Made by a program: the position numbers and the translations under genes. This document shows positions 1 to 64,000 of a stretch of 64,000 nucleotides of DNA, one piece after another. The stretch lies in the NCBI GenBank assembly GCA_037349105.1, contig JAYJMM010000034.1, positions 2,604,001 to 2,668,000 on the forward strand, in the 5' to 3' direction. A model generated the notes under the pieces. It made no database searches. It was given only the letters and a program-made list of their open reading frames with translations, and was not told the origin of the DNA. This DNA comes from Limnomonas spitsbergensis (taxonomy: Eukaryota; Chlorophyta; Chlorophyceae; Chlamydomonadales). Numbering within the stretch: position 1 is the stretch's first letter; each line of letters begins with the position of its first letter.

Positions 1-1018
1 CCTCTCATGGCTCAAGCCATGGCAGCAGATATGCAGTTTGCAATCAGCCAGGGCACTGGCGGCCGCACGTGGTGCTCTGACCTGCTGGGTGCATTAGAGG
101 AGCTGGAGCGGGGGGCAGCCACCCCCACCTTACGCGAGGCAGCAGCTGCCCTACAGCGCCTACCCGTCACAGAGGTGTTGGCACTTGTTGACGCAGCCTA
201 CGAGCAAGCACGGCTGGACGCAAGCGGCGGTGGGGACCCCAGGGACCCTACCACCGAGCACAGATCTGCGGCAACCTACCGCGCCTGGTTCCAGTCCACG
301 GCAGGTGCCGTGCTGGCGCAAGCCCAGAGCCGCACTAGTCAGAGGGAGTGTGCTTGTGTGCGCACCAATTTGCGACTGCGGCTTAGCGCGATCAGCACTG
401 CTGATACCGGAGGACGGCGCAATGGTCAGCGGCGACAAGCACGCTGCTGCCAGCGGTGTTGGGCAGGGGGGGATAGCGAGCAGGTAGAGGATGCGCTGCA
501 TGTGTGCTTCCAGTGCCCTAGTGTCAGGGAGCAGTTACGGGAGCGGGGGTGGGCAGGTCCTCCGGGCGCTGCCACTAACTTCCACCAGTTGTACCAGGCT
601 GAGCATGGGTGGGACGCACTTGCTTTTGTGGACTGTGCTGTGGGCATTATTGAGGGTTCGTCTCCGGGGTTTCTGAGGCCGATGTCGTTGGCCTTTCCGG
701 CCTTTTTTTTTTTTTTTTTTTGTTGTTTGCCCCCTTTTTAGTTTCTTCTCTTCTCCCTTCTGATCAGTGGAGCGCCCTCGCGGCCAAGCAGGGGTGGGAT
801 ACGCTTGCTTTCCTTGACTTTTCTTTTCTTACAGGCTTTGTTGAGGGGTAGTCTCTAGTGGAACTCAGGTGTTGGACTTGGTCTGCTTAGCCTTCCCGGC
901 CTCTCCTTTTGTTCCTTTCCCCCTCTCTTCCTTTTAGTGCCTCCTTAACTCCCTTCTGAACAGTTGGGCGCCCACGCGGCCGAGCTTTGAGCGGGCCCAG
1001 AGGTGTAACGTTATTGAC
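1..1018 (+). mobile_element. LINE (non-LTR retrotransposon) 3' end, 5' cut by window
   Basis: The left edge enters a LINE in its last ORF. The ORF end (to 741) is followed by a T-rich tract near 702-722. Next comes a second, diverged copy of the ORF tail and 3' UTR (about 745-950), so the 3' end carries an internal tandem duplication: the HGWDALAF segment near 605 recurs as a QGWDTLAF-like segment near 790. The element ends with the family's terminal motif CAGAGGTGTAACGTTATTGA at about 991-1018. The same 3' end recurs at 1019-1335, 1729-2460 and in every 3.3-kb array unit at the right of the window, which is what defines the family. Confidence 0.75.
7..741 (+). CDS. LINE ORF2-like C-terminal fragment (zinc-knuckle region)
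   Basis: This is an open reading frame continuing from before the window; the ATG at 7 is only the first Met inside it. It encodes the region after the reverse transcriptase domain of a non-LTR retrotransposon. A cysteine/histidine cluster (CCQRCW, then 11 residues to the VEDALHVC segment) resembles the C-terminal zinc knuckle of plant and algal LINEs. No RT catalytic motif is inside the window. The last residues are a phenylalanine run encoded by a T tract, so the natural stop may lie elsewhere in functional copies. Homologous pieces at 53440-54262 keep the same cysteine cluster, which supports a coding origin. Domain identity is inferred from pattern only. Confidence 0.65.
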   Translation: MAQAMAADMQFAISQGTGGRTWCSDLLGALEELERGAATPTLREAAAALQRLPVTEVLALVDAAYEQARLDASGGGDPRDPTTEHRSAATYRAWFQSTAGAVLAQAQSRTSQRECACVRTNLRLRLSAISTADTGGRRNGQRRQARCCQRCWAGGDSEQVEDALHVCFQCPSVREQLRERGWAGPPGAATNFHQLYQAEHGWDALAFVDCAVGIIEGSSPGFLRPMSLAFPAFFFFFFCCLPPF

Positions 1019-1335
1019 CCAGAGGTATAACGTCATTTACAGGAGATGGAAAAGATTTCTGCCCCCCCTCCAAAAAGAATTTGAATTTTCCTCGCACCTG
1101 AAGAGTTATGGCCTGAATAAGGGGGAATGAAAGAGAAGAAAAAGCAATAGAGGAACCAAAAGGAAAATATCCAAGGAAAGGAAAAAAAACCCAGCTCCCC
1201 AACAGATTAGCCCTGAGGGATGTCAACCACGTCCTCCACAAAAGCCAGAGCCTCCCACCCTTGCCTGCTCCGGTACACCTGAGGAAGATCAGTAGCGCTT
1301 TCCGGGGGCCAGCCCAACCCTTCTCCAGAAGCTAA
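1019..1335 (-). mobile_element. Diverged LINE 3' fragment, tail-to-tail with the first
   Basis: Reading the minus strand, this carries the same 3' terminal motif (CAGAGGTATAACGTCATT at the left end), then UTR, then a degenerate ORF tail: the stretch near 1214-1320 matches the 1903-2020 LINE copy base for base over many short blocks. It abuts the 3' end of the plus-strand LINE, so the two elements are joined at their 3' termini. The reading frame is broken. Confidence 0.55.
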
Positions 1336-1728
1336 TTACTATCACGTGGATGCTGTTGCGGCAGCTCTCTTCAAAGCAACGAGTAGAATGACAACCCAGC
1401 GGCTAATGACCTCTCTGTATGAAGGCTCGTCCACAGGGTTGAACATACTGAAGCAGCCTTGCAGGGACTGCGCAATTCAAAACCAAACAATTGATTCAGT
1501 ATGATCGAAAGCATGAGCTATGAATTTGCTCCCCAAAGACAACACAAGCCAGCTTATTTGTAGTGCTTGTACCCATGAGCGGGCGCATGTCCCATGCATC
1601 AGATTATTCAAATGTGATACTGTGTTGAACTGAAAACCCCCCACATATTCACATTCACATGCTGACAGGGCAAGAGTTGGCAGTCATAGCAGCCCAAGCC
1701 AGCAGTAGTCCATCCCAGCCAAGGAGGC
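1336..1728. other. Unassigned spacer between LINE fragments
   Basis: No ORF, repeat or RNA gene recognised. Confidence 0.4.
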
Positions 1729-2049
1729 CAATGACGCTATACCTCTGGGCCCTGCACAAGAAGGCTCAGCCGCGTGGGCGCCCAACCGTTCATTTGGGAG
1801 AAACAAGTACACTAAAAAGAAGAGGGAACACGAAAGAAAGGAACAAAGAAGAGGCCGGAAAGGCAAACAAGTCCGACACCTGAGCTCCTCTAGCAACTAG
1901 CCCTCAACAATGCCTACAACAGCATCCATAAAAGCAAGTGCATCCCACCCCTGCTTGGCCTGGTATAGCTGGTGGAAGTCCGTGGCACCGTTCCGGGGAC
2001 CTGCCCACCCCCACATCTGAAACTGCTCCCTGACACTAGGGAATTGGAA

Positions 2050-2155
2050 GCAAGCGTGTTTAGAGCGTGTTTAGAGCGTGTTTAGAGCGTGTTTAGAGCG
2101 TGTTTAGAGCGTGTTTAGAGCGTGTTTAGAGCGTGTTTAGAGCGTGTTTAGAGCG
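2050..2155. repeat. 11-bp tandem repeat
   Basis: The unit GTTTAGAGCGT is repeated about nine times without visible variation, at the left end of the insertion. Confidence 0.9.
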
Positions 2156-2369
2156 GTGCATATACTCGCTGGGCCCGGCTGAACGCTCGGCCGCGTGGGT
2201 CTGGTAGGGAATGACTAAGCTCAATTCCAGCTAGCTTGCACAGCCAGGACTATAATGCAGCCATGCTACTCTCCTATGTGAGGGGGCAGAAACATGACAC
2301 CCGGCGATCGAGACAGGGGGAGAGAGAAGATCGTGTGGCAGGCTCAATCTCAATCTATCTTGCAACCTT
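2056..2369. mobile_element. Small insertion in LINE with target-site-like duplication
   Basis: The LINE on both sides is contiguous except for this block. The sequence TTGGAAGCAAGC(G/A)TG occurs immediately at both edges (about 2043-2057 and 2371-2385), as expected of a roughly 15-bp target-site duplication with one mismatch. The block begins with an 11-bp minisatellite. It continues with about 140 bp that is also found, diverged, at 15266-15425. No ORF; it would be a non-autonomous element. Confidence 0.5.
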
Positions 2370-2460
2370 TGGAAGCAAGCATGTAGTGCATCCTCTACAT
2401 GCTCACAATTACCCCTTGACCAGCATCGTTGGCAGCAGCGTGCCAACGATGCCAGCCTAG

Positions 2461-3011
2461 GAGGTAAAGCCCATGCAAGGGGAGCGGCCCATACACCGCG
2501 CATGAAGTCTTGATCAGGGCAGAGATAGGACATAAACCCTGACCCCTTATTAGGAACGCACCACACTGGAGGTATTGATCAAGGTTGCGATGGAGTCGGC
2601 AGGTTCCCTTTGCTGCAAGAACTTGCGTGCAGTCCGTGCACCAGCAGATGCACGTGCAGCATCACGGGATCGCAATGACCGCTCGGCATCTCGTGAATGG
2701 AGCCGAATAGTATCACTCGCGGATGCCATTGTGACATTGTAGGATGACAGAGGAGGGTTGGTGCCTCCTGCAGGTTGACAGGACGCGGCTGAGCCTCGCT
2801 CAGCAGGGCAAGAGGGGTGACGACTCTGACTTAATGCGCCAAAATGTCATGAAATTGGTGAAATCAAGCATTCTTGATGGCCCCGTGCAGGCAAACCAAG
2901 CGCCCCGCTGTCCAGCACAATTTGCCCAAACAGCCATGCGCTGTTGTCAGAACCAAGAGGGTCCCTCCTGTCTGTATGTGCTTGCATGCTTGCTTATCAC
3001 AGTCATCACGC
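2461..3011. other. No recognisable feature
   Basis: Only short ORFs without recognisable content. It may include 3' UTR of the minus-strand carboxypeptidase gene, whose last exon was not found. Confidence 0.35.
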
Positions 3012-3375
3012 CTGGTTACCTTGCCTTCTACGGTGCACACACCTTGTGTGCAACAAAGCATCGCAAGGCACCCTGGGGTGATCAAATTTGCCTGTATTAT
3101 ATTATGCATCATACTACCGGTATATTTTAACTACATTTTCCGGGATTAGGTGCACATGTGTGCCTCTTTTTAGTGTGTGCCTCTTTTTAGTAGTATATCC
3201 TCCTCTGTACACCTCAACGACATAGCATGGCAAGTTACCCTGGGGGCTGGGGTGATTGAATTTGCCCATATGTCCTCCTCTGTACACCTCAACGACATAG
3301 CATGGCAAGGTACCCTGGGGGGCTGGGGTGATTGAATTTGCCCATATGTCCTCCTCTGTACACCTCGACCGCCAG
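3012..3375. repeat. 84-bp direct repeats derived from a peptidase exon edge
   Basis: Two near-identical units of about 84 bp (3190-3275 and 3275-3360), a partial third, and an older copy near 3040-3100. On the minus strand each unit carries a degenerate CYVVEVYRGG stretch. This resembles the YPLTLEVFGGG end of the carboxypeptidase exon at 3712-3892, so the array probably grew from that exon's donor side. Confidence 0.6.
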
Positions 3376-3711
3376 CATGTACCGGACCCCCAAATCTACC
3401 CTTCCTTATCATGCAGCAATCCTACCTTATCATGCTAATACGCTATACTATAGCATGGCTGCCATGGCAACATATGTGAGGCGTCTGAGCGTGCTGTGCA
3501 CTGTTTATCTTTTCCCTGACCAGATTTGAATTTTTGTGGGACCGTGCCTGGAAGCCACCGCAGGGCCAATAGGGACTAAACCTTGGCTGGCGTACGGCCG
3601 ATTGCGCGAGCAGAAGGCCTGCCTACAGCATGACTTTCAGCCACAGGCCATGATGCAGTTGAATCATAGCTACAACACAATGAATACACAATGACGCTTT
3701 GTTGCACACAC

Positions 3712-3892
3712 CTTTGAGCTTGCCTGCATCCCCCCCTCCGAACACCTCCAGAGTTAGAGGGTACCGGACCCCTAAGTGGGTGTACATGTAGTCCATGCTC
3801 GTTCCATAAGCTAGGTAGTTTGACACAACGCCCGAAGGGCCAGCCATGCAGTCGCACAGCTTGCCCATCTCCTGCATGAGCGGGTCCAGCTC
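3712..3892 (-). CDS. Carboxypeptidase exon with catalytic glutamate
   Basis: TTCAG acceptor. It encodes LDPLMQEMGKLC, then YGTSMDYMYTHLGV and YPLTLEVFGG, where Glu is the catalytic base of M14 enzymes. Ends AAAG|GTGTG in phase 1; the following exon was not located. Confidence 0.85.
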
Positions 3893-6800
3893 CTGAATTG
3901 AAGCATCCATACAGGTGCAGAGGGTGTAAACATTTCTTTCTTTTTGTACGTGCCAGAGCACTTTTGGGAGGCTACTGGGCAGCCACCACTAGGCCTAAGG
4001 AGACCAAATACTGACCAGCCTGTGGCTATTGGCCCAAGCTGCAATCATTCAGGAGACAGGGGGGCACACGAAGCGTGGAGAGGTTAGAGGGCACGTGAAG
4101 CGTGGAGAGGTTAGAGGGCACATGAAGTGTGGAGAGGTTCGAATAAGGACAAGCATGCCAAGCAGTCGCAAAGCCTGCCCATCTCCAAAACAAGCGGGTC
4201 CAGCCCCTAGATTTCGGCAGTAGTTCGGGAGCGAGGGCTTAAAACTCATCAATGATCAATCAGAGCATGGAGGGCATGAATGACGCAACAGCCATGCCAT
4301 GTTTGTGCGAGCGAGTGAGGGAGATCCACAAAAGAAGATGGCGTTCAGGCAATTCACAGTACCCTGCAGATGCTCGCTCACAGCTAGGTCGGGTCCCAGA
4401 GATGCCCGGCTGTCCCAGGGCGTATAGACGGCCGACTCCCCAGAGTGAACATTCACGAAGACCAGAGGCTTCCATTTCTGTGCTTGGTCGCGCAAGTACT
4501 TTGACTGAGGCTCGCTGAATGGAGCTTCTCCACCGTGCATTTCGCTTCCTTTCGGCTGGGACACAAGCAGCAGCAGCAGCAGGGGGAGGCATCCGCAGGT
4601 CGGCAGGTTGCAAGCAACATACGCGGGACGGTTCAGCAACAGGAAAGCACATCAACTCATGTCCGGACCCTGACTTGCGGAAGCTCATGGATTTTAGAGG
4701 GCATTCACAAGGGCTCGGTCACTTAGATTTAATATGCCAAAGTGCCAAACAACTTGATGAGGCAAATTCAAGCTTTTACCCTGGGCTCCTAAGCCAAATT
4801 GCAACAAATCAAAGTGCAGAACATATGTGCATCCAAGTGGTATAACCCTGGGCTTCCAAGCTTCAGTGCAGTTCATCCAAGTGGTAATACCCTGGGCTTC
4901 CAAGCTTCAGTGCAGTTCATCCAAGTGGTATTACCCTGGGCTTCCAAGCTTCAGTGCAGTTCATCCAAGTGGTAATACCCTGGGCTTCCAAGCTTCAGTG
5001 CTGTTCATCCAAGTGGTATTACCCTGGGCTTCCAAGCTTCAGTGCAGTTCATCCAAGTGGTAATACCCTGGGCTTCCAAGCTTCAGTGCAGTTCATCCAA
5101 GTGGTATTACCCTGGGCTTCCAAGCTTCAGTGCAGTTCATCCAAGTGGTATTACCCTGGGCTTCCAAGCTTCAGTGCAGTTCATCCAAGTGGTATTACCC
5201 TGGGCTTCCAAGCTTCAGTGCAGTTCATCCAAGTGGTAATACCCTGGGCTTCCAAGCTTCAGTGCAGTTCATCCAAGTGGTATTACCCTGGGCTTCCAAG
5301 CTTCAGTGCAGTTCATCCAAGTGGTATCACCCTGGGCTTCCAAGCTTCAGTGCAGTTCATCCAAGTGTAATTACCCTGGGCTTCCAAGCTTCAGTGCAGT
5401 TCATCCAAGTGGTATTACCCTGGGCTTCCAAGCTTCAGTGCAGTTCATCCAAGTGTAATTACCCTGGGCCTCCAAGCCAAAGTGCCACACACCAAAGTGC
5501 AGTACATCCAAGTGTACTTACTATGGGCTTCCATCCAAAAGCCCAGTTCCTGTTCAGGTCAACCTCGGAGGCGGTCTTGCGGCGGCACAGATCACCTCCC
5601 TCCCACAGATGTCGGCCGTCCATGTTCTCAATCGGCAATATCTAGGAGGCAAAGAGGCATCTGCTTTAAGCAACAACTTATGGTTGAGTGCACGGAACTT
5701 ATCAAAGGAGTAGCCATGGCTAAACCAGGCATGCAGAACTGTGTATTTCAGGACATTTCAGCGACACTTGATGATCAACCCGACCCACGACCCGCATGCC
5801 CTGGTGCAGCGAGCCATGCTGCATGGGCCCCCGGCCGTAGGCCGGTCCAGGTTAGGCCCAGTGGTGGCTGCCCGACGACCCGACGGTCCCCAAAGGTTGC
5901 CTAGCGTGCACTTAAATGAACGCTGGATTGCACCAGCCTGATCCAATGCAAGCGTACCTTGACGGTCAGCCCATCTAGTATAGAGGCGGACCACCGGTGG
6001 AGGACGGATGCATGTGAATCTACGGAGGCCACGCCTGCGTCCTTCATGACATTCCGCATCTGCTCCCAGGAAAGGATCTCGTCGGTGTCTCCTATCAAGA
6101 CCTGGGATTTTTGAAGGGCAAAGGATTTGACCCACACTTACTTAAGAGGCGAAATGCTAATAGTGTAGACTCGTGATTTCACGCGGCATATTTCCCCAGT
6201 AGCAAGGGTATCCATTGCCCGTCCAAAAAGGGTTGCAACGTGATGTAGCTTGTTACCTTGGATAGCCACAGGCTGACTTCTGTGGTGATTATTTCACGGG
6301 CATGCTCTCCAAATACTAGCAATGCCACGGGTTTATCTAGATCATGGATAGAGCTGCCTGTGAGGTGTGAAGAGAGAGGTTGCTGAGCGATCTCGTGGAA
6401 TAGAAGTCTATACAGTCTGACACACCTTTATTAATGTTTGCGAACGTTGCGATTGGTAGACGACTGCCACCATGTAGCTCTACGTCCTCAAACCTACATT
6501 GGCATTCATCCAGCTAGTTACCGCACTGCGCATGGTTAAATGTTCGAAATCAAGACTAATATCGAAGTCTCGGTGCATGGCCCTGTCCTGAAAATCCGAG
6601 GTGAAAGACCCTCGTGGGTGGCAGCATGGCAGCATGGCAGCTACTGGACGGCTAATACCATGGTCGCAGACCAGTTTCAATACGGTGCTTAGCAGCATGC
6701 ATGGACGCATGGAGGGCAGCAGGGCAGAATGGAACCTGAGCTATGGCAAACAAACGCAGTGCTCTTCAAAAATGGAGAGGGGCTACTGTATGCATTCACT

Positions 6801-6974
6801 GGTATGCATGCGACCATGCACTTTTTCCAGTGACGGTACACACCTTAGTTTGTCCGCATGGCGCCTGGCAGCGTGCGAGAAGAAGTGCAAAATGTCGCCG
6901 ACAGAACTGTACAATCCAAGCACAGAATATTCTGACACGAATAATATAGCCAGAAGAGGCAGATACCGTCGCAT
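3712..6974 (-). CDS. M14-family zinc carboxypeptidase, secreted, multi-exon
   Basis: This is a metallocarboxypeptidase, removing C-terminal residues from peptides, probably in the secretory pathway or extracellular. Exons (minus strand): 6974-6844, 6357-6257, 6101-5958, 5641-5522, 4555-4358, 3892-3712. The first begins MRRYLPLLAILFVS, a signal peptide. The family landmarks follow in order: zinc ligands in GEHARE (6257-6357), NMDGR and the substrate-binding VDLNRNW (5522-5641), the third zinc ligand in VNVHSGES (4358-4555), and YGTSMDYMY plus the catalytic Glu in YPLTLEVFGG (3712-3892). Phases are 0 at exons 2-6. The link from the first exon (phase 2) to the second located exon is not closed, so at least one exon is missing between 6358 and 6843. 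The 3' end beyond 3712 (phase 1) was not found. The upstream neighbour on the other strand starts at 7444. Confidence 0.82.
4060..4139. repeat. 27-bp tandem repeat, three copies
   Basis: The unit GCACGTGAAGCGTGGAGAG plus TTAGAGG, with few substitutions, within a carboxypeptidase intron. Confidence 0.85.
4154..4217 (-). repeat. Degenerate copy of the last located carboxypeptidase exon edge
   Basis: On the minus strand it reads GLDPLVLEMGRLCDCL after an AG, a diverged copy of LDPLMQEMGKLCDC at the 5' edge of exon 3892-3712. It lies about 270 bp upstream in the same intron. Confidence 0.75.
4358..4555 (-). CDS. Carboxypeptidase exon with third zinc ligand
   Basis: CCCAG acceptor at 4556-4560. 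It encodes PFSEPQ then VFVNVHSGES, whose His is the third zinc ligand. The end was set at 4358 (ACT|GTGAAT) because this gives phase 0 for the next exon; a donor at 4363 would give phase 1 and a frame break. Confidence 0.75.
4826..5470. repeat. 44-bp tandem array seeded at a splice donor
   Basis: About 14 copies of a 44-bp unit with a HindIII-like AAGCTT core. On the minus strand each unit contains TGGAAGCCCAGGGTAAT. This is a copy of the neighbouring exon end TGGAAGCCCATA|GTAAGT at 5522 and the following ACACTTGGATG. The array begins directly at the exon and fills most of the intron. Confidence 0.9.
5522..5641 (-). CDS. Carboxypeptidase exon with NMDGR and VDLNRNW
   Basis: CCTAG acceptor, ATA|GTAAGT donor; 120 nt, phase 0 on both sides. 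ENMDGR and VDLNRNW are the M14 substrate-binding segment; Asn-Arg of NRNW anchors the substrate carboxylate. The donor side is the seed of the 44-bp array at 4826-5470. Confidence 0.88.
5958..6101 (-). CDS. Carboxypeptidase exon between HxxE and NRNW motifs
   Basis: CCCAG acceptor, AAG|GTACGC donor; 144 nt, phase 0 on both sides. No motif of its own; placed by phase and position between two certain exons. Confidence 0.7.
6257..6357 (-). CDS. Carboxypeptidase exon with HxxE zinc motif
   Basis: CACAG acceptor and AAG|GTAAC donor; 101 nt. It encodes LVFGEHAREIITTEVSLW: His and Glu of GEHARE are the first two zinc ligands of M14 peptidases. Ends in phase 0. Confidence 0.85.
6844..6974 (-). CDS. 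Carboxypeptidase exon 1: signal peptide and start of prodomain-like region
   Basis: ATG at 6974 (an in-frame ATG at 7010 is the alternative). A hydrophobic core of about 12 residues follows MRR, then YSSVGDILHFF, like the start of M14 catalytic domains. It ends AAG|GTGTG, phase 2. Confidence 0.65.
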
Positions 6975-7443
6975 ATCTACCCCTGCTGCCCTCTTGGATC
7001 TGGCAGCCAAGACCTATGAAGTTGACGACCTCCGTGCGTCACGATTTCTCCGAGACTCGAAGAAATTTCGAACACAACCCTATACCAATCCTATACCCTA
7101 TTTTACGACATGGTTATTAGTGGGCTGGGGAGCCGAATGGGGAGTGGGGAGGCGCGAACCACGGGGTCTGAGATCGGAAGATCGTCTGAGGTAGCTGGAT
7201 TTCCCTTCAGCCGAAATCGGTGATCCCGCCACAGTGGTCCCGCCGTACGAAAAGTGGCATGTGCGAACGCGCCTACGGTCCGGGTTGCGATTCTAAGGGG
7301 TGCATATCGACACGGACTGGTGAAGACAAGAACACGCAAGCAAAATCCACAATACATACCATCTGTTTTTCTTTTATGATAGGCTAATCACCTATCGGTA
7401 ACACTCCCAGAATTGACAGCGGTCTGCACGCCCCTTCCTTGCT
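6975..7443. promoter_or_regulatory. Shared divergent promoter region (inferred)
   Basis: This 469-bp gap separates the minus-strand peptidase start from the plus-strand start at 7444. No TATA box or other motif stands out; assigned only from gene geometry. Confidence 0.4.
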
Positions 7444-9663
7444 ATGAGCACCAAAGCACCCGAATTCGCGCAGACATGGCTATCGCTCTTCAATCTTTTT
7501 GAAAGCACATCGGGCATCAAGCTGCGCATCAACGTTCTGGACACCGTCATCGTGCAGAATGGGCGCTTGGCGGGTTGGTTCTACACCTCCCGTGATGGCA
7601 TTGTTGCCAGAGTCCCTCCACAAGACCTGACTCCGCAAGCTGTGTTTCAGAAGATGGTCGGCAGCCAGACAGTGGACCGGCAGCGCAACCCCTTTCAGTA
7701 CATTGCACTGGCGCACTTTGACACGGGGATCTCGCGACCGCTCAAGCAGCTGGAGCTGCAACAGATTTTGAAAAGCATCTGCGGGCCACAGGATAAGGTG
7801 TACCCGCATGGCTCCGTGAAGACTCCCTTCTGCATCCAGGCATATCTCGCCCCAATGCAGGACATGCGGTACATCGCCTCCTTCGGGGGCGAACAGGGGG
7901 CAGCGGCCTGCACCACCTTTGCGCGGCGGTTCAGCCTCCGCTATACCCATTCTTTTGACGACGCATCAACAGTATCGCATGCGTCTCCGCGAGCCGTCTC
8001 TGCGCATGCGGCCAACCGCGCGGCCTCTGCCGACAAAGACGGCCAGAGCGATACGCCACCGCTGACCTCAGAGGAGATGTTGGTGGAGAGCCAGCTGGTG
8101 GCTGTCGGGCTGCTGGAACCGCGGGGGGGGGCATGTCCTAGCAGGGCAAGCCCCTACGGGAGCAACAGCCAGGGCAATGGAAATAGCTACCCCCGGGGCT
8201 TTCAAGACGGGGCCGAAGTAGGGGGGTCTGACGCCAGCTATAGAGGCGACTACGGCGATGACAGCGGAGATAGCGGCGGCGGCGAATTGGCGCTTCCTGC
8301 CTCCCGAGCAATCAAGGCCGAGGTTCAGCGCACGATCCAGACACTGCTCAGCTTCATAGAGCGAGTGCATGGGCTACGCATGCAGGGCATGGTCGCTGAG
8401 TTCCTGAAGCCCTCTCCCGACGTGTTGACGCTGGTAGCTGTGCACGCAGTGCAATGGGAATGCAGGACCTCCCGCGGTGGCCTGGGCACCTTTACCGACC
8501 GATGGGACGAATTCATGTCCGGCATCGGTCCCCCGCCCGCAGTGCGCCCTGCAACCAAGCGAAACTTCGCGCCGGGCAGCAACCAGGTCAGCTACCACAA
8601 AAATGGCCCCATGCGCTCTTCGCATGGGGACCTGGCTGGCGCCATGCGGCCCATCTCTGGGATGCCGTCTGGTTGCGGATTCCCGGCAGCTCTCAACAAC
8701 AGCCAAGGCAGTGGGGCGGCCGCGGTGTGTTCCCTGCGGCCGGGATCGGCGCCCATGGCAGCCGTGCAGCGGTTCAGGGGGAATCCCTTAAGCCCGTCCT
8801 CTTTGAGCAACGGGCAATTGCCACACCACGGCCCGTCCTCACGCGCCCAATCTGCAAATAGGGGTACAGCGTCCCCTCGCGCTTCCTTGGCATCCAACTC
8901 ATTGTGGACATCCCGAGAAGAGATGCCCGTTGAGTCTGTCACAAGCAGTCTGGCCCTGGAGGTGGAGCTGCTGCGCGAGAGGCTGCAGCGCCAGACTGAC
9001 ATCGCGACACGAGCAGAGGCTGCCTTGGCCCACCTGGCCTCGGACAACCAGTCGTCACATGCAGCGCTGATCGGCCAGGTGGGGGGCCTGAGGGCTGAGC
9101 TGACGGTGGCGCTGAGCGAGAGAGTAGAGGCGAAGGACGAGTGTGAGCGATTGCGTTATGAGAGGCAGGGCCTGAGGACCGAGATCTCTGGCCTACAGTT
9201 TGACCTCAAGCGCGTGGAGTCCAGTGTGGACGAGGAACGGAGCACAGTGTCGCGGCAGGTGCGGAGCGCGTATGCCAAGGAGGAGCAGCTGTCTGAGGTC
9301 ATCCGGGATCTCCGGGGCGATAACGAGGACTTGTGCCAGCAGATGACGCAGCTGCAGCGTAAGATCGACGAGGGGAATGAGGTGATCGACGCCATCAAGA
9401 TGCAGCTGGTGGACTACAAGAGCATGGTGACCACGCTGCAGGGACAGATGCGTCGGGGGAAGAGCAAGATCAGCCTGGCGGCGCCGGTGGTCGCCGGACC
9501 TGGCGCGGCGGCGGGCATGAAGCGAATCGCAAACGTCCTCAGCAGCGCCGCTGGCCTGCGCGACGACATGAATGAGAGCGAGGAGTGGATAGGTGCAGCG
9601 CTAGACCACGCGCGGCTACCCGGGACCTCTCGGCCCGTATCCGCCAACCGGATCAGCAGATAG
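7444..9663 (+). CDS. Intronless 739-residue protein with C-terminal coiled coil, family unknown
   Basis: One uninterrupted frame of 739 codons. Residues 1-180 look like a compact globular domain (WLSLFNLFES, GWFYTSRDG, FGGEQGAA). Residues 180-285 are low-complexity, rich in Ser, Gly and Ala. Residues about 285-345 are predicted helical (AEVQRTIQTLLSFIERVH). About 345-485 is disordered and Pro/Ser/Gly-rich. Residues about 490-675 form a long heptad-patterned coiled coil (LEVELLRERLQRQ, ECERLRYERQGLR, DNEDLCQQMTQLQRKI). The tail is basic and short. No enzyme motif, signal peptide or membrane segment. The architecture suggests a structural or scaffold protein, for example cytoskeletal or flagellar, but I do not recognise the N-terminal domain. 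The ATG at 7444 follows an in-frame region without earlier Met. It is the only long single-exon gene here, while its neighbours have 6-25 exons. Confidence 0.88.
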   Translation: MSTKAPEFAQTWLSLFNLFESTSGIKLRINVLDTVIVQNGRLAGWFYTSRDGIVARVPPQDLTPQAVFQKMVGSQTVDRQRNPFQYIALAHFDTGISRPLKQLELQQILKSICGPQDKVYPHGSVKTPFCIQAYLAPMQDMRYIASFGGEQGAAACTTFARRFSLRYTHSFDDASTVSHASPRAVSAHAANRAASADKDGQSDTPPLTSEEMLVESQLVAVGLLEPRGGACPSRASPYGSNSQGNGNSYPRGFQDGAEVGGSDASYRGDYGDDSGDSGGGELALPASRAIKAEVQRTIQTLLSFIERVHGLRMQGMVAEFLKPSPDVLTLVAVHAVQWECRTSRGGLGTFTDRWDEFMSGIGPPPAVRPATKRNFAPGSNQVSYHKNGPMRSSHGDLAGAMRPISGMPSGCGFPAALNNSQGSGAAAVCSLRPGSAPMAAVQRFRGNPLSPSSLSNGQLPHHGPSSRAQSANRGTASPRASLASNSLWTSREEMPVESVTSSLALEVELLRERLQRQTDIATRAEAALAHLASDNQSSHAALIGQVGGLRAELTVALSERVEAKDECERLRYERQGLRTEISGLQFDLKRVESSVDEERSTVSRQVRSAYAKEEQLSEVIRDLRGDNEDLCQQMTQLQRKIDEGNEVIDAIKMQLVDYKSMVTTLQGQMRRGKSKISLAAPVVAGPGAAAGMKRIANVLSSAAGLRDDMNESEEWIGAALDHARLPGTSRPVSANRISR

Positions 9664-11817
9664 ATCTAGATTGATCATTTGCATCCAAGGGAATGGGCTT
9701 TGTAGACAGGTGGCAGGTGGACGGCCAACCAAACCTGATAAAACAGGTTATAATAGTTGGGGTGCCTTGGTGTAGGCCTTGTGTTTATGTAGTGCGCGTC
9801 AGCTACAATTCTGTACGCCATAGCATGGAGATGTCGCGAGCTTGACCTATACAATATTCATATCAAGCGTCACCCTTTTTACTTTTTGGTAGCCTAACAT
9901 TTTTTTTTCCGGCTCTGGAATGTGGGGTCCCGAGGGTCCCCTTGTTTAAGGGGCCTGCCTGACCAATGCAGTTCTTCCAAGGATTTAGCGGTGAATCATT
10001 CAGGTTTATTAGGCAATGCCTGGATCTCTGCTTGCCCGTGGGCCGAGTCTGTTCTCATGAGTGAAACCCTTGATAGTGATCATTCATTTCCAACAGCCCC
10101 TGAGGTTGGGGAATACCATACATGACAGACCTCTGACGTGACCTTGTGAAGATGGCTATAGGCTGGAAAGGTGTGATATGGCAAAGGCTGGTGATTCATA
10201 TTGACGGGCCGTTCTCTTATCGTCATGGATAATGACCCTTGGCACTGTTTTGTTTCTCGTTGCAAATACCTCCCTGATGTAGTTTTGAGATCAGTCAGGA
10301 ACCAATGGCTGTTCAAAAGTTGTCAGATGTATTCCACGTACGGCTTTGTCATTCCGTCCTATACTTGACTAAAAGCGGAGTTCAAGTTATTCATATTCTC
10401 TAACTAATTGTAGGTCCGGCGTGAAATGAAATAGACTGTGTTTCAATTTGAGCAGCCCAAGTCATTGTTGTAGTAGCCCGGTATCAGATGGGGTCACATT
10501 GGCTGAATGTTGAGATGGGGCATTTTGACATACCTTTTGTGCCTCACAAATGCTGCGTTCCTGAATCTAGGGAGGATGCATTGCACGTGATTTTGTGCCC
10601 GCTTTATTCTGACCTTCACCTTAATTTCCAGATTTTTTTTCATGGATGAAGATGTGAACGGAAAGGGGCGTACGCTCAATCCTGAGTTTATGGATCTTTA
10701 TTTTGAAGGTAAATGGTTCCTTCATCATTTAATGCATGATGAAAGGGAAATATCATCTCAAAACTTTGCTAAACATTTTATCTCCATTCTAACTAGTAGG
10801 CGGTGCCAAAATGTACTCTTTTCCACCCACGTCATATTCAGTAATACGGCTTGCACTCTGGGGTTCATTCCCATGCCACTTGCTTGCGTTTGCTGCCCAG
10901 GGGGTCACTGTTTTTTGCACACTGTCCTGGTTTATTTTGTGCTCGCACCGGTGTACGGGCACCCGTCCCATGCATCGAATGTAATTTCTCGCTGGACTAA
11001 ACAATCCCCAAAAAGCACTGTCTCGGGAATTTTGATTTCATGGTTCCTATCGACGAGAGGGAGCAAACCAAGTCAGAAAACTCATCATCAAGAAATGCAG
11101 CAACCCCTGACTAACCTCTCTCTCTCGCTTCCCGAACCTAGTTCAGCCTTCATTTCTCTGTACAAAATCAGTTGGGGAGGGGTGGCTGGGGGACAAACAT
11201 AGCAGCCCCACACACATTGTCTGGGGGGCCAACTTTGCTACCACCATGGCCTCAACTGTTTTATGCGATGTCTTGATACATGCAGGTTACAGCCCATATG
11301 AGCTCACATACTGGCTGAGGGACCTGCCTGACACATGCGGGGGGGGGGGGTAAAACCAGCAAGTGCAGGCAGGAAACCGACAGAAACGAGCAGGGAAACC
11401 GGTCCGAAAAACATGGATAGCTAGGCATGGAAGCTCTGAGCGCAGGGCATGAGCTTACTAGTTGCGCAAGGCCTGACATTGCATGGCGGCGAGGAAACAT
11501 ACAGCATTCAAGTTCACCTGGGAGGGGCAGGTGTGCGGCAGGGCACGCAAAGCGTGGCACGGGCTGCTGTTGCACACTCATTGCTCAAGGAGCGCAGGGG
11601 TTCCAAATGCTGGGGGGATGGGGCAGGCGTGGGGCAAAGAGACGGGCAGCAACATGGGAAGGTGGGCGTGAGCCAGGCCTATCAATGGGCTCCGACCAGG
11701 CAGGTCAGGACGAAAGTAGGGCGCCTTAATGCAGCCCTCTGAAAACTGTGAAATCCCTGATGAGGATTCCATGGGCCCACAACAAGACCAGGGCGTCAGG
11801 AGCCCTCCTGCCGCTCT
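9664..11817. other. Intergenic, no supported gene
   Basis: Short ORFs only. It includes the 3' flank of the coiled-coil gene. A possible tiny exon at 10642-10708 (MDEDVNGKG start, donor-like GAAG|GTAAAT) could not be joined to anything. Confidence 0.45.
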
Positions 11818-11870
11818 CCGCTGCCCTCTTGCCCCCCTTTCGCCGCGCAGGGGGGGCAAGAGGGCAGCGG
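11818..11870. repeat. Perfect 20-bp inverted repeat (hairpin)
   Basis: The arms 11818-11837 (CCGCTGCCCTCTTGCCCCCC) and 11851-11870 are exact reverse complements around a 13-nt loop. No gene context explains it. Confidence 0.85.
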
Positions 11871-13779
11871 AGGAGGACATGCAGGAAGCTGAGAGCACTA
11901 GGCCCGCGCCCAAGGAGTCCATACGACAAGCAACATAAGCACACATGCATGTTCATGATGCGTACGGTCTGCATGGAGTTACATGGGGTTCATCGCATGG
12001 CCATGCGGCGTGCACTGGGCCCATGTCCAACATCATCGTCCTAAGTATAATGTGTGCATACAACTTTTACAATGCCATGCACTCCAAAAGTGATTTCACC
12101 CCCATGCATGCCCCCTGTCCCCAGTACCCCATGCCCGACACCCCTCGGGCAGGGGTGGTGTGGGCGCAAGGCTCAGGGGGTCTCCAGGGCCCGGCCGCAG
12201 ATCGGCTGCAGATTTAATTCTGCGTCATATGCATACATCATGTGGTCAGGCCAGGGAGGGGCAGGGAGGGGCTCCAGGGCAGGAGGGTGTTTGGCAGGGA
12301 GGTCTCCAGGGGCGCAACATGGAGGGCGAGCGGCAATGGACAGGCACATGCAAATTTCTCGGCGGGAGTTGGTAGAAGGTGGCAGGGCCCTTAACATAGG
12401 CTTTAAGCTGCTTGGGCCTCTGGGAGAAGGGCGGACCTAGGTTAGGTGCCTATCGGGCTGCTGGGAGTCATGCAAAGGCGACCTAGGTATTCAACAGTGG
12501 TAGTCCCCAGGTCCCGGGCAGCTACACCGAGTGAGTGGCGTACAGGCCAACTTGTTGGGCACGCCGGAATGGAAGCAGTTTAATGAGTTCCCCCCCCTCC
12601 CAGCAAAGGGCGCTAGTGGCAGGTTGGGAGGGGCGGGTGCGAGTCACGGCTGAGACGGGCTCTGAGCGCATGGGCGCAGGCAGGCGCCAGCAAGGGGGAC
12701 AGCGGGGCGCCTCCCGCAACCCTCTCTGCAACTGCTCAGTCCCTGCTGAATGGCCCTTGGGCCCCTGACAGGCTGAGGCTGCGGAGACATAATTCATTTA
12801 TAAAATGGGGCAGAGAGAAACACGCGTGAAGAAGGAAGCATATATTCCATGGCGGATAATTCTAGGACGCCCAGTACCGTCTGCAGCGACGAAGAGTCAA
12901 GGATTCTCGCTTGCTCGGTGCTCGTTGAGAGTGCATGTCTGATTGAAAAAATCTTGCACCGTGTGCCACATGCAGGGACCACATGCGCACGGCTGCATGA
13001 CAGAACTGATGCATGGTGCACATAGCATGGCGCTGCTGTAGTGCTGTATAAGTGGAGGTCATCACAAGTGCGGCCATATATACATCAGTGACGTGATGCG
13101 CATCAGCCGTGCGTAATGGACCGTGCGGCAGCCAGCAGGCATGCGCAGAGGAAAAAGGAGCATGCATGCACAGTGAACAAAGCAGCGGGCTTGCAAAGCA
13201 GTGCCTCAATGGCTTGCCTTGATGCTGATGGATCTAGCTCGCTTGCATATTCGGTCCAGTCCCTGTCCTCATGAAATTGCTGCGGCTTCCAATGGGAAAA
13301 CTCCTGCAACGATGGAGGTGGAACTCAAGAGACGGGCCCATGTGCCGGCCCCAATACTTCAGTTTTGTACTGCCTGAGCCAAGAGCACAAATGGTGTCAT
13401 CGTAAGTTGCGCTGTACTTCCTCAAATCCACGCCGAAAAGGCGTCCTCTTTAAATGTCTTAATCTTATTAGCAACTCTTTCTAACTCTTTCGCGACATCG
13501 AGCAGTCTCTCAGCAGGAGCGACACAGCTGGTGAAATCGCGTTTGATGTTGAATTAGCTGCTGGTGACGGGACTTGTGTGTGCATTCTACTTGTGCGGAT
13601 TCCGTGCCCATCAGCGTCCGACCATGGGTGAATATGAATCGAACAAATATGACATAAGTTAGCTACAGAGATGAATATCCGACCCTTTGACAGGTTGCGG
13701 TGCCAGTAGGTCGGCCAACGGTGCCGGTCCAGCAATCCTCGATGGCCAGAGAGACCCCGAGGACCACTCTCTTGAAGCC
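11871..13779. other. Intergenic, no supported gene
   Basis: GC-rich spacer with short ORFs on both strands and no repeat of note. Its right end holds the promoter and possible 5' UTR of the gene starting at 13780. An in-frame stop at 13672 limits upward extension of that frame. Confidence 0.45.
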
Positions 13780-16700
13780 ATGCAACTTCAAACCACTAAT
13801 ATAGAGGGCTTCGACCAAGTGTTCTCGCGCCTTCAAGACCTGCTCAACAGGTAACTATACATGACACTTAAGTACGAAGAAAAATCTTTGTAACACGTTC
13901 TTTCATGTATGCATGTCACCCGCAGCTTGGTGGAGCTGAACAACGGTGTGAACGATGCTGTTGCGGAGGTGAAGGTGGCTTTCGCTGCTGCTGCAAACTC
14001 GTTTGAGCTTCACACAACCATAGGGCCCAGCACGGACATACTGCTCGTGGATTTGTACACCTCGAAGAGCTCCAACATCCGCCCTCACCCCGACGATGTT
14101 CAAATCCTCCTGGACGACCCAGATGTACGGATTGCTGACTTTGAGCTGGAGGTTTCACGGACAGCTCTGCATGCCTTCCTGACCGCCACTACGCCGTCCA
14201 TCACGATCGAAGTCTCGCGGGAAGGCCTGCTCCACATCCCTTTATCGGACACACTCCCTAGCCAGCTGCAGAACCTCAACCTGTGCCTGACCAGGCTGCG
14301 GGAGCTCCTGGGCTCTCGCGCCTACCTTTCAGCATGCATCAAGCCGGCCATCGCCTACGGCAAGCCCACCGTGAAGGCTGTCCTGAAGCGCTACGTGGGT
14401 GGGCCACAGCCGGAGCCGGTCCCGCTCCTTGAAGTGTGCGCGTCACAATATGCCCGCAGCATCAAGGACTCGGAGGCCGTCCTGGTGGACCGGGCGCAGT
14501 ACCTGGCCCACAGGGCCAGGACCCTAGAGCTGGAATGGCAGGTTGAGGCTGGGTACCGCATCTCCATCACCTCAGACATCACCAGCATGGAGACCCGAGA
14601 CCAGATCGCCGACATCCTACAGGTACTCTTTCATCTACTGCCTCAGCTGCATCACAACCTACTGCTCATGGTGCACGATGCAGCAAGCCCTGCTACCTGG
14701 GGGCCTCCGGCTGTAGGCAGGGTCAGCAGCGGCCTAGTGATGACCACTTAGCAGACAACCAAATCTGTTTTTTGGCACAGTTAAGTAAAGAACTTGTCTG
14801 TCAGTGCGCAGCATAGCGCCTTCGGCAAGCTGCTGGGCAGCCAGCACTGGGCTGATGGGGGCAGTCAAACCTTCACCTGCTAACGGCCCGTGGCCAAGGC
14901 AGCAGGCTTTGCTGCACCCGGTCCCCTAGGCCATAGACCAAGACAATGCTCGATGGCAGCTTTTCTTTGCACAGAAAAAAGAATCCTTAAGCTAAAAGCA
15001 AACCCTGAACTACACAAGAGACCTCCACCTTGAAACGAGCAATGCAATCTTGAATGGACACTAGACCCTCCACCTTGGACCCTTATCTGCAGTCCATCAA
15101 CGTGTCCATGTTCAAACTCATGAACTCGGGGGCCTCGGCCTTTGAGCCCGCCTCGCTGGCGAACGCCGTCGTGCAAGTGGTGCGGCCGGTTCTGGAGCAG
15201 CTCAAGGAGAAGCATGCGCTGGACTACCCGCCTAGCGACCTCAAGGTGGGCATGCAGGCTGTTTAAAATGGTGCATACCCGCTGGGCCCTGCTCGGCCGC
15301 TTGAGGGCTCGGTAGGAAATGAGCAGCCTTAAATCCAGCTACTATGCACAGCCAGGACCACGGTGCAGTCTTGCCACATTCCTATGCGAGGAGGGCAGGA
15401 GCATGGAACCCGGTGATCTAGTCCCCATCCGCCCAGAGGCCGCCCAGCAGCTTGCCCTGGTGCGCCCTTAAATAGGCACTGATGGCATGGCCTAGGGAGC
15501 AGGACGCGCTGCGAAGGGCAGAGGCGCGAGCCTGTCTTGAGACGATATGAACCTGAACCTGAATCTGTACCGTCAAGCTGACTGTGGAATTCAGACGGAA
15601 CATTGACATGTGGTCTCCTGGCCTGACCTAAACCTCCTTTGCCCCCCTGACACCTGCTGCACCTTCCCCTCGACTTGCAGAGCTTGATCTCTGTCCAGCC
15701 GACTGTGGAGTTCAGGCGGGACGACAGCGGGTCGCCCCCGGTCTTTGACTTCAACATCAATGTGGACATGAGCCAGGGGGCAGGCATCCCACCCTTTCCG
15801 GAATGCCTGACAGAAAGGGTGAGGAGGCTGATATATTGGGGGCGGGGGCCGCTGTCTATGTCAGGTCTCGCTTCAGCTGGGGATCGCGGCCTAGGGCTGT
15901 GGCGCGGGGGAGGGGCCTCGTGCGGCAAGCCCTGCTGCTTGAACCCACTGGCCTGTCAAAATTGCGTTCCCGTTTGCCCAGTGGCGGCCGCCGAGCGGCC
16001 CCCTAAAGGTGGTCAGGCACGCTAAAACATGAGCAATGAAAGATTTCTTTGCTTAGCAAACGCGAGAGGCAAGACCGTAGACTGCTCGGCAGAAAAGGTG
16101 AGTGGGCTGGTCCGGGCTCCAAGGTGCATTTCTTGCCCTGGCGTTCGTTCCTACGCCTCTGGTCACCTGTTTCGCGCTGGCAGCTAGCCCTGGGGAGGCA
16201 CCAGATTTTCTACCGCAGTCCCTGTTATGGCGCGCCCAAACTGGTTTCCGAGCGCTTGTCATATGCATCGATTGTGCTCAGCTAGACTGAAAACATACCA
16301 AACGTTTTAAAATATCCGCAGACGGGCCAGCTTTTGGCGGCTTTATACAACCTGAAAGAAGTGATAGCGGAGTCTCTGGAGGCCCTCCCGCCCATCAGCG
16401 AAGAGGTGGACATCTCACTGGAGCACGCCAAGGTGCGCAGGGGGGTCAGTAGGGTTAAGTTGCGCAGGGGGGTCGGTAGGGTTTAGGTGCGCAGGGGGGT
16501 CAATAGGGTTTAGGTGCGCAGGGGGTCAATAGGGTTAAGGTGTGCTGGGGGTCAATAGGGTAAATTGCGTGGGGGGTCAATAGGGTTAGGGTGCGCGGAG
16601 GGTCAATAGGGTTTAGGTGCGCGTGGGGTCAATAGGGTTTAGGTGCGCAGGGGGTCAACAGGGTTAAGTTGCGCAGGGGGTCAATAGGGTTTAGGTGCGC

Positions 16701-17084
16701 TGGGCCCTGCTTCTAAGGATAGGCCGAGTGGATTCCAGCTGTTTGGTTGGGAACTCAAGGGTTGACGAGGGGGGGATGAAAAGAAACACCAGAAAATGTC
16801 GGAAATAACTGAAAGTCCTCCCTGTTGTATCCACCCCTCGTGTATGTCACTGTGTTTATTTGTGTGCTCAGGAGTTTTACGAGCTGTGCCCAGACGCCGC
16901 CGCAAAGAAGGGTCTCACGATGATGGAGGCGGTCAAGTGTTCCAAAGCCACTGGGAGTAACCTGCGGACGCTGTACACCACTCAAGAGCTTTTCCTGGCA
17001 TTCGGAGAGAATGTGAAGCGGGTGGCGGACGAGCTGGCGGCTTCGGTAGTGGACGTGAATGAGCTCGTTGAAAATATGTTGTGA
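13780..17084 (+). CDS. Unknown 460-residue protein, six exons
   Basis: Exons: 13780-13850, 13926-14622, 15093-15245, 15681-15818, 16322-16432, 16872-17084. All introns are GT-AG (donors GTAACT, GTACTC, GTGGGC, GTGAGG, GTGCGC; acceptors GCAG, GCAG, GCAG, GCAG, TCAG). Phases close exactly, giving 1,383 nt ending in TGA. The ATG at 13780 is the first in a frame open back to 13675. The product is soluble: a helical start (FDQVFSRLQDLLN, LVELNNGVNDAVAEV), a mixed domain with FLTATTPSITIEVS, and helical C-terminal segments ending VNELVENML. There is no signal peptide, membrane segment or known motif. Strong codon-level order and phase agreement make it a real gene; function unknown. It is convergent with the Ca2+-ATPase gene. 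Confidence 0.82.
15266..15425 (+). repeat. Dispersed repeat shared with the 2155-2300 insertion
   Basis: GTGCATA, GCTGGGCCC, GGTAGGRAATGA, TTGCACAGCCAGGA-like blocks occur in the same order and spacing in both places, at roughly 75-80% identity by eye. Here it sits in an intron just after a splice donor. Confidence 0.65.
16433..16712 (+). repeat. About 27-bp array starting at the exon 5 donor
   Basis: The intron opens GTGCGCAGGGGGGTCAGTAG and then repeats this unit about ten times, each beginning GTGCGC or TTGCGC and ending TAGGGTTTAG. The first unit starts with the donor GT itself, so each copy resembles a donor. The unit also contains a TTTAGG-type telomere-like core. Confidence 0.9.
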
Positions 17085-18687
17085 GGGTGGTTGACGGTCG
17101 AGAATTGTTCTTAAAGACAGCGGAAACATACACCCACATGTGAGCGAAATTATAAACGAGCGAGACAGCACTGTGACGTACTGGTATTCAGGATTGCTTT
17201 ATTAGGACCCCAAGTATCTGGAGGGCCCTAATAATGTTATGACCCAATGTTTATATTTGACGAGGGAGAGAGAGTATTCGAGATTTCAGGTTCGGTCGGG
17301 GCTAGCCTCTGTCCTGCTGGTGTAGGGTCTTGGAGCTGCCTGTTTTATACAATTATCGCTGAGCCCATGCAGGCCAAGTATGTCTTAGGGTTGGTCTTTT
17401 TTGTTTAGTTATCTGATTGTGATTCTGTTGCAGACATGACAGGCCTTGATGGTCACCCCTGTCCCAATACCGGGGAGTCTCTCGAGTTGGTTTACTGGTT
17501 GTTGAGCGCGTGTGATGCTCTTAGATGGCTGCCTGCTTGGAATACGGTACTAGCCAGGGGGGCCATCGACATTTGTATTCGTCAACGCTTGAAAGGAACT
17601 GTATAAAGTACCTAGACCTGCACTCAATTCAAATTCGATATCAAACGCTGAAAGCTCATGTTCATGCCTAGGTGTGGCTCATACCATACTTTCTGTGTTA
17701 AGTGGGGTCCTGATATCCAGGGTGACCTTGTCAAAATTTCAGGGACACAATTACCCACTGCATGCCCATGCCATAGCATGGCAGTTTGCTGGTGAGGAGC
17801 ACTGGAGGAGTACACTGTTCTCCGTCCTATACGACGTATCCGCTACAAAATGGCTGACGGGCACCTGCCATATCGGATGCCCTACTGGGTTAAAAACGGG
17901 ACACAAATCAATACGTGTCCGTTTTCACATTTTCGTGCTGATTGGCAGTTGGGACATTTTGCTCTAAAAGCACTTGCTTGACCAAATGTGGCATCAAACG
18001 TAGGCCAAAGCTGAAATAAAAACAAGCTCCTTGAGATAACGTTTTGCGCTTTCCTGAACAAGACCTCTGATTGGGCCCACTGATTCACCGTCTGGCTACT
18101 CAGTTCAAGGCAGCGCTGCAACTCGTTTACAGGCCATTCAGTTGAGAGGCATAACAAAACCAGCAATGCTCACACAAGGCATTCACGATTTTGAACACCG
18201 CCAGGCACCTGGGGCATCAAGGGATATGCAATGGAGGGCGCAACACTGCTGCATTCATATTCGAATGATCAAACCAATTTTATATCTAAGCAGTGCGCTT
18301 CAAGGTGTGTGCTTGTGGCTACAAGCTGCCAACAACAAATGCGGTAATGCAGACCGACCTCTTTCCCTCCTTGGTGATGTGCAAGTTTCTCTCTGTCAGG
18401 GCTTGGGGACCCAGGATCCTGGACAGGTGGAAACCTTGACGCCCCCCTACCCCCAAATAAGTCCGACCAAACCATGCAGACAACACGCTGCAGTGTTCTC
18501 CTGTGATCAGGGCAGTGACCAAGGCGGTGAGGAACACGCGCCAGTGCCCCAAAGAGGCCCCTGGCCAAGCTCTATCTGAAGAGAAACAGAACATGCTCCT
18601 ACTTCGGCTGAAGAACATATAGTACATGCTCATGCTCATGCTCTTTCCTCCCTCCCTGAACAGCGTGATGGCCCAGAGCTGGCGGCA
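17085..18687. other. Intergenic between convergent genes
   Basis: Contains the 3' flanks of the unknown plus-strand gene and the Ca2+-ATPase. An AATAAA lies at about 18015 on the plus strand. No ORF or repeat recognised. Confidence 0.4.
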
Positions 18688-18745
18688 TCATCGTGCGACT
18701 GACACCTTGTGCAGGTTGTATATGTACCGCTGATGGCTGAAGCGG
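18688..18745 (-). CDS. Ca2+-ATPase exon 25 (C-terminal tail), tentative
   Basis: 58 nt from acceptor GACGCAG to TGA. Phase fits exon 24 exactly and gives a basic 18-residue tail ([18 protein letters not shown]). No homology supports it, and read-through of exon 24 is the alternative. Confidence 0.45.
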
Positions 18746-21700
18746 CTGCGTCACAGGAGGCAGCATGGACAAGGAGGGCAGGGGTCAGGGCTGGGTGAAG
18801 GCAGAGCTTGACAGCGCATGGCATGCAGGTGAGGGTACATTAGTTGCCTGAAACATCAATCACCCCCACACTGCGGACAGCATGCAAGGAGGGCGGGAGG
18901 GGGTGAAGGCAGAGCTGGACAGCGCATGGCATGGGACAGGAGAGGATGCATGGACAGCATGCGCCATGCATCACCCGGACAGATTCAAACACACACAAAA
19001 AACAAGATGAACGTCCCAGGTGCTCCATCGGCGGTGACACCCACTTGCTGATCACTCTCGTCATGAGCGAGACTGGGATGCTGCCGAATCCGATCGCTAG
19101 GGTCATCAGCCACTCGTTCAACGTCAGGGGGACCACCTGCACAAAGAAGTGTCCAATGTCCCAAAGCAGGTGAGACACTGGCCACACTGGGATGATGCCT
19201 TCCACAGCTCAAAAATGGTCAGGCACCCACGCGTGTGTTTCGCATGAAGGTGGTTACTGCCGCATGGCCGAATGCATGACCGAAGAAAAATCCATGTGCT
19301 CCCATGGCCGGCGTTTGTTATACCAAGGAAGCAGAGCGGCAGCAGCAGTGTGTAGGCTGCTGAAAGGTGCATTTGTCCCTCCCAGAACCAGGCTAGCCAG
19401 ACCTTGAAAAATACGGCCAGCGGCGAGTGGATAATGACGGCCTGGAAGCCGATCGTGATTGCGATGACCACCATGAAGATGGGCGAGCGGTGGATGCCGC
19501 TCAAGATGGAGAGCTCGTCATTGATGCGCCTCGAGTTGATCTCATTGGCGACCTGTCGGGAGGTCGCCAGGGGTGGCGGTGGGGTCGTGGTCAGGGGGGA
19601 GGGATTTTGCGCTAAAATAGGACGTGGCCTGCAGTGACCTGCGATGACCCGCTGGTGACCTGAAGACCGGGGATGGCACCAACACACCTGGAGTCCCACT
19701 CAGGGATGCAGGCAGGGAGCGGCATCCCCAACACATCTCAGGCATGCTTAGAACTTCATGCCATGCAGCCAGCCATTGAGCATGCCACATTCACAGCCTA
19801 CATGAGGACTGAGGTGGATGGTCTATTGCTGAAGGTTTTGCACGTCAGGCATGAACCCTGATCCTACCAGCGTGTAATTCAAAAGGTTTTACAGGGTTAA
19901 GGGTTTAGGGATGCGGTTTTACAGGGTTCCGGGTTGGAAATCGGGAGGGTTGACCCTATCTCACCCCTTAACCCACTTGCATCATGATGAAGGCGTTGAA
20001 CAGGAAGGACAGGCTGCGCATGGACTCCACATCATCACTCCGCCCCTGGGCCACTCGGACCACGTCCTGAGCGCTGGAGAACAGGCTGAGAGCTGCGCAG
20101 GTGGCGTTGCCGCGGCAGATGGCCTTCTGAGCGTCCAAGGGCACCAGGCCCCCGTGGGCCTGCCAGTGGTTGGTGAGGAGCTGGCAGGAAGCTGCAGGCA
20201 GGGGGGGCTTAGGTGGATGAGTGTACGGTTTCAGGGTTTAGGGCGACTCAACCGAGGGGAAAGAGGAGGTGGGTGAGAAAGTAGTCAAGGGTTGGGGCTC
20301 GGTGTGCTGCACCCACACTTTGTCCCGGGGTGCAGAGATGTAAGGACAAGGGGATGGCTGCTCAGAAGCAAGAGGCGGCTACCTTATCTATGTTCACAAT
20401 GTGCTGATGCAGCTCAGTAATGCATGAGGCAGCAAGTACACTGAGGCAGCGCACATTTTTGGTTAAGCAGCCAACGCATGCAGCCAGCTCGTTTGAGCGG
20501 AAACGCGGCAATCACATTCGGCCAGCTAATTTAGCATAAAGACAGCCAACGCAGTGAGGCGGCTGATCAAGGTAGCTGACTAGAGCAAGGGACTGAGCTA
20601 GAACAGTGGGGATATTTTGAAGGGTTTGGGGTTTAGGGTTCAAAAGGCAGCAAGCTCCTGCGGCATACCGCAGTGACAGATCAGACTCGGGTCAGGCTCA
20701 GGCCCATGATCCGATCCCCGAGATCCGTGGCCTCTCAGCAAGTCAAGGCACAAATAGCATTAACAGAGGTGTCATGATACTGTCACACCTGTCAACGATA
20801 TCATCACACTATCACACCTTGAAAGCGGCACAATCACACATTGACAGTAACACCACCACACCTTGTCAGCGGCCTCGTCATACCATCCCACACTGGCAGC
20901 GGCCTGGTCACACTATCACACCTTGCCAATGCCACCATCACACTACCACACCTTGTCAGCGGCCTCGTCGTACCATCCCACACTGGCAGCGGCCTGGTCA
21001 CACTATCACACCTTGGCTTGAGTTTCCAAACGGCAGGCCGCACTCATTCATCCAGTTGCAGAAGAGATGGGAGGTGTTGCTGCTGTAGGCGGGCGGCTGC
21101 AGCTGGGCCACACACTCCTGGGCATAGTACTCGACAGGTGCGCGTATTCTGTAGTAGGTCGACATGGCTGGCAGCCCGTACAGACAGACCATCATCCACA
21201 ACAGCTGGGTAGGGAGGAACAGGCAGTCGGGGCAGGTATCATTGGGGGCAGGCAGGTAGGGGCGACAGGCATCATTGGGGGCAGGTAGGCGGGGCAGGCA
21301 TAGCTGGGGGCAGGCAGGAGGCGCAACATAAGTGGCATAGGTCAACACAATGCTCCTTGATCTTATCTAGGGTGGGCTTGTCGCTCTTTGCCGCTGATGT
21401 TACCACGACTTGAACATAAGGGTCCCTAGCGCGTGCATGGCCGGGGCATGATTGGAACTAGAGAGCGCGACAGCATCCTTTCCAACCTCCTTCATTCCCG
21501 GTGGCCATGCAACCATCCAACACACACCTCCTGCCGATGTCCCATACCGTGAGCTGCTAACCTCACCCATCTCCCTCAGACCTTCAGATCAACTTTTGAT
21601 CTAACTCGCTCATCACCTTGTGCCCCTCCTGCTCAAGACCTTACCTGCTATTAAGATACATGATACATCCCCCTCCTTCACCTCCACATTTTTAAACCCA

Positions 21701-24700
21701 ACCACCCCGACTCATTTACCAGCCCACCCATATGACAGCCCCCTCCTCCTCCTTCTCCCCACCTGGTTTCCAGCCTATACCTTCCCCCCATCAGGAGGTG
21801 GGAGGTAAGGGGGTAGGGTATGTCCCGACTACTGGTATGCTAGCTGATATATCCCCCCCCCCCTCGCCTCACAACATCCCCCCCCCCCCCTCGTCGCCTC
21901 ATAACACAAACACACACCTCCTTGCCTCATACCCCCCCCCCCCCCCCCCCCCCTCGCCCCTCCTTCTTCCCCCACCTGGTGCATCCCCTCCTTCCTGCCC
22001 TATCCCCCCCCCCCCCCCCGCCTCATAGCACCCCCCTCCTTCTTCCCCCACCTGGTGCTTCCCCTCCTTCCTGCCCTATCCCCACCTCCCCCCACCTCAT
22101 AGCACCCCCCCTCCTTCCCCCACTTGGTGCATCCCCTCCTTCCTGCCCTATCCCCACCTCCCCCCCCGCCTCATAGCACCCCCCCTCCTTCTTCCCCCAC
22201 CTGGTGCGTCCCCTCCTTCCTGCCCCATCCCCACCTACCCCCCGCCTCATAGCAACCCCCCTCCTTCTTCCCCCACCTGGTGCATCCCCTCCTTCCTGCC
22301 CCATCCCCACCTACCCCCCGCCTCATGGCAACCCCCCTCCTTCTTCCCCCACCTGGTGCATCCCCTCCTTCCTGCCCCATCCTCACCTCCCCCCGCCTCA
22401 TAGCAACCCCCCTTCTTCCCCCCACCTGGTGCATCCCCTCCTTACCCCCTCCCCCTCGCCCCCCCTCGCCCCTCCTTCTTCCCCCACCTGGTGCATCCCC
22501 TCCTTCCTGCCCTATCCCCCCCCCCCCCCCCCGCCTCATAGCACCCCCCTCCTTCTTCCCCCACCTGGTGCTTCCCCTCCTTCCTGCCCTATCCCCACCT
22601 CCCCCCACCTCATAGCACCCCCCCTCCTTCCCCCACTTGGTGCATCCCCTCCTTCCTGCCCTATCCCCACCTCCCCCCCCGCCTCATAGCACCCCCCCTC
22701 CTTCTTCCCCCACCTGGTGCGTCCCCTCCTTCCTGCCCCATCCCCACCTACCCCCCGCCTCATAGCAACCCCCCTCCTTCTTCCCCCACCTGGTGCATCC
22801 CCTCCTTCCTGCCCCATCCCCACCTACCCCCCGCCTCATGGCAACCCCCCTCCTTCTTCCCCCACCTGGTGCATCCCCTCCTTCCTGCCCCATCCTCACC
22901 TCCCCCCGCCTCATAGCAACCCCCCTTCTTCCCCCCACCTGGTGCATCCCCTCCTTACCCCCTCCCCCTCGCCGCCTGAAGACATACCCCCCTGCCCCTT
23001 TCCAAAATTGTATGTGCATTGCGTCAACTACTATTGTTCCCAACCTATCAAGCCCCCCCCCCCCCATAGTACTATCCCCTCCCTCCCCCACCTGTTCCTA
23101 TCCCCCCCCCCCCTCCCCCCCCCCCCCCATAGTACTATCCTCTCCCTCCCCCACCTGTTCCTCCCCCCCCCTCCCCAATCGTTCCTCCCCCCCCCCTCCC
23201 CCACCTGTTACTATCCCCTCCCTCCCCCACCTGTCACTATCCCCTCCCTCCCCAATCTATTCCTACCCCCCCCCCTCCCCCACCTGTTACTAACCCCTCC
23301 CCCACCTGGTAAGTCCCCTGCACAAGGATGTGCTTCCACATGCGGCGCGTGATGAGCGCCTCATCGCGCCCGTGCGGCTTCTCGAGCAGCAGCTCAGGAG
23401 ATGGCTCCTCCGTGGCCAGGGCCAGGGCGCCCATGCTACAGCACATCAGGGCACAAGGTCTTCAGTCACCCCCCCTCATCCAGCACCAGCTCCGAGGAGG
23501 ACTCCGTTGTCAACGTAGCCTGGGTTTAGGGTTGAGGTTTTCCTGTTTTAAACCCTAAACCCTCCGAGGGAACTCCGTTGTTTTTAACCCTTAACCCTAA
23601 ACCCTCCGAGGAGATCTCAGTTGTCAACGTGGCCTGGCCACTCATGCTGGAGCACAACAGCACAGCAGCACACTTGTTTGTTTAAGGCTAGGTCAAAATC
23701 AGCCAGGCAGTGGCCACCTAGCAGCCACCCAATGGCCGGGTCCAGTGCTCTCATGCTGCAATACAGCGACACAGCATCACCATTGTTTGCTTCAAGGCGC
23801 TTCTGCTACGATTCAGCTACATCCCGGTCTACAAGGCTACGTGCAGTTAGCCCTGTTGCTTCGGCCAGTGGCCGTTGGCCGGCCCAGGTTTGGTCCAAAT
23901 CAGCACAGTGGTGGCCGCTCGGCAGCCCCTCCCAAGTGGCCTGTTGCGCCCATACTGCCGCACAGCAGCACCGCACTACCAGGCCAACAAGGGCAGATAC
24001 ATACGAGCCAGGCCTCCTAGCCAATCCAGCGACGCATCACATAATGCATGTACGGTAGTCGACAGGTCAAGGAGCAAGAGTCGGGGGCAGGGGCGAGATG
24101 TATGCATCCCTCCCTTTTCTCCTCTCCCCTTCTAACTCTTCCCTATTTTCCCTGCCCTTCCATCTCCACTCCGCCCTCCCCTCTTCTCCCTGCCCTTTCA
24201 TCCCCTCTTTCCCCCCTCCCTTTCTCCCCTTCCGTTGCCTGTCCAAGTAATGTCCAGTTGTCCACCTGTTGACGTGTGCCCCCCCCCTCTCCCCTCCCCT
24301 CACCTGTCCATGATCATGTTCACCCAGAGGAGCTGCAACACATTGAGGGGCTCATGCCCGCCGACAATCGCGCCCACAAAAGCCGTCACGAGGGCCACGA
24401 AGTTAACGGTCAACTGCGCATGGGAGAAAGGGTGAGCACATGAGAAATGGGAGTGTCAGACGCTTCCATGAAAGCCGTCACGCAGGCGTCGAAGGTAACG
24501 ACGAACTCCGCGGCATTTGGGGAGAGGGTGGGCGCATCAAAAGTGGGCGTGACAGACGCACCCACAAAAGCCGTCACGCGGGCGAAGAAGGTAACGACGA
24601 ACGAACTCAGCTACATTTGGGGAGAGGGTGGGTGCATCGAAAGTGGGCTCAACAGATGGCCCACGCACGAAAGCCGTCACGCGGGCGACGAAGGTAACGA

Positions 24701-27700
24701 CGAACTCAGCTACATTTCGGGACATTTCGGGAGAGGGTGAGCACATCAGAAGTGGGCGTGTCCGATGTGCCCACACAAGCCGTCACGCGGGCGAAGAAGG
24801 TAACGACGAACTCAGCTACATTTCGGGACATTTCGGGAGAGGGTGAGCACATCAGAAGTGGGCGTGTCCGATGTGCCCACACAAGCCGTCACGCGGGCGA
24901 AGAAGGTAACGACGAACTTGGCAACATTTGGGAAGAGGGTGGGCGCATCAAAAGTGGGCGTGTCAGACGCGCCCACAAAACCCGTCACGCGCGCAGGCGA
25001 CGTAGGTAACGACGAACTCAGCTACATTTGGGGATAGTAGCCAGGGTGGGCGCATCAAATGTGGGCGTGCCCGACGCGCCCACTCAAGCCGTCACGCGGG
25101 CGACGTAGGCAACGACGAACTCGGCTACATTTGATTGGGGAGAGGGTGGGTGCATCAGAAGCGGGCGTGTCAGATGCTCCCACAAAAGCCGCCGCGAGGG
25201 CGAGCAAGTTCACGACGAAGTCACCTGCATTTCGGGCGGAGGGGTGTCAGGGTGGAAGCAGGGTGAGTGGGCCTTGCACGGATCGATGACTGGATATATG
25301 CCTGATGGTGAGTGGGCATCATAGATGTGGGCCTGTGACTTTTGCGTTGTTTTTAGCATCAGGGTCTCGATAGGCCATATTCCCATGCCATGGGTCCAGG
25401 TCAGTGAAAGGGTGGGCGGGTCAGGGAATTTAAAGATTGGCAGGGCTGCATGCTGGCAGGAAGGGAGAACAGCCGTCTGGATCCACATCGGCAGGGACCG
25501 AACCCTACTTGGAAGCAGGCAGCTCCCAAACTTCTTTCGTCCACCAGTCCACCTTTGGCAGGCCACCCCACAGCCGCCGAAGGCTCGATTGGGACCAAAC
25601 CTGGACCGGCCTTGGACTCGTGGCCAAAACAGCATGTCTGACCATAAATGGAACTGCCGGCCAGAGGCCGGAGTGTAGCTGACATGTAGCTGAGACAAGA
25701 AAAACAAATACTGGTCACCCGCAGCCAGCCGGTCTCCCTGCAGCAGCACATGCCGCTGGTGGTTATTATTCTGTGAAATGAAATGAAATTGAAAAACAAA
25801 CCTCCCCACCATTCCGCACACACACCACCGTTGGCGGCTCCTTGTGTACAGAAAGAAAACTACGTCCCCCTAGGGGCGGCGGGTTAAGGAAAGAGCGCAG
25901 CTCAAGGCCTAAGCCCCCGTGTACATTCTTCGCTGCCCCCCCAGTAGCACGTGTCCCTCTCTGGCTTCTCCCCACTGTCATGCGGCCACATTCAGTCCAG
26001 GTAAGGGCCGGGGGTCAGCCAAGCAGCCTTTTTTGCCGGACACCTTTTATGCTTTTGGCCGGCCGAGCGATCTTCAAGTGGCCGGCAATCGGACACATGG
26101 AACTGGGGGAGCTTGCGTCTGTAGCAGAATACTGATCGGCCCCCGTCCCCCAAACAGCGACACACAGCCCCACACTTGGTGCCGCAGCCTTTTCTGCCTA
26201 GTTGCAAAAAGCCTCACACTTACAATTGCAGCCCCCTCTGCACCCTAACCCATTGCATGTCACTAAGGCCCCACACACCCCGCCCCACACCTGGAATTGC
26301 AGGAACTTGCGAATGTTGGTGAATACGGAGCGGCCCCACAGCACCGACTTGACAATGGAAGAGAAGTTGTCGTCCAGGATGATGATGTCGGCGGCGTCCT
26401 TGGCCACTTCAGTGCCTGCGGTTGAAGTGTTAGAGGGATTCGCGGTTCAAGTGTGAGAGAGGGGCGCAGTTGAGGCGTACCATGGATGTATCTTTCAAGT
26501 GTGTTTGCATCTCATCTTTTCTAGGGGTGGGCGGCCGGCCTCATACTTGGTCAAGTCCACGCAAAAGAAAAGTGTGAGAGGGTGGCAGAAGCTGTGACCC
26601 AGGATGATGATCCATGGCCGCCTCAGTGCATCTGCTGATTAAGTGTGATGAGAGGAAGGTGCAGTTGAAGTGTGGGAGGGTTGGAGAAGTTGTCATCCAA
26701 TATGATGAAGATGTCAGTGGCTTCCTTGGTGCCTGCGGTTGAAGTGTGAGAGGGGGGCAATGTTAAAGTGTGGGAGGTGTGTGTGAGAGGGTAGCAGATG
26801 TTGTCATATAGGATGATGATGCCAGTAGCATCCATGGCCACCTGAAAGCCTGCAGCTGAGGCGTGGGGAGAGACCGGCTGAAGTGTGGAAGAGGCAGACG
26901 TAAAAGTGTGGGAGAGGGGTGCCATTTTGTTGACAAGGGCGATTTCAGCAACGCCCTATTCCGGGAGCTGCGGCTTAAGTGTGGGAGGGGGTACCAAGCG
27001 TGCCAAGCCGACCGCGGGGTGAGTTGCTAGGATTGAGGTTTTGGGGTCCATGTAAAGACTGACTCGGCAGCAGGCAGCCGCCTTCGTGTAGTCCATCAAT
27101 CTGTAAGGGTTAAGGTCTTAGGGTCACAAACCTACACCCTAAACCCTGAAGCCATCCACCTATCACTCAGCCCCATGGCCAGCCCAACCCAGCCTCGATC
27201 CAATCATACCTCAGTTCGCAGCCTACCAATCCAGCCCACCACCAAGCAAGCCCAAAGCCACCTCAAATTAGCACCAACCCAATCAGGATCAAGCCCCCCC
27301 CCCCTCCCCGCCAATCATACCCATCACCTACACGTCAAAATCCCGCCCTACCAATCAGGTTCAAGCCCACCACGAACCAATCAGGTTCAAGCCCACCACT
27401 AACCAATCAGGTTCAAGCCCACCACGAACCAATCAGGTTCAAAGCCCACCACTAACCAATCAGGTTCAAGCACACCACTAACCAATTAGGTTCAAGCCCA
27501 CCACTAACCAATTAGGTTCAAGCCCACCACTAACCAATTATGTTCAAGCCCACCACTAACCAATTAGGTTAAAGCCCACCACTAACCAACTAGGTTCAAG
27601 CCCACCACTAACCAATCAGGTTCAAGCCCACCACTGACCAATTAAGTCAAAACCCACCACATATCAATTAGGTTCAAGCCCACCACTAGCCAATTAGGTT

Positions 27701-30700
27701 CAAGCCCACCACTAACCAATTAGGTTGAAGCCCACCACTTACCAATTAGGTTCAAGCCCACCACTAACCAATCAGGTTCAAGCCCACCACTAACCAATTA
27801 GGTTCAAGCCCACCACTAACCATTCAGCCAGAGCCCACCACTATCCAACCAGTTAAGCCCACCACTTACCAATCAGCCAGAGCCAGACCGTGAAAGCCAG
27901 CACATCCTCTATAGCTCAATCAGGTCTTGACCCCCCCCACACACTTACCAATCATGCCCATGGCCAGGCCAACGTCGGACTCTTTCAGTGCCGGCGCGTC
28001 ATTAGTCCCGTCCCCCGTGACGGACACCACCTCCCCCAGCCCCTTCAACAGCCTCACTAGGGACAGCTTGTCCTCAGGGGAGGAGCGGGCCAGCACCTGC
28101 ATCAAGGGTTTAGGGTTTAAGGGTGTAAGGTTTAAGGGTTAAAGGGTTAAGGGTTAAAGAGGGGGGAGGGGGGAGGAGCGGGCTAACACCTGCCCGGCTT
28201 TAGGCCTAAAAAGTTTGGGGTTTATGGTTAGGTTGAAGGGTCGGGGAGGAGAGCAAGCTAGGAACTGCAGCCAGGGCTTGAGGTTCAGGGTCCAGTGGGG
28301 AAGGAGCGGGCCATCACCTGTCGGGTATCAGAGTTTGGGGTCTTGGGTCTAGGGTTACCAAGTCAGGGAGGCGAGCAAGCCAGAGGACCTGCTGACAGCA
28401 GCAGCAAGTGCAGGGAGAAAGGGCCAGGTGTGGACCATGATCCACACACATATAGGATACTCCACCCCTGCCGCTCCCTCAATCATCATGAGTTCATCGC
28501 AGACCTATGTCCGGCCCATACTTCAAAAGTATGGCAAGAAAGGTAGAGATCCTGCTTTTTATATTCATTATACATTTATACCTGAAAATATATATTGAAT
28601 AATTATATAAATACGGTCCCCCCCCTCCCCCACTACCACCAGGGGCAGATGTGGGCAGCTCCCACTCCACACTCTCAGAGGGAACGTCACCCTGAATTGT
28701 CCTGCAAGATCATGACGCATTTTCCAACGCGGACAAGGCAGCCCCGCGCTGAAAACCCCTCTCAGAGAGTAGGTGTGGGCAACTCCTACGCTGTACTCTG
28801 TGAAGGGAGGGCCACAATGCCACATGCGCATCCGGGCTGTTTTTTTGTGTTAGCGTCTCAGGTTTTCTAGGTTTGGGCGGCCGGCCTCCCACTTTGTTAA
28901 GTCCAAGCCAAGGAAGGGAGGTCATGAGGCAATGTCCAATGTAGAATTTGGAAGTCCCATGTTCAGCCCACACCCGGGCAGAAAGTTGTTTCCCCCCGCA
29001 GCTTTCAGTCCACTTTCAGCGGGCCGCCCTTCGGCCACCAAAGGCCTGATTGGGGCCAAACCTTGACCGGCCTACGGGCACAAGCCCGAGCAGCATGGCT
29101 GGCCACGCATGGGGCCTGAAGCCGAAGGCCAGGTGGTAGCTAAAATGTAGCTGAAAGGCTGCGGAGCTATGAGAAAAGGAGCACTGACCCGCAGGTTGGG
29201 CAGCAGGTGCACCAGCTCCTCCTTGTCCATGTTGCGGAAGGCCGGGCCCTCCAGAAGTGGTCCGCCTCGTACAGGATGCCACACTCACGGGCAATGTGAC
29301 GCGCGGAGTGCAGGTTGTCACCTGGGAGCCGTGCGGGAGCCGTGCGCGAGCAGGAAACAAGCAACAGGATTTCCCGTCAGTCACAGTAGACTCCTTGCAC
29401 CTCTACAAACTATTTCCCCCTCACCACGCAGCACTGCCATGGTCAAGGAAATGTCCGCGCTAATCCCATCACACACCGGCTTCAAAGCAAGCGGTGTATA
29501 CCGTATACTGCGCAACAATCTGCGCTCCCACCCAAATAATGTAAGTCCACTGGCTACGCAATTGACGGTACAGTTTTTCATCTTTGATATCAATGACGTC
29601 TTAAACTGCCAATAAATATTTTTAACCGGGACAAAAGCCTCGCATTGATGTGTTGTACCGGTTCACGGTGCCGAGCTAAATCTAATATGTTAGTAAAATC
29701 CGTTTCTATGGGCCAAACACTAGCCAAAGGAAAATCAAGAACACACAAAATAAAGGAGGACACAGGTGAGTGGCCCAGCAGCCCACCTTCCCAAGCGGGC
29801 CAGCCCCGGCAGCAGTCCCCTGGTGCAACGACCAAGTCACCATAAAATTTAGCAAGGTTCAGCTACAATTCAGCTACAATTCAGCTACATCACGGCCGAC
29901 GGCCAAGAGAAACTGGTGATGTAAGCCTTGCTGAGTGGGCAATCAGCAGAAGGGCTTGGGCAGGTCCGCCTCCATTGGCCCAACGGAGGCTACCAGGCAC
30001 CCCCCAAGGGAATGGTGGTCGGACGCACAAACTGAAATAGACACAAGACTGAAGTTTACCCCTTTGCCGCCACAAGCAGATTCCCGCAAAAAAACACGAG
30101 AAACATTCCCAGCTTGCCCTCCCCCCTCAGCATTCCCGATTCTGCTCATCGTGACGTGGGCCCCGGAGGTAAAACAAGCTTGGATTTGTACCCCAGACCA
30201 CCATTTGTACCCCAGACCACCGGTGGGCCATTCGGGGACAAAGGGGACAGCTGCGCGGCCACCGGTGGGCCAATCGAGACCAAGGGGACAGCTGCGCGGC
30301 CACCGCTGGGCCAATGGGGACCAAGGGGACAGCTGCGCGGCCACCGCTGGGCCAATCGGGACCAAGGGGACAGCTGCGCGGCCACCGCTGGGCCAATCGG
30401 GACCAAGGGGACAGCTGCGCGGCCACCGCTGGGCCAATCGGGACCAAGGGGACAGCTGCGCGGCCACCGCTGGGCCAATCGGGACCACACCTTGACAGGC
30501 ACACAACCCGAGCTACCCTGCACGGACTTGTGACCTCAAGTAACTTTGAGAGCAGGAGCAAGCTTCTTAAACACGGCACCGCGACATTGTAGTAACTTTG
30601 CGAGCAGGAGGGAGCTTCTGCGACACGCCACCGCGACGAATGAGTCACTGATCTCACACACTATGTACTTAGAGAAAGGGTCCTGCTATTCATCCTTTTA

Positions 30701-33700
30701 ATTTCTTCAGTTCTTTACGGTACGCACTTTTATTGGTGCTCCTGCACCCGAAGGCCATCCCTGAAAACAGTACAGGGAAACAAATGTAACATCCGTGGGT
30801 TTGTCCTCTCACCGGTGACCATCCGGACAATGATCCCTGCGCGCTTGCAAGTCGCAACCGCCGGCGGCACCTCTGGCCGAACCGGGTCCTTGATGCCTAG
30901 CAAGGCCAGAGCGACAAGGTCACAATCTGACTTGTCCACGTCATCAAAGAAGTCGGCAGGCCTGCGCGTGGGTGGAGGTTGGACATCCTTGAGTCGGGTT
31001 TACATCCTGGAAATGGGGTGCGTGGCGTTGTCTACCGTACATGCATACCGGTAGTGCCTTCCCGAGCCCCTTGGATTTTTGCTTGTTTTTTTATTTATTT
31101 TGCCCGCCGGGGTCTTTTCGTTGTCAATGACAGTCCGCTGGGGGAAATTTTCAATGTTCGACTGTCTGCGCACTGTCCGATTCTGACGGATTCCGCTCAG
31201 CATCGTTATTGCGCTCCCTCAATTAACACTTCATGTCTTCATCCGCCCCACAGACCTGATGCGCGTTAATTTTGCAGGACCCCCCTGCATGTGCGGTTTG
31301 TGGTTTGACACCCTTTCACAGTACCATCAGTCTTAATAGGTAATGCGCGTTTTTAAGAAGTCACGCCATCATGGATTATGTGGCATTTAAAACAAATGAG
31401 GCCCAACCGTGGATACCGGTAGCAAAAAGTCGTATTTCGTGCGGAAAAGTATTTCCTCCTGTCTTTCTCCTCTAATTCAGGATGCACGCTGGTATTCGCG
31501 TCTTAATTCCATGTTGCGGCTATATGATTTGGTACTTCAGTCATACCAGGCTTGTCCCTGGACTCAATAAAGGCCAATTTAGCAAACATCAACATCTTGC
31601 CCACACATATTAGGGCGAGATAAGCACAAGTACCAAAGCAAGTTGCTCCCTGCTACCGGTATCACTACCATACCCAAAGTTTGAATTCACCAAGTGGGAC
31701 AAGCTAGCTTGCAGCTGGAAAGCTCAACGATTCCTCCCAAATAAAGGAAAACAGCCACATATATGGCACAATGGGTATGGGTCAAAAGAAGACACCGCAG
31801 ACGATGCTTGTGATGATGACAGAGGCATTGATCTGGCGTACATGGACGAGTGGCATGTGCTTAAGATCGTGCATGATCCTGCATTCCATGCGACTCTGAT
31901 GCTGAGAAAGGCCTCAATATCTCCTTGGACGAAGAGCCTCCTCCCTCGCCTCCTGCATCATTCGATTTCTTTCCTCTGAACAAGCCCTCGATGCTCGGCT
32001 CGGATTTGGGCTCCATGCAGGACCCTGAAACGATTCGATTATTACAAGAGCCCTTGTTGTTCAAACGAACAGGAGCTAGCAAGGACAGACGAAATGCAGG
32101 TAAGGCACTATGCTATTGCACCCTCGACACTGAGGAGTGAGGACCCATCAAGGACACCCTCCACACTGAGGAGTAAGGACCCATCAAGGACACCCTCCAC
32201 ACTGAGAAGTGAGGACCCATCAAGGACACCCTCCACACTGAGGAGTGAGGACCCATCAAGGACACCCTCCACACTGAGCAGTGAGGACCCATCAAGGACA
32301 CCCTCCACACTGAGGAGTGAGGACCCATCAAGGACACCCTCCACACTGAGGAGTGAGGACCCATCAAGGACACTCTCCACACTGAGGAGTGAGGACCCAT
32401 CAAGGACACCCTCCACACTGAGAAGTGATGACCCATCAAGGACACCCTCCACACTGAGGAGTGAGGACCCATCAAGGACTGCCTCCACACTGAGGAGTAA
32501 GGACCCATCAAGGACACCCTCAACACTGAGGAGTGAGGACCCATCAAGGACACCCTCCACACTGAGGAGTGAGGACCCATCAAGGACACCCTCCACACTG
32601 AGGAGTGAAAACCCATCAAGGACACCCTCCACACTGAGAAGTGAGGACCTATCAAGGACACCCTCTACACTGAGGAGTGAGGACCCATCAAGGACACCCT
32701 CAACACTGAGGAGTGAGGACCCATCAAGGACACCCTCCACACTGAGGAGTGAGGACCCATCAAGGACACCCTCCACACTGAGGAGTGAGGACCCATCAAG
32801 GACACCCTCCACACTGAGGAGTGAGGACCCATCAAGGACACCCTCCACACTGAGCAGTGAGGACCCATCAAGGACACCCTCCACACTGAGGAGTGAGGAC
32901 CCATCAAGGACACCCTCCACACTGAGGAGTGAGGACCCATCAAGGACACTCTCCACACTGAGGAGTGAGGACCAATCAAGGACACCCTCCACACTGAGGA
33001 GTGAGGACCCATCAAGGACACGGCAAATGCTGTATTTGCTCATGCACGAGTTCTCCCTGTTAACTAGGCAAAAGATAATCGCCTGATGAGGTCGGCTGTG
33101 GCTTTTCCGACGATGGAACATAAATGCATATGATCTTTAAGGCTGGTGACCTACGCGTTTCCATCCGCCTTGCGCTTGGAGGAAACGGTTTTTGAGCTGA
33201 CTGCCGGTACCTCTGAACTGAGCTGATGAAGCTGTTTTTGAAGTTGGGCTGGTCGTGCTGTTGTGTTACTGAGTCAAGCTGACTGGTTTGTTTAGGAGCA
33301 AATCTGATGCAACTGTTTCTGACCCCCCAAAAAATTATAAGGTGTTTTCATCGAAACAAATTTTGGTCTGAAAACACTCCCCACCAATCGTGGATAATTA
33401 ATTTCTTTCCATGCACAAATTACGGACGATACCAATTGAGACTGATAGTATGGTACCGGTAGGGTACCGGGTAATTATTATTTATTAATTCCCCTCCTCT
33501 ATATTTTTCGTTTTAATTTATGTTTCTGCTCTCTTCCTCCCTCCGAAAAAACTCTGGCGTTTGCTATGCCCAGCAGACAAGCTTATCCAAATTTGCATAT
33601 GCTTGTATTCCCTGTATGGATCACATTTGGAGACATCTTATTTACGGTTGCCGGTTCACACTTTCATACATTTTCCCAGTGTAAACAATGCACGGTGATC

Positions 33701-36700
33701 TTGACACCCAGTAAGGCAAGCACGACCAGGTCACGGTCCAATTCATCAGCAATCTCAAAGATATCGGCAGGCATGCAGGGGATTTTGGAGCAGCAACATT
33801 TCCTTCCTCTATTCCAGCGCACTGTTCCTTTGATACCCAGCTGGCAGCGCCAGCGTCAAGACGTCACAATCTGACTGATGTCAAAGTCGGCGAAGAAATA
33901 TCAAGCCCGAATCCCAGTGATTTCATTAGGGTTCAGGTTACAGCGCCCAGGGTCCAGGGTAGGCACAACGAGGTTGAAGTCAGATTTGACCACATCTTCG
34001 GCCCTGCGTGATCTCTACTATATAATTTTCACATTTGTTCCACATTTGTCTTATTGCTAGCGGTGCATGGCCGCCACGATGGGCATTGCACCTTGCCTCA
34101 CAACACGCAATGGTGGAACTTGCTAACGTAAGTACAACAGAGCTAAAAGAGCCTTGAGATGCGTTTATTGCTTTATATAGTTCAGCTCACTAATACAATA
34201 ACATATCTCATGCACTGTAATGTCATACAGTAGTGCCGGTGGATAGATTGTTTCTAACTTCGACACAAACTATGAAGCAAACCACCGTGACAGAATGGCA
34301 GACGGGACGGCAGACATAGGCACACAAGGACGGGCACAGGAGCCAAGAAAGGCAAGTCTGACAAGGGAAGCAAGAGGCACAGAGAGAGGACACGAAACAA
34401 ATCAAATGGAAGGGGAAAAAATAGCCCCACTAGATAGTACCAGATAGCTTAACGGCAATGTATATCCTAAGCATGTGTGTATACCGCGGCCTGTTATTTC
34501 CAAGCATGCATGGACTTACCTGTGCGGGTCATGTAGCGGGAGGTCTGCCTGGGCCAGACAGATGCAACGCAAGCCCCGGCTGGCCATGTCCTCCACCACC
34601 TGCAGCAGCACCTGCCGGCCCGAGGGGGACAGCGGGGCGGCAACGCCGTCGCTGTTGAAAACCGAGCTGCACCTGCGAGGGAGGGAGGGGCGGGAGGGGA
34701 GGGAGGGGCGGGGATGGTAGGGGTTGTGCGACGAGTCATAGGTGGTCGGGTGGGGCGGGATGGAGGGTGGAGGGTTAACTGTGTGGCTTGCATGTGAGGA
34801 AGGGAGTGAGGGGACAAATATGAGGGCATGAGGAGAGGTTGAGGCAAGCAGCAAGCTGGGATTTGGGTTGTCAACACAAGGCAGGGTAATAAGAAAAGGC
34901 GCGGAGAGACGGATGGTGGAAGGTTTGGCATTCAAAAGCCTGGCAGCTGCTCATGGATGGTCACCAATGTGAGTTGTTCGCCCCCCTCGGGTACAAGTCA
35001 ACCTGCAATGCGCTACCCTGCGGCCGCCAAAGGCCTTTTGGGTGGCAACACCTTGACACAGGCCCTGAAGACACAGGCCCAAGCAGAGCATGGCTGGCCT
35101 TGCAGTAGGCATCCAAATACTGTTTTGTCATTCTGAATTCGTTGTATTGAATTTTTTTAGCCCTCAAATGCCGCAAGTATTAAAACAAGTTTGATTTCAC
35201 ATAAATATTTTGTTAACCCTTTACGTAATTCTTTTTGTCAATACAATTTATTTATCACGCCTTCATTTTCTTAATTTCATCTTTTTTGAAGCCCCAAGTG
35301 TTACAAAAGCATTAAAAAATATTACAACAGTCCCGGAAAGGGCCTAGCAACAACACAAACTGGCGAGCCAGCAGAGACCTATCTGTGGCTATTTATCTGA
35401 TTTGAAACAAGCTCTGCCTCATCGAGATTTCTGGGGATCCCGGACCCGAAATTTGGCCTCGCTCTTGACAAGCTTGTCAGGCCACTGTTTCGCCGATAAC
35501 TCGACGCACGTGCAAGCTTTTGACAACATTTTGTTGTTGTATAAAAGATCTCCTTGTGGAGCATAAGACAGGCTATCGAACTCGGTAGAATTTCCAAGTT
35601 TCGCGCCAGCGAATCTAATCTCCGTCGACACGACTCACTTCCGCTGAAACACGGGGAAAATGACGATTTGGCCTTGGGGACAACCAGTAGATGGTGTCAT
35701 GCTGGAAAATTCGACCAGGCTGTTGCAGATATCAATGAACGGATGTCGAATCAACCAGTCGTACGCTAGCATGCAAGCGCGGCCGGTCATTTTTGTTATT
35801 TATGACGGTGTTTTGACGTTAATGATTTATTTGCCCTTAAAGTGACGCAATATTAAATATAACAATATATTCATATACCCTCTTGGATGTCGTCGCAAAA
35901 AATGAAATTGGAGTAACACTACGGTAAGGAATAGAGGCCGCATGGAGTAGCTGAACTACGGCTGACTACTTCCGTAAAACACTGTTGTCCACACTCCACA
36001 CCAATTTGTATGGTAGTGTGAATCAAAAGTGTGGATGTGCCCTGCCTCCCCTCCAATTAACGTTGTGCAGGGTGGAGGTATAACATGACCATTACCAGAG
36101 GAGTTGACAATTTTCGTCAGCGGGCTTCAGTCAGGAATCGGGAGTTCCAGAAAATCTTGTACCCACGCCGCCTTCCCGCACCCCTAGGATAACACAATCG
36201 TTCAATCCGCCCCAAAGATGTTTTTGCCGGTTGTTTATTACCGGTAAGCCACGCAGGATTTTTGTATTATTTCATCGTCCACGCCGCTCGCCCGATCTGA
36301 CAGATTCCGACTGATTCCGACCGATTCCGCCCATCGTCGTTTTTACGCACCCCAATATAAGTAATTATACTCCGTGCTGCCAGTTGCGCACCCCTCGCAA
36401 GCGTGATTTCCGCGCAAAGGCATCCTGTTAGTGTGGTGGCGTGTCACTTTGCTCCAACAAAGTGTACAAGGGGGGCAGGGGCATTTGTCTTGTTTCTAGT
36501 CCTAGTTACCAATCGCTCCAACTACATGACGGAAACCTGCCCCATGCACCAAATTATTCAAATACGATGCTTTGCTGGACCAAAAAAGACACAGAGACAC
36601 TGAAGACAATCTCCCATTACGTTATTCATGTTGACTTTCGTTATGTATCAATGTCTTCAGGAACCTTTGCCGCAGCCTGCCATGTTAGGGGGTCTCACCT

Positions 36701-39700
36701 CTGTAGCACCCACTCCGCTGCGCCCTTGTTGTACAACCGATACCCAGTGGGCGTGCGCATGATGCAGCTGCTCATCTTCCTGACTGAAGAGAAGCCAAAC
36801 AGCTGCGGAGGCAAGCAAGGGGGCAAGCGGGGGGGGGGTGGGGGGCAAGAATGGGGGAAGGGGAGAGGGAGGGGAAGAGGGTGCAAGGATGGGGGAGGGG
36901 GATCAGGAGGGGGGGGGGGGGGGGAGAATGGGGGAGAGCAAGGGGAGGGTGCAAGGATGGAAAGGGGGGGGAGAGGGTGCAAGGATGGGGGAGGGGGATC
37001 AGGAGAGGGGGGGGGGGGGGGGCAAGAATGGAGGAGGGGTGGAGGGAGGGTGAAAGGATGGGGGAGGGGGAGAGGGTGCAAGGATGGCGGAGAGCGAAGT
37101 GAGGGTGCACATAGGGTGGAACATAAAAGCAGCTACGCACCACAGACGCACCAGAGATTAAACAAAAACATTTACGGTACTGTTTAAGAACAGTAAATAA
37201 AACACAGTCAATTCTTGAAATCTCTGTCGTACAGGTATATAACCTCATGAAGCTACCGGCCTTTAGATACCAACCTAACATAAGGTCATGGAATTGCATA
37301 CAGAACGCCAAACCTCTCAACGCATATGCTCTCAATGCACCCCCAAAATGCCGCACTCCCAAACTGCAGCATCTCCGTCAAACAAATATCGAGGCTTCAG
37401 GGACCAGGGCTGTCAGACCACGAGGCCTTTCCCCCTGCACAGAGGCAAGGCCCTGCAAATAGTGACAACAACGTGAAGGGCACAAGCGCTGAGCGGGGGA
37501 ACGAGCCAGGAAGGAAGGGGGGGGGGGCAGGGAAGAGAACCAGGCTGGAGGGGGAGCGGGGGACAAAACCAGGGTGGGGAGGGGGGGCCCAGGACAAATG
37601 GCCAGGGAGGTCGGAACTAGGGCGCCATTGGCGTCAGACCACGAGGGAGGGGGGCCCCCTTGTCACACAGAGGACAAGCACCTGCCAACAGCAATAGCAG
37701 CAGCAGGAAAGACATGTGCTCAGCTTCACACCGCTGCAGAGCGTAGCTTTCTCCCCCCCCCTCCCCCGCCTCCCAGCCCGCATCTGATGCAGCCGTCCAT
37801 CTATCCCATCTCCAGCAGTACGGGAATCCGATCTCCCCCCCACTCACACACACGAATAGGAGCAGCATGCACCTGCATGCCGTTGTCGGGCCCCTGGAAG
37901 AGAAACAAAACTGCTTATCTGGAGCAGCCGTCCGTCCATCGCCTCCCTGGCAGCCGTGCGGAAATCGAATCCCCATGCACGCATCGGCAGCAGCACAGCA
38001 GGCCATGCATGAGGCCTTGTCCGGCTGCAGACCAGTAAGTAGCTGAAGTCTAGCTGAAAGATTGCTGGGCTGCACAAAATGAAGCAACACTGCTCACCTG
38101 GTGCAGCCTGTGGGCCATCTCCCTCCATCTCCCTCAAACCCTAAACTCTAAACCCTGCTCACCTGGTGCAGCCTGCCGTCCATCTCTTCCCTCACGGTGC
38201 GGAAATCGATGCCCCATGCACGTGTCAGCAACAGCAGCGCACACTCTGTGCAGTTGCCCGTTGTCACGATGCGGCCGCATGGCTCCTCGGCGATGTACGC
38301 CTGAGAGGGATGAGCCATTGAGGGGGGATCGGCATTAGTCTATGTAGGCCCGAGAGGACGTTTTACATGCAGTAGGGAGATTGCCGCAGCAGCTGAAACA
38401 CCGTTTAGGAGCCAAGCATACCTAGCCCAGCTCCTCGGGGCATTGTAGGCGTATGGGGGGGTTGAGGAGTTGGAGGGTGTTGTCAATAAAGGCCTGAGAG
38501 GGGTAGAGCAGCAGCAGCAGCAGCAGCTGCAGCAGCAGCGGTAACGCCCTGTCTAAACAACCTGTGTTTGGCGTGTCAAGAATGGTTTAGGGTTTAGGTT
38601 TCTAGATAGGCAGTCATCATTTGTTTGAATCATTGTTTGAACGATCGTTTATATGACTGTGTTAATAAATGTTTAAACGACCCTTTCAATCATTTTTAAG
38701 TCATCAATAAACCGTTGTTTGAACGAACCTTCGAATCATAGTTTGAATCATGTCATCACATACAGAGGGGCTGGATATGTACGCAAACGATATGACTGAA
38801 GCTCCATATCACACGTTGCATTGCTAACATAGGCAAGCAAAACAAGTCGGTCATGTCCATGACATGACTGAAGCTTTATGGTACATAAGTATGCAAAATT
38901 AGCCAACCAGCTATCATTGAGCCAATGAAACTTTTACCTCCTACCCGTCGACCTGACAAGCAGTGGTTCAGGAACTGAGCCTGTCTGGCTTCTGGACATG
39001 CTGCCAAGGTCTCTGAGCTGAAGCATCTTCTGAGTATCACACACATGCTCCTCACATACCAACAGAAATGCCACATGCGGTATTTGAACAGGCCGGCTGG
39101 GCCAGTTTGGGGATCATTCAGAGACCAAACCCTACCCCTTTCATCCTACCCAGAGACCAAAACCCATTCAGAGACCCAACCTTCAAACCTAAACCCATTC
39201 ATAAACCAAATTTTTAACCCATTCAGAAACCTAACCCTTGCCCTCGACCCTACCAGAATCAGACACCACACCCTTAGCCCCAACCCATTTAGATACCAAA
39301 CCCTGACCCTTAGCCCTAACCCATTTAGATACCAAACACCAAGCCCTTCGCCCTAACCCATTTAGATACCAAAACCCCAACCCTTGGCCCTAAACCATTT
39401 GGGTGCCCAACCGGGGCCAAGCCATGTCGCGCGCCCCGCCTACCAGCTTTCCTCCACGGTCTCTTTTATCTCAGAACGGCCACAGTTCAGCTACAGTTCA
39501 GATAAAGTTCAGCTACAGCTCAGTCATCGCCTAGCCTCTAGCCAGAGGCCGCATGCGCAGGCAGACATGATGCTTGGGCCCGTGTCTATGGGCCGGTAAT
39601 GATTGGTCCCAATCGGGCCTTTGGCGGCTGCGGGGTGGCCTGTTGGAAATTAGACCCGTAGCGCAAGACTAAAGCGCACATGAGACCTGTCCCTGACTCC

Positions 39701-42700
39701 CTGCTCAGTGTTGTCTCTGTCTCCACCAGGATCCTACACAACTTTTGAAAACCCTCAGGTGGAATTGGGTCACACTTCAAACTAAGCCGGGCATACCAGA
39801 ACAGGGCCTTATTTTCGTCTGGGATAAGCGATTTGAGAAATGTGGGAAAGTGTGGAAATCGTTTGGAGCGAATTTCTGACCCCGCCTTGCTCTCTCACAT
39901 ATGTCCCACCATTGTCACCACTGGAGGTGGCAGCCGTTCCATTGGCTGAAGTGTGTGAGGAGTGACCATGGTCCATACCCCAACTAACCAAACTGTTTCA
40001 TACCATGCTCTCCACCGTTGACGCCACTACAGGTGGCGGCAGGTCCGTGGGCTGAAGTGTGGTACGTGTGAAAGTGATTCATACCCCACCTTGCTGTTCC
40101 TCACCATGCTCTCCACCATTGATGCCACAAGAGGGGATATTGGGTATGTTGGTTGAAGTGTGGGGAGTGTGAAACTAATCCATACCCCATGTTGATGTTG
40201 CTGACCTTGTGTTCTCCACCATTGACGCCACTAGAGGTTGTGGCAGGTCTGCTGGCTGAAGTGTGACAAGTGTGAAAGCTATCCATACCCCACCTTGCTA
40301 TTCCTGACCATGTTCTCCACCATTGACGCCACCAGAGGCGGTGGCAGGTCCGTTGGATGAGGCGTCCTGCTGACCTTGCGCCCGGCCAACCAGCCCTCCA
40401 CCACTGTCATGCGGTTCTCTGTCAGCGTGCCCTGAGAAGGGTTCAGAAGCATAAGCAGCAAGGGAGAGGGGAATTAACCGGGGTTGCAGTAACAGCAACA
40501 GCAGCAGCAGCAAGGGAGCGAGGAGAATTAACCGGGGTGCAGTAACAGCAACAGCAGCAGCAGCAAGGGAGCGAGGAGAATTAACCGGGGTGCAGTAACA
40601 GCAACAGCAGCAGCAGCAAGGGAGCGAGGAGAATTAACCGGGGTGCAGTAACAGCAACAGCAGCAGCAGCATGGGAGCGAGGAGAATTAACCGGGGTGCA
40701 GTAACAGCAACAGCAGCAGCAGCAAGGGAGCGAGGAGAATTAACCGGGGTGCAGTAACAGCAACAGCAGCAGCAGCAAGGGAGCGAGGAGAATTAACCGG
40801 GGTGCAGTAACAGCAACAGCAGCAGCAGCAAGGGAGCGAGGAGAATTAACCGGGGTGCAGTAACAGCAACAGCAGCAGCAGCAAGGGAGCGAGGAGAATT
40901 AACCGGGGTGCAGTAACAGCAACAGCAGCAGCAGCAAGGGAGCGAGGAGAATTAACCGGGGTGCAGTAACAGCAACAGCAGCAGCAGCAAGGGAGCGAGG
41001 AGAATTAACCGGGGTGCAGTAACAGCAGCAGCTGCAAGAGAGGGCGACATTCCGCCAGCCAACCAGCCTTGAATTGTGGTCATGCGGTTCTCTGTCAGCG
41101 TGCTCACGGGGGTATATCAGCAGCAGCAGCAGCAGCGGTAGCGGATGCGTTATCAGGTATCATTACTTGTATCATTCTTTTATTCACACATCTATTACTA
41201 CTATTATCAACAGCAGCAGCAGGAGCAGCAGGAGCGGTGGGTCCCTTGTCAGGTCTTGGCACTCGCATTCCTTTCGGAGCACGTAGGCACCCTGCACACA
41301 TTTCTGTTTAATCCAAGCTCTAGCACCTCATCCATTTTCTTGTCATCCATTCACCCCTGCACTCCCATAGTCCCCTTAACACAGGATGCGGTGCTCAACT
41401 GCAGACAGTCTCTCTGGAGCAGAGGCAGCATGCTCAGGTCATGACCACCGGTCATGACACCCACCGTCTCATTGGAGCGAAGAGGCAGCATGCTCAGGTC
41501 ATGACACCCACCGTCTTGTCGGAGCAGATGGTGGTTGCCCCTCCCATGGTCTCACAGGCAGAGAGAACCCTGTAGGGGACAGGGAGGGTGGCTGGGTGAG
41601 AGACATGGCTTCAGGGCTCAGGGATCAAGGTTCAGGGTTCAGGGTTCAGGGCTCATGGTTCAGGGTTTATTTCAGGGTTCAGGGTTTGAGATTTAGGGTT
41701 AGAGGTCGGGTTAGAGGACGGGATTAAGAGCATAGGAGGAGCCACTGCAGTAGCGGCTACCCTTCAGGCGTTCGGGTCAGAGCCTGGGTAGTCAGAGCGC
41801 AGGAGGAGCCGCTGATGCTGCACAAGCGAGATGGCGTCACAAGGCTAAAGAGAGCGGTACAGACGCAGTACAAGCATGACACACCCAGAAGGTAGCGGTG
41901 GTGGTGCAGTGCAGCGAGGAGGGAGCATTACGCCGGTACAGGTGGAGTTCACCTAGGTCGAGACTGTACATGTGAGGTACGACCAGGGGGCGGTACAGTT
42001 GCAACGCAACAACTACGAGGGAGCAGTACACGTCCGGTACACCAAGAAGGAGGCTGTACAGGTGTGGTACGGCCGGGGGGGGCGGTGCATGTGCAGTACA
42101 TCCTGGAGGGATCGGTGGGACAGACATCTCAACACCACTTGACAACTGCTTTTCCTTTCCCAGTGGCAGGCCATACGTTAACACATGCACTGTACAGACT
42201 GGGGTACAGACTGGGGTACAGACTAGGTCACATTCAAAGATATCTGTGTAGTGCTGTTCAGAGTCAAGGTATGAATACAAGTATTGGTGTGGGTCAAAAT
42301 ATTGGTCAAAGTGCTGGTATTGGTCAACGTGCTGGTCAACATGCTGGTATTGGTATTGGTCAAAGTATTGGTCAAATTGTTGGTCACATTACTGGTCAAC
42401 GTATCGGTCAAAGTGCTGGTATTGGTCCAAGTATTTGCCAAAAGGCAAAGCGCACGCTCAAGTCAAAGATTCATTTGTGAAGTTCATCTGGTCACCGCGC
42501 TCCCATATCCATTCTCGTCAAAGCGCCAACGTTGCTCCCCGCACTACCCAGTGTCCTCGCTCGTTCCCGCATGTCCCCCCGCATATCCCTACGTACGCCA
42601 GGCAAGAGGCCTAAACTTTCACCTCACAAAGTTTGGACAAAACCCTTATCCCTACAATCGGGCCTCTTGTTTCACCTCACAAACCCTAAACCCAGGCATC

Positions 42701-45700
42701 ATGCCTCACCTCATAAACTTTAACCAAACCCTAAACCCTAAACCCAGGTCTCTTGCCTCACCTCACAAAGTTTAAATAAACCCTAAACCCATGCCTCTTG
42801 CCTCACCTCACAAAGTTTAGACCAAACCCTAAACCCTAAACCCGGGCCCCTTGCCTCACCTCAAAAACCCTAAACCCAGGCCTCTTGCCTCACCTCACAA
42901 AGTTGTTGTCCTTCATCATGCGGGTCATGCTGTATGCTAACGAGATTGTCACGGCAAGGGGAAGGCCCTCCGGAACCGCAACCACCACAATGGTCACACC
43001 ATACCTGCAAGGTTCACAATTTCAAACTTCAAAATTCAAATTGCAGCACTCAAGATGGTGCCACGCTTCATGTCTGTGTCACACTCCAAACCCTCGGGGG
43101 AGTGTGCACGACCAGCTGGCCAGGCCAGCAGTTCATTTCCTGGGCACATGCAGCACGTGGCTGGGCCTTAAATGTGTGCATATGCTCAGCAAAAAGCCCA
43201 GCAAGGCTCAGCCACATACCCAATATATGGCTAAGATTGAGCTTCACGGCACAGCCTGATACTGATTTCTGAAGACATGTAACTGAGCATATGCACACGC
43301 ACCTGAAGCTCGGCCTCAAGCACGATATGAGCCGAACTGAGATGTAGGGGACAGCCTGTTCCAGTCTACCAGTCACACGTACCTGAGATGCACACATGCA
43401 TCTGAATGAGCACTGCATTCTCAATGCGTCCCGGGTTTTTGCTTTTTGAATGTCGAATAAGCATCTGGGTTTCTGTACAAGCATCTCTGAAGTATGCAAC
43501 ACGTATCTCCAAACATTTGGGGCCCAGCACACTCACCGGAATATCTACAAAGTATCTAAATAGTATCTCCAGACATTGGGTCCAGCATACACACAGGCAA
43601 ATCTGAGAAAAAACTTAAAAGTATCTCCAGACATTTTGGTCCCAGCACACTCACAGGAAAAACTGGATGGGGCCATTGTCGTTGATCTCCTTGAGAGGGA
43701 AGCCTCGGTTGACAATTACCCATCTGATGAGGGGGGGGGGGGGGGGAGTATAAGGGTGGGGATAGAGGGGGGGGGGCATGATCAGGGCAAGGAAATCGGG
43801 GGTAGGGGGGAGCCTTAATTTACAACTTCATTTACAACGGACCTGACGTTGTCGAGGGACTGAGGGCCTGCGCGATGGAGGTATTCAAGCCCAGTCTACC
43901 ACCAGTGACGCCAGGAGGAGTCCGGAGACAGCGAGGAGGGGCCAGGTGAGTGGCTGGTCAACCCAGGCTCCACAGCACGTGATGAACACTCGGCCAGGGA
44001 CACTCGGCATTGACTCACCTAATAGGCTGTGTGCACAGGCGGGTATGCTGTCCTTGTGCCTTGTCTTGCAAAAACTAGAGCTGTTCAGGGTCAGCGACAC
44101 ATGACACAAAAGATCTCTGCTTTATACCAAATAGCTCTGCATTACACTGCAAATATCCCCACAATACACTACAAACAGCTCTGCATTACACTACAAATTC
44201 TCACCTGTCTTCGCCAGCTCCATTCGTAAATTGGAGTGTCGGTCGATTTGTAACCCCGAGTGCAGAATTTCAATAAAGGATTCCTTTAACCCCGATGGAG
44301 GGCAATTTAAATCCACAACAGCCAAGTGTGCGTACCCTGTCCCAATGTATGGCATTTTGATAGCTCATACAACGATGCAACATGTGATAGATGCTCTTCA
44401 ACATCGGCAGGGCATGTAAAGTATCTTGTCAATGCCACCTCATAGACATATCCTGACACAAATCAGGAAATGCACTTTCCGTATTATTTGGAAGATGCGA
44501 ATAACGGATGTAGGGTTAAGGCTGACTTCAGGGCACCGGTGTATTTTTTAAGAATTGGCTCAACCCGGATTTCACCACTTCGTCATTATTTGACGACTCC
44601 TGCGGTGACATTTTGAAACTCCGAGGCTCGGCCAAGGATTTAGGGTTTAGGGTTTTTAACACTCCAAGGCGCGCGCGGGGGGGTAGCACCGCCCCCCTGC
44701 TTGGGGTTCCCAGGGCCAATCCCGGTGGGGGTTCGGGGCGAAGCCCCCAAAGCTCAGAAACAACATGACATTTAACAAAGAATTTCGACATTGGAAATAT
44801 TCACTTTTTCAGAAAGCAGGGAAGGTGAGTTTTATTACAAGCAGAGTTGTTACAAGGAATTATGCCAACTGGTGACAACTGAGTTCTGAGACAAAGATAA
44901 GATGTCCTAACCGTGCGTCTAAGGGGACAGCTGAGCTCTGATTCAAAGTCTGCCCTCCCCTCTGGCCTTGAAAGCTGCTATACTGTTTGTGTACTACAGT
45001 GTCTGTTCATGGTCATCAAGCTGTCGCTTGTGTGTGTCCATATCCCTCTGGCGGACGCTGCCATGACACATGCACTTTTCCGGGCTCTCGTTGAAACCTT
45101 TTATTTCCCAGCCAGGGGCGCCGCATCTCCCTGCGTGCGCGCCCTCAAAGGACGAGGCCGGAGAAGTGTTTGCCCACTGGCCTTTCTTGCCCCTCCAAGA
45201 ACCATCCCTTTGAATTTCTTAGGTTTCTCCGCCATTTTATTGCAATTGATCGTGCGTGCGCTGCAACAAGCCTTTTGTACTGAGGGGTACCGCCACAGTA
45301 AAAAAGTAAATTGACCACGCCCAGCCGACCCCGAAACCCGCTGTACTCCCACAAATCATGGTATTTACTACGCCTACAAAAGAAAATCACTGAAGGGTAC
45401 TGGGTTGCCTCGTCTCGGGCAGGTTACTTTTCGGGGAGGGGCTGCAACATTTGTTCCTCAACTTTTGCCCAGAATACCACGCTGAATCCATCATGAGGGC
45501 CAAGAAGAGTACCGGCCTTCCCGGCAGATTGGAAACATGGGGGCAGCATGACACGCTCAGGATTCAAAATTCAGGGTTTGGGATTTGGGGTTCAGGGATA
45601 TGGATTCAGGTTTCAGGTTTCAGGGTGGCCAGCAGGGATCTGCAACACCAGCCCAGTACGCGCAGCGCTCACTTGATCAGCAGGGCCAAGAAGCAGCAGC

Positions 45701-48700
45701 CCGCCACTGCCACGCCGACTTTCCCAATCGCCGTCGCCACCACCTCCAGCGTCTCCTGCAACGGCGTCTGCCCGTGCCCAGCCCCCTGCATCAGCTTCAT
45801 GGCCTTGCCCCACTCGCTGCTCTCGCCGACTGCCAGGACCAGCGTGCGGGCGCTGCCCTCCAGCACCTGGGAAGAGAGACAGCGCATGGCAAAGGTGCTT
45901 GCACCACGCTGTTGAGGGGGGCTTCCGGTAGGCCGACACAGGGACCGATTGCCAAGACCAAGATGTGTGCCCTGCCCGCCAACGCCTGAGTGTTCGAGGA
46001 GTACCCGCATGATTCATTACTTGGCAGTGTGCACCGGAATAACTTGCTAGGGCTGTCGTGTGGCAAACATTGCACCGGTTGAAATGACCAGCATGTGCGC
46101 CCTCCGCCCCAAAGCGCGCGCCATCCCCTCTGGTTGCCTGAGGAGATGGCACCGTGCCCTCCAGCACCTTAGGGAGAGAGGGAGCACGGGTCTCCTTTGT
46201 GTTGCGCACCTGAGCACCGTTTAGGGGAGGGCCGGATGGGGACGCCACAGGGCGGATGAAGGCCAAACCATGGTTGGCCTACAAACGACTGCAAGTAAAT
46301 AAATAAATCAAACGATATGCCCTGAGGCGTAAATCAAGGAAGCCACTCGTTCGGCCGTAGCACTAGGTGAGCTACCATACGGACGACTACCTAAGCACCA
46401 GGGCATGCTGCACCGGATTCCCTTGGCCGCAGGCCCGGACGTTCTTCAATTGTAGCTGAATTGAAGCTGAATCAGAGCGGAGTTGTGGCGGACTTGTAGC
46501 TGAATTGCATCTGAGCCGTGGCTGAATCATGGCAGGATTACAGCTAGATCATAGCTGATTCGTAGCTGAGCTGTATCTGAATCATAGCTTGACCTGACAC
46601 AGGAGCACATCGCCTAGGCATCACGCACATTTGCTCACGGGGCAACGGCATTTTGATCGGAGGCAGGCATGAGCCTCTCAGCCTCCCCCTGCCCCCCCCC
46701 CCCCCCTGCTCCGGTCGTCCTCATGGCCGCCCAACTTGATTCACCCCAGCCACACGAGGAGCACCCAAGGGGGTGCGGACGGACAGGCCCCAGCATAAGA
46801 GGCAGCTACACGGTTCAGTGTTCAGGGTTCAAGCTGAGCCTGAGCCCACAGCCTGGAAGGCATCTGCACGGCAAAGCAGGTTCCCAGCTGAAAAGGCTAT
46901 GGCAGGCCCGCCTGTGTTCCTGAGCGGACCCAAGGGCCGTGCACGCTGGTGCCCTTCATGACCCAAAGGAGCGCCAGGCAACACCACTCTGTTCTAAACC
47001 TTCCCATCAGGAAAGAGGCACACATGTGCTCCAGAGCATACACCCAAGGGTACTATACAGTGTCCCTCTTGACCGGCTCCGGCCCCCTGATCAAGTCCCC
47101 CGCTTTTAAGGCAAAGGCGTGCCCACCTGTGTCCCTGAGCGGACCCAAGGGTCATGCACAGTGTCCTTCTTGACCGGATCGGCCTCCCCTGTGAGGCTCG
47201 CCTCGTCCAACACCAGCCCAAACGACTGGATGACCAGGCAGTCAGCCACCACCTGCGCCATGCAACACGGCGCAATTTAATCAGGCAACACAATCAGGCG
47301 CTTCCGGCCTGAACAACACCAGCCTGAACAACTGGATCACCAAAACATCAGCGCCCCCTGTGCCACAATACAGCGCAGTTAATCTGGCAGCACAATCAGG
47401 CACTTCCGCCACAAGCCGGAACGACTCCATTACCAAGAAATCAGTCACCACCAGCCCATACGACTCCATCCCCAAGGAATCAGCCACCACCAGCCCATAC
47501 GACTCCATCACAAAGCAGTCAGGCGGTCCACCACGGCCTGCCCGACAACACAGAGCAATCAAGCAGGTCTGCTTAAAATTGAAGTTTGAATTCAGGCCAG
47601 CAGTGGTTGTCAGCTGTGGTCGCAATCGAAAAGCATGCCTCCCTGGAACAGCCGTTTGAATGCAGAGACTGCCGTTTGAATGCTGAAACTGCCGTTTGAA
47701 TGCAGAGACTGCCGTTTGAATCCAGAGACTGCCGGCAGCCAGGGTGGGGGGATCTGGGTGTGCACCAGTGGGTGATGTACTGCTGCTGGGAGGTGATGTC
47801 ATGCTGCAGGGAGGTGACGTACTGCTTCCGGAAGGTGACGTGCTGCACCAGGAGATGATGTACTGCTGCTGGAGCAGCCCTGACCCGGATCCCCAGGGGT
47901 TGATGTGCTGCTGCTGGGGCAATGAACACCAGATTGCCAACCAGGTGGGATTTGCCAGTTTGCTCACAACAGGCAGACCTGACTCATCAGCTACCCTGGA
48001 TTCCTCACCATCTCCTCCATGACTAAAATGAAGAAGTCTTGAGCTTGCTCGCTGGATTCTTGTTACATGTTCTCTGTGTCTACAACTAGCAGGTCTCTCA
48101 CCACGAGTTTGCTGGCTCACCATGTGCAGACCTGACCTTAGCCAACCTGGATTCCTCATCCTGTCCCCCATGCCTGAAAACATAGACATCTCCGGCCACA
48201 AGTGCCGTGTTTAAGACCAGTCCCTGCCGTTAAGGCTGCCAGGCACCCCGATAGCAGGGACTGGCCGCTGCCTTGACCTGGATCCTCAGCATGGCCACCA
48301 AATCTACACCCAGATGCTTCCTCACCTTGTCCCCCGTGTCTAAAATGAGGACGCCGCCAATGGCTTTGAGTCGATGACCGTGTTGAAGACCAGTCCCTGC
48401 CGTTAGGGCTGCCAGGCGTCCCCAGTGGGAGAGACTGGCCGCTGCCTTGACCTAGGTCCCCAGCATGCCCGATTCCCACCAACTAAACCTGTAGATACTT
48501 CCTCACCTTGTCCCCTGTGTCCAAAATGAGGATGTCGCCGACCACGATATCCGTGTTCGGGACCAGCCTCTGATGCTCATCCCGCACCACCTTGACCATG
48601 ATGACGTCCCGCTTGGCGTACAGCTTCTGGAACTGCCGATCCTGAGGAGGTGAGCGGGCAGGGGCATGAATGGGGCGAGGGGGCGAGCAAGCATGCGGGT

Positions 48701-51700
48701 AGAGGATGGATGGGGGAAGCTGGCGAGAAGGCAGATGGGGGAAGCTGGCGAGAAGGCGGATGGGGGAAGCTGGCGAGAAGGCGGATGGGGGAAGCTGGCG
48801 AGAAGGATGGATGGGGGAAGCTGGTGAGAAGGATGGATGGGGGAAGCTGGCCAGAAGGCGGATGGGGGAAGCTGGCGAGAAGGATGGATGGGGGAAGCTG
48901 GCGAGAAGGATGGATGGGGGAAGCTGGCGAGAAAGATGGATGGGGGAAGCTGGCAAGGGGGATGGATGGGGGAAGCTGGCGAGGGGGGAGCTGGCGACAA
49001 TATGGGAGAATGTCTGGGAGAATGTCCAGTGTGGGGGGGGAAGAAGGGCGATCATGCGGGGGAATGAATGGGTGGAGGGGGGAGGCGGGTGGAGTAGGAG
49101 GAAGAAGGTCTGGTGCGGGGGGGAAGGAGGGCGAGCATGCTTGGGGCTGAAGGGGGTGAGGGGGAAGCTGGAAAGCTGGTAAATGCCTGGGGTGGGGGGG
49201 AAGGGGATAAGTGGGCGGGATGGGCGGGTGAGAGGGTGGGGAAGGTCTCGGGCAGGGGTGAAGGGGGCAAGCGGGTGGAGGAATTTCTAGGGCGATGGTG
49301 CATGCTACTGCCCTGTCCCAGACATGCATTTGCAGCAGCATGGCACATGCCAGTACCCTGTCCCCATGCATACTTTCCTCCCCCCCTTCCCCGGCCCTGT
49401 CAGCATCAAACCTGTCCAACATTACATCCTCTCAGCATCACACACTTTCAGCATCACACATCTCAGCACCACACTCTCCGGGCATCACGCACTCTCAGCA
49501 TCACACCTTTCCAGCATCACATCCTCTCAACATCACACTTTCCCAGCATGGCAAACACTCAACATGACACCTTTCCAGCATCACGAATCACGGCATCACA
49601 CTTTTCCAGCATCACAACCTCGCAGTATCACACCTTCTGCCAGTCGTTCCCAGCACCAACTCCAACCACAATTAGGACTGCCACCCAGATGGCCGCCCCC
49701 TCAATCCACGCCTTGTTCTCCCTCTGCTGGGGGATGAAGACGCCCATGAGCGTGGACACCTGGGAACGTCAGGGAGGGGTCGTCGCATGTCAGCGCACTC
49801 AACAGGCAAGGACTGTTCTCTCTGCACTCACTGGGGGATGAAGACGCTTGTCAGAGAGGACACCTGGGAATGGCAGGGCAGGGCAGGCGCATATCAACGC
49901 GCTCAACAGACAAGTTATGTCATCTCTGCGCTTGCTGGCGGGTGAAGATGCTCATCAGAGAGGACACCTGGAAACATCAGGGCAGGGCGGGCGCATGTCA
50001 ACGCGCTCAGCAGGTAAGGTTTCTTCTTCCTCTGCAGGGGGATGAAGATACTCATGAGAGGGGAAACCTGGGAACGTCAGGGCAAGGCAGGGCAGGCGCA
50101 TGTCAACGCAATCACCAGACAAGGATGGTTATCCCCCTTCTGGGGGATGAAGATGCTCATGAGAGGGGACACCTGGGAGCATCTGGGCAATCAGGGCGGT
50201 GCAACAGGTCGTTTTTTTAGGTGCGCCTTGAGGTGCTTAGGTGCGCAGGTGAGTACCGTGGCTGAGGTGCGCAGGTGCTGAGGTGCGCAGGTGAGTACCG
50301 TGGCTGTCTAGACAAAGAAGCCACTTCTGGGCCGATGTGAACCAAATCTTAACCGGCCTACGGCCGATGGCCCAGCCAACCAGGCTTGCAGAACCAAGCC
50401 CCGCCGGCTGTAGGCCGGGTTGTGGAAGGGAGTGAAGCCAATGCAGTGATACAACCTCTAATAAACTGTGGCATGCGCATGTCAGCCCCTCACAAGAAGT
50501 GGAATCTGCTGCCCAAACATTGAGGGAGGGATCTCTCTCACGTCCTGATCCCGCTACCAGCCAGTGCGTACTGCCATAGCTCACTTCAGCCAACTCCGAA
50601 ATATATTATATATTCATATTGCCCAGAAGGTGACCGGGAGGGATGCCTCTCACATTCTGATCCGGCCACCAGCCAATGTGCACTTCCACCACACATGTCG
50701 CATCCGGAAGCAGAACCAGCCCGGCACCACCAGCCTGCTATTAACTTCAGGGAGGCTGCGCCAGGTTCTATGCCGCTTATTGCAAGCCGAATCCGGCCAC
50801 AAGTCAGTGTGCAGTTCCACGGCTCATGTCACATCTAGAGGCAGAAGCAGCTTGGCACAACCTGCATGCTCTTAAGCTGGACGCCTCGCCCTTTGCGCCA
50901 GGTCACACTCAAGTTATCAACGGGTTGCGGTGTAGTTTATAGGGTCTTTCACATCGAATGGAACCAGCAGCCTAATTTCTGTGGGAGATCAGATCCCAGC
51001 AGAGATCAGCAGCCTGTGCTCACCGTTGCAGCGATGATGAGCAAGATGATGACGGGATCCCGCATGGTTTCAAACACCAGCGTGCGGAACAGCTTGGGGG
51101 GGTCGGCGGCGTGACATTGGCACCGTAGTACGCCCTGGAGCACAGGGGGTACGACGGGGTCTCTTGTGGTGTCATTATCAGCAGCGGGATGAAGTGTGTT
51201 GTGAGCGTCGGAGCCAGCCCTGACCATCAGTGGCCGACCCGAGTGAGAGTGGAAGGTTGCAGATATATGGCCTGGATGGTACCGGTAGCGGGCTTTCTCC
51301 CTCAAAATTAAATTTGCCGAGGAGAAAGAATGCTCGGCCCTCTTTTGAAGCACGTCCGGGGTTTTGAAAATGTCATTTGCGCTCGGCTATCAAGCACGCG
51401 GCATGGTGCCACGCCATGTCGCTCAGCAGGATGGTGGCCGGGGCCTCCATGTTGAAGCAGCTCGAGATTCTTGCGTGTTTATAGGATACAAATCTGCATG
51501 ACAGTGGCAGGAGAGGAGGGGCACATACCTGGATTTCTGCACAAGCTCCGGCCGCAGCCCATGCCTGATGTTAGTGCGCAGGTCATGCCCCAGACCCTCG
51601 ACATCTCCGTACTTGCTGTGCAGCTCTCCAATATCCTTGTTCTACGGGGAAATGGAAAGCATATGCTGAAAAGTCCTAGCTTTCGAGATCGGAAAATGTG

Positions 51701-52033
51701 TTTTTGAGTCCAGATCAGATCCGGCGATCAGCACGGTAGAACCCGACGCGTTCAAGAGCAGCAAACCTGGTTGAAATCCGACAGCGCCTGAGGACCAGTC
51801 GCGTAGATGCTGGAAAAAGCTATCCGCTCGATGAGCTGCATCTCCTCTCCTGATTTCTCGCCATTGGAACCCTGACCGATCCTGGTGGTACTCGAGCTTC
51901 TGCGCATCATTGAAATTCTGCCGGCACCTGCTGCAGCACCTGAAACGGTGCAACCTATTTGTGTACGTGTAGTCTCACAGCCCGAGGCACCATTGCGACC
52001 TGGTTCGCATGTGCCCGATTCCAGACTGCTCAC
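18688..52033 (-). CDS. P2B-type Ca2+-transporting ATPase (calcium pump), 25 exons
   Basis: A calcium-export P-type ATPase of the PMCA/ACA group. The located exons sum to 3,346 nt, about 1,115 residues once two missing bases are allowed for, the usual family length. Order of landmarks: N-tail, [11 protein letters not shown]1-2, actuator [11 protein letters not shown]3, TM4 VPEGLPLAV, phosphorylation site CSDKT|GTLTEN split by an intron, FSSVRKM and KGAAE in the nucleotide domain, [28 protein letters not shown]5-6 with WVNMIMD, TM7, a long loop, TM8 [16 protein letters not shown]9-10, and a short tail. All introns are GT-AG and all phases agree. Single missing bases in exon 3 (run at 51096-51102) and exon 16 (near 29254) break the frame. 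The N-tail has basic-Ser RRSSSTTR; no clear calmodulin site. Exons 1-3 are repeated in the array to the right. Confidence 0.9.
18770..18960. repeat. About 110-bp imperfect duplication
   Basis: GTGAAGGCAGAGCTTGACAG with the following GCGCATGGCATG occurs near 18795 and, with one change, near 18905, in the last intron of the pump. Confidence 0.7.
19045..19136 (-). CDS. Ca2+-ATPase exon 24 (TM10)
   Basis: 92 nt, phase 2 at end (AGCAA|GTGGGT). [20 protein letters not shown] is the LsxxxWLxxxxIG segment and TM10. Confidence 0.9.
19403..19552 (-). CDS. Ca2+-ATPase exon 23 (TM8-TM9)
   Basis: 150 nt, phase 0. [20 protein letters not shown] is the family's FNEINxRKI segment; [17 protein letters not shown] is TM9. 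Confidence 0.95.
19553..19976. other. Intron 22 content
   Basis: No array of note; telomere-like GGGTTAAGGGTTTAGGG near 19894 and unassigned sequence. Confidence 0.5.
19977..20191 (-). CDS. Ca2+-ATPase exon 22 (loop end, TM8)
   Basis: 215 nt. The loop continues ([13 protein letters not shown]) to [13 protein letters not shown], which is TM8 in the FNTFVxxQ pattern. Ends CAA|GTGGGT, phase 0. Confidence 0.88.
20192..20764. other. Intron 21, left part
   Basis: A telomere-like GGTTTAGGG tract near 20230 and 20625; otherwise nothing recognised. Confidence 0.5.
20765..21011. repeat. Array seeded at exon 21 donor
   Basis: About 90-bp units (visible at 20861 and 20951) built of 18-20-bp subunits containing CACTATCACACCTTG. 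That is the plus-strand image of the exon 21 end plus donor (CAAG|GTGTGATAGTG). Confidence 0.85.
21012..21204 (-). CDS. Ca2+-ATPase exon 21 (TM7 and start of long loop)
   Basis: 193 nt, phase 1 at end (CAAG|GTGTGA). [14 protein letters not shown] is TM7. A hydrophilic segment follows with cysteines in QECV, FCNW and NECG, and sequons NTS and NSS. Confidence 0.85.
21205..21859. other. Intron 20, exon-21 side
   Basis: Short duplications of GGGGCAGGYAKCATTGGGGGCA near 21225-21310; the rest is unassigned. Confidence 0.5.
21860..23305. repeat. C-rich array seeded at exon 20 donor, with 513-bp higher-order repeat
   Basis: Many copies of a 60-75-bp C-rich unit centred on CCCCCACCTGGTGCATCC, matching the exon 20 end and donor at 23300 (CCCACCTGGTAAGTCC on the plus strand). 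The block 22005-22520 recurs almost exactly at 22518-23033 (offset 513). Poly-C runs reach 17-18 bases and are likely unstable. Confidence 0.88.
23306..23435 (-). CDS. Ca2+-ATPase exon 20 (TM6-TM7 loop)
   Basis: 130 nt. [16 protein letters not shown] and [11 protein letters not shown] match the cytosolic loop conserved in P2 pumps (LATEPP, RMWKNIL). Confidence 0.94.
23436..24303. repeat. Intron 19: telomere-like tracts and dispersed-repeat pieces
   Basis: TTTAAACCCTAAACCCTCCG at 23550 and 23590 flank short duplications of GAGGACTCCGTTGTCAACGT. Blocks near 23690-23745 and 23850-23960 match the dispersed GGCCGGTCCAGGTTTGGTCC element. A pyrimidine-rich tract follows (24105-24235). Confidence 0.6.
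24304..24413 (-). CDS. Ca2+-ATPase exon 19 (TM5-TM6)
   Basis: 110 nt. [17 protein letters not shown] is TM5; [11 protein letters not shown] in TM6 carries the Asn and Asp calcium ligands. The 5' edge is the seed of eight degenerate copies upstream. Confidence 0.95.
24424..25240. repeat. Eight degenerate copies of exon 19 5' edge
   Basis: Units of 97-110 bp carry AAAGCCGTCACGCGGGCG and GGTAACGACGAACTC, clear copies of exon 19 from 24370 to 24413 with its upstream intron. Key positions of AAAGCCGTCACG-like cores: 24375 (exon), 24471, 24568, 24668, 24777, 24883, 24977, 25087, 25188. On the minus strand several still read [13 protein letters not shown], but the frame and acceptor decay. Confidence 0.93.
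25241..26290. other. Intron 18 remainder
   Basis: Contains one copy of the dispersed 170-bp element (25545-25700). Otherwise unassigned. Confidence 0.5.
25545..25700 (+). repeat. Dispersed 170-bp element, copy A
   Basis: Ordered blocks: GCCGCCGAAGGCTCGATTGG, GACCAAACCTGGACCGGCC, AGCATG, GCCGGAGTGTAGCTGACATG. The same order occurs at 29010-29165 and, inverted, at 39480-39645. No ORF. Confidence 0.75.
26291..26415 (-). CDS. Ca2+-ATPase exon 18 (end of P domain)
   Basis: 125 nt. [18 protein letters not shown] and [16 protein letters not shown] lead into TM5 as in all P2 pumps. Confidence 0.96.
26575..26930. repeat. Three degenerate copies of exon 18 5' edge
   Basis: On the minus strand they read like [17 protein letters not shown] and [14 protein letters not shown], compared with [16 protein letters not shown] in the exon. 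Each retains CCTGCGGTTGAAGTGTG, the image of the exon 18 acceptor region, followed by GAGAGGG. Confidence 0.9.
27100..27150. repeat. Telomere-like tract
   Basis: GGGTTAAGGTCTTAGGGTCA and ACACCCTAAACCCTGAAG within intron 17. Confidence 0.6.
27345..27945. repeat. About 29-bp array seeded at exon 17 donor
   Basis: About 20 units of ACCAATCAGGTTCAAGCCC plus ACCACTA. The unit nearest the exon reads CACTTACCAATCA, the same as the exon 17 donor on the plus strand (CACTTACCAATCATG at 27942). Other units have lost the splice consensus. Confidence 0.88.
27949..28096 (-). CDS. Ca2+-ATPase exon 17 (P domain, hinge)
   Basis: 148 nt, phase 1 at end. [12 protein letters not shown] and [17 protein letters not shown] are the Mg2+-binding hinge motifs of P-type ATPases. 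Confidence 0.96.
28100..28420. repeat. Copies of exon 17 acceptor edge with telomere-like tract
   Basis: GAGGAGCGGGCCAGCACCTG at the exon edge recurs in changed form near 28170, 28300 and 28245-28270. Each is followed by TTTAGGG or TTTAAGGG runs; the tract 28105-28165 is nearly pure. Confidence 0.75.
28421..29009. other. Intron 16, unassigned
   Basis: AT-rich patch 28550-28615, otherwise no recognisable content. Confidence 0.45.
29010..29165 (+). repeat. Dispersed 170-bp element, copy B
   Basis: GGCCACCAAAGGCCTGATTG, GGGCCAAACCTTGACCGGCC, GCATGGCTGGCCACGC and TGTAGCTGAAAGGCTGCGG in order. It lies directly beside the exon 16 donor. Confidence 0.75.
29189..29321 (-). CDS. Ca2+-ATPase exon 16 (P domain), frame-broken
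   Basis: 133 nt where 134 are needed. [21 protein letters not shown] is in the incoming frame (written here as two parts: [17 protein letters not shown]). [14 protein letters not shown] is in the next frame. One base is missing near 29254, where a second C would give HFLEGPAF. Confidence 0.88.
29322..30195. other. Intron 15, left part
   Basis: No array. AATTCAGCTACAATTCAGCT near 29862 is the tail module of the dispersed element. Confidence 0.45.
30196..30487. repeat. 41-bp tandem array
   Basis: About seven units of GACCAAGGGGACAGCTGCGC followed by GGCCACCGCTGGGCCAATCGG. The unit is a tandem amplification inside a copy of the dispersed element (GGGCCAATCGGGACCA core). Long ORFs here on both strands are repeat artefacts. 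Confidence 0.92.
30813..30961 (-). CDS. Ca2+-ATPase exon 15 (P domain)
   Basis: 149 nt. [17 protein letters not shown] and [10 protein letters not shown] are P-domain motifs. The exon ends within the TGD codons, ACC G|GTGAG, phase 1. Confidence 0.95.
30962..32122. other. Intron 14, AT-rich part
   Basis: Lower GC than its surroundings, with ACCGGTA palindromes (31045, 31412, 31650). No gene recognised. Confidence 0.45.
32123..33025. repeat. 36-bp tandem array, about 25 copies
   Basis: The unit GTGAGGACCCATCAAGGACA plus CCCTCCACACTGAGGA. As 36 is divisible by three, long frames of 12-residue repeats are open on both strands (330 codons plus, 337 minus). It sits in an intron, so I do not call it coding. 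Confidence 0.93.
33026..33689. other. Intron 14, AT-rich middle part
   Basis: No recognisable gene or array; TACCGGTAGGGTACCGG at 33454. Confidence 0.4.
33690..34010 (-). repeat. Three displaced copies of exon 15 5' edge
   Basis: On the minus strand the 33776-33700 copy reads [24 protein letters not shown], shown here in parts: [10 protein letters not shown] and [12 protein letters not shown]. The exon has [10 protein letters not shown] and [12 protein letters not shown]. Further copies at 33905-33835 ([13 protein letters not shown]) and 34010-33950 ([14 protein letters not shown]) are more decayed. They lie about 2.7 kb from exon 15, and none keeps the AG acceptor with open continuation. 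Confidence 0.88.
34520..34672 (-). CDS. Ca2+-ATPase exon 14 (N domain end)
   Basis: 153 nt. [15 protein letters not shown] matches the xxMAxxGLRxIxLA segment closing the N domain. GCAG acceptor, CACAG|GTAAGT donor. Confidence 0.92.
34680..34760. repeat. Purine-rich tract beside exon 14 acceptor
   Basis: Repeats of GGGAGGGAGGGGCGGGA, in mRNA sense a polypyrimidine run next to the acceptor. Confidence 0.7.
34761..36698. other. Intron 13, AT-rich, unassigned
   Basis: 35110-36400 is clearly AT-richer than its flanks. A piece of the dispersed element lies at 34990-35105. A 70-codon minus-strand frame at 35419-35631 has no recognisable content. GATTCCGACTGATTCCGACC at 36308 resembles 31170-31200. 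Confidence 0.45.
36699..36802 (-). CDS. Ca2+-ATPase exon 13 (N domain, KGAxE)
   Basis: 104 nt, phase 2 at end. [13 protein letters not shown] and [10 protein letters not shown] are the FxSxRK and KGAxE nucleotide-binding motifs. Confidence 0.94.
36803..37095. repeat. G-rich array beside exon 13 acceptor
   Basis: Units such as GGGTGCAAGGATGGGGGAGG and GGATCAGGAGGGG with G runs to 18. In mRNA sense it is a long polypyrimidine tract. Confidence 0.8.
37096..37779. other. Intron 12, left part
   Basis: G-rich near 37490-37600; nothing else recognised. Confidence 0.4.
37780..38162. repeat. Degenerate copies of exon 12 3' half
   Basis: On the minus strand near 38005-37925 it reads [22 protein letters not shown], given in parts: [10 protein letters not shown] and [10 protein letters not shown]. 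The exon has [10 protein letters not shown] and [11 protein letters not shown] more decayed copy lies near 37850-37790. A third, CTCACCTGGTGCAGCCTG at 38093, repeats the donor edge only 70 bp from the exon. Confidence 0.9.
38163..38300 (-). CDS. Ca2+-ATPase exon 12 (nucleotide-binding domain)
   Basis: 138 nt, phase 0. [13 protein letters not shown] matches the GNKTECALL segment of the N domain; [13 protein letters not shown] follows. Confidence 0.92.
38301..39119. other. Intron 11, exon-12 side
   Basis: AGC triplet run 38502-38540, a TTTAGGGTTTAGG tract at 38584, and degenerate GTTTGAA repeats 38620-38750. No gene. Confidence 0.5.
39120..39400. repeat. Degenerate telomere-like array
   Basis: Units of 38-40 bp: CCCTAACCCATTTAGATACC plus AAACCC, about six copies. 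Confidence 0.8.
39480..39645 (-). repeat. Dispersed 170-bp element, copy C (inverted)
   Basis: Reverse complement of copies A and B: TTCAGCTACAG modules, then GGCCGGTAATGATTGGTCCC and AATCGGGCCTTTGGCGGC. Confidence 0.75.
39880..40293. repeat. Four copies of exon 11 3' part plus donor
   Basis: Period about 104 bp. Each carries CTCCACCATTGACGCCAC, a GGTGGCRGGTCCGTTGG-like block and CATACCCCACCTTGCT, the images of exon 11 VASMVENMV and its AAG|GTGGGGTATG donor. Cores lie near 39909, 40010, 40110 and 40217; the exon core is at 40317. Confidence 0.92.
40294..40431 (-). CDS. Ca2+-ATPase exon 11 (GTLTEN)
   Basis: 138 nt, phase 0. [17 protein letters not shown] continues the phosphorylation motif. 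The 3' end AAG|GTGGGG was chosen over an earlier ATG|GTCAGG because the four intronic copies begin there and phase 0 is kept; the choice is moderately sure. Confidence 0.88.
40490..41030. repeat. 53-bp tandem array, about ten copies
   Basis: The unit is GGAGCGAGGAGAATTAACCG followed by GGGTGCAGTAACAGCAAC and CAG triplets. Nearly uniform, so recently homogenised. Confidence 0.93.
41070..41105. repeat. Distant copy of exon 11 acceptor edge
   Basis: GTCATGCGGTTCTCTGTCAG plus CGTGC is identical to the exon 11 5' edge at 40408-40430, about 660 bp away, with the 53-bp array between. Confidence 0.9.
41106..41394. other. Intron 10, unassigned part
   Basis: AGC triplet runs near 41119 and 41212; no other feature. 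Confidence 0.5.
41395..41511. repeat. Two copies of exon 10 donor edge
   Basis: GGAGCGAAGAGGCAGCATGC and TCATGACACCCACCGTCTCA repeat the exon 10 end CTTGTCGGAGCAG with donor GTGGGTGTCATGA, period about 58 bp. Confidence 0.88.
41512..41569 (-). CDS. Ca2+-ATPase exon 10 (phosphorylation site, first half)
   Basis: 58 nt. [16 protein letters not shown] carries the phosphorylated Asp of DKTGTLT; the intron falls exactly between DKT and GTLT. Confidence 0.95.
41570..42283. repeat. Intron 9: telomere-like tract and GTAC-rich array
   Basis: GGGTTCAGGGTTCAGGGCTC at 41633-41720, then degenerate 38-40-bp units with GGTACACCAAGAAGGAGGCT and GCAGTACA from 41860 to 42120. Confidence 0.7.
42284..42440. 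repeat. Short tandem repeat of GTCAAAGTRYTGGT type
   Basis: 12-18-bp units of TTGGTCAAAGTGCTGGTATT; open frames here (VLVKVLV pattern) are repeat artefacts. Confidence 0.85.
42595..42893. repeat. Exon 9 donor edge fused with telomere-like repeats
   Basis: At least five copies of TTGCCTCACCTCACAAAGTT, the plus-strand image of exon 9 end AACTTTGTGAG|GTGAGGCAA. Each is followed by ACCAAACCCTAAACCCTAAA. Confidence 0.92.
42894..43004 (-). CDS. Ca2+-ATPase exon 9 (TM4, PEGLP)
   Basis: 111 nt. [19 protein letters not shown] holds the TM4 calcium-site Glu; [16 protein letters not shown] follows. Ends GTGAG|GTGAGG. Confidence 0.95.
43005..43479. other. Intron 8, exon-9 side
   Basis: No repeat or gene recognised. 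Confidence 0.45.
43480..43654. repeat. Copies of exon 8 donor edge
   Basis: Three units of about 65 bp with TATCTCCAGACATTKGGKYC and CAGCACACTCACAGGAA; the last contains the donor (CCT|GTGAGTGTGCTGG on the minus strand). Confidence 0.88.
43655..43723 (-). CDS. Ca2+-ATPase exon 8 (TM3-TM4 loop)
   Basis: 69 nt, short exon; phase 1 in, phase 2 out. It encodes [13 protein letters not shown] and GPIQFFL. Phase matches exons 7 and 9. Confidence 0.85.
43724..45672. other. Intron 7, mostly unassigned
   Basis: Poly-G next to the exon 8 acceptor (43730-43780). TTTAGGGTTTAGGG at 44640 is followed by a GC-rich patch with GGGGTTCGGGGCGAAGCCCC at 44729. GGATTCAGGTTTCAGGTTTC is at 45602. No gene. Confidence 0.5.
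45673..45866 (-). CDS. Ca2+-ATPase exon 7 (end of A domain, start of TM3)
   Basis: 194 nt, ends AA|GTGAGC in phase 2. [12 protein letters not shown] and [18 protein letters not shown] are diagnostic of P2B pumps; a hydrophobic run begins TM3. Confidence 0.93.
45940..46200. repeat. Degenerate copies of exon 7 5' edge
   Basis: On the minus strand near 45990-45945 it reads [14 protein letters not shown], compared with [14 protein letters not shown] in the exon. CCCTCCAGCACCTTAGGGAG at 46158 repeats the acceptor edge CCCTCCAGCACCTGGGAAGA. Confidence 0.85.
46201..46650. repeat. Dispersed-element pieces and GTAGCTGAA repeats
   Basis: GCCACAGGGCGGATGAAGGC and CCAAACCATGGTTGGCC at 46240-46280. From 46450 to 46600 come about ten units of TTGTAGCTGAATTGAAGCTG, the tail module of the dispersed element expanded in tandem. 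Confidence 0.7.
46915..47095. repeat. Copies of exon 6 donor edge
   Basis: GTTCCTGAGCGGACCCAAGG at 46917 and CACCCAAGGGTACTATACAG with TGTCCCTCTTGACCGG at 47041 copy the exon 6 end GTCCCTGAGCGGACCCAAGG and GTCCTTCTTGACCGGATC. Confidence 0.9.
47127..47252 (-). CDS. Ca2+-ATPase exon 6 (actuator domain, TGE loop)
   Basis: 126 nt, phase 0. [14 protein letters not shown] carries the TGE motif needed for dephosphorylation; VRSGTQ follows as in the family. Degenerate copies of both edges lie on either side. Confidence 0.93.
47281..47560. repeat. Copies of exon 6 acceptor edge
   Basis: Four units with ACACCAGCCTGAACAACTGG or CACCAGCCCATACGACTCCA, images of exon 6 [11 protein letters not shown]. The nearest begins about 65 bp beyond the exon. 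Confidence 0.88.
47650..47735. repeat. 20-bp tandem repeat
   Basis: Four and a half copies of GCCGTTTGAATGCAGAGACT. Confidence 0.92.
47740..47900. repeat. About 27-bp degenerate repeat
   Basis: Units such as GGGAGGTGACGTACTGCT in intron 5. Confidence 0.7.
47995..48506. repeat. Copies of exon 5 donor edge, about 175-bp period
   Basis: CTTCCTCACCTTGTCCCCCG with TGTCTAAAATGAGGACG at 48318 copies the exon 5 end and donor at 48500-48540. Older copies lie near 48150 and 47997. CAGTCCCTGCCGTTARGGCT recurs at 48219 and 48391. Confidence 0.92.
48507..48641 (-). CDS. Ca2+-ATPase exon 5 (actuator domain, first part)
   Basis: 135 nt, phase 0. [18 protein letters not shown] and [13 protein letters not shown] correspond to the strand-rich start of the A domain. 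Confidence 0.92.
48655..49000. repeat. 25-26-bp tandem array beside exon 5 acceptor
   Basis: About 12 units of GATGGATGGGGGAAGCTGGC plus GAGAAG. All three plus frames stay open as Gly/Trp-rich repeats, which I regard as artefacts. Confidence 0.9.
49001..49399. other. Intron 4, purine-rich part
   Basis: Degenerate G-rich tract with GCATGC; no gene. Confidence 0.5.
49400..49633. repeat. 16-20-bp array seeded at exon 4 donor
   Basis: Units CAGCATCACACCTTTC vary around the image of the exon 4 donor (CGCAGTATCACACCTTCTGCC at 49621-49641, shown on the plus strand; AAG|GTGTGATACTG on the minus). Confidence 0.85.
49634..49759 (-). CDS. Ca2+-ATPase exon 4 (TM2)
   Basis: 126 nt, phase 0 on both sides. 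[15 protein letters not shown] and [10 protein letters not shown] match the TM2 region of P2B pumps. Both edges have seeded tandem copies in the flanking introns. Confidence 0.92.
49760..50220. repeat. Four copies of exon 4 acceptor edge
   Basis: Period about 105 bp. Each has TGGGGGATGAAGATGCTCAT, GAGAGGRGACACCTGGGA and CACTCAACAGRCAAG, images of the exon 4 start (GVFIPQ, STLMG) with its CCAG acceptor. Cores lie near 49830, 49935, 50037 and 50142. Confidence 0.93.
50221..50961. other. Intron 3 remainder
   Basis: AGGTGCGCAGGTGAGTACCG duplicated at 50240 and 50284. A dispersed-element piece lies at 50320-50405. Two or three degenerate copies of a roughly 130-bp unit (GGAGGGATGCCTCTCACATT type) follow to 50870. 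Confidence 0.5.
51024..51134 (-). CDS. Ca2+-ATPase exon 3 (TM1), frame-broken
   Basis: 111 nt, acceptor CTCCAG, donor ACG|GTGAGC. The incoming splice phase gives [11 protein letters not shown], as expected for the family. The rest ([19 protein letters not shown]) is in the next frame. The switch falls in a run of seven C (plus-strand G 51096-51102), where eight would restore the frame. Confidence 0.82.
51529..51641 (-). CDS. Ca2+-ATPase exon 2
   Basis: 113 nt, acceptor CGTAG, donor CAG|GTATGT, phase 2 at end. [19 protein letters not shown] matches the pre-TM1 segment typical of P2B pumps (GGVEGLAxxLRTDxxxGL type). Confidence 0.85.
51767..52033 (-). CDS. Ca2+-ATPase exon 1 (N-terminal tail)
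   Basis: 267 nt from ATG to CAG|GTTTGC, phase 0. It encodes a Ser/Arg-rich cytosolic tail ([24 protein letters not shown]). The start is the first Met of the frame; a second in-frame MM near residue 41 is an alternative. A LINE 3' tail lies only about 70 bp upstream. Confidence 0.65.
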
Positions 52034-52104
52034 GGGTTCGAAAGCAGTTATCCGCCGTACGATTCTGTTTTTTTCATGGTCAGCATGCCACCGTCACCGA
52101 TCTT

Positions 52105-52250
52105 CTGAGCACCGATCTTCTTTCTCCTTTGTATTCTTCTTCTTCTTTCCCTTTATTTGGGTTTCTCCTCTTTTCTCCCAGCGGGATTGTTGGGTGCAAA
52201 CGCGGTCGAGCCTTTTTGAGCAGGGCCCAGAGGTGTAATGTCATTGACAA
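52105..52250 (+). mobile_element. LINE 3' UTR tail next to Ca2+-ATPase exon 1
   Basis: T/C-rich UTR, GCAAACGCGGTCGAGCC, then the family end GGCCCAGAGGTGTAATGTCA. It ends the plus-strand LINE family as at 950-1018. Repeated at +3,301, +6,602 and +9,903. Confidence 0.7.
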
Positions 52251-53089
52251 TTGCAGGTAGGGCAACAGGGCATCAAATATGCAGACAGGATGGACCTCCA
52301 GACATGATGAATGGCTGCATCAAACACACATTTTCAAAACTACAGTGTGACAGGTTTAACTGCAACTACTGGTGTGTCAGAGGGTTTAACGCATATACCG
52401 TATATTATACCGAAATATACACGTATGTACGTGTATAAGCGTATATACCGTATACGTATACGTATATGGGGACCTACAAAACTTTGAAAGCCTTGAAACC
52501 TAGGGTATTCATGCCTCGACCTACACCTATCACTTCATCAATAAAAAAAACGAATTTACCAGTACTCATGTCAGCCTCACTCAAATTTAGGCCAAATACA
52601 ACAACAAATCGAGTATTGGGCTCGCGGCCAGCCGCCTATGGTGTTGGCAAAGCACTGCGCAGTCTTGTGGCATGCTCACACGGTGGCCAGCACTGATGCA
52701 TGTTTTTTTGCATGTTTTTTTGTCCAGCAACACCCCAGCGAGCACCTTCTAAAACCTCACGTCATCCTTTGTGAGATCCAGCCTTGGTAGCTGAGCTTCT
52801 CATTCCTGAACCTCAGCCTTTGAGGTGTGACAGGAATACCCTTTATAAATATAGCCGGTTGATTTGCGCTGTAGCGCAAAAGGTTTCCGGGACGTTCCGG
52901 AAATTACGTTAATGTCTTAGGCTGTACAGACGTACACTGATGTACATATATATAGATATAATGGACAGTGTAACAGATCCCTGAGGATATGTTGAGGAGA
53001 CACTGACAGTATGAAGCAAGGCGGGGCTCTTTACACTGGATAACACATATTATATTCAACCTTATAGAAGAGTGCTACACTGTCCCAGA

Positions 53090-53785
53090 GGTCAATAACG
53101 TTATACCTCTGGGCCCGCTCAAAGCTCCGCCGCGTGGGCGCCCAACTGTTCAGAAGGGAGTGAAGAAGGATCTAAAAGGAAGAGAGGGGGGAAGGAACAA
53201 AAGGAGAGGCCGGGAAGGCAAAGCAGACCAAGTCCAACACCTGAGTTCCACTAGAGACTAGCCCTCAACAAAGCCTCTAAGAAGAGAAAAGTCCATAAAA
53301 GCAAGCGTATCCCACCCCTGCTTGGCCGCGAGGGCGCCCCACTGATCAGAAGGGAGAAGAGAAGAAACTAAAAGGGGGGCAAACAACAAACAACAAAAAA
53401 TGCCAAAAGAGAAGGCTGGAAAGGCCAACGACATCGGCCTCAGAAACCCTGGAGACCAACCCTCAATAATGCCCACAGCACAGTCCACAAAAGCAAGTGC
53501 GTCCCACCCATGCTCAGCCTGGTACAACTGGTGGAAGCTAGCGGCAGCGCCCGGAGGACCTGCCCACCCCGCTCCCGTAACTGCTCCCTGACACTAGGGC
53601 ACTGGAAGCACACATGCAGCGCATCCTCTACCTGCTCGCTATCCCCCCGTGCCCAACACCGCTGGCAGCTGCGTGCTTGTCGCCGCTGACCGTTGCGCCG
53701 TCCTCTGGTATCAGCAGTGCTGATCGCGCCAAGCCGCAGTCGCAAATTGGTGCGCACACAAGCACACTCCCTCTAACTAGTGCGG
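53090..53785 (-). mobile_element. LINE 3' part in array unit 1
   Basis: Minus strand. It has the 3' terminal palindrome CCCAGAGGTCAATAACGTTA at 53084, then UTR, then an ORF tail with CQRCWARGDSEQVEDALH near 53560-53680. It stops at about 53785, where orientation flips. Repeated in units 2-4. Confidence 0.75.
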
Positions 53786-54262
53786 CTGTCCCAGAGGTGC
53801 TAGCGCTAGTTGATGCAGCATACGAGCGGGCGCAGCTGGATGCAGCTGGCAGAGGGGACCCCAGAGATCTTGCCACTGTGTCATGACGCATGACTGCACC
53901 GTGAGTTTCACCGCGCCAACTATTTTTCGGTTGTAAGTTTTGTGTGAACTTGAATAAGTGTGTGTGCCTACTTACAGAACCCCCGTTCAGATCCTATTTT
54001 TTTCTTCTTCTACAACACAGATCTACGACCGCCTACCGCACCTGGTTTCAGTCTACGGCGGGCGCTGAGCTAGCGCAGGCCAGGGACCGCACCAGTCGAA
54101 GGGAGTGTGCTTGCGTGCACACGAACTTAAGGCTGCGGCTCGGCGCCGTCAGCACGGCCGACACTCGAGGACGGCGCAGCGGTCAGCAGCGTGACGGACG
54201 GTGCTGCCAACGGTGTTGGGCAATAGGAGATGGTGAGCATGTGGAGGATACGCTGCATGTCT
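53786..54262 (+). mobile_element. LINE ORF fragment in array unit 1, opposite orientation
   Basis: Plus strand: PEVLALVDAAYERAQLDAAG, then about 125 bp absent from the copy at 1-740 (53882-54010, bounded by GTGAGT-like and ACACAG sequences), then TAYRTWFQSTAGAELA to GEHVEDTLHV. There it is cut by the array junction at 54262. Confidence 0.72.
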
Positions 54263-57200
54263 AACCAGCAGCCTAATTTCTATGGGAGATCAGATCCCAG
54301 CAGAGATCAGCAGCCTGTGCTCACCGTTGCAGCGATGATGAGCAAGATGATGACGGGATCCCGCATGGTTTCAAACACCAGCGTGCGGAACAGCTTGGGG
54401 GGGTCGGCGGCATGACATTGGCACCGTAGTACGCCCTGGAGCACAGGGGGTACGACGGGGTCTCTTGTGGTGTCATTATCAGCAGCGGGATGAAGTGTGT
54501 TGTGAGCGTCGGAGCCAGCCCTGACCATCAGTGGCCGACCCGAGTGAGAGTGGAAGGTTGCAGATATATGGCCTGGATGGTACCGGTAGCGGGCTTTCTC
54601 CCTCAAAATTAAATTTGCCGAGGAGAAAGAATGCTCGGCCCTCTTTTGAAGCACGTCCGGGGTTTTGAAAATGTCATTTGCGCTCGGCTATCAAGCACGC
54701 GGCATGGTGCCACGCCATGTCGCTCAGCAGGATGGTGGCCGGGGCCTCCATGTTGAAGCAGCTCGAGATTCTTGCGTGTTTATAGGATACAAATCTGCAT
54801 GACAGTGGCAGGAGAGGAGGGGCACATACCTGGATTTCTGCACAAGCTCCGGCCGCAGCCCATGCCTGATGTTAGTGCGCAGGTCATGCCCCAGACCCTC
54901 GACATCTCCGTACTTGCTGTGCAGCTCTCCAATATCCTTGTTCTACGGGGAAATGGAAAGCATATGCTGAAAAGTCCTAGCTTTCGAGATCGGAAAATGT
55001 GTTTTTGAGTCCAGATCAGATCCGGCGATCAGCACGGTAGAACCCGACGCGTTCAAGAGCAGCAAACCTGGTTGAAATCCGACAGCGCCTGAGGACCAGT
55101 CGCGTAGATGCTGGAAAAAGCTATCCGCTCGATGAGCTGCATCTCCTCTCCTGATTTCTCGCCATTGGAACCCTGACCGATCCTGGTGGTACTCGAGCTT
55201 CTGCGCATCATTGAAATTCTGCCGGCACCTGCTGCAGCACCTGAAACGGTGCAACCTATTTGTGTACGTGTAGTCTCACAGCCCGAGGCACCATTGCGAC
55301 CTGGTTCGCATGTGCCCGATTCCAGACTGCTCACGGGTTCGAAAGCAGTTATCCGCCGTACGATTCTGTTTTTTTCATGGTCAGCATGCCACCGTCACCG
55401 ATCTTCTGAGCACCGATCTTCTTTCTCCTTTGTATTCTTCTTCTTCTTTCCCTTTATTTGGGTTTCTCCTCTTTTCTCCCAGCGGGATTGTTGGGTGCAA
55501 ACGCGGTCGAGCCTTTTTGAGCAGGGCCCAGAGGTGTAATGTCATTGACAATTGCAGGTAGGGCAACAGGGCATCAAATATGCAGACAGGATGGACCTCC
55601 AGTCATGATGAATGGCTGCATCAAACACACATTTTCAAAACTACAGTGTGACAGGTTTAACTGCAACTACTGGTGTGTCAGAGGGTTTAACGCATATACC
55701 GTATATTATACCGAAATATACACGTATGTACGTGTATAAGCGTATATACCGTATACGTATACGTATATGGGGACCTACAAAACTTTGAAAGCCTTGAAAC
55801 CTAGGGTATTCATGCCTCGACCTACACCTATCACTTCATCAATAAAAAAAACGAATTTACCAGTACTCATGTCAGCCTCACTCAAATTTAGGCCAAATAC
55901 AACAACAAATCGAGTATTGGGCTCGCGGCCAGCCGCCTATGGTGTTGGCAAAGCACTGCGCAGTCTTGTGGCATGCTCACACGGTGGCCAGCACTGATGC
56001 ATGTTTTTTTGCATGTTTTTTTGTCCAGCAACACCCCAGCGAGCACCTTCTAAAACCTCACGTCATCCTTTGTGAGATCCAGCCTTGGTAGCTGAGCTTC
56101 TCATTCCTGAACCTCAGCCTTTGAGGTGTGACAGGAATACCCTTTATAAATATAGCCGGTTGATTTGCGCTGTAGCGCAAAAGGTTTCCGGGACGTTCCG
56201 GAAATTACGTTAATGTCTTAGGCTGTACAGACGTACACTGATGTACATATATATAGATATAATGGACAGTGTAACAGATCCCTGAGGATATGTTGAGGAG
56301 ACACTGACAGTATGAAGCAAGGCGGGGCTCTTTACACTGGATAACACATATTATATTCAACCTTATAGAAGAGTGCTACACTGTCCCAGAGGTCAATAAC
56401 GTTATACCTCTGGGCCCGCTCAAAGCTCCGCCGCGTGGGCGCCCAACTGTTCAGAAGGGAGTGAAGAAGGATCTAAAAGGAAGAGAGGGGGGAAGGAACA
56501 AAAGGAGAGGCCGGGAAGGCAAAGCAGACCAAGTCCAACACCTGAGTTCCACTAGAGACTAGCCCTCAACAAAGCCTCTAAGAAGAGAAAAGTCCATAAA
56601 AGCAAGCGTATCCCACCCCTGCTTGGCCGCGAGGGCGCCCCACTGATCAGAAGGGAGAAGAGAAGAAACTAAAAGGGGGGCAAACAACAAACAACAAAAA
56701 ATGCCAAAAGAGAAGGCTGGAAAGGCCAACGACATCGGCCTCAGAAACCCTGGAGACCAACCCTCAATAATGCCCACAGCACAGTCCACAAAAGCAAGTG
56801 CGTCCCACCCATGCTCAGCCTGGTACAACTGGTGGAAGCTAGCGGCAGCGCCCGGAGGACCTGCCCACCCCGCTCCCGTAACTGCTCCCTGACACTAGGG
56901 CACTGGAAGCACACATGCAGCGCATCCTCTACCTGCTCGCTATCCCCCCGTGCCCAACACCGCTGGCAGCTGCGTGCTTGTCGCCGCTGACCGTTGCGCC
57001 GTCCTCTGGTATCAGCAGTGCTGATCGCGCCAAGCCGCAGTCGCAAATTGGTGCGCACACAAGCACACTCCCTCTAACTAGTGCGGCTGTCCCAGAGGTG
57101 CTAGCGCTAGTTGATGCAGCATACGAGCGGGCGCAGCTGGATGCAGCTGGCAGAGGGGACCCCAGAGATCTTGCCACTGTGTCATGACGCATGACTGCAC

Positions 57201-57563
57201 CGTGAGTTTCACCGCGCCAACTATTTTTCGGTTGTAAGTTTTGTGTGAACTTGAATAAGTGTGTGTGCCTACTTACAGAACCCCCGTTCAGATCCTATTT
57301 TTCTCTTCTTCTACAACACAGATCTACGACCGCCTACCGCACCTGGTTTCAGTCTACGGCGGGCGCTGAGCTAGCGCAGGCCAGGGACCGCACCAGTCGA
57401 AGGGAGTGTGCTTGCGTGCACACGAACTTAAGGCTGCGGCTCGGCGCCGTCAGCACGGCCGACACTCGAGGACGGCGCAGCGGTCAGCAGCGTGACGGAC
57501 GGTGCTGCCAACGGTGTTGGGCAATAGGAGATGGTGAGCATGTGGAGGATACGCTGCATGTCT
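54263..57563. repeat. Array unit 2
   Basis: Ca2+-ATPase exon copies at 54325-54435, 54830-54942 and 55068-55334 (minus strand). The seven-base G run of the exon 3 frameshift is at 54397-54403. Confidence 0.95.
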
Positions 57564-60500
57564 AACCAGCAGCCTAATTTCTATGGGAGATCAGATCCCA
57601 GCAGAGATCAGCAGCCTGTGCTCACCGTTGCAGCGATGATGAGCAAGATGATGACGGGATCCCGCATGGTTTCAAACACCAGCGTGCGGAACAGCTTGGG
57701 GGGGTCGGCGGCGTGACATTGGCACCGTAGTACGCCCTGGAGCACAGGGGGTACGACGGGGTCTCTTGTGGTGTCATTATCAGCAGCGGGATGAAGTGTG
57801 TTGTGAGCGTCGGAGCCAGCCCTGACCATCAGTGGCCGACCCGAGTGAGAGTGGAAGGTTGCAGATATATGGCCTGGATGGTACCGGTAGCGGGCTTTCT
57901 CCCTCAAAATTAAATTTGCCGAGGAGAAAGAATGCTCGGCCCTCTTTTGAAGCACGTCCGGGGTTTTGAAAATGTCATTTGCGCTCGGCTATCAAGCACG
58001 CGGCATGGTGCCACGCCATGTCGCTCAGCAGGATGGTGGCCGGGGCCTCCATGTTGAAGCAGCTCGAGATTCTTGCGTGTTTATAGGATACAAATCTGCA
58101 TGACAGTGGCAGGAGAGGAGGGGCACATACCTGGATTTCTGCACAAGCTCCGGCCGCAGCCCATGCCTGATGTTAGTGCGCAGGTCATGCCCCAGACCCT
58201 CGACATCTCCGTACTTGCTGTGCAGCTCTCCAATATCCTTGTTCTACGGGGAAATGGAAAGCATATGCTGAAAAGTCCTAGCTTTCGAGATCGGAAAATG
58301 TGTTTTTGAGTCCAGATCAGATCCGGCGATCAGCACGGTAGAACCCGACGCGTTCAAGAGCAGCAAACCTGGTTGAAATCCGACAGCGCCTGAGGACCAG
58401 TCGCGTAGATGCTGGAAAAAGCTATCCGCTCGATGAGCTGCATCTCCTCTCCTGATTTCTCGCCATTGGAACCCTGACCGATCCTGGTGGTACTCGAGCT
58501 TCTGCGCATCATTGAAATTCTGCCGGCACCTGCTGCAGCACCTGAAACGGTGCAACCTATTTGTGTACGTGTAGTCTCACAGCCCGAGGCACCATTGCGA
58601 CCTGGTTCGCATGTGCCCGATTCCAGACTGCTCACGGGTTCGAAAGCAGTTATCCGCCGTACGATTCTGTTTTTTTCATGGTCAGCATGCCACCGTCACC
58701 GATCTTCTGAGCACCGATCTTCTTTCTCCTTTGTATTCTTCTTCTTCTTTCCCTTTATTTGGGTTTCTCCTCTTTTCTCCCAGCGGGATTGTTGGGTGCA
58801 AACGCGGTCGAGTCTTTTTGAGCAGGGCCCAGAGGTGTAATGTCATTGACAATTGCAGGTAGGGCAACAGGGCATCAAATATGCAGACAGGATGGACCTC
58901 CAGTCATGATGAATGGCTGCATCAAACACACATTTTCAAAACTACAGTGTGACAGGTTTAACTGCAACTACTGGTGTGTCAGAGGGTTTAACGCATATAC
59001 CGTATATTATACCGAAATATACACGTATGTACGTGTATAAGCGTATATACCGTATACGTATACGTATATGGGGACCTACAAAACTTTGAAAGCCTTGAAA
59101 CCTAGGGTATTCATGCCTCGACCTACACCTATCACTTCATCAATAAAAAAAACGAATTTACCAGTACTCATGTCAGCCTCACTCAAATTTAGGCCAAATA
59201 CAACAACAAATCGAGTATTGGGCTCGCGGCCAGCCGCCTATGGTGTTGGCAAAGCACTGCGCAGTCTTGTGGCATGCTCACACGGTGGCCAGCACTGATG
59301 CATGTTTTTTTGCATGTTTTTTTGTCCAGCAACACCCCAGCGAGCACCTTCTAAAACCTCACGTCATCCTTTGTGAGATCCAGCCTTGGTAGCTGAGCTT
59401 CTCATTCCTGAACCTCAGCCTTTGAGGTGTGACAGGAATACCCTTTATAAATATAGCCGGTTGATTTGCGCTGTAGCGCAAAAGGTTTCCGGGACGTTCC
59501 GGAAATTACGTTAATGTCTTAGGCTGTACAGACGTACACTGATGTACATATATATAGATATAATGGACAGTGTAACAGATCCCTGAGGATATGTTGAGGA
59601 GACACTGACAGTATGAAGCAAGGCGGGGCTCTTTACACTGGATAACACATATTATATTCAACCTTATAGAAGAGTGCTACACTGTCCCAGAGGTCAATAA
59701 CGTTATACCTCTGGGCCCGCTCAAAGCTCCGCCGCGTGGGCGCCCAACTGTTCAGAAGGGAGTGAAGAAGGATCTAAAAGGAAGAGAGGGGGGAAGGAAC
59801 AAAAGGAGAGGCCGGGAAGGCAAAGCAGACCAAGTCCAACACCTGAGTTCCACTAGAGACTAGCCCTCAACAAAGCCTCTAAGAAGAGAAAAGTCCATAA
59901 AAGCAAGCGTATCCCACCCCTGCTTGGCCGCGAGGGCGCCCCACTGATCAGAAGGGAGAAGAGAAGAAACTAAAAGGGGGGCAAACAACAAACAACAAAA
60001 AATGCCAAAAGAGAAGGCTGGAAAGGCCAACGACATCGGCCTCAGAAACCCTGGAGACCAACCCTCAATAATGCCCACAGCACAGTCCACAAAAGCAAGT
60101 GCGTCCCACCCATGCTCAGCCTGGTACAACTGGTGGAAGCTAGCGGCAGCGCCCGGAGGACCTGCCCACCCCGCTCCCGTAACTGCTCCCTGACACTAGG
60201 GCACTGGAAGCACACATGCAGCGCATCCTCTACCTGCTCGCTATCCCCCCGTGCCCAACACCGCTGGCAGCTGCGTGCTTGTCGCCGCTGACCGTTGCGC
60301 CGTCCTCTGGTATCAGCAGTGCTGATCGCGCCAAGCCGCAGTCGCAAATTGGTGCGCACACAAGCACACTCCCTCTAACTAGTGCGGCTGTCCCAGAGGT
60401 GCTAGCGCTAGTTGATGCAGCATACGAGCGGGCGCAGCTGGATGCAGCTGGCAGAGGGGACCCCAGAGATCTTGCCACTGTGTCATGACGCATGACTGCA

Positions 60501-60864
60501 CCGTGAGTTTCACCGCGCCAACTATTTTTCGGTTGTAAGTTTTGTGTGAACTTGAATAAGTGTGTGTGCCTACTTACAGAACCCCCGTTCAGATCCGATT
60601 TTTTTCTTCTTCTACAACACAGATCTACGACCGCCTACCGCACCTGGTTTCAGTCTACGGCGGGCGCTGAGCTAGCGCAGGCCAGGGACCGCACCAGTCG
60701 AAGGGAGTGTGCTTGCGTGCACACGAACTTAAGGCTGCGGCTCGGCGCCGTCAGCACGGCCGACACTCGAGGACGGCGCAGCGGTCAGCAGCGTGACGGA
60801 CGGTGCTGCCAACGGTGTTGGGCAATAGGAGATGGTGAGCATGTGGAGGATACGCTGCATGTCT
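57564..60864. repeat. Array unit 3
   Basis: Exon copies at 57626-57736, 58131-58243 and 58369-58635 (minus strand); G run at 57698-57704. Confidence 0.95.
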
Positions 60865-63800
60865 AACCAGCAGCCTAATTTCTATGGGAGATCAGATCCC
60901 AGCAGAGATCAGCAGCCTGTGCTCACCGTTGCAGCGATGATGAGCAAGATGATGACGGGATCCCGCATGGTTTCAAACACCAGCGTGCGGAACAGCTTGG
61001 GGGGGTCGGCGGCGTGACATTGGCACCGTAGTACGCCCTGGAGCACAGGGGGTACGACGGGGTCTCTTGTGGTGTAATTATCAGCAGCGGGATGAAGTGT
61101 GTTGTGAGCGTCGGAGCCAGCCCTGACCATCAGTGGCCGACCCGAGTGAGAGTGGAAGGTTGCAGATATATGGCCTGGATGGTACCGGTAGCGGGCTTTC
61201 TCCCTCAAAATTAAATTTGCCGAGGAGAAAGAATGCTCGGCCCTCTTTTGAAGCACGTCCGGGGTTTTGAAAATGTCATTTGCGCTCGGCTATCAAGCAC
61301 GCGGCATGGTGCCACGCCATGTCGCTCAGCAGGATGGTGGCCGGGGCCTCCATGTTGAAGCAGCTCGAGATTCTTGCGTGTTTATAGGATACAAATCTGC
61401 ATGACAGTGGCAGGAGAGGAGGGGCACATACCTGGATTTCTGCACAAGCTCCGGCCGCAGCCCATGCCTGATGTTAGTGCGCAGGTCATGCCCCAGACCC
61501 TCGACATCTCCGTACTTGCTGTGCAGCTCTCCAATATCCTTGTTCTACGGGGAAATGGAAAGCATATGCTGAAAAGTCCTAGCTTTCGAGATCGGAAAAT
61601 GTGTTTTTGAGTCCAGATCAGATCCGGCGATCAGCACGGTAGAACCCGACGCGTTCAAGAGCAGCAAACCTGGTTGAAATCCGACAGCGCCTGAGGACCA
61701 GTCGCGTAGATGCTGGAAAAAGCTATCCGCTCGATGAGCTGCATCTCCTCTCCTGATTTCTCGCCATTGGAACCCTGACCGATCCTGGTGGTACTCGAGC
61801 TTCTGCGCATCATTGAAATTCTGCCGGCACCTGCTGCAGCACCTGAAACGGTGCAACCTATTTGTGTACGTGTAGTCTCACAGCCCGAGGCACCATTGCG
61901 ACCTGGTTCGCATGTGCCCGATTCCAGACTGCTCACGGGTTCGAAAGCAGTTATCCGCCGTACGATTCTGTTTTTTTCATGGTCAGCATGCCACCGTCAC
62001 CGATCTTCTGAGCACCGATCTTCTTTCTCCTTTGTATTCTTCTTCTTCTTTCCCTTTATTTGGGTTTCTCCTCTTTTCTCCCAGCGGGATTGTTGGGTGC
62101 AAACGCGGTCGAGCCTTTTTGAGCAGGGCCCAGAGGTGTAATGTCATTGACAATTGCAGGTAGGGCAACAGGGCATCAAATATGCAGACAGGATGGACCT
62201 CCAGTCATGATGAATGGCTGCATCAAACACACATTTTCAAAACTACAGTGTGACAGGTTTAACTGCAACTACTGGTGTGTCAGAGGGTTTAACGCATATA
62301 CCGTATATTATACCGAAATATACACGTATGTACGTGTATAAGCGTATATACCGTATACGTATACGTATATGGGGACCTACAAACTTTGAAAGCCTTGAAA
62401 CCTAGGGTATTCATGCCTCGACCTACACCTATCACTTCATCAATAAAAAAAACGAATTTACCAGTACTCATGTCAGCCTCACTCAAATTTAGGCCAAATA
62501 CAACAACAAATCGAGTATTGGGCTCGCGGCCAGCCGCCTATGGTGTTGGCAAAGCACTGCGCAGTCTTGTGGCATGCTCACACGGTGGCCAGCACTGATG
62601 CATGTTTTTTTGCATGTTTTTTTGTCCAGCAACACCCCAGCGAGCACCTTCTAAAACCTCACGTCATCCTTTGTGAGATCCAGCCTTGGTAGCTGAGCTT
62701 CTCATTCCTGAACCTCAGCCTTTGAGGTGTGACAGGAATACCCTTTATAAATATAGCCGGTTGATTTGCGCTGTAGCGCAAAAGGTTTCCGGGACGTTCC
62801 GGAAATTACGTTAATGTCTTAGGCTGTACAGACGTACACTGATGTACATATATATAGATATAATGGACAGTGTAACAGATCCCTGAGGATATGTTGAGGA
62901 GACACTGACAGTATGAAGCAAGGCGGGGCTCTTTACACTGGATAACACATATTATATTCAACCTTATAGAAGAGTGCTACACTGTCCCAGAGGTCAATAA
63001 CGTTATACCTCTGGGCCCGCTCAAAGCTCCGCCGCGTGGGCGCCCAACTGTTCAAAAGGGAGTGAAGAAGGATCTAAAAGGAAGAGAGGGGGGAAGGAAC
63101 AAAAGGAGAGGCCGGGAAGGCAAAGCAGACCAAGTCCAACACCTGAGTTCCACTAGAGACTAGCCCTCAACAAAGCCTCTAAGAAGAGAAAAGTCCATAA
63201 AAGCAAGCGTATCCCACCCCTGCTTGGCCGCGAGGGCGCCCCACTGATCAGAAGGGAGAAGAGAAGAAACTAAAAGGGGGGCAAACAACAAACAACAAAA
63301 AATGCCAAAAGAGAAGGCTGGAAAGGCCAACGACATCGGCCTCAGAAACCCTGGAGACCAACCCTCAATAATGCCCACAGCACAGTCCACAAAAGCAAGT
63401 GCGTCCCACCCATGCTCAGCCTGGTACAACTGGTGGAAGCTAGCGGCAGCGCCCGGAGGACCTGCCCACCCCGCTCCCGTAACTGCTCCCTGACACTAGG
63501 GCACTGGAAGCACACATGCAGCGCATCCTCTACCTGCTCGCTATCCCCCCGTGCCCAACACCGCTGGCAGCTGCGTGCTTGTCGCCGCTGACCGTTGCGC
63601 CGTCCTCTGGTATCAGCAGTGCTGATCGCGCCAAGCCGCAGTCGCAAATTGGTGCGCACACAAGCACACTCCCTCTAACTAGTGCGGCTGTCCCAGAGGT
63701 GCTAGCGCTAGTTGATGCAGCATACGAGCGGGCGCAGCTGGATGCAGCTGGCAGAGGGGACCCCAGAGATCTTGCCACTGTGTCATGACGCATGACTGCA

Positions 63801-64000
63801 CCGTGAGTTTCACCGCGCCAACTATTTTTCGGTTGTAAGTTTTGTGTGAACTTGAATAAGTGTGTGTGCCTACTTACAGAACCCCCGTTCAGATCCGATT
63901 TTTTTCTTCTTCTACAACACAGATCTACGACCGCCTACCGCACCTGGTTTCAGTCTACGGCGGGCGCTGAGCTAGCGCAGGCCAGGGACCGCACCAGTCG
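60865..64000. repeat. Array unit 4 (cut by window)
   Basis: Exon copies at 60927-61037, 61432-61544 and 61670-61936 (minus strand); G run at 60999-61005. The last 165 bp of the unit lie outside. Confidence 0.93.

What the first reader, a model, noticed from the sequence alone, without database searches (positions are those of the whole stretch)
3712..50220. Introns built from tandem copies of the adjacent exon edge and splice site
In all three spliced genes, many introns contain tandem repeats whose unit includes the end of the neighbouring exon with its splice site. Seen at Ca2+-ATPase exons 4 (both sides), 5, 6 (both sides), 7, 8, 9, 10, 11 (both sides), 12, 15, 17 (both sides), 18, 19, 20 and 21, at two or three carboxypeptidase exons, and at exon 5 of the unknown gene. 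Tandem duplication of AGGT-bearing exon sequence is a known proposal for intron birth. Here it seems to act over and over at existing junctions, as a genome-wide mode of intron growth, leaving dozens of decoy splice sites. I know of no description of this as a systematic feature.
Basis: partly seen in the sequence, partly recalled or inferred. Interest (0 to 1): 0.88.

Follow-up and report, generated by a model that had tools for sequence, protein, structure and literature searches.

The report
Tandem duplications overrunning splice sites
In a snow-alga genome, long introns have grown by short tandem duplications that ignore the exon boundary, so they often carry several worn copies of the neighbouring exon edge with its splice site.

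Summary
The genome fits Limnomonas spitsbergensis. In the three spliced genes 17 of 54 tested exon edges match their own intron better than all 200 length-matched controls; in genes elsewhere (PMCA paralogs, copper ATPases, kinesins) 26 of 196 do, against about 1 expected; reverse complements 1 of 250 overall. It belongs to long introns: outside the window 19 of 40 edges of introns of 800 nt or more, 7 of 156 of shorter ones. It is uneven: three Ca2+-ATPase paralogs show 2 of 76. In long introns the splice site is not a hot spot: the share of 40-nt pieces copied within the same intron is about one half inside the intron, still one half in the first 40 exon bases, and fades by +80. So the arrays look like the overhang of a general, junction-blind tandem duplication process that splicing hides. 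Growth rather than birth is favoured: 7 of 8 introns shared in position with paralogs carry copies, 3 of 9 window-only introns do, and the crosswise signature of intron birth is nearly absent. Known kind, new in scale. Whether decoys are ever spliced is untested.

The parts
49831..50187 (-). four copies of the acceptor junction of Ca2+-ATPase exon 4 (splice site at 49760), 33-47 exon bases each
   Evidence: score 28 vs control maximum 12
48001..48358 (-). two copies of the donor junction of exon 5 (splice site at 48506), 30-33 exon bases
47314..47559 (-). four copies of the acceptor junction of exon 6 (splice site at 47253), 42-46 exon bases
46877..47089 (-). two copies of the 3' edge of exon 6; the one at 46877-46963 runs through the donor (splice site at 47126)
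46155..46180 (-). one short copy of the acceptor junction of exon 7 (splice site at 45867), 13 exon bases
41046..41103 (-). one copy of the 5' edge of exon 11 (splice site at 40432), about 60 exon bases; a separate 53-bp intron-only array lies between it and the exon
39879..40259 (-). about four overlapping matches to the 3' edge of exon 11 (splice site at 40293), 45-67 exon bases, period about 101
37911..38121 (-). two copies of the donor junction of exon 12 (splice site at 38162), 24-74 exon bases
33700..33897 (-). two old copies (69-78%) of the 5' edge of exon 15 (splice site at 30962), far inside the intron
28170..28320 (-). two copies of the acceptor junction of exon 17 (splice site at 28097), 20 exon bases
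27157..27188 (-). one copy of the donor junction of exon 17 (splice site at 27948), 25 exon bases
26587..26894 (-). three copies of the acceptor junction of exon 18 (splice site at 26416), 54-55 exon bases
26093..26143 (-). one copy of the donor junction of exon 18 (splice site at 26290), 47 exon bases
24471..25214 (-). array of about eight copies of the acceptor junction of exon 19 (splice site at 24414), 35-51 exon bases, period about 106
15572..15601 (+). one copy of the 5' edge of exon 4 of the unknown gene (splice site at 15680)
4157..4208 (-). one copy of the acceptor junction of the last modelled carboxypeptidase exon (splice site at 3893), 50 exon bases
19016..51910 (-). Ca2+-ATPase (PMCA type) gene that hosts most of the arrays, 24 modelled exons, internal sites AG/GT (end of exon 11 later moved to 40294; exons after 20 less certain)

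Best explanation
Short tandem duplications (smallest junction-to-junction spacing, median, 112 nt) arise all over the introns of this genome without regard to the splice junction. Those lying wholly in an exon are removed by selection. Those that straddle a junction leave the mRNA unchanged as long as the spliceosome keeps using the exon-proximal site, so they persist. The extra exon edge and splice site become intron, can be duplicated again, and decay. Introns thereby grow, and long introns end up with several worn copies of their own exon edges. Shown: local origin of the arrays tested, equal copy rates on both sides of the junction in long introns up to about 40 exon bases, enrichment in long introns, occurrence in P-type ATPase, kinesin and two further genes. 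Inferred: neutrality through splice-site choice (most plausibly exon definition of short exons), removal of purely exonic duplications, and slippage or unequal exchange as the DNA mechanism.
For: Exon edges match the adjacent intron in 43 of 250 junctions vs about 1.2 expected, reverse complement 1 of 250. In 37 introns of 800 nt or more, 40-nt windows with a copy in the same intron: 29-40 of 74 at intron offsets -400 to -20, 36 of 73 at +20 in the exon, 21 of 68 at +40, 10 of 64 at +60, 1 of 63 at +80, 4 of 56 at +100; -20 vs +20 not different (38 of 74 vs 35 of 73, p = 0.74). Copies span the splice site. A DNA search with 47.2-50.2 kb gave no hits elsewhere for the stretches that hold the exon-edge arrays of exons 4, 5 and 6. 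Copy identities 67-100%, median 83%: many ages. Self-copy content rises with intron length (rho 0.59, 117 introns; cross-intron control 0.00). 7 of 8 window introns shared in position with paralogs carry copies, and these are about three times as long as in the paralogs (mean 1787 against 543, from the table).
Against: With unit lengths taken from the observed copy spacing, blind placement predicts deeper reach into exons (0.58 and 0.47 of the intron level at +60 and +80) than seen (about 0.3 and 0.04): something limits the exon part. In introns of 200-800 nt there is a drop at the junction (30 of 128 vs 15 of 127, p = 0.02); shorter units there predict a ratio of 0.75, so about half of the drop is left unexplained. 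Three paralogs show almost none (2 of 76; 4 of 64 in the looser). The one near-identical gene pair compared (L006, L007, 97.5%) shows no difference in array length. Non-redundant intron length also rises with length, so detectable copies explain only part of it. No RNA data.
Confidence: 0.72

Rival explanations
1. Splice-junction-targeted duplication: something about the junction (AGGT, R-loops, splicing-linked breaks) makes it a hot spot, so introns are built from exon edges.
For: About half of the junctions of long introns carry copies; acceptor copies keep AG in 65 of 74.
Against: No peak at the junction: intron interior and exon edge are duplicated equally often. Long arrays in the same gene lie wholly inside introns, such as 32119-33021 and 40454-41036.
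Confidence: 0.1
2. Intron birth by tandem duplication of AGGT-bearing exon segments (Rogers model), the arrays being relics of that birth.
For: 9 window-only intron positions relative to three paralogs; 9 of 24 Ca2+-ATPase exons begin with GT.
Against: Of the crosswise signature, the downstream-exon side passes in 5 and the upstream-exon side in 6 of 116 introns (about 2 expected each), both sides in 1, which is a mis-modelled exon edge. Copies are commoner in shared (7 of 8) than window-only introns (3 of 9).
Confidence: 0.07
3. Alternative or mutually exclusive exons: the copies are functional tandem exons.
For: Mismatches 0.115, 0.149 and 0.196 at codon positions 1, 2, 3 (53 copies), which constraint on the true exon alone could give. 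One kinesin locus (L043) has whole-exon copies.
Against: The largest copy covers a median 28% of its exon in 40 junctions; in L043 the copies lose conserved switch I residues (motif recalled).
Confidence: 0.05
4. Assembly artefact of long-read tandem collapse or expansion.
For: PacBio CLR assembly (PMC11228838, passages); two 1-nt frameshifts in the gene; about four 99.8-99.9% copies of a 3.3-kb unit at 51-64 kb.
Against: Most copies differ from the exon edge by 8-25%, the exon-edge arrays are under about 1 kb while read L50 is 33 kb (PMC11228838, passages), and they recur at many loci.
Confidence: 0.03
5. Intron-borne mobile elements (introners) that carry splice sites.
For: Repeated units with AG and GT.
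Against: No copies elsewhere of the exon-edge arrays in 47.2-50.2 kb (only this stretch was searched, and the tool skips very common words).
Confidence: 0.02

Closest known systems
Internal tandem repeats at exon-intron boundaries of recently duplicated human genes (PMC2812944; passages read)
   Same: Tandem units straddle an exon-intron boundary and differ between paralogs
   Different: There 27 intron modifications in segmental duplications, often with alternative transcripts; here ordinary long introns of several gene families in one alga, with the splice site seemingly invisible to the process
Tandem genomic duplication crossing an intron-exon boundary, potato RdRp (PMC4974935; parts 1-2 of 5 read)
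   Same: Duplicated segment crosses an intron-exon boundary and carries its splice signals
   Different: One event that created a new intron; here repeated events at existing introns
Rogers model of intron gain by AGGT duplication; vertebrate ATP2A1 case (read about in PMC4974935 and in passages of PMC3443670)
   Same: Tandem duplication plus splice-site choice keeps the protein unchanged
   Different: Crosswise signature nearly absent here
Human introns from tandem arrays (Zhuo and others 2007; seen only as a reference entry, content recalled)
   Same: Splice sites lie inside tandem units
   Different: Concerns intron origin and alternative splicing, not growth of existing introns
Fission yeast introns made of tandem repeats (PMC3629103; one passage read)
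   Same: Introns consist of tandem repeats and resemble nearby exons
   Different: Two gained introns only

Membership tests
Tandem repeats spanning exon-intron boundaries | Tandem copies of a unit that contains exon sequence, the splice site and intron sequence | tested here: met
   100 copies with at least 8 exon and 6 intron bases (set before three kinesin introns were dropped)
Tandem repeats spanning exon-intron boundaries | Variation between paralogs | tested here: met
   Shared-position introns carry copies in the window gene (7 of 8) while three paralogs have 2 of 76 junctions in all
Tandem repeats spanning exon-intron boundaries | Effect on splicing seen in RNA | not testable with these tools
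   No RNA reads available
Rogers-type intron gain | Intron start homologous to downstream exon and intron end to upstream exon | tested here: not met
   Both sides in 1 of 116 introns, a mis-modelled edge; one side in 5 and 6 of 116
Rogers-type intron gain | Intron absent from relatives | tested here: inconclusive
   9 window-only positions against paralogs; gain or loss not resolved
Introner elements | Same sequence at many unrelated introns | tested here: not met
   for 47.2-50.2 kb only
Introner elements | Terminal repeats or target-site duplications | not tested
   -
Tandem or mutually exclusive exons | Whole-exon copies with both splice sites | tested here: not met
   Median 28% of the exon, 90th percentile 60%, maximum 100% (40 junctions); L043 is an exception
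Tandem or mutually exclusive exons | Copies expressed | not testable with these tools
   No RNA reads available

The most novel reading that the evidence does not exclude
In this alga splice junctions are transparent to tandem duplication because exons, not introns, are the unit that the spliceosome recognises. Long introns grow by junction-blind duplication once they pass the length at which exon definition takes over, and they keep a standing reserve of intact decoy acceptors (AG kept in 65 of 74 copies, at least one in 18 of 20 junctions) that can be recruited for alternative 3' splice sites. The step at the junction in introns of 200-800 nt and its absence at 800 nt or more would mark that switch, and the same mode may explain the long introns of related cold-water chlamydomonads. 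(Odds lowered from 0.30 to 0.27 on re-checking: shorter units already predict part of the step.)
Probability: 0.27. Interest if true: 0.78.

Novelty: new variant of a known kind. Interest (0 to 1): 0.6.

Why it matters
Intron length differs greatly among eukaryotes and is mostly ascribed to transposons (general knowledge). Here a recognisable part of long introns comes from local duplication that runs over the exon edge, in a genome whose published repeat table leaves 22.78% 'unclassified' (PMC11228838, section 18). It gives natural series of decoy splice sites of graded age next to the true one, so how the spliceosome chooses between near-identical sites becomes directly testable. It also warns annotators: decoy exon edges misled my own spliced alignment at three introns.

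Tried and rejected
Splice-site targeting, intron birth, introners, tandem exons and assembly error were each weighed as above. A simulation with observed spacings did not fit the depth of exon overhang; a single unit of about 100 nt would (ratios 1, 0.67, 0.33, 0), but that is my own reckoning, not a call. A test for decay of decoy sites gave an unclear asymmetry: by junction, AG is better kept than its surroundings in 15 of 20 and worse in 3, GT better in 6 and worse in 7 of 13; true sites are fixed by selection, so part of this is expected. The Rfam scan of the window at gathering thresholds found nothing, ARAGORN no tRNA. Ten paper searches gave no description of this as a systematic, junction-blind mode of intron growth; most listed papers were seen as titles and abstract starts only. 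Passages of PMC4039745 (C. elegans intronic minisatellites) and PMC2891723 were read as well. In two further snow-alga genome papers I searched terms: PMC11457085 has none of 'intron', 'tandem', 'minisatellite'; PMC11247165 gives mean intron lengths.

Choice of loci and rows dropped. Ten 20-kb stretches around P-type ATPase matches were fetched; five (C122, C104, C109, C117, C41) were used for junction tests, the other five (C118, C95, C37, C26, C124) only for repeat coverage and a tblastn look. The two copper ATPases are the two best matches, but I had looked at their open frames and seen repeated peptides before modelling them. Kinesins: 11 loci are the best matches after the one used as query (5 of 44 junctions positive), 5 were picked for having four or five listed motor exons (9 of 28 positive); those five span 3-6 kb, which favours long introns. 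Dropped before counts: 23 introns with a weakly aligned flanking exon, 27 kinesin introns for the same reason, then three kinesin introns found to be mis-modelled (L043 5 and 6, L045 5; 4 of their 6 junctions were positive) and one carboxypeptidase intron. With the three kinesin introns kept, kinesins were 17 of 78. Kept although its downstream exon looks doubtful: L034 intron 4 (one positive junction). Searches were run before the three introns were dropped; the long-intron profile does not contain them.
Full report
What was checked. The window lies in a 260.2-Mb genome of 124 contigs. Size, contig number and longest contig (10,736,355 bases) match Limnomonas spitsbergensis, an Arctic snow alga (PMC11228838: abstract, sections 18 and 20 and passages read). 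The identification rests on the match of these figures. I modelled the Ca2+-ATPase (24 exons, minus strand, 51910-19016), an unknown gene (6 exons, plus strand; no family match for its longest exon, so its model rests on open frame and splice sites alone) and five exons of an M14 carboxypeptidase, a rough model with one donor unsettled and another one base off. A spliced protein-to-DNA alignment with a Haematococcus PMCA (P0001) reproduced both edges of 18 of the 19 exons 2-20 and moved the end of exon 11 to 40294.

The observation. The last or first 40 bases of each exon were aligned locally to the adjacent intron and to length-matched pieces of other introns. In the window 18 of 64 junctions beat all 40 controls. 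With 200 controls drawn only from other genes, Ca2+-ATPase gives 15 of 38, the unknown gene 1 of 10, carboxypeptidase 1 of 6. Most matches run through the splice site in tandem units: for example four copies of the exon 4 acceptor at 49831-50187 and about eight copies of the exon 19 acceptor at 24471-25214.

Beyond the window. I tested three PMCA paralogs (2 of 76 junctions), two copper-transporting ATPases (3 of 30 and 7 of 18) and 16 kinesin loci (14 of 72; 7 of 16 loci have at least one). Together 26 of 196 junctions outside the window beat all 200 controls; about 1 is expected. Reverse complements of the same edges do so in 1 of 250 over the whole set. The copper ATPases are the two best family matches, though I had seen repeats in their frames before modelling. 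Of the kinesin loci 11 are top matches (5 of 44 junctions) and five were picked for having four or five listed motor exons (9 of 28). The effect follows intron length: outside the window 19 of 40 junctions of introns of 800 nt or more, 7 of 156 of shorter introns (Fisher p = 3e-10).

The profile that decides. For 37 introns of 800 nt or more I asked, at fixed offsets from the junction, how often a 40-nt window has a copy elsewhere in the same intron. Inside the intron 29 to 40 of 74 windows do, at each offset tested from -400 to -20. In the first 40 exon bases 36 of 73 do. Then it falls: 21 of 68 at +40, 10 of 64 at +60, 1 of 63 at +80, 4 of 56 at +100; reverse complements 0 to 9 per offset. 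A second run gave 38 of 74 at -20 against 35 of 73 at +20, p = 0.74. So the splice site is neither a hot spot nor a barrier in long introns. In introns of 200-800 nt there is a step at the junction (30 of 128 against 15 of 127, p = 0.02), of which the shorter units there predict about half (ratio 0.75).

Anatomy of the copies. In 40 flagged junctions the longest exon overhang has a median of 42 bases (28% of the exon; maximum 104 bases), and the smallest junction-to-junction spacing a median of 112. Identities run from 67 to 100%, median 83% (116 copies), so copies are of many ages. Of 100 copies that span the junction, 65 of 74 acceptor copies keep AG and 15 of 26 donor copies keep GT; counted by junction, 18 of 20 and 9 of 13 have at least one intact decoy. 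Two arrays supply 34 of the 74 acceptor copies, so the counts are not independent. Mismatches by codon position are 0.115, 0.149 and 0.196, which a constrained exon and a free copy could give.

Growth rather than birth. In the aligned core the window gene has 18 introns where the paralogs have 10 or 11; eight positions are shared with at least one paralog (one of them with only one of the three), nine are window-only, two are found in all three paralogs but not in the window gene, and one differs by a codon. Introns at shared positions are about three times longer in the window gene, and 7 of the 8 carry exon-edge copies, against 3 of the 9 window-only introns. The crosswise homology expected if a tandem duplication had made the intron was found on the downstream side in 5, on the upstream side in 6 and on both sides in 1 of 116 introns; the last proved to be a mis-placed exon edge inside another donor array. 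Detectable self-copies make up 3% of introns under 500 nt, 10% at 500-800 and 26-28% above; cross-intron controls give 0.00. They explain part of the extra length only; the non-redundant length also rises, perhaps because older copies are no longer recognisable (inference).

Not dispersed, as far as tested. A search of the genome with 47,200-50,200 returned the window itself; purine-rich repeats matching about 48.70-48.98 and 49.03-49.28 kb; arrays on C123 and C41 matching the CATCACA-like repeat at 49.40-49.63 kb, which abuts the donor of exon 4; and the exon 4 region in the paralogous genes on C122 and C104. The stretches that hold the exon-edge arrays of exons 4 (acceptor side), 5 and 6 had no other hit (scored candidates only, very common words skipped). 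Other arrays were not searched.

How it most likely works. Short tandem duplications arise throughout introns. Straddling duplications are tolerated because the exon-proximal splice site still defines the same exon. Purely exonic ones are purged. Inferred, not shown: that exon definition makes the choice, and that slippage or unequal exchange makes the duplications. Against a purely blind model, exon overhangs are shorter than the observed spacings predict; selection against larger exon copies is one possible reason.

Uneven distribution. Tandem repeats cover 20.6% of window 3-51 kb and 3.0-25.8% of ten 20-kb stretches around other P-type ATPase genes. The window gene and the copper ATPase on C41 are rich in exon-edge copies, the PMCA paralogs poor. 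Why loci differ is open.

Limits. Exon edges rest on protein homology or open frames, not RNA. No raw reads were seen. Decoys misled the automatic alignment at three kinesin introns, which were dropped.

Relation to what is known. Tandem duplication at exon-intron boundaries is known (PMC2812944, PMC4974935, PMC2891723, PMC3629103, PMC3443670; passages or parts read), described there mostly in connection with intron gain or alternative splicing. What is new here is frequency and form: about half of the junctions of the long introns sampled, with a duplication profile that passes through the splice site unchanged. In my ten searches I found no such description.

Noticed in passing
window 50962-64000: A 3,301-bp unit holding the first Ca2+-ATPase exons and retroelement-like sequence is repeated about four times at 99.8-99.9% identity: a recent tandem duplication or an assembly effect.
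   Followed up: partly
window about 51095 and about 29250: Two single-base frameshifts in the Ca2+-ATPase, one in a run of seven C. The assembly is from PacBio CLR reads, so sequencing error is possible; recent decay of the gene is not excluded.
   Followed up: partly
L006 and L007 (G000 C104, about 15 kb apart): Two tandem PMCA gene copies, 97.5% identical over 3.2 kb, sharing a 29-bp intronic array of equal length.
   Followed up: partly
G000 C113, about 3995660-4002903: Three P-type ATPase fragments spaced about 2.8 kb apart with identical scores: another tandem array of part of a gene.
   Followed up: no
window 41512-41569 (exon 10 end): The intron before the GTLTEN motif lies one codon further downstream than in three paralogs (347.0 against 346.0): a candidate case of intron sliding.
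   Followed up: no
L043, kinesin introns 5 and 6: Whole copies of the switch I exon in the upstream introns; the copies lack the conserved serines (motif recalled).
   Followed up: partly
window 7444-9663: Intronless open frame of 739 aa between intron-rich genes, no Pfam match.
   Followed up: no
window 32094-33086: 25 copies of a 36-bp unit inside a Ca2+-ATPase intron leave both strands open for 330 or more codons; not taken as a gene.
   Followed up: no
window 49401-49637: A CATCACA-like array abuts the donor of exon 4 and has 68-74% relatives on C123 and C41; whether it spreads or arose more than once was not examined.
   Followed up: no
window 1-740 and about 53100-54260: Pieces that look like the C-terminal end of a non-LTR retroelement (judged by eye; no Pfam match for 7-738).
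   Followed up: no
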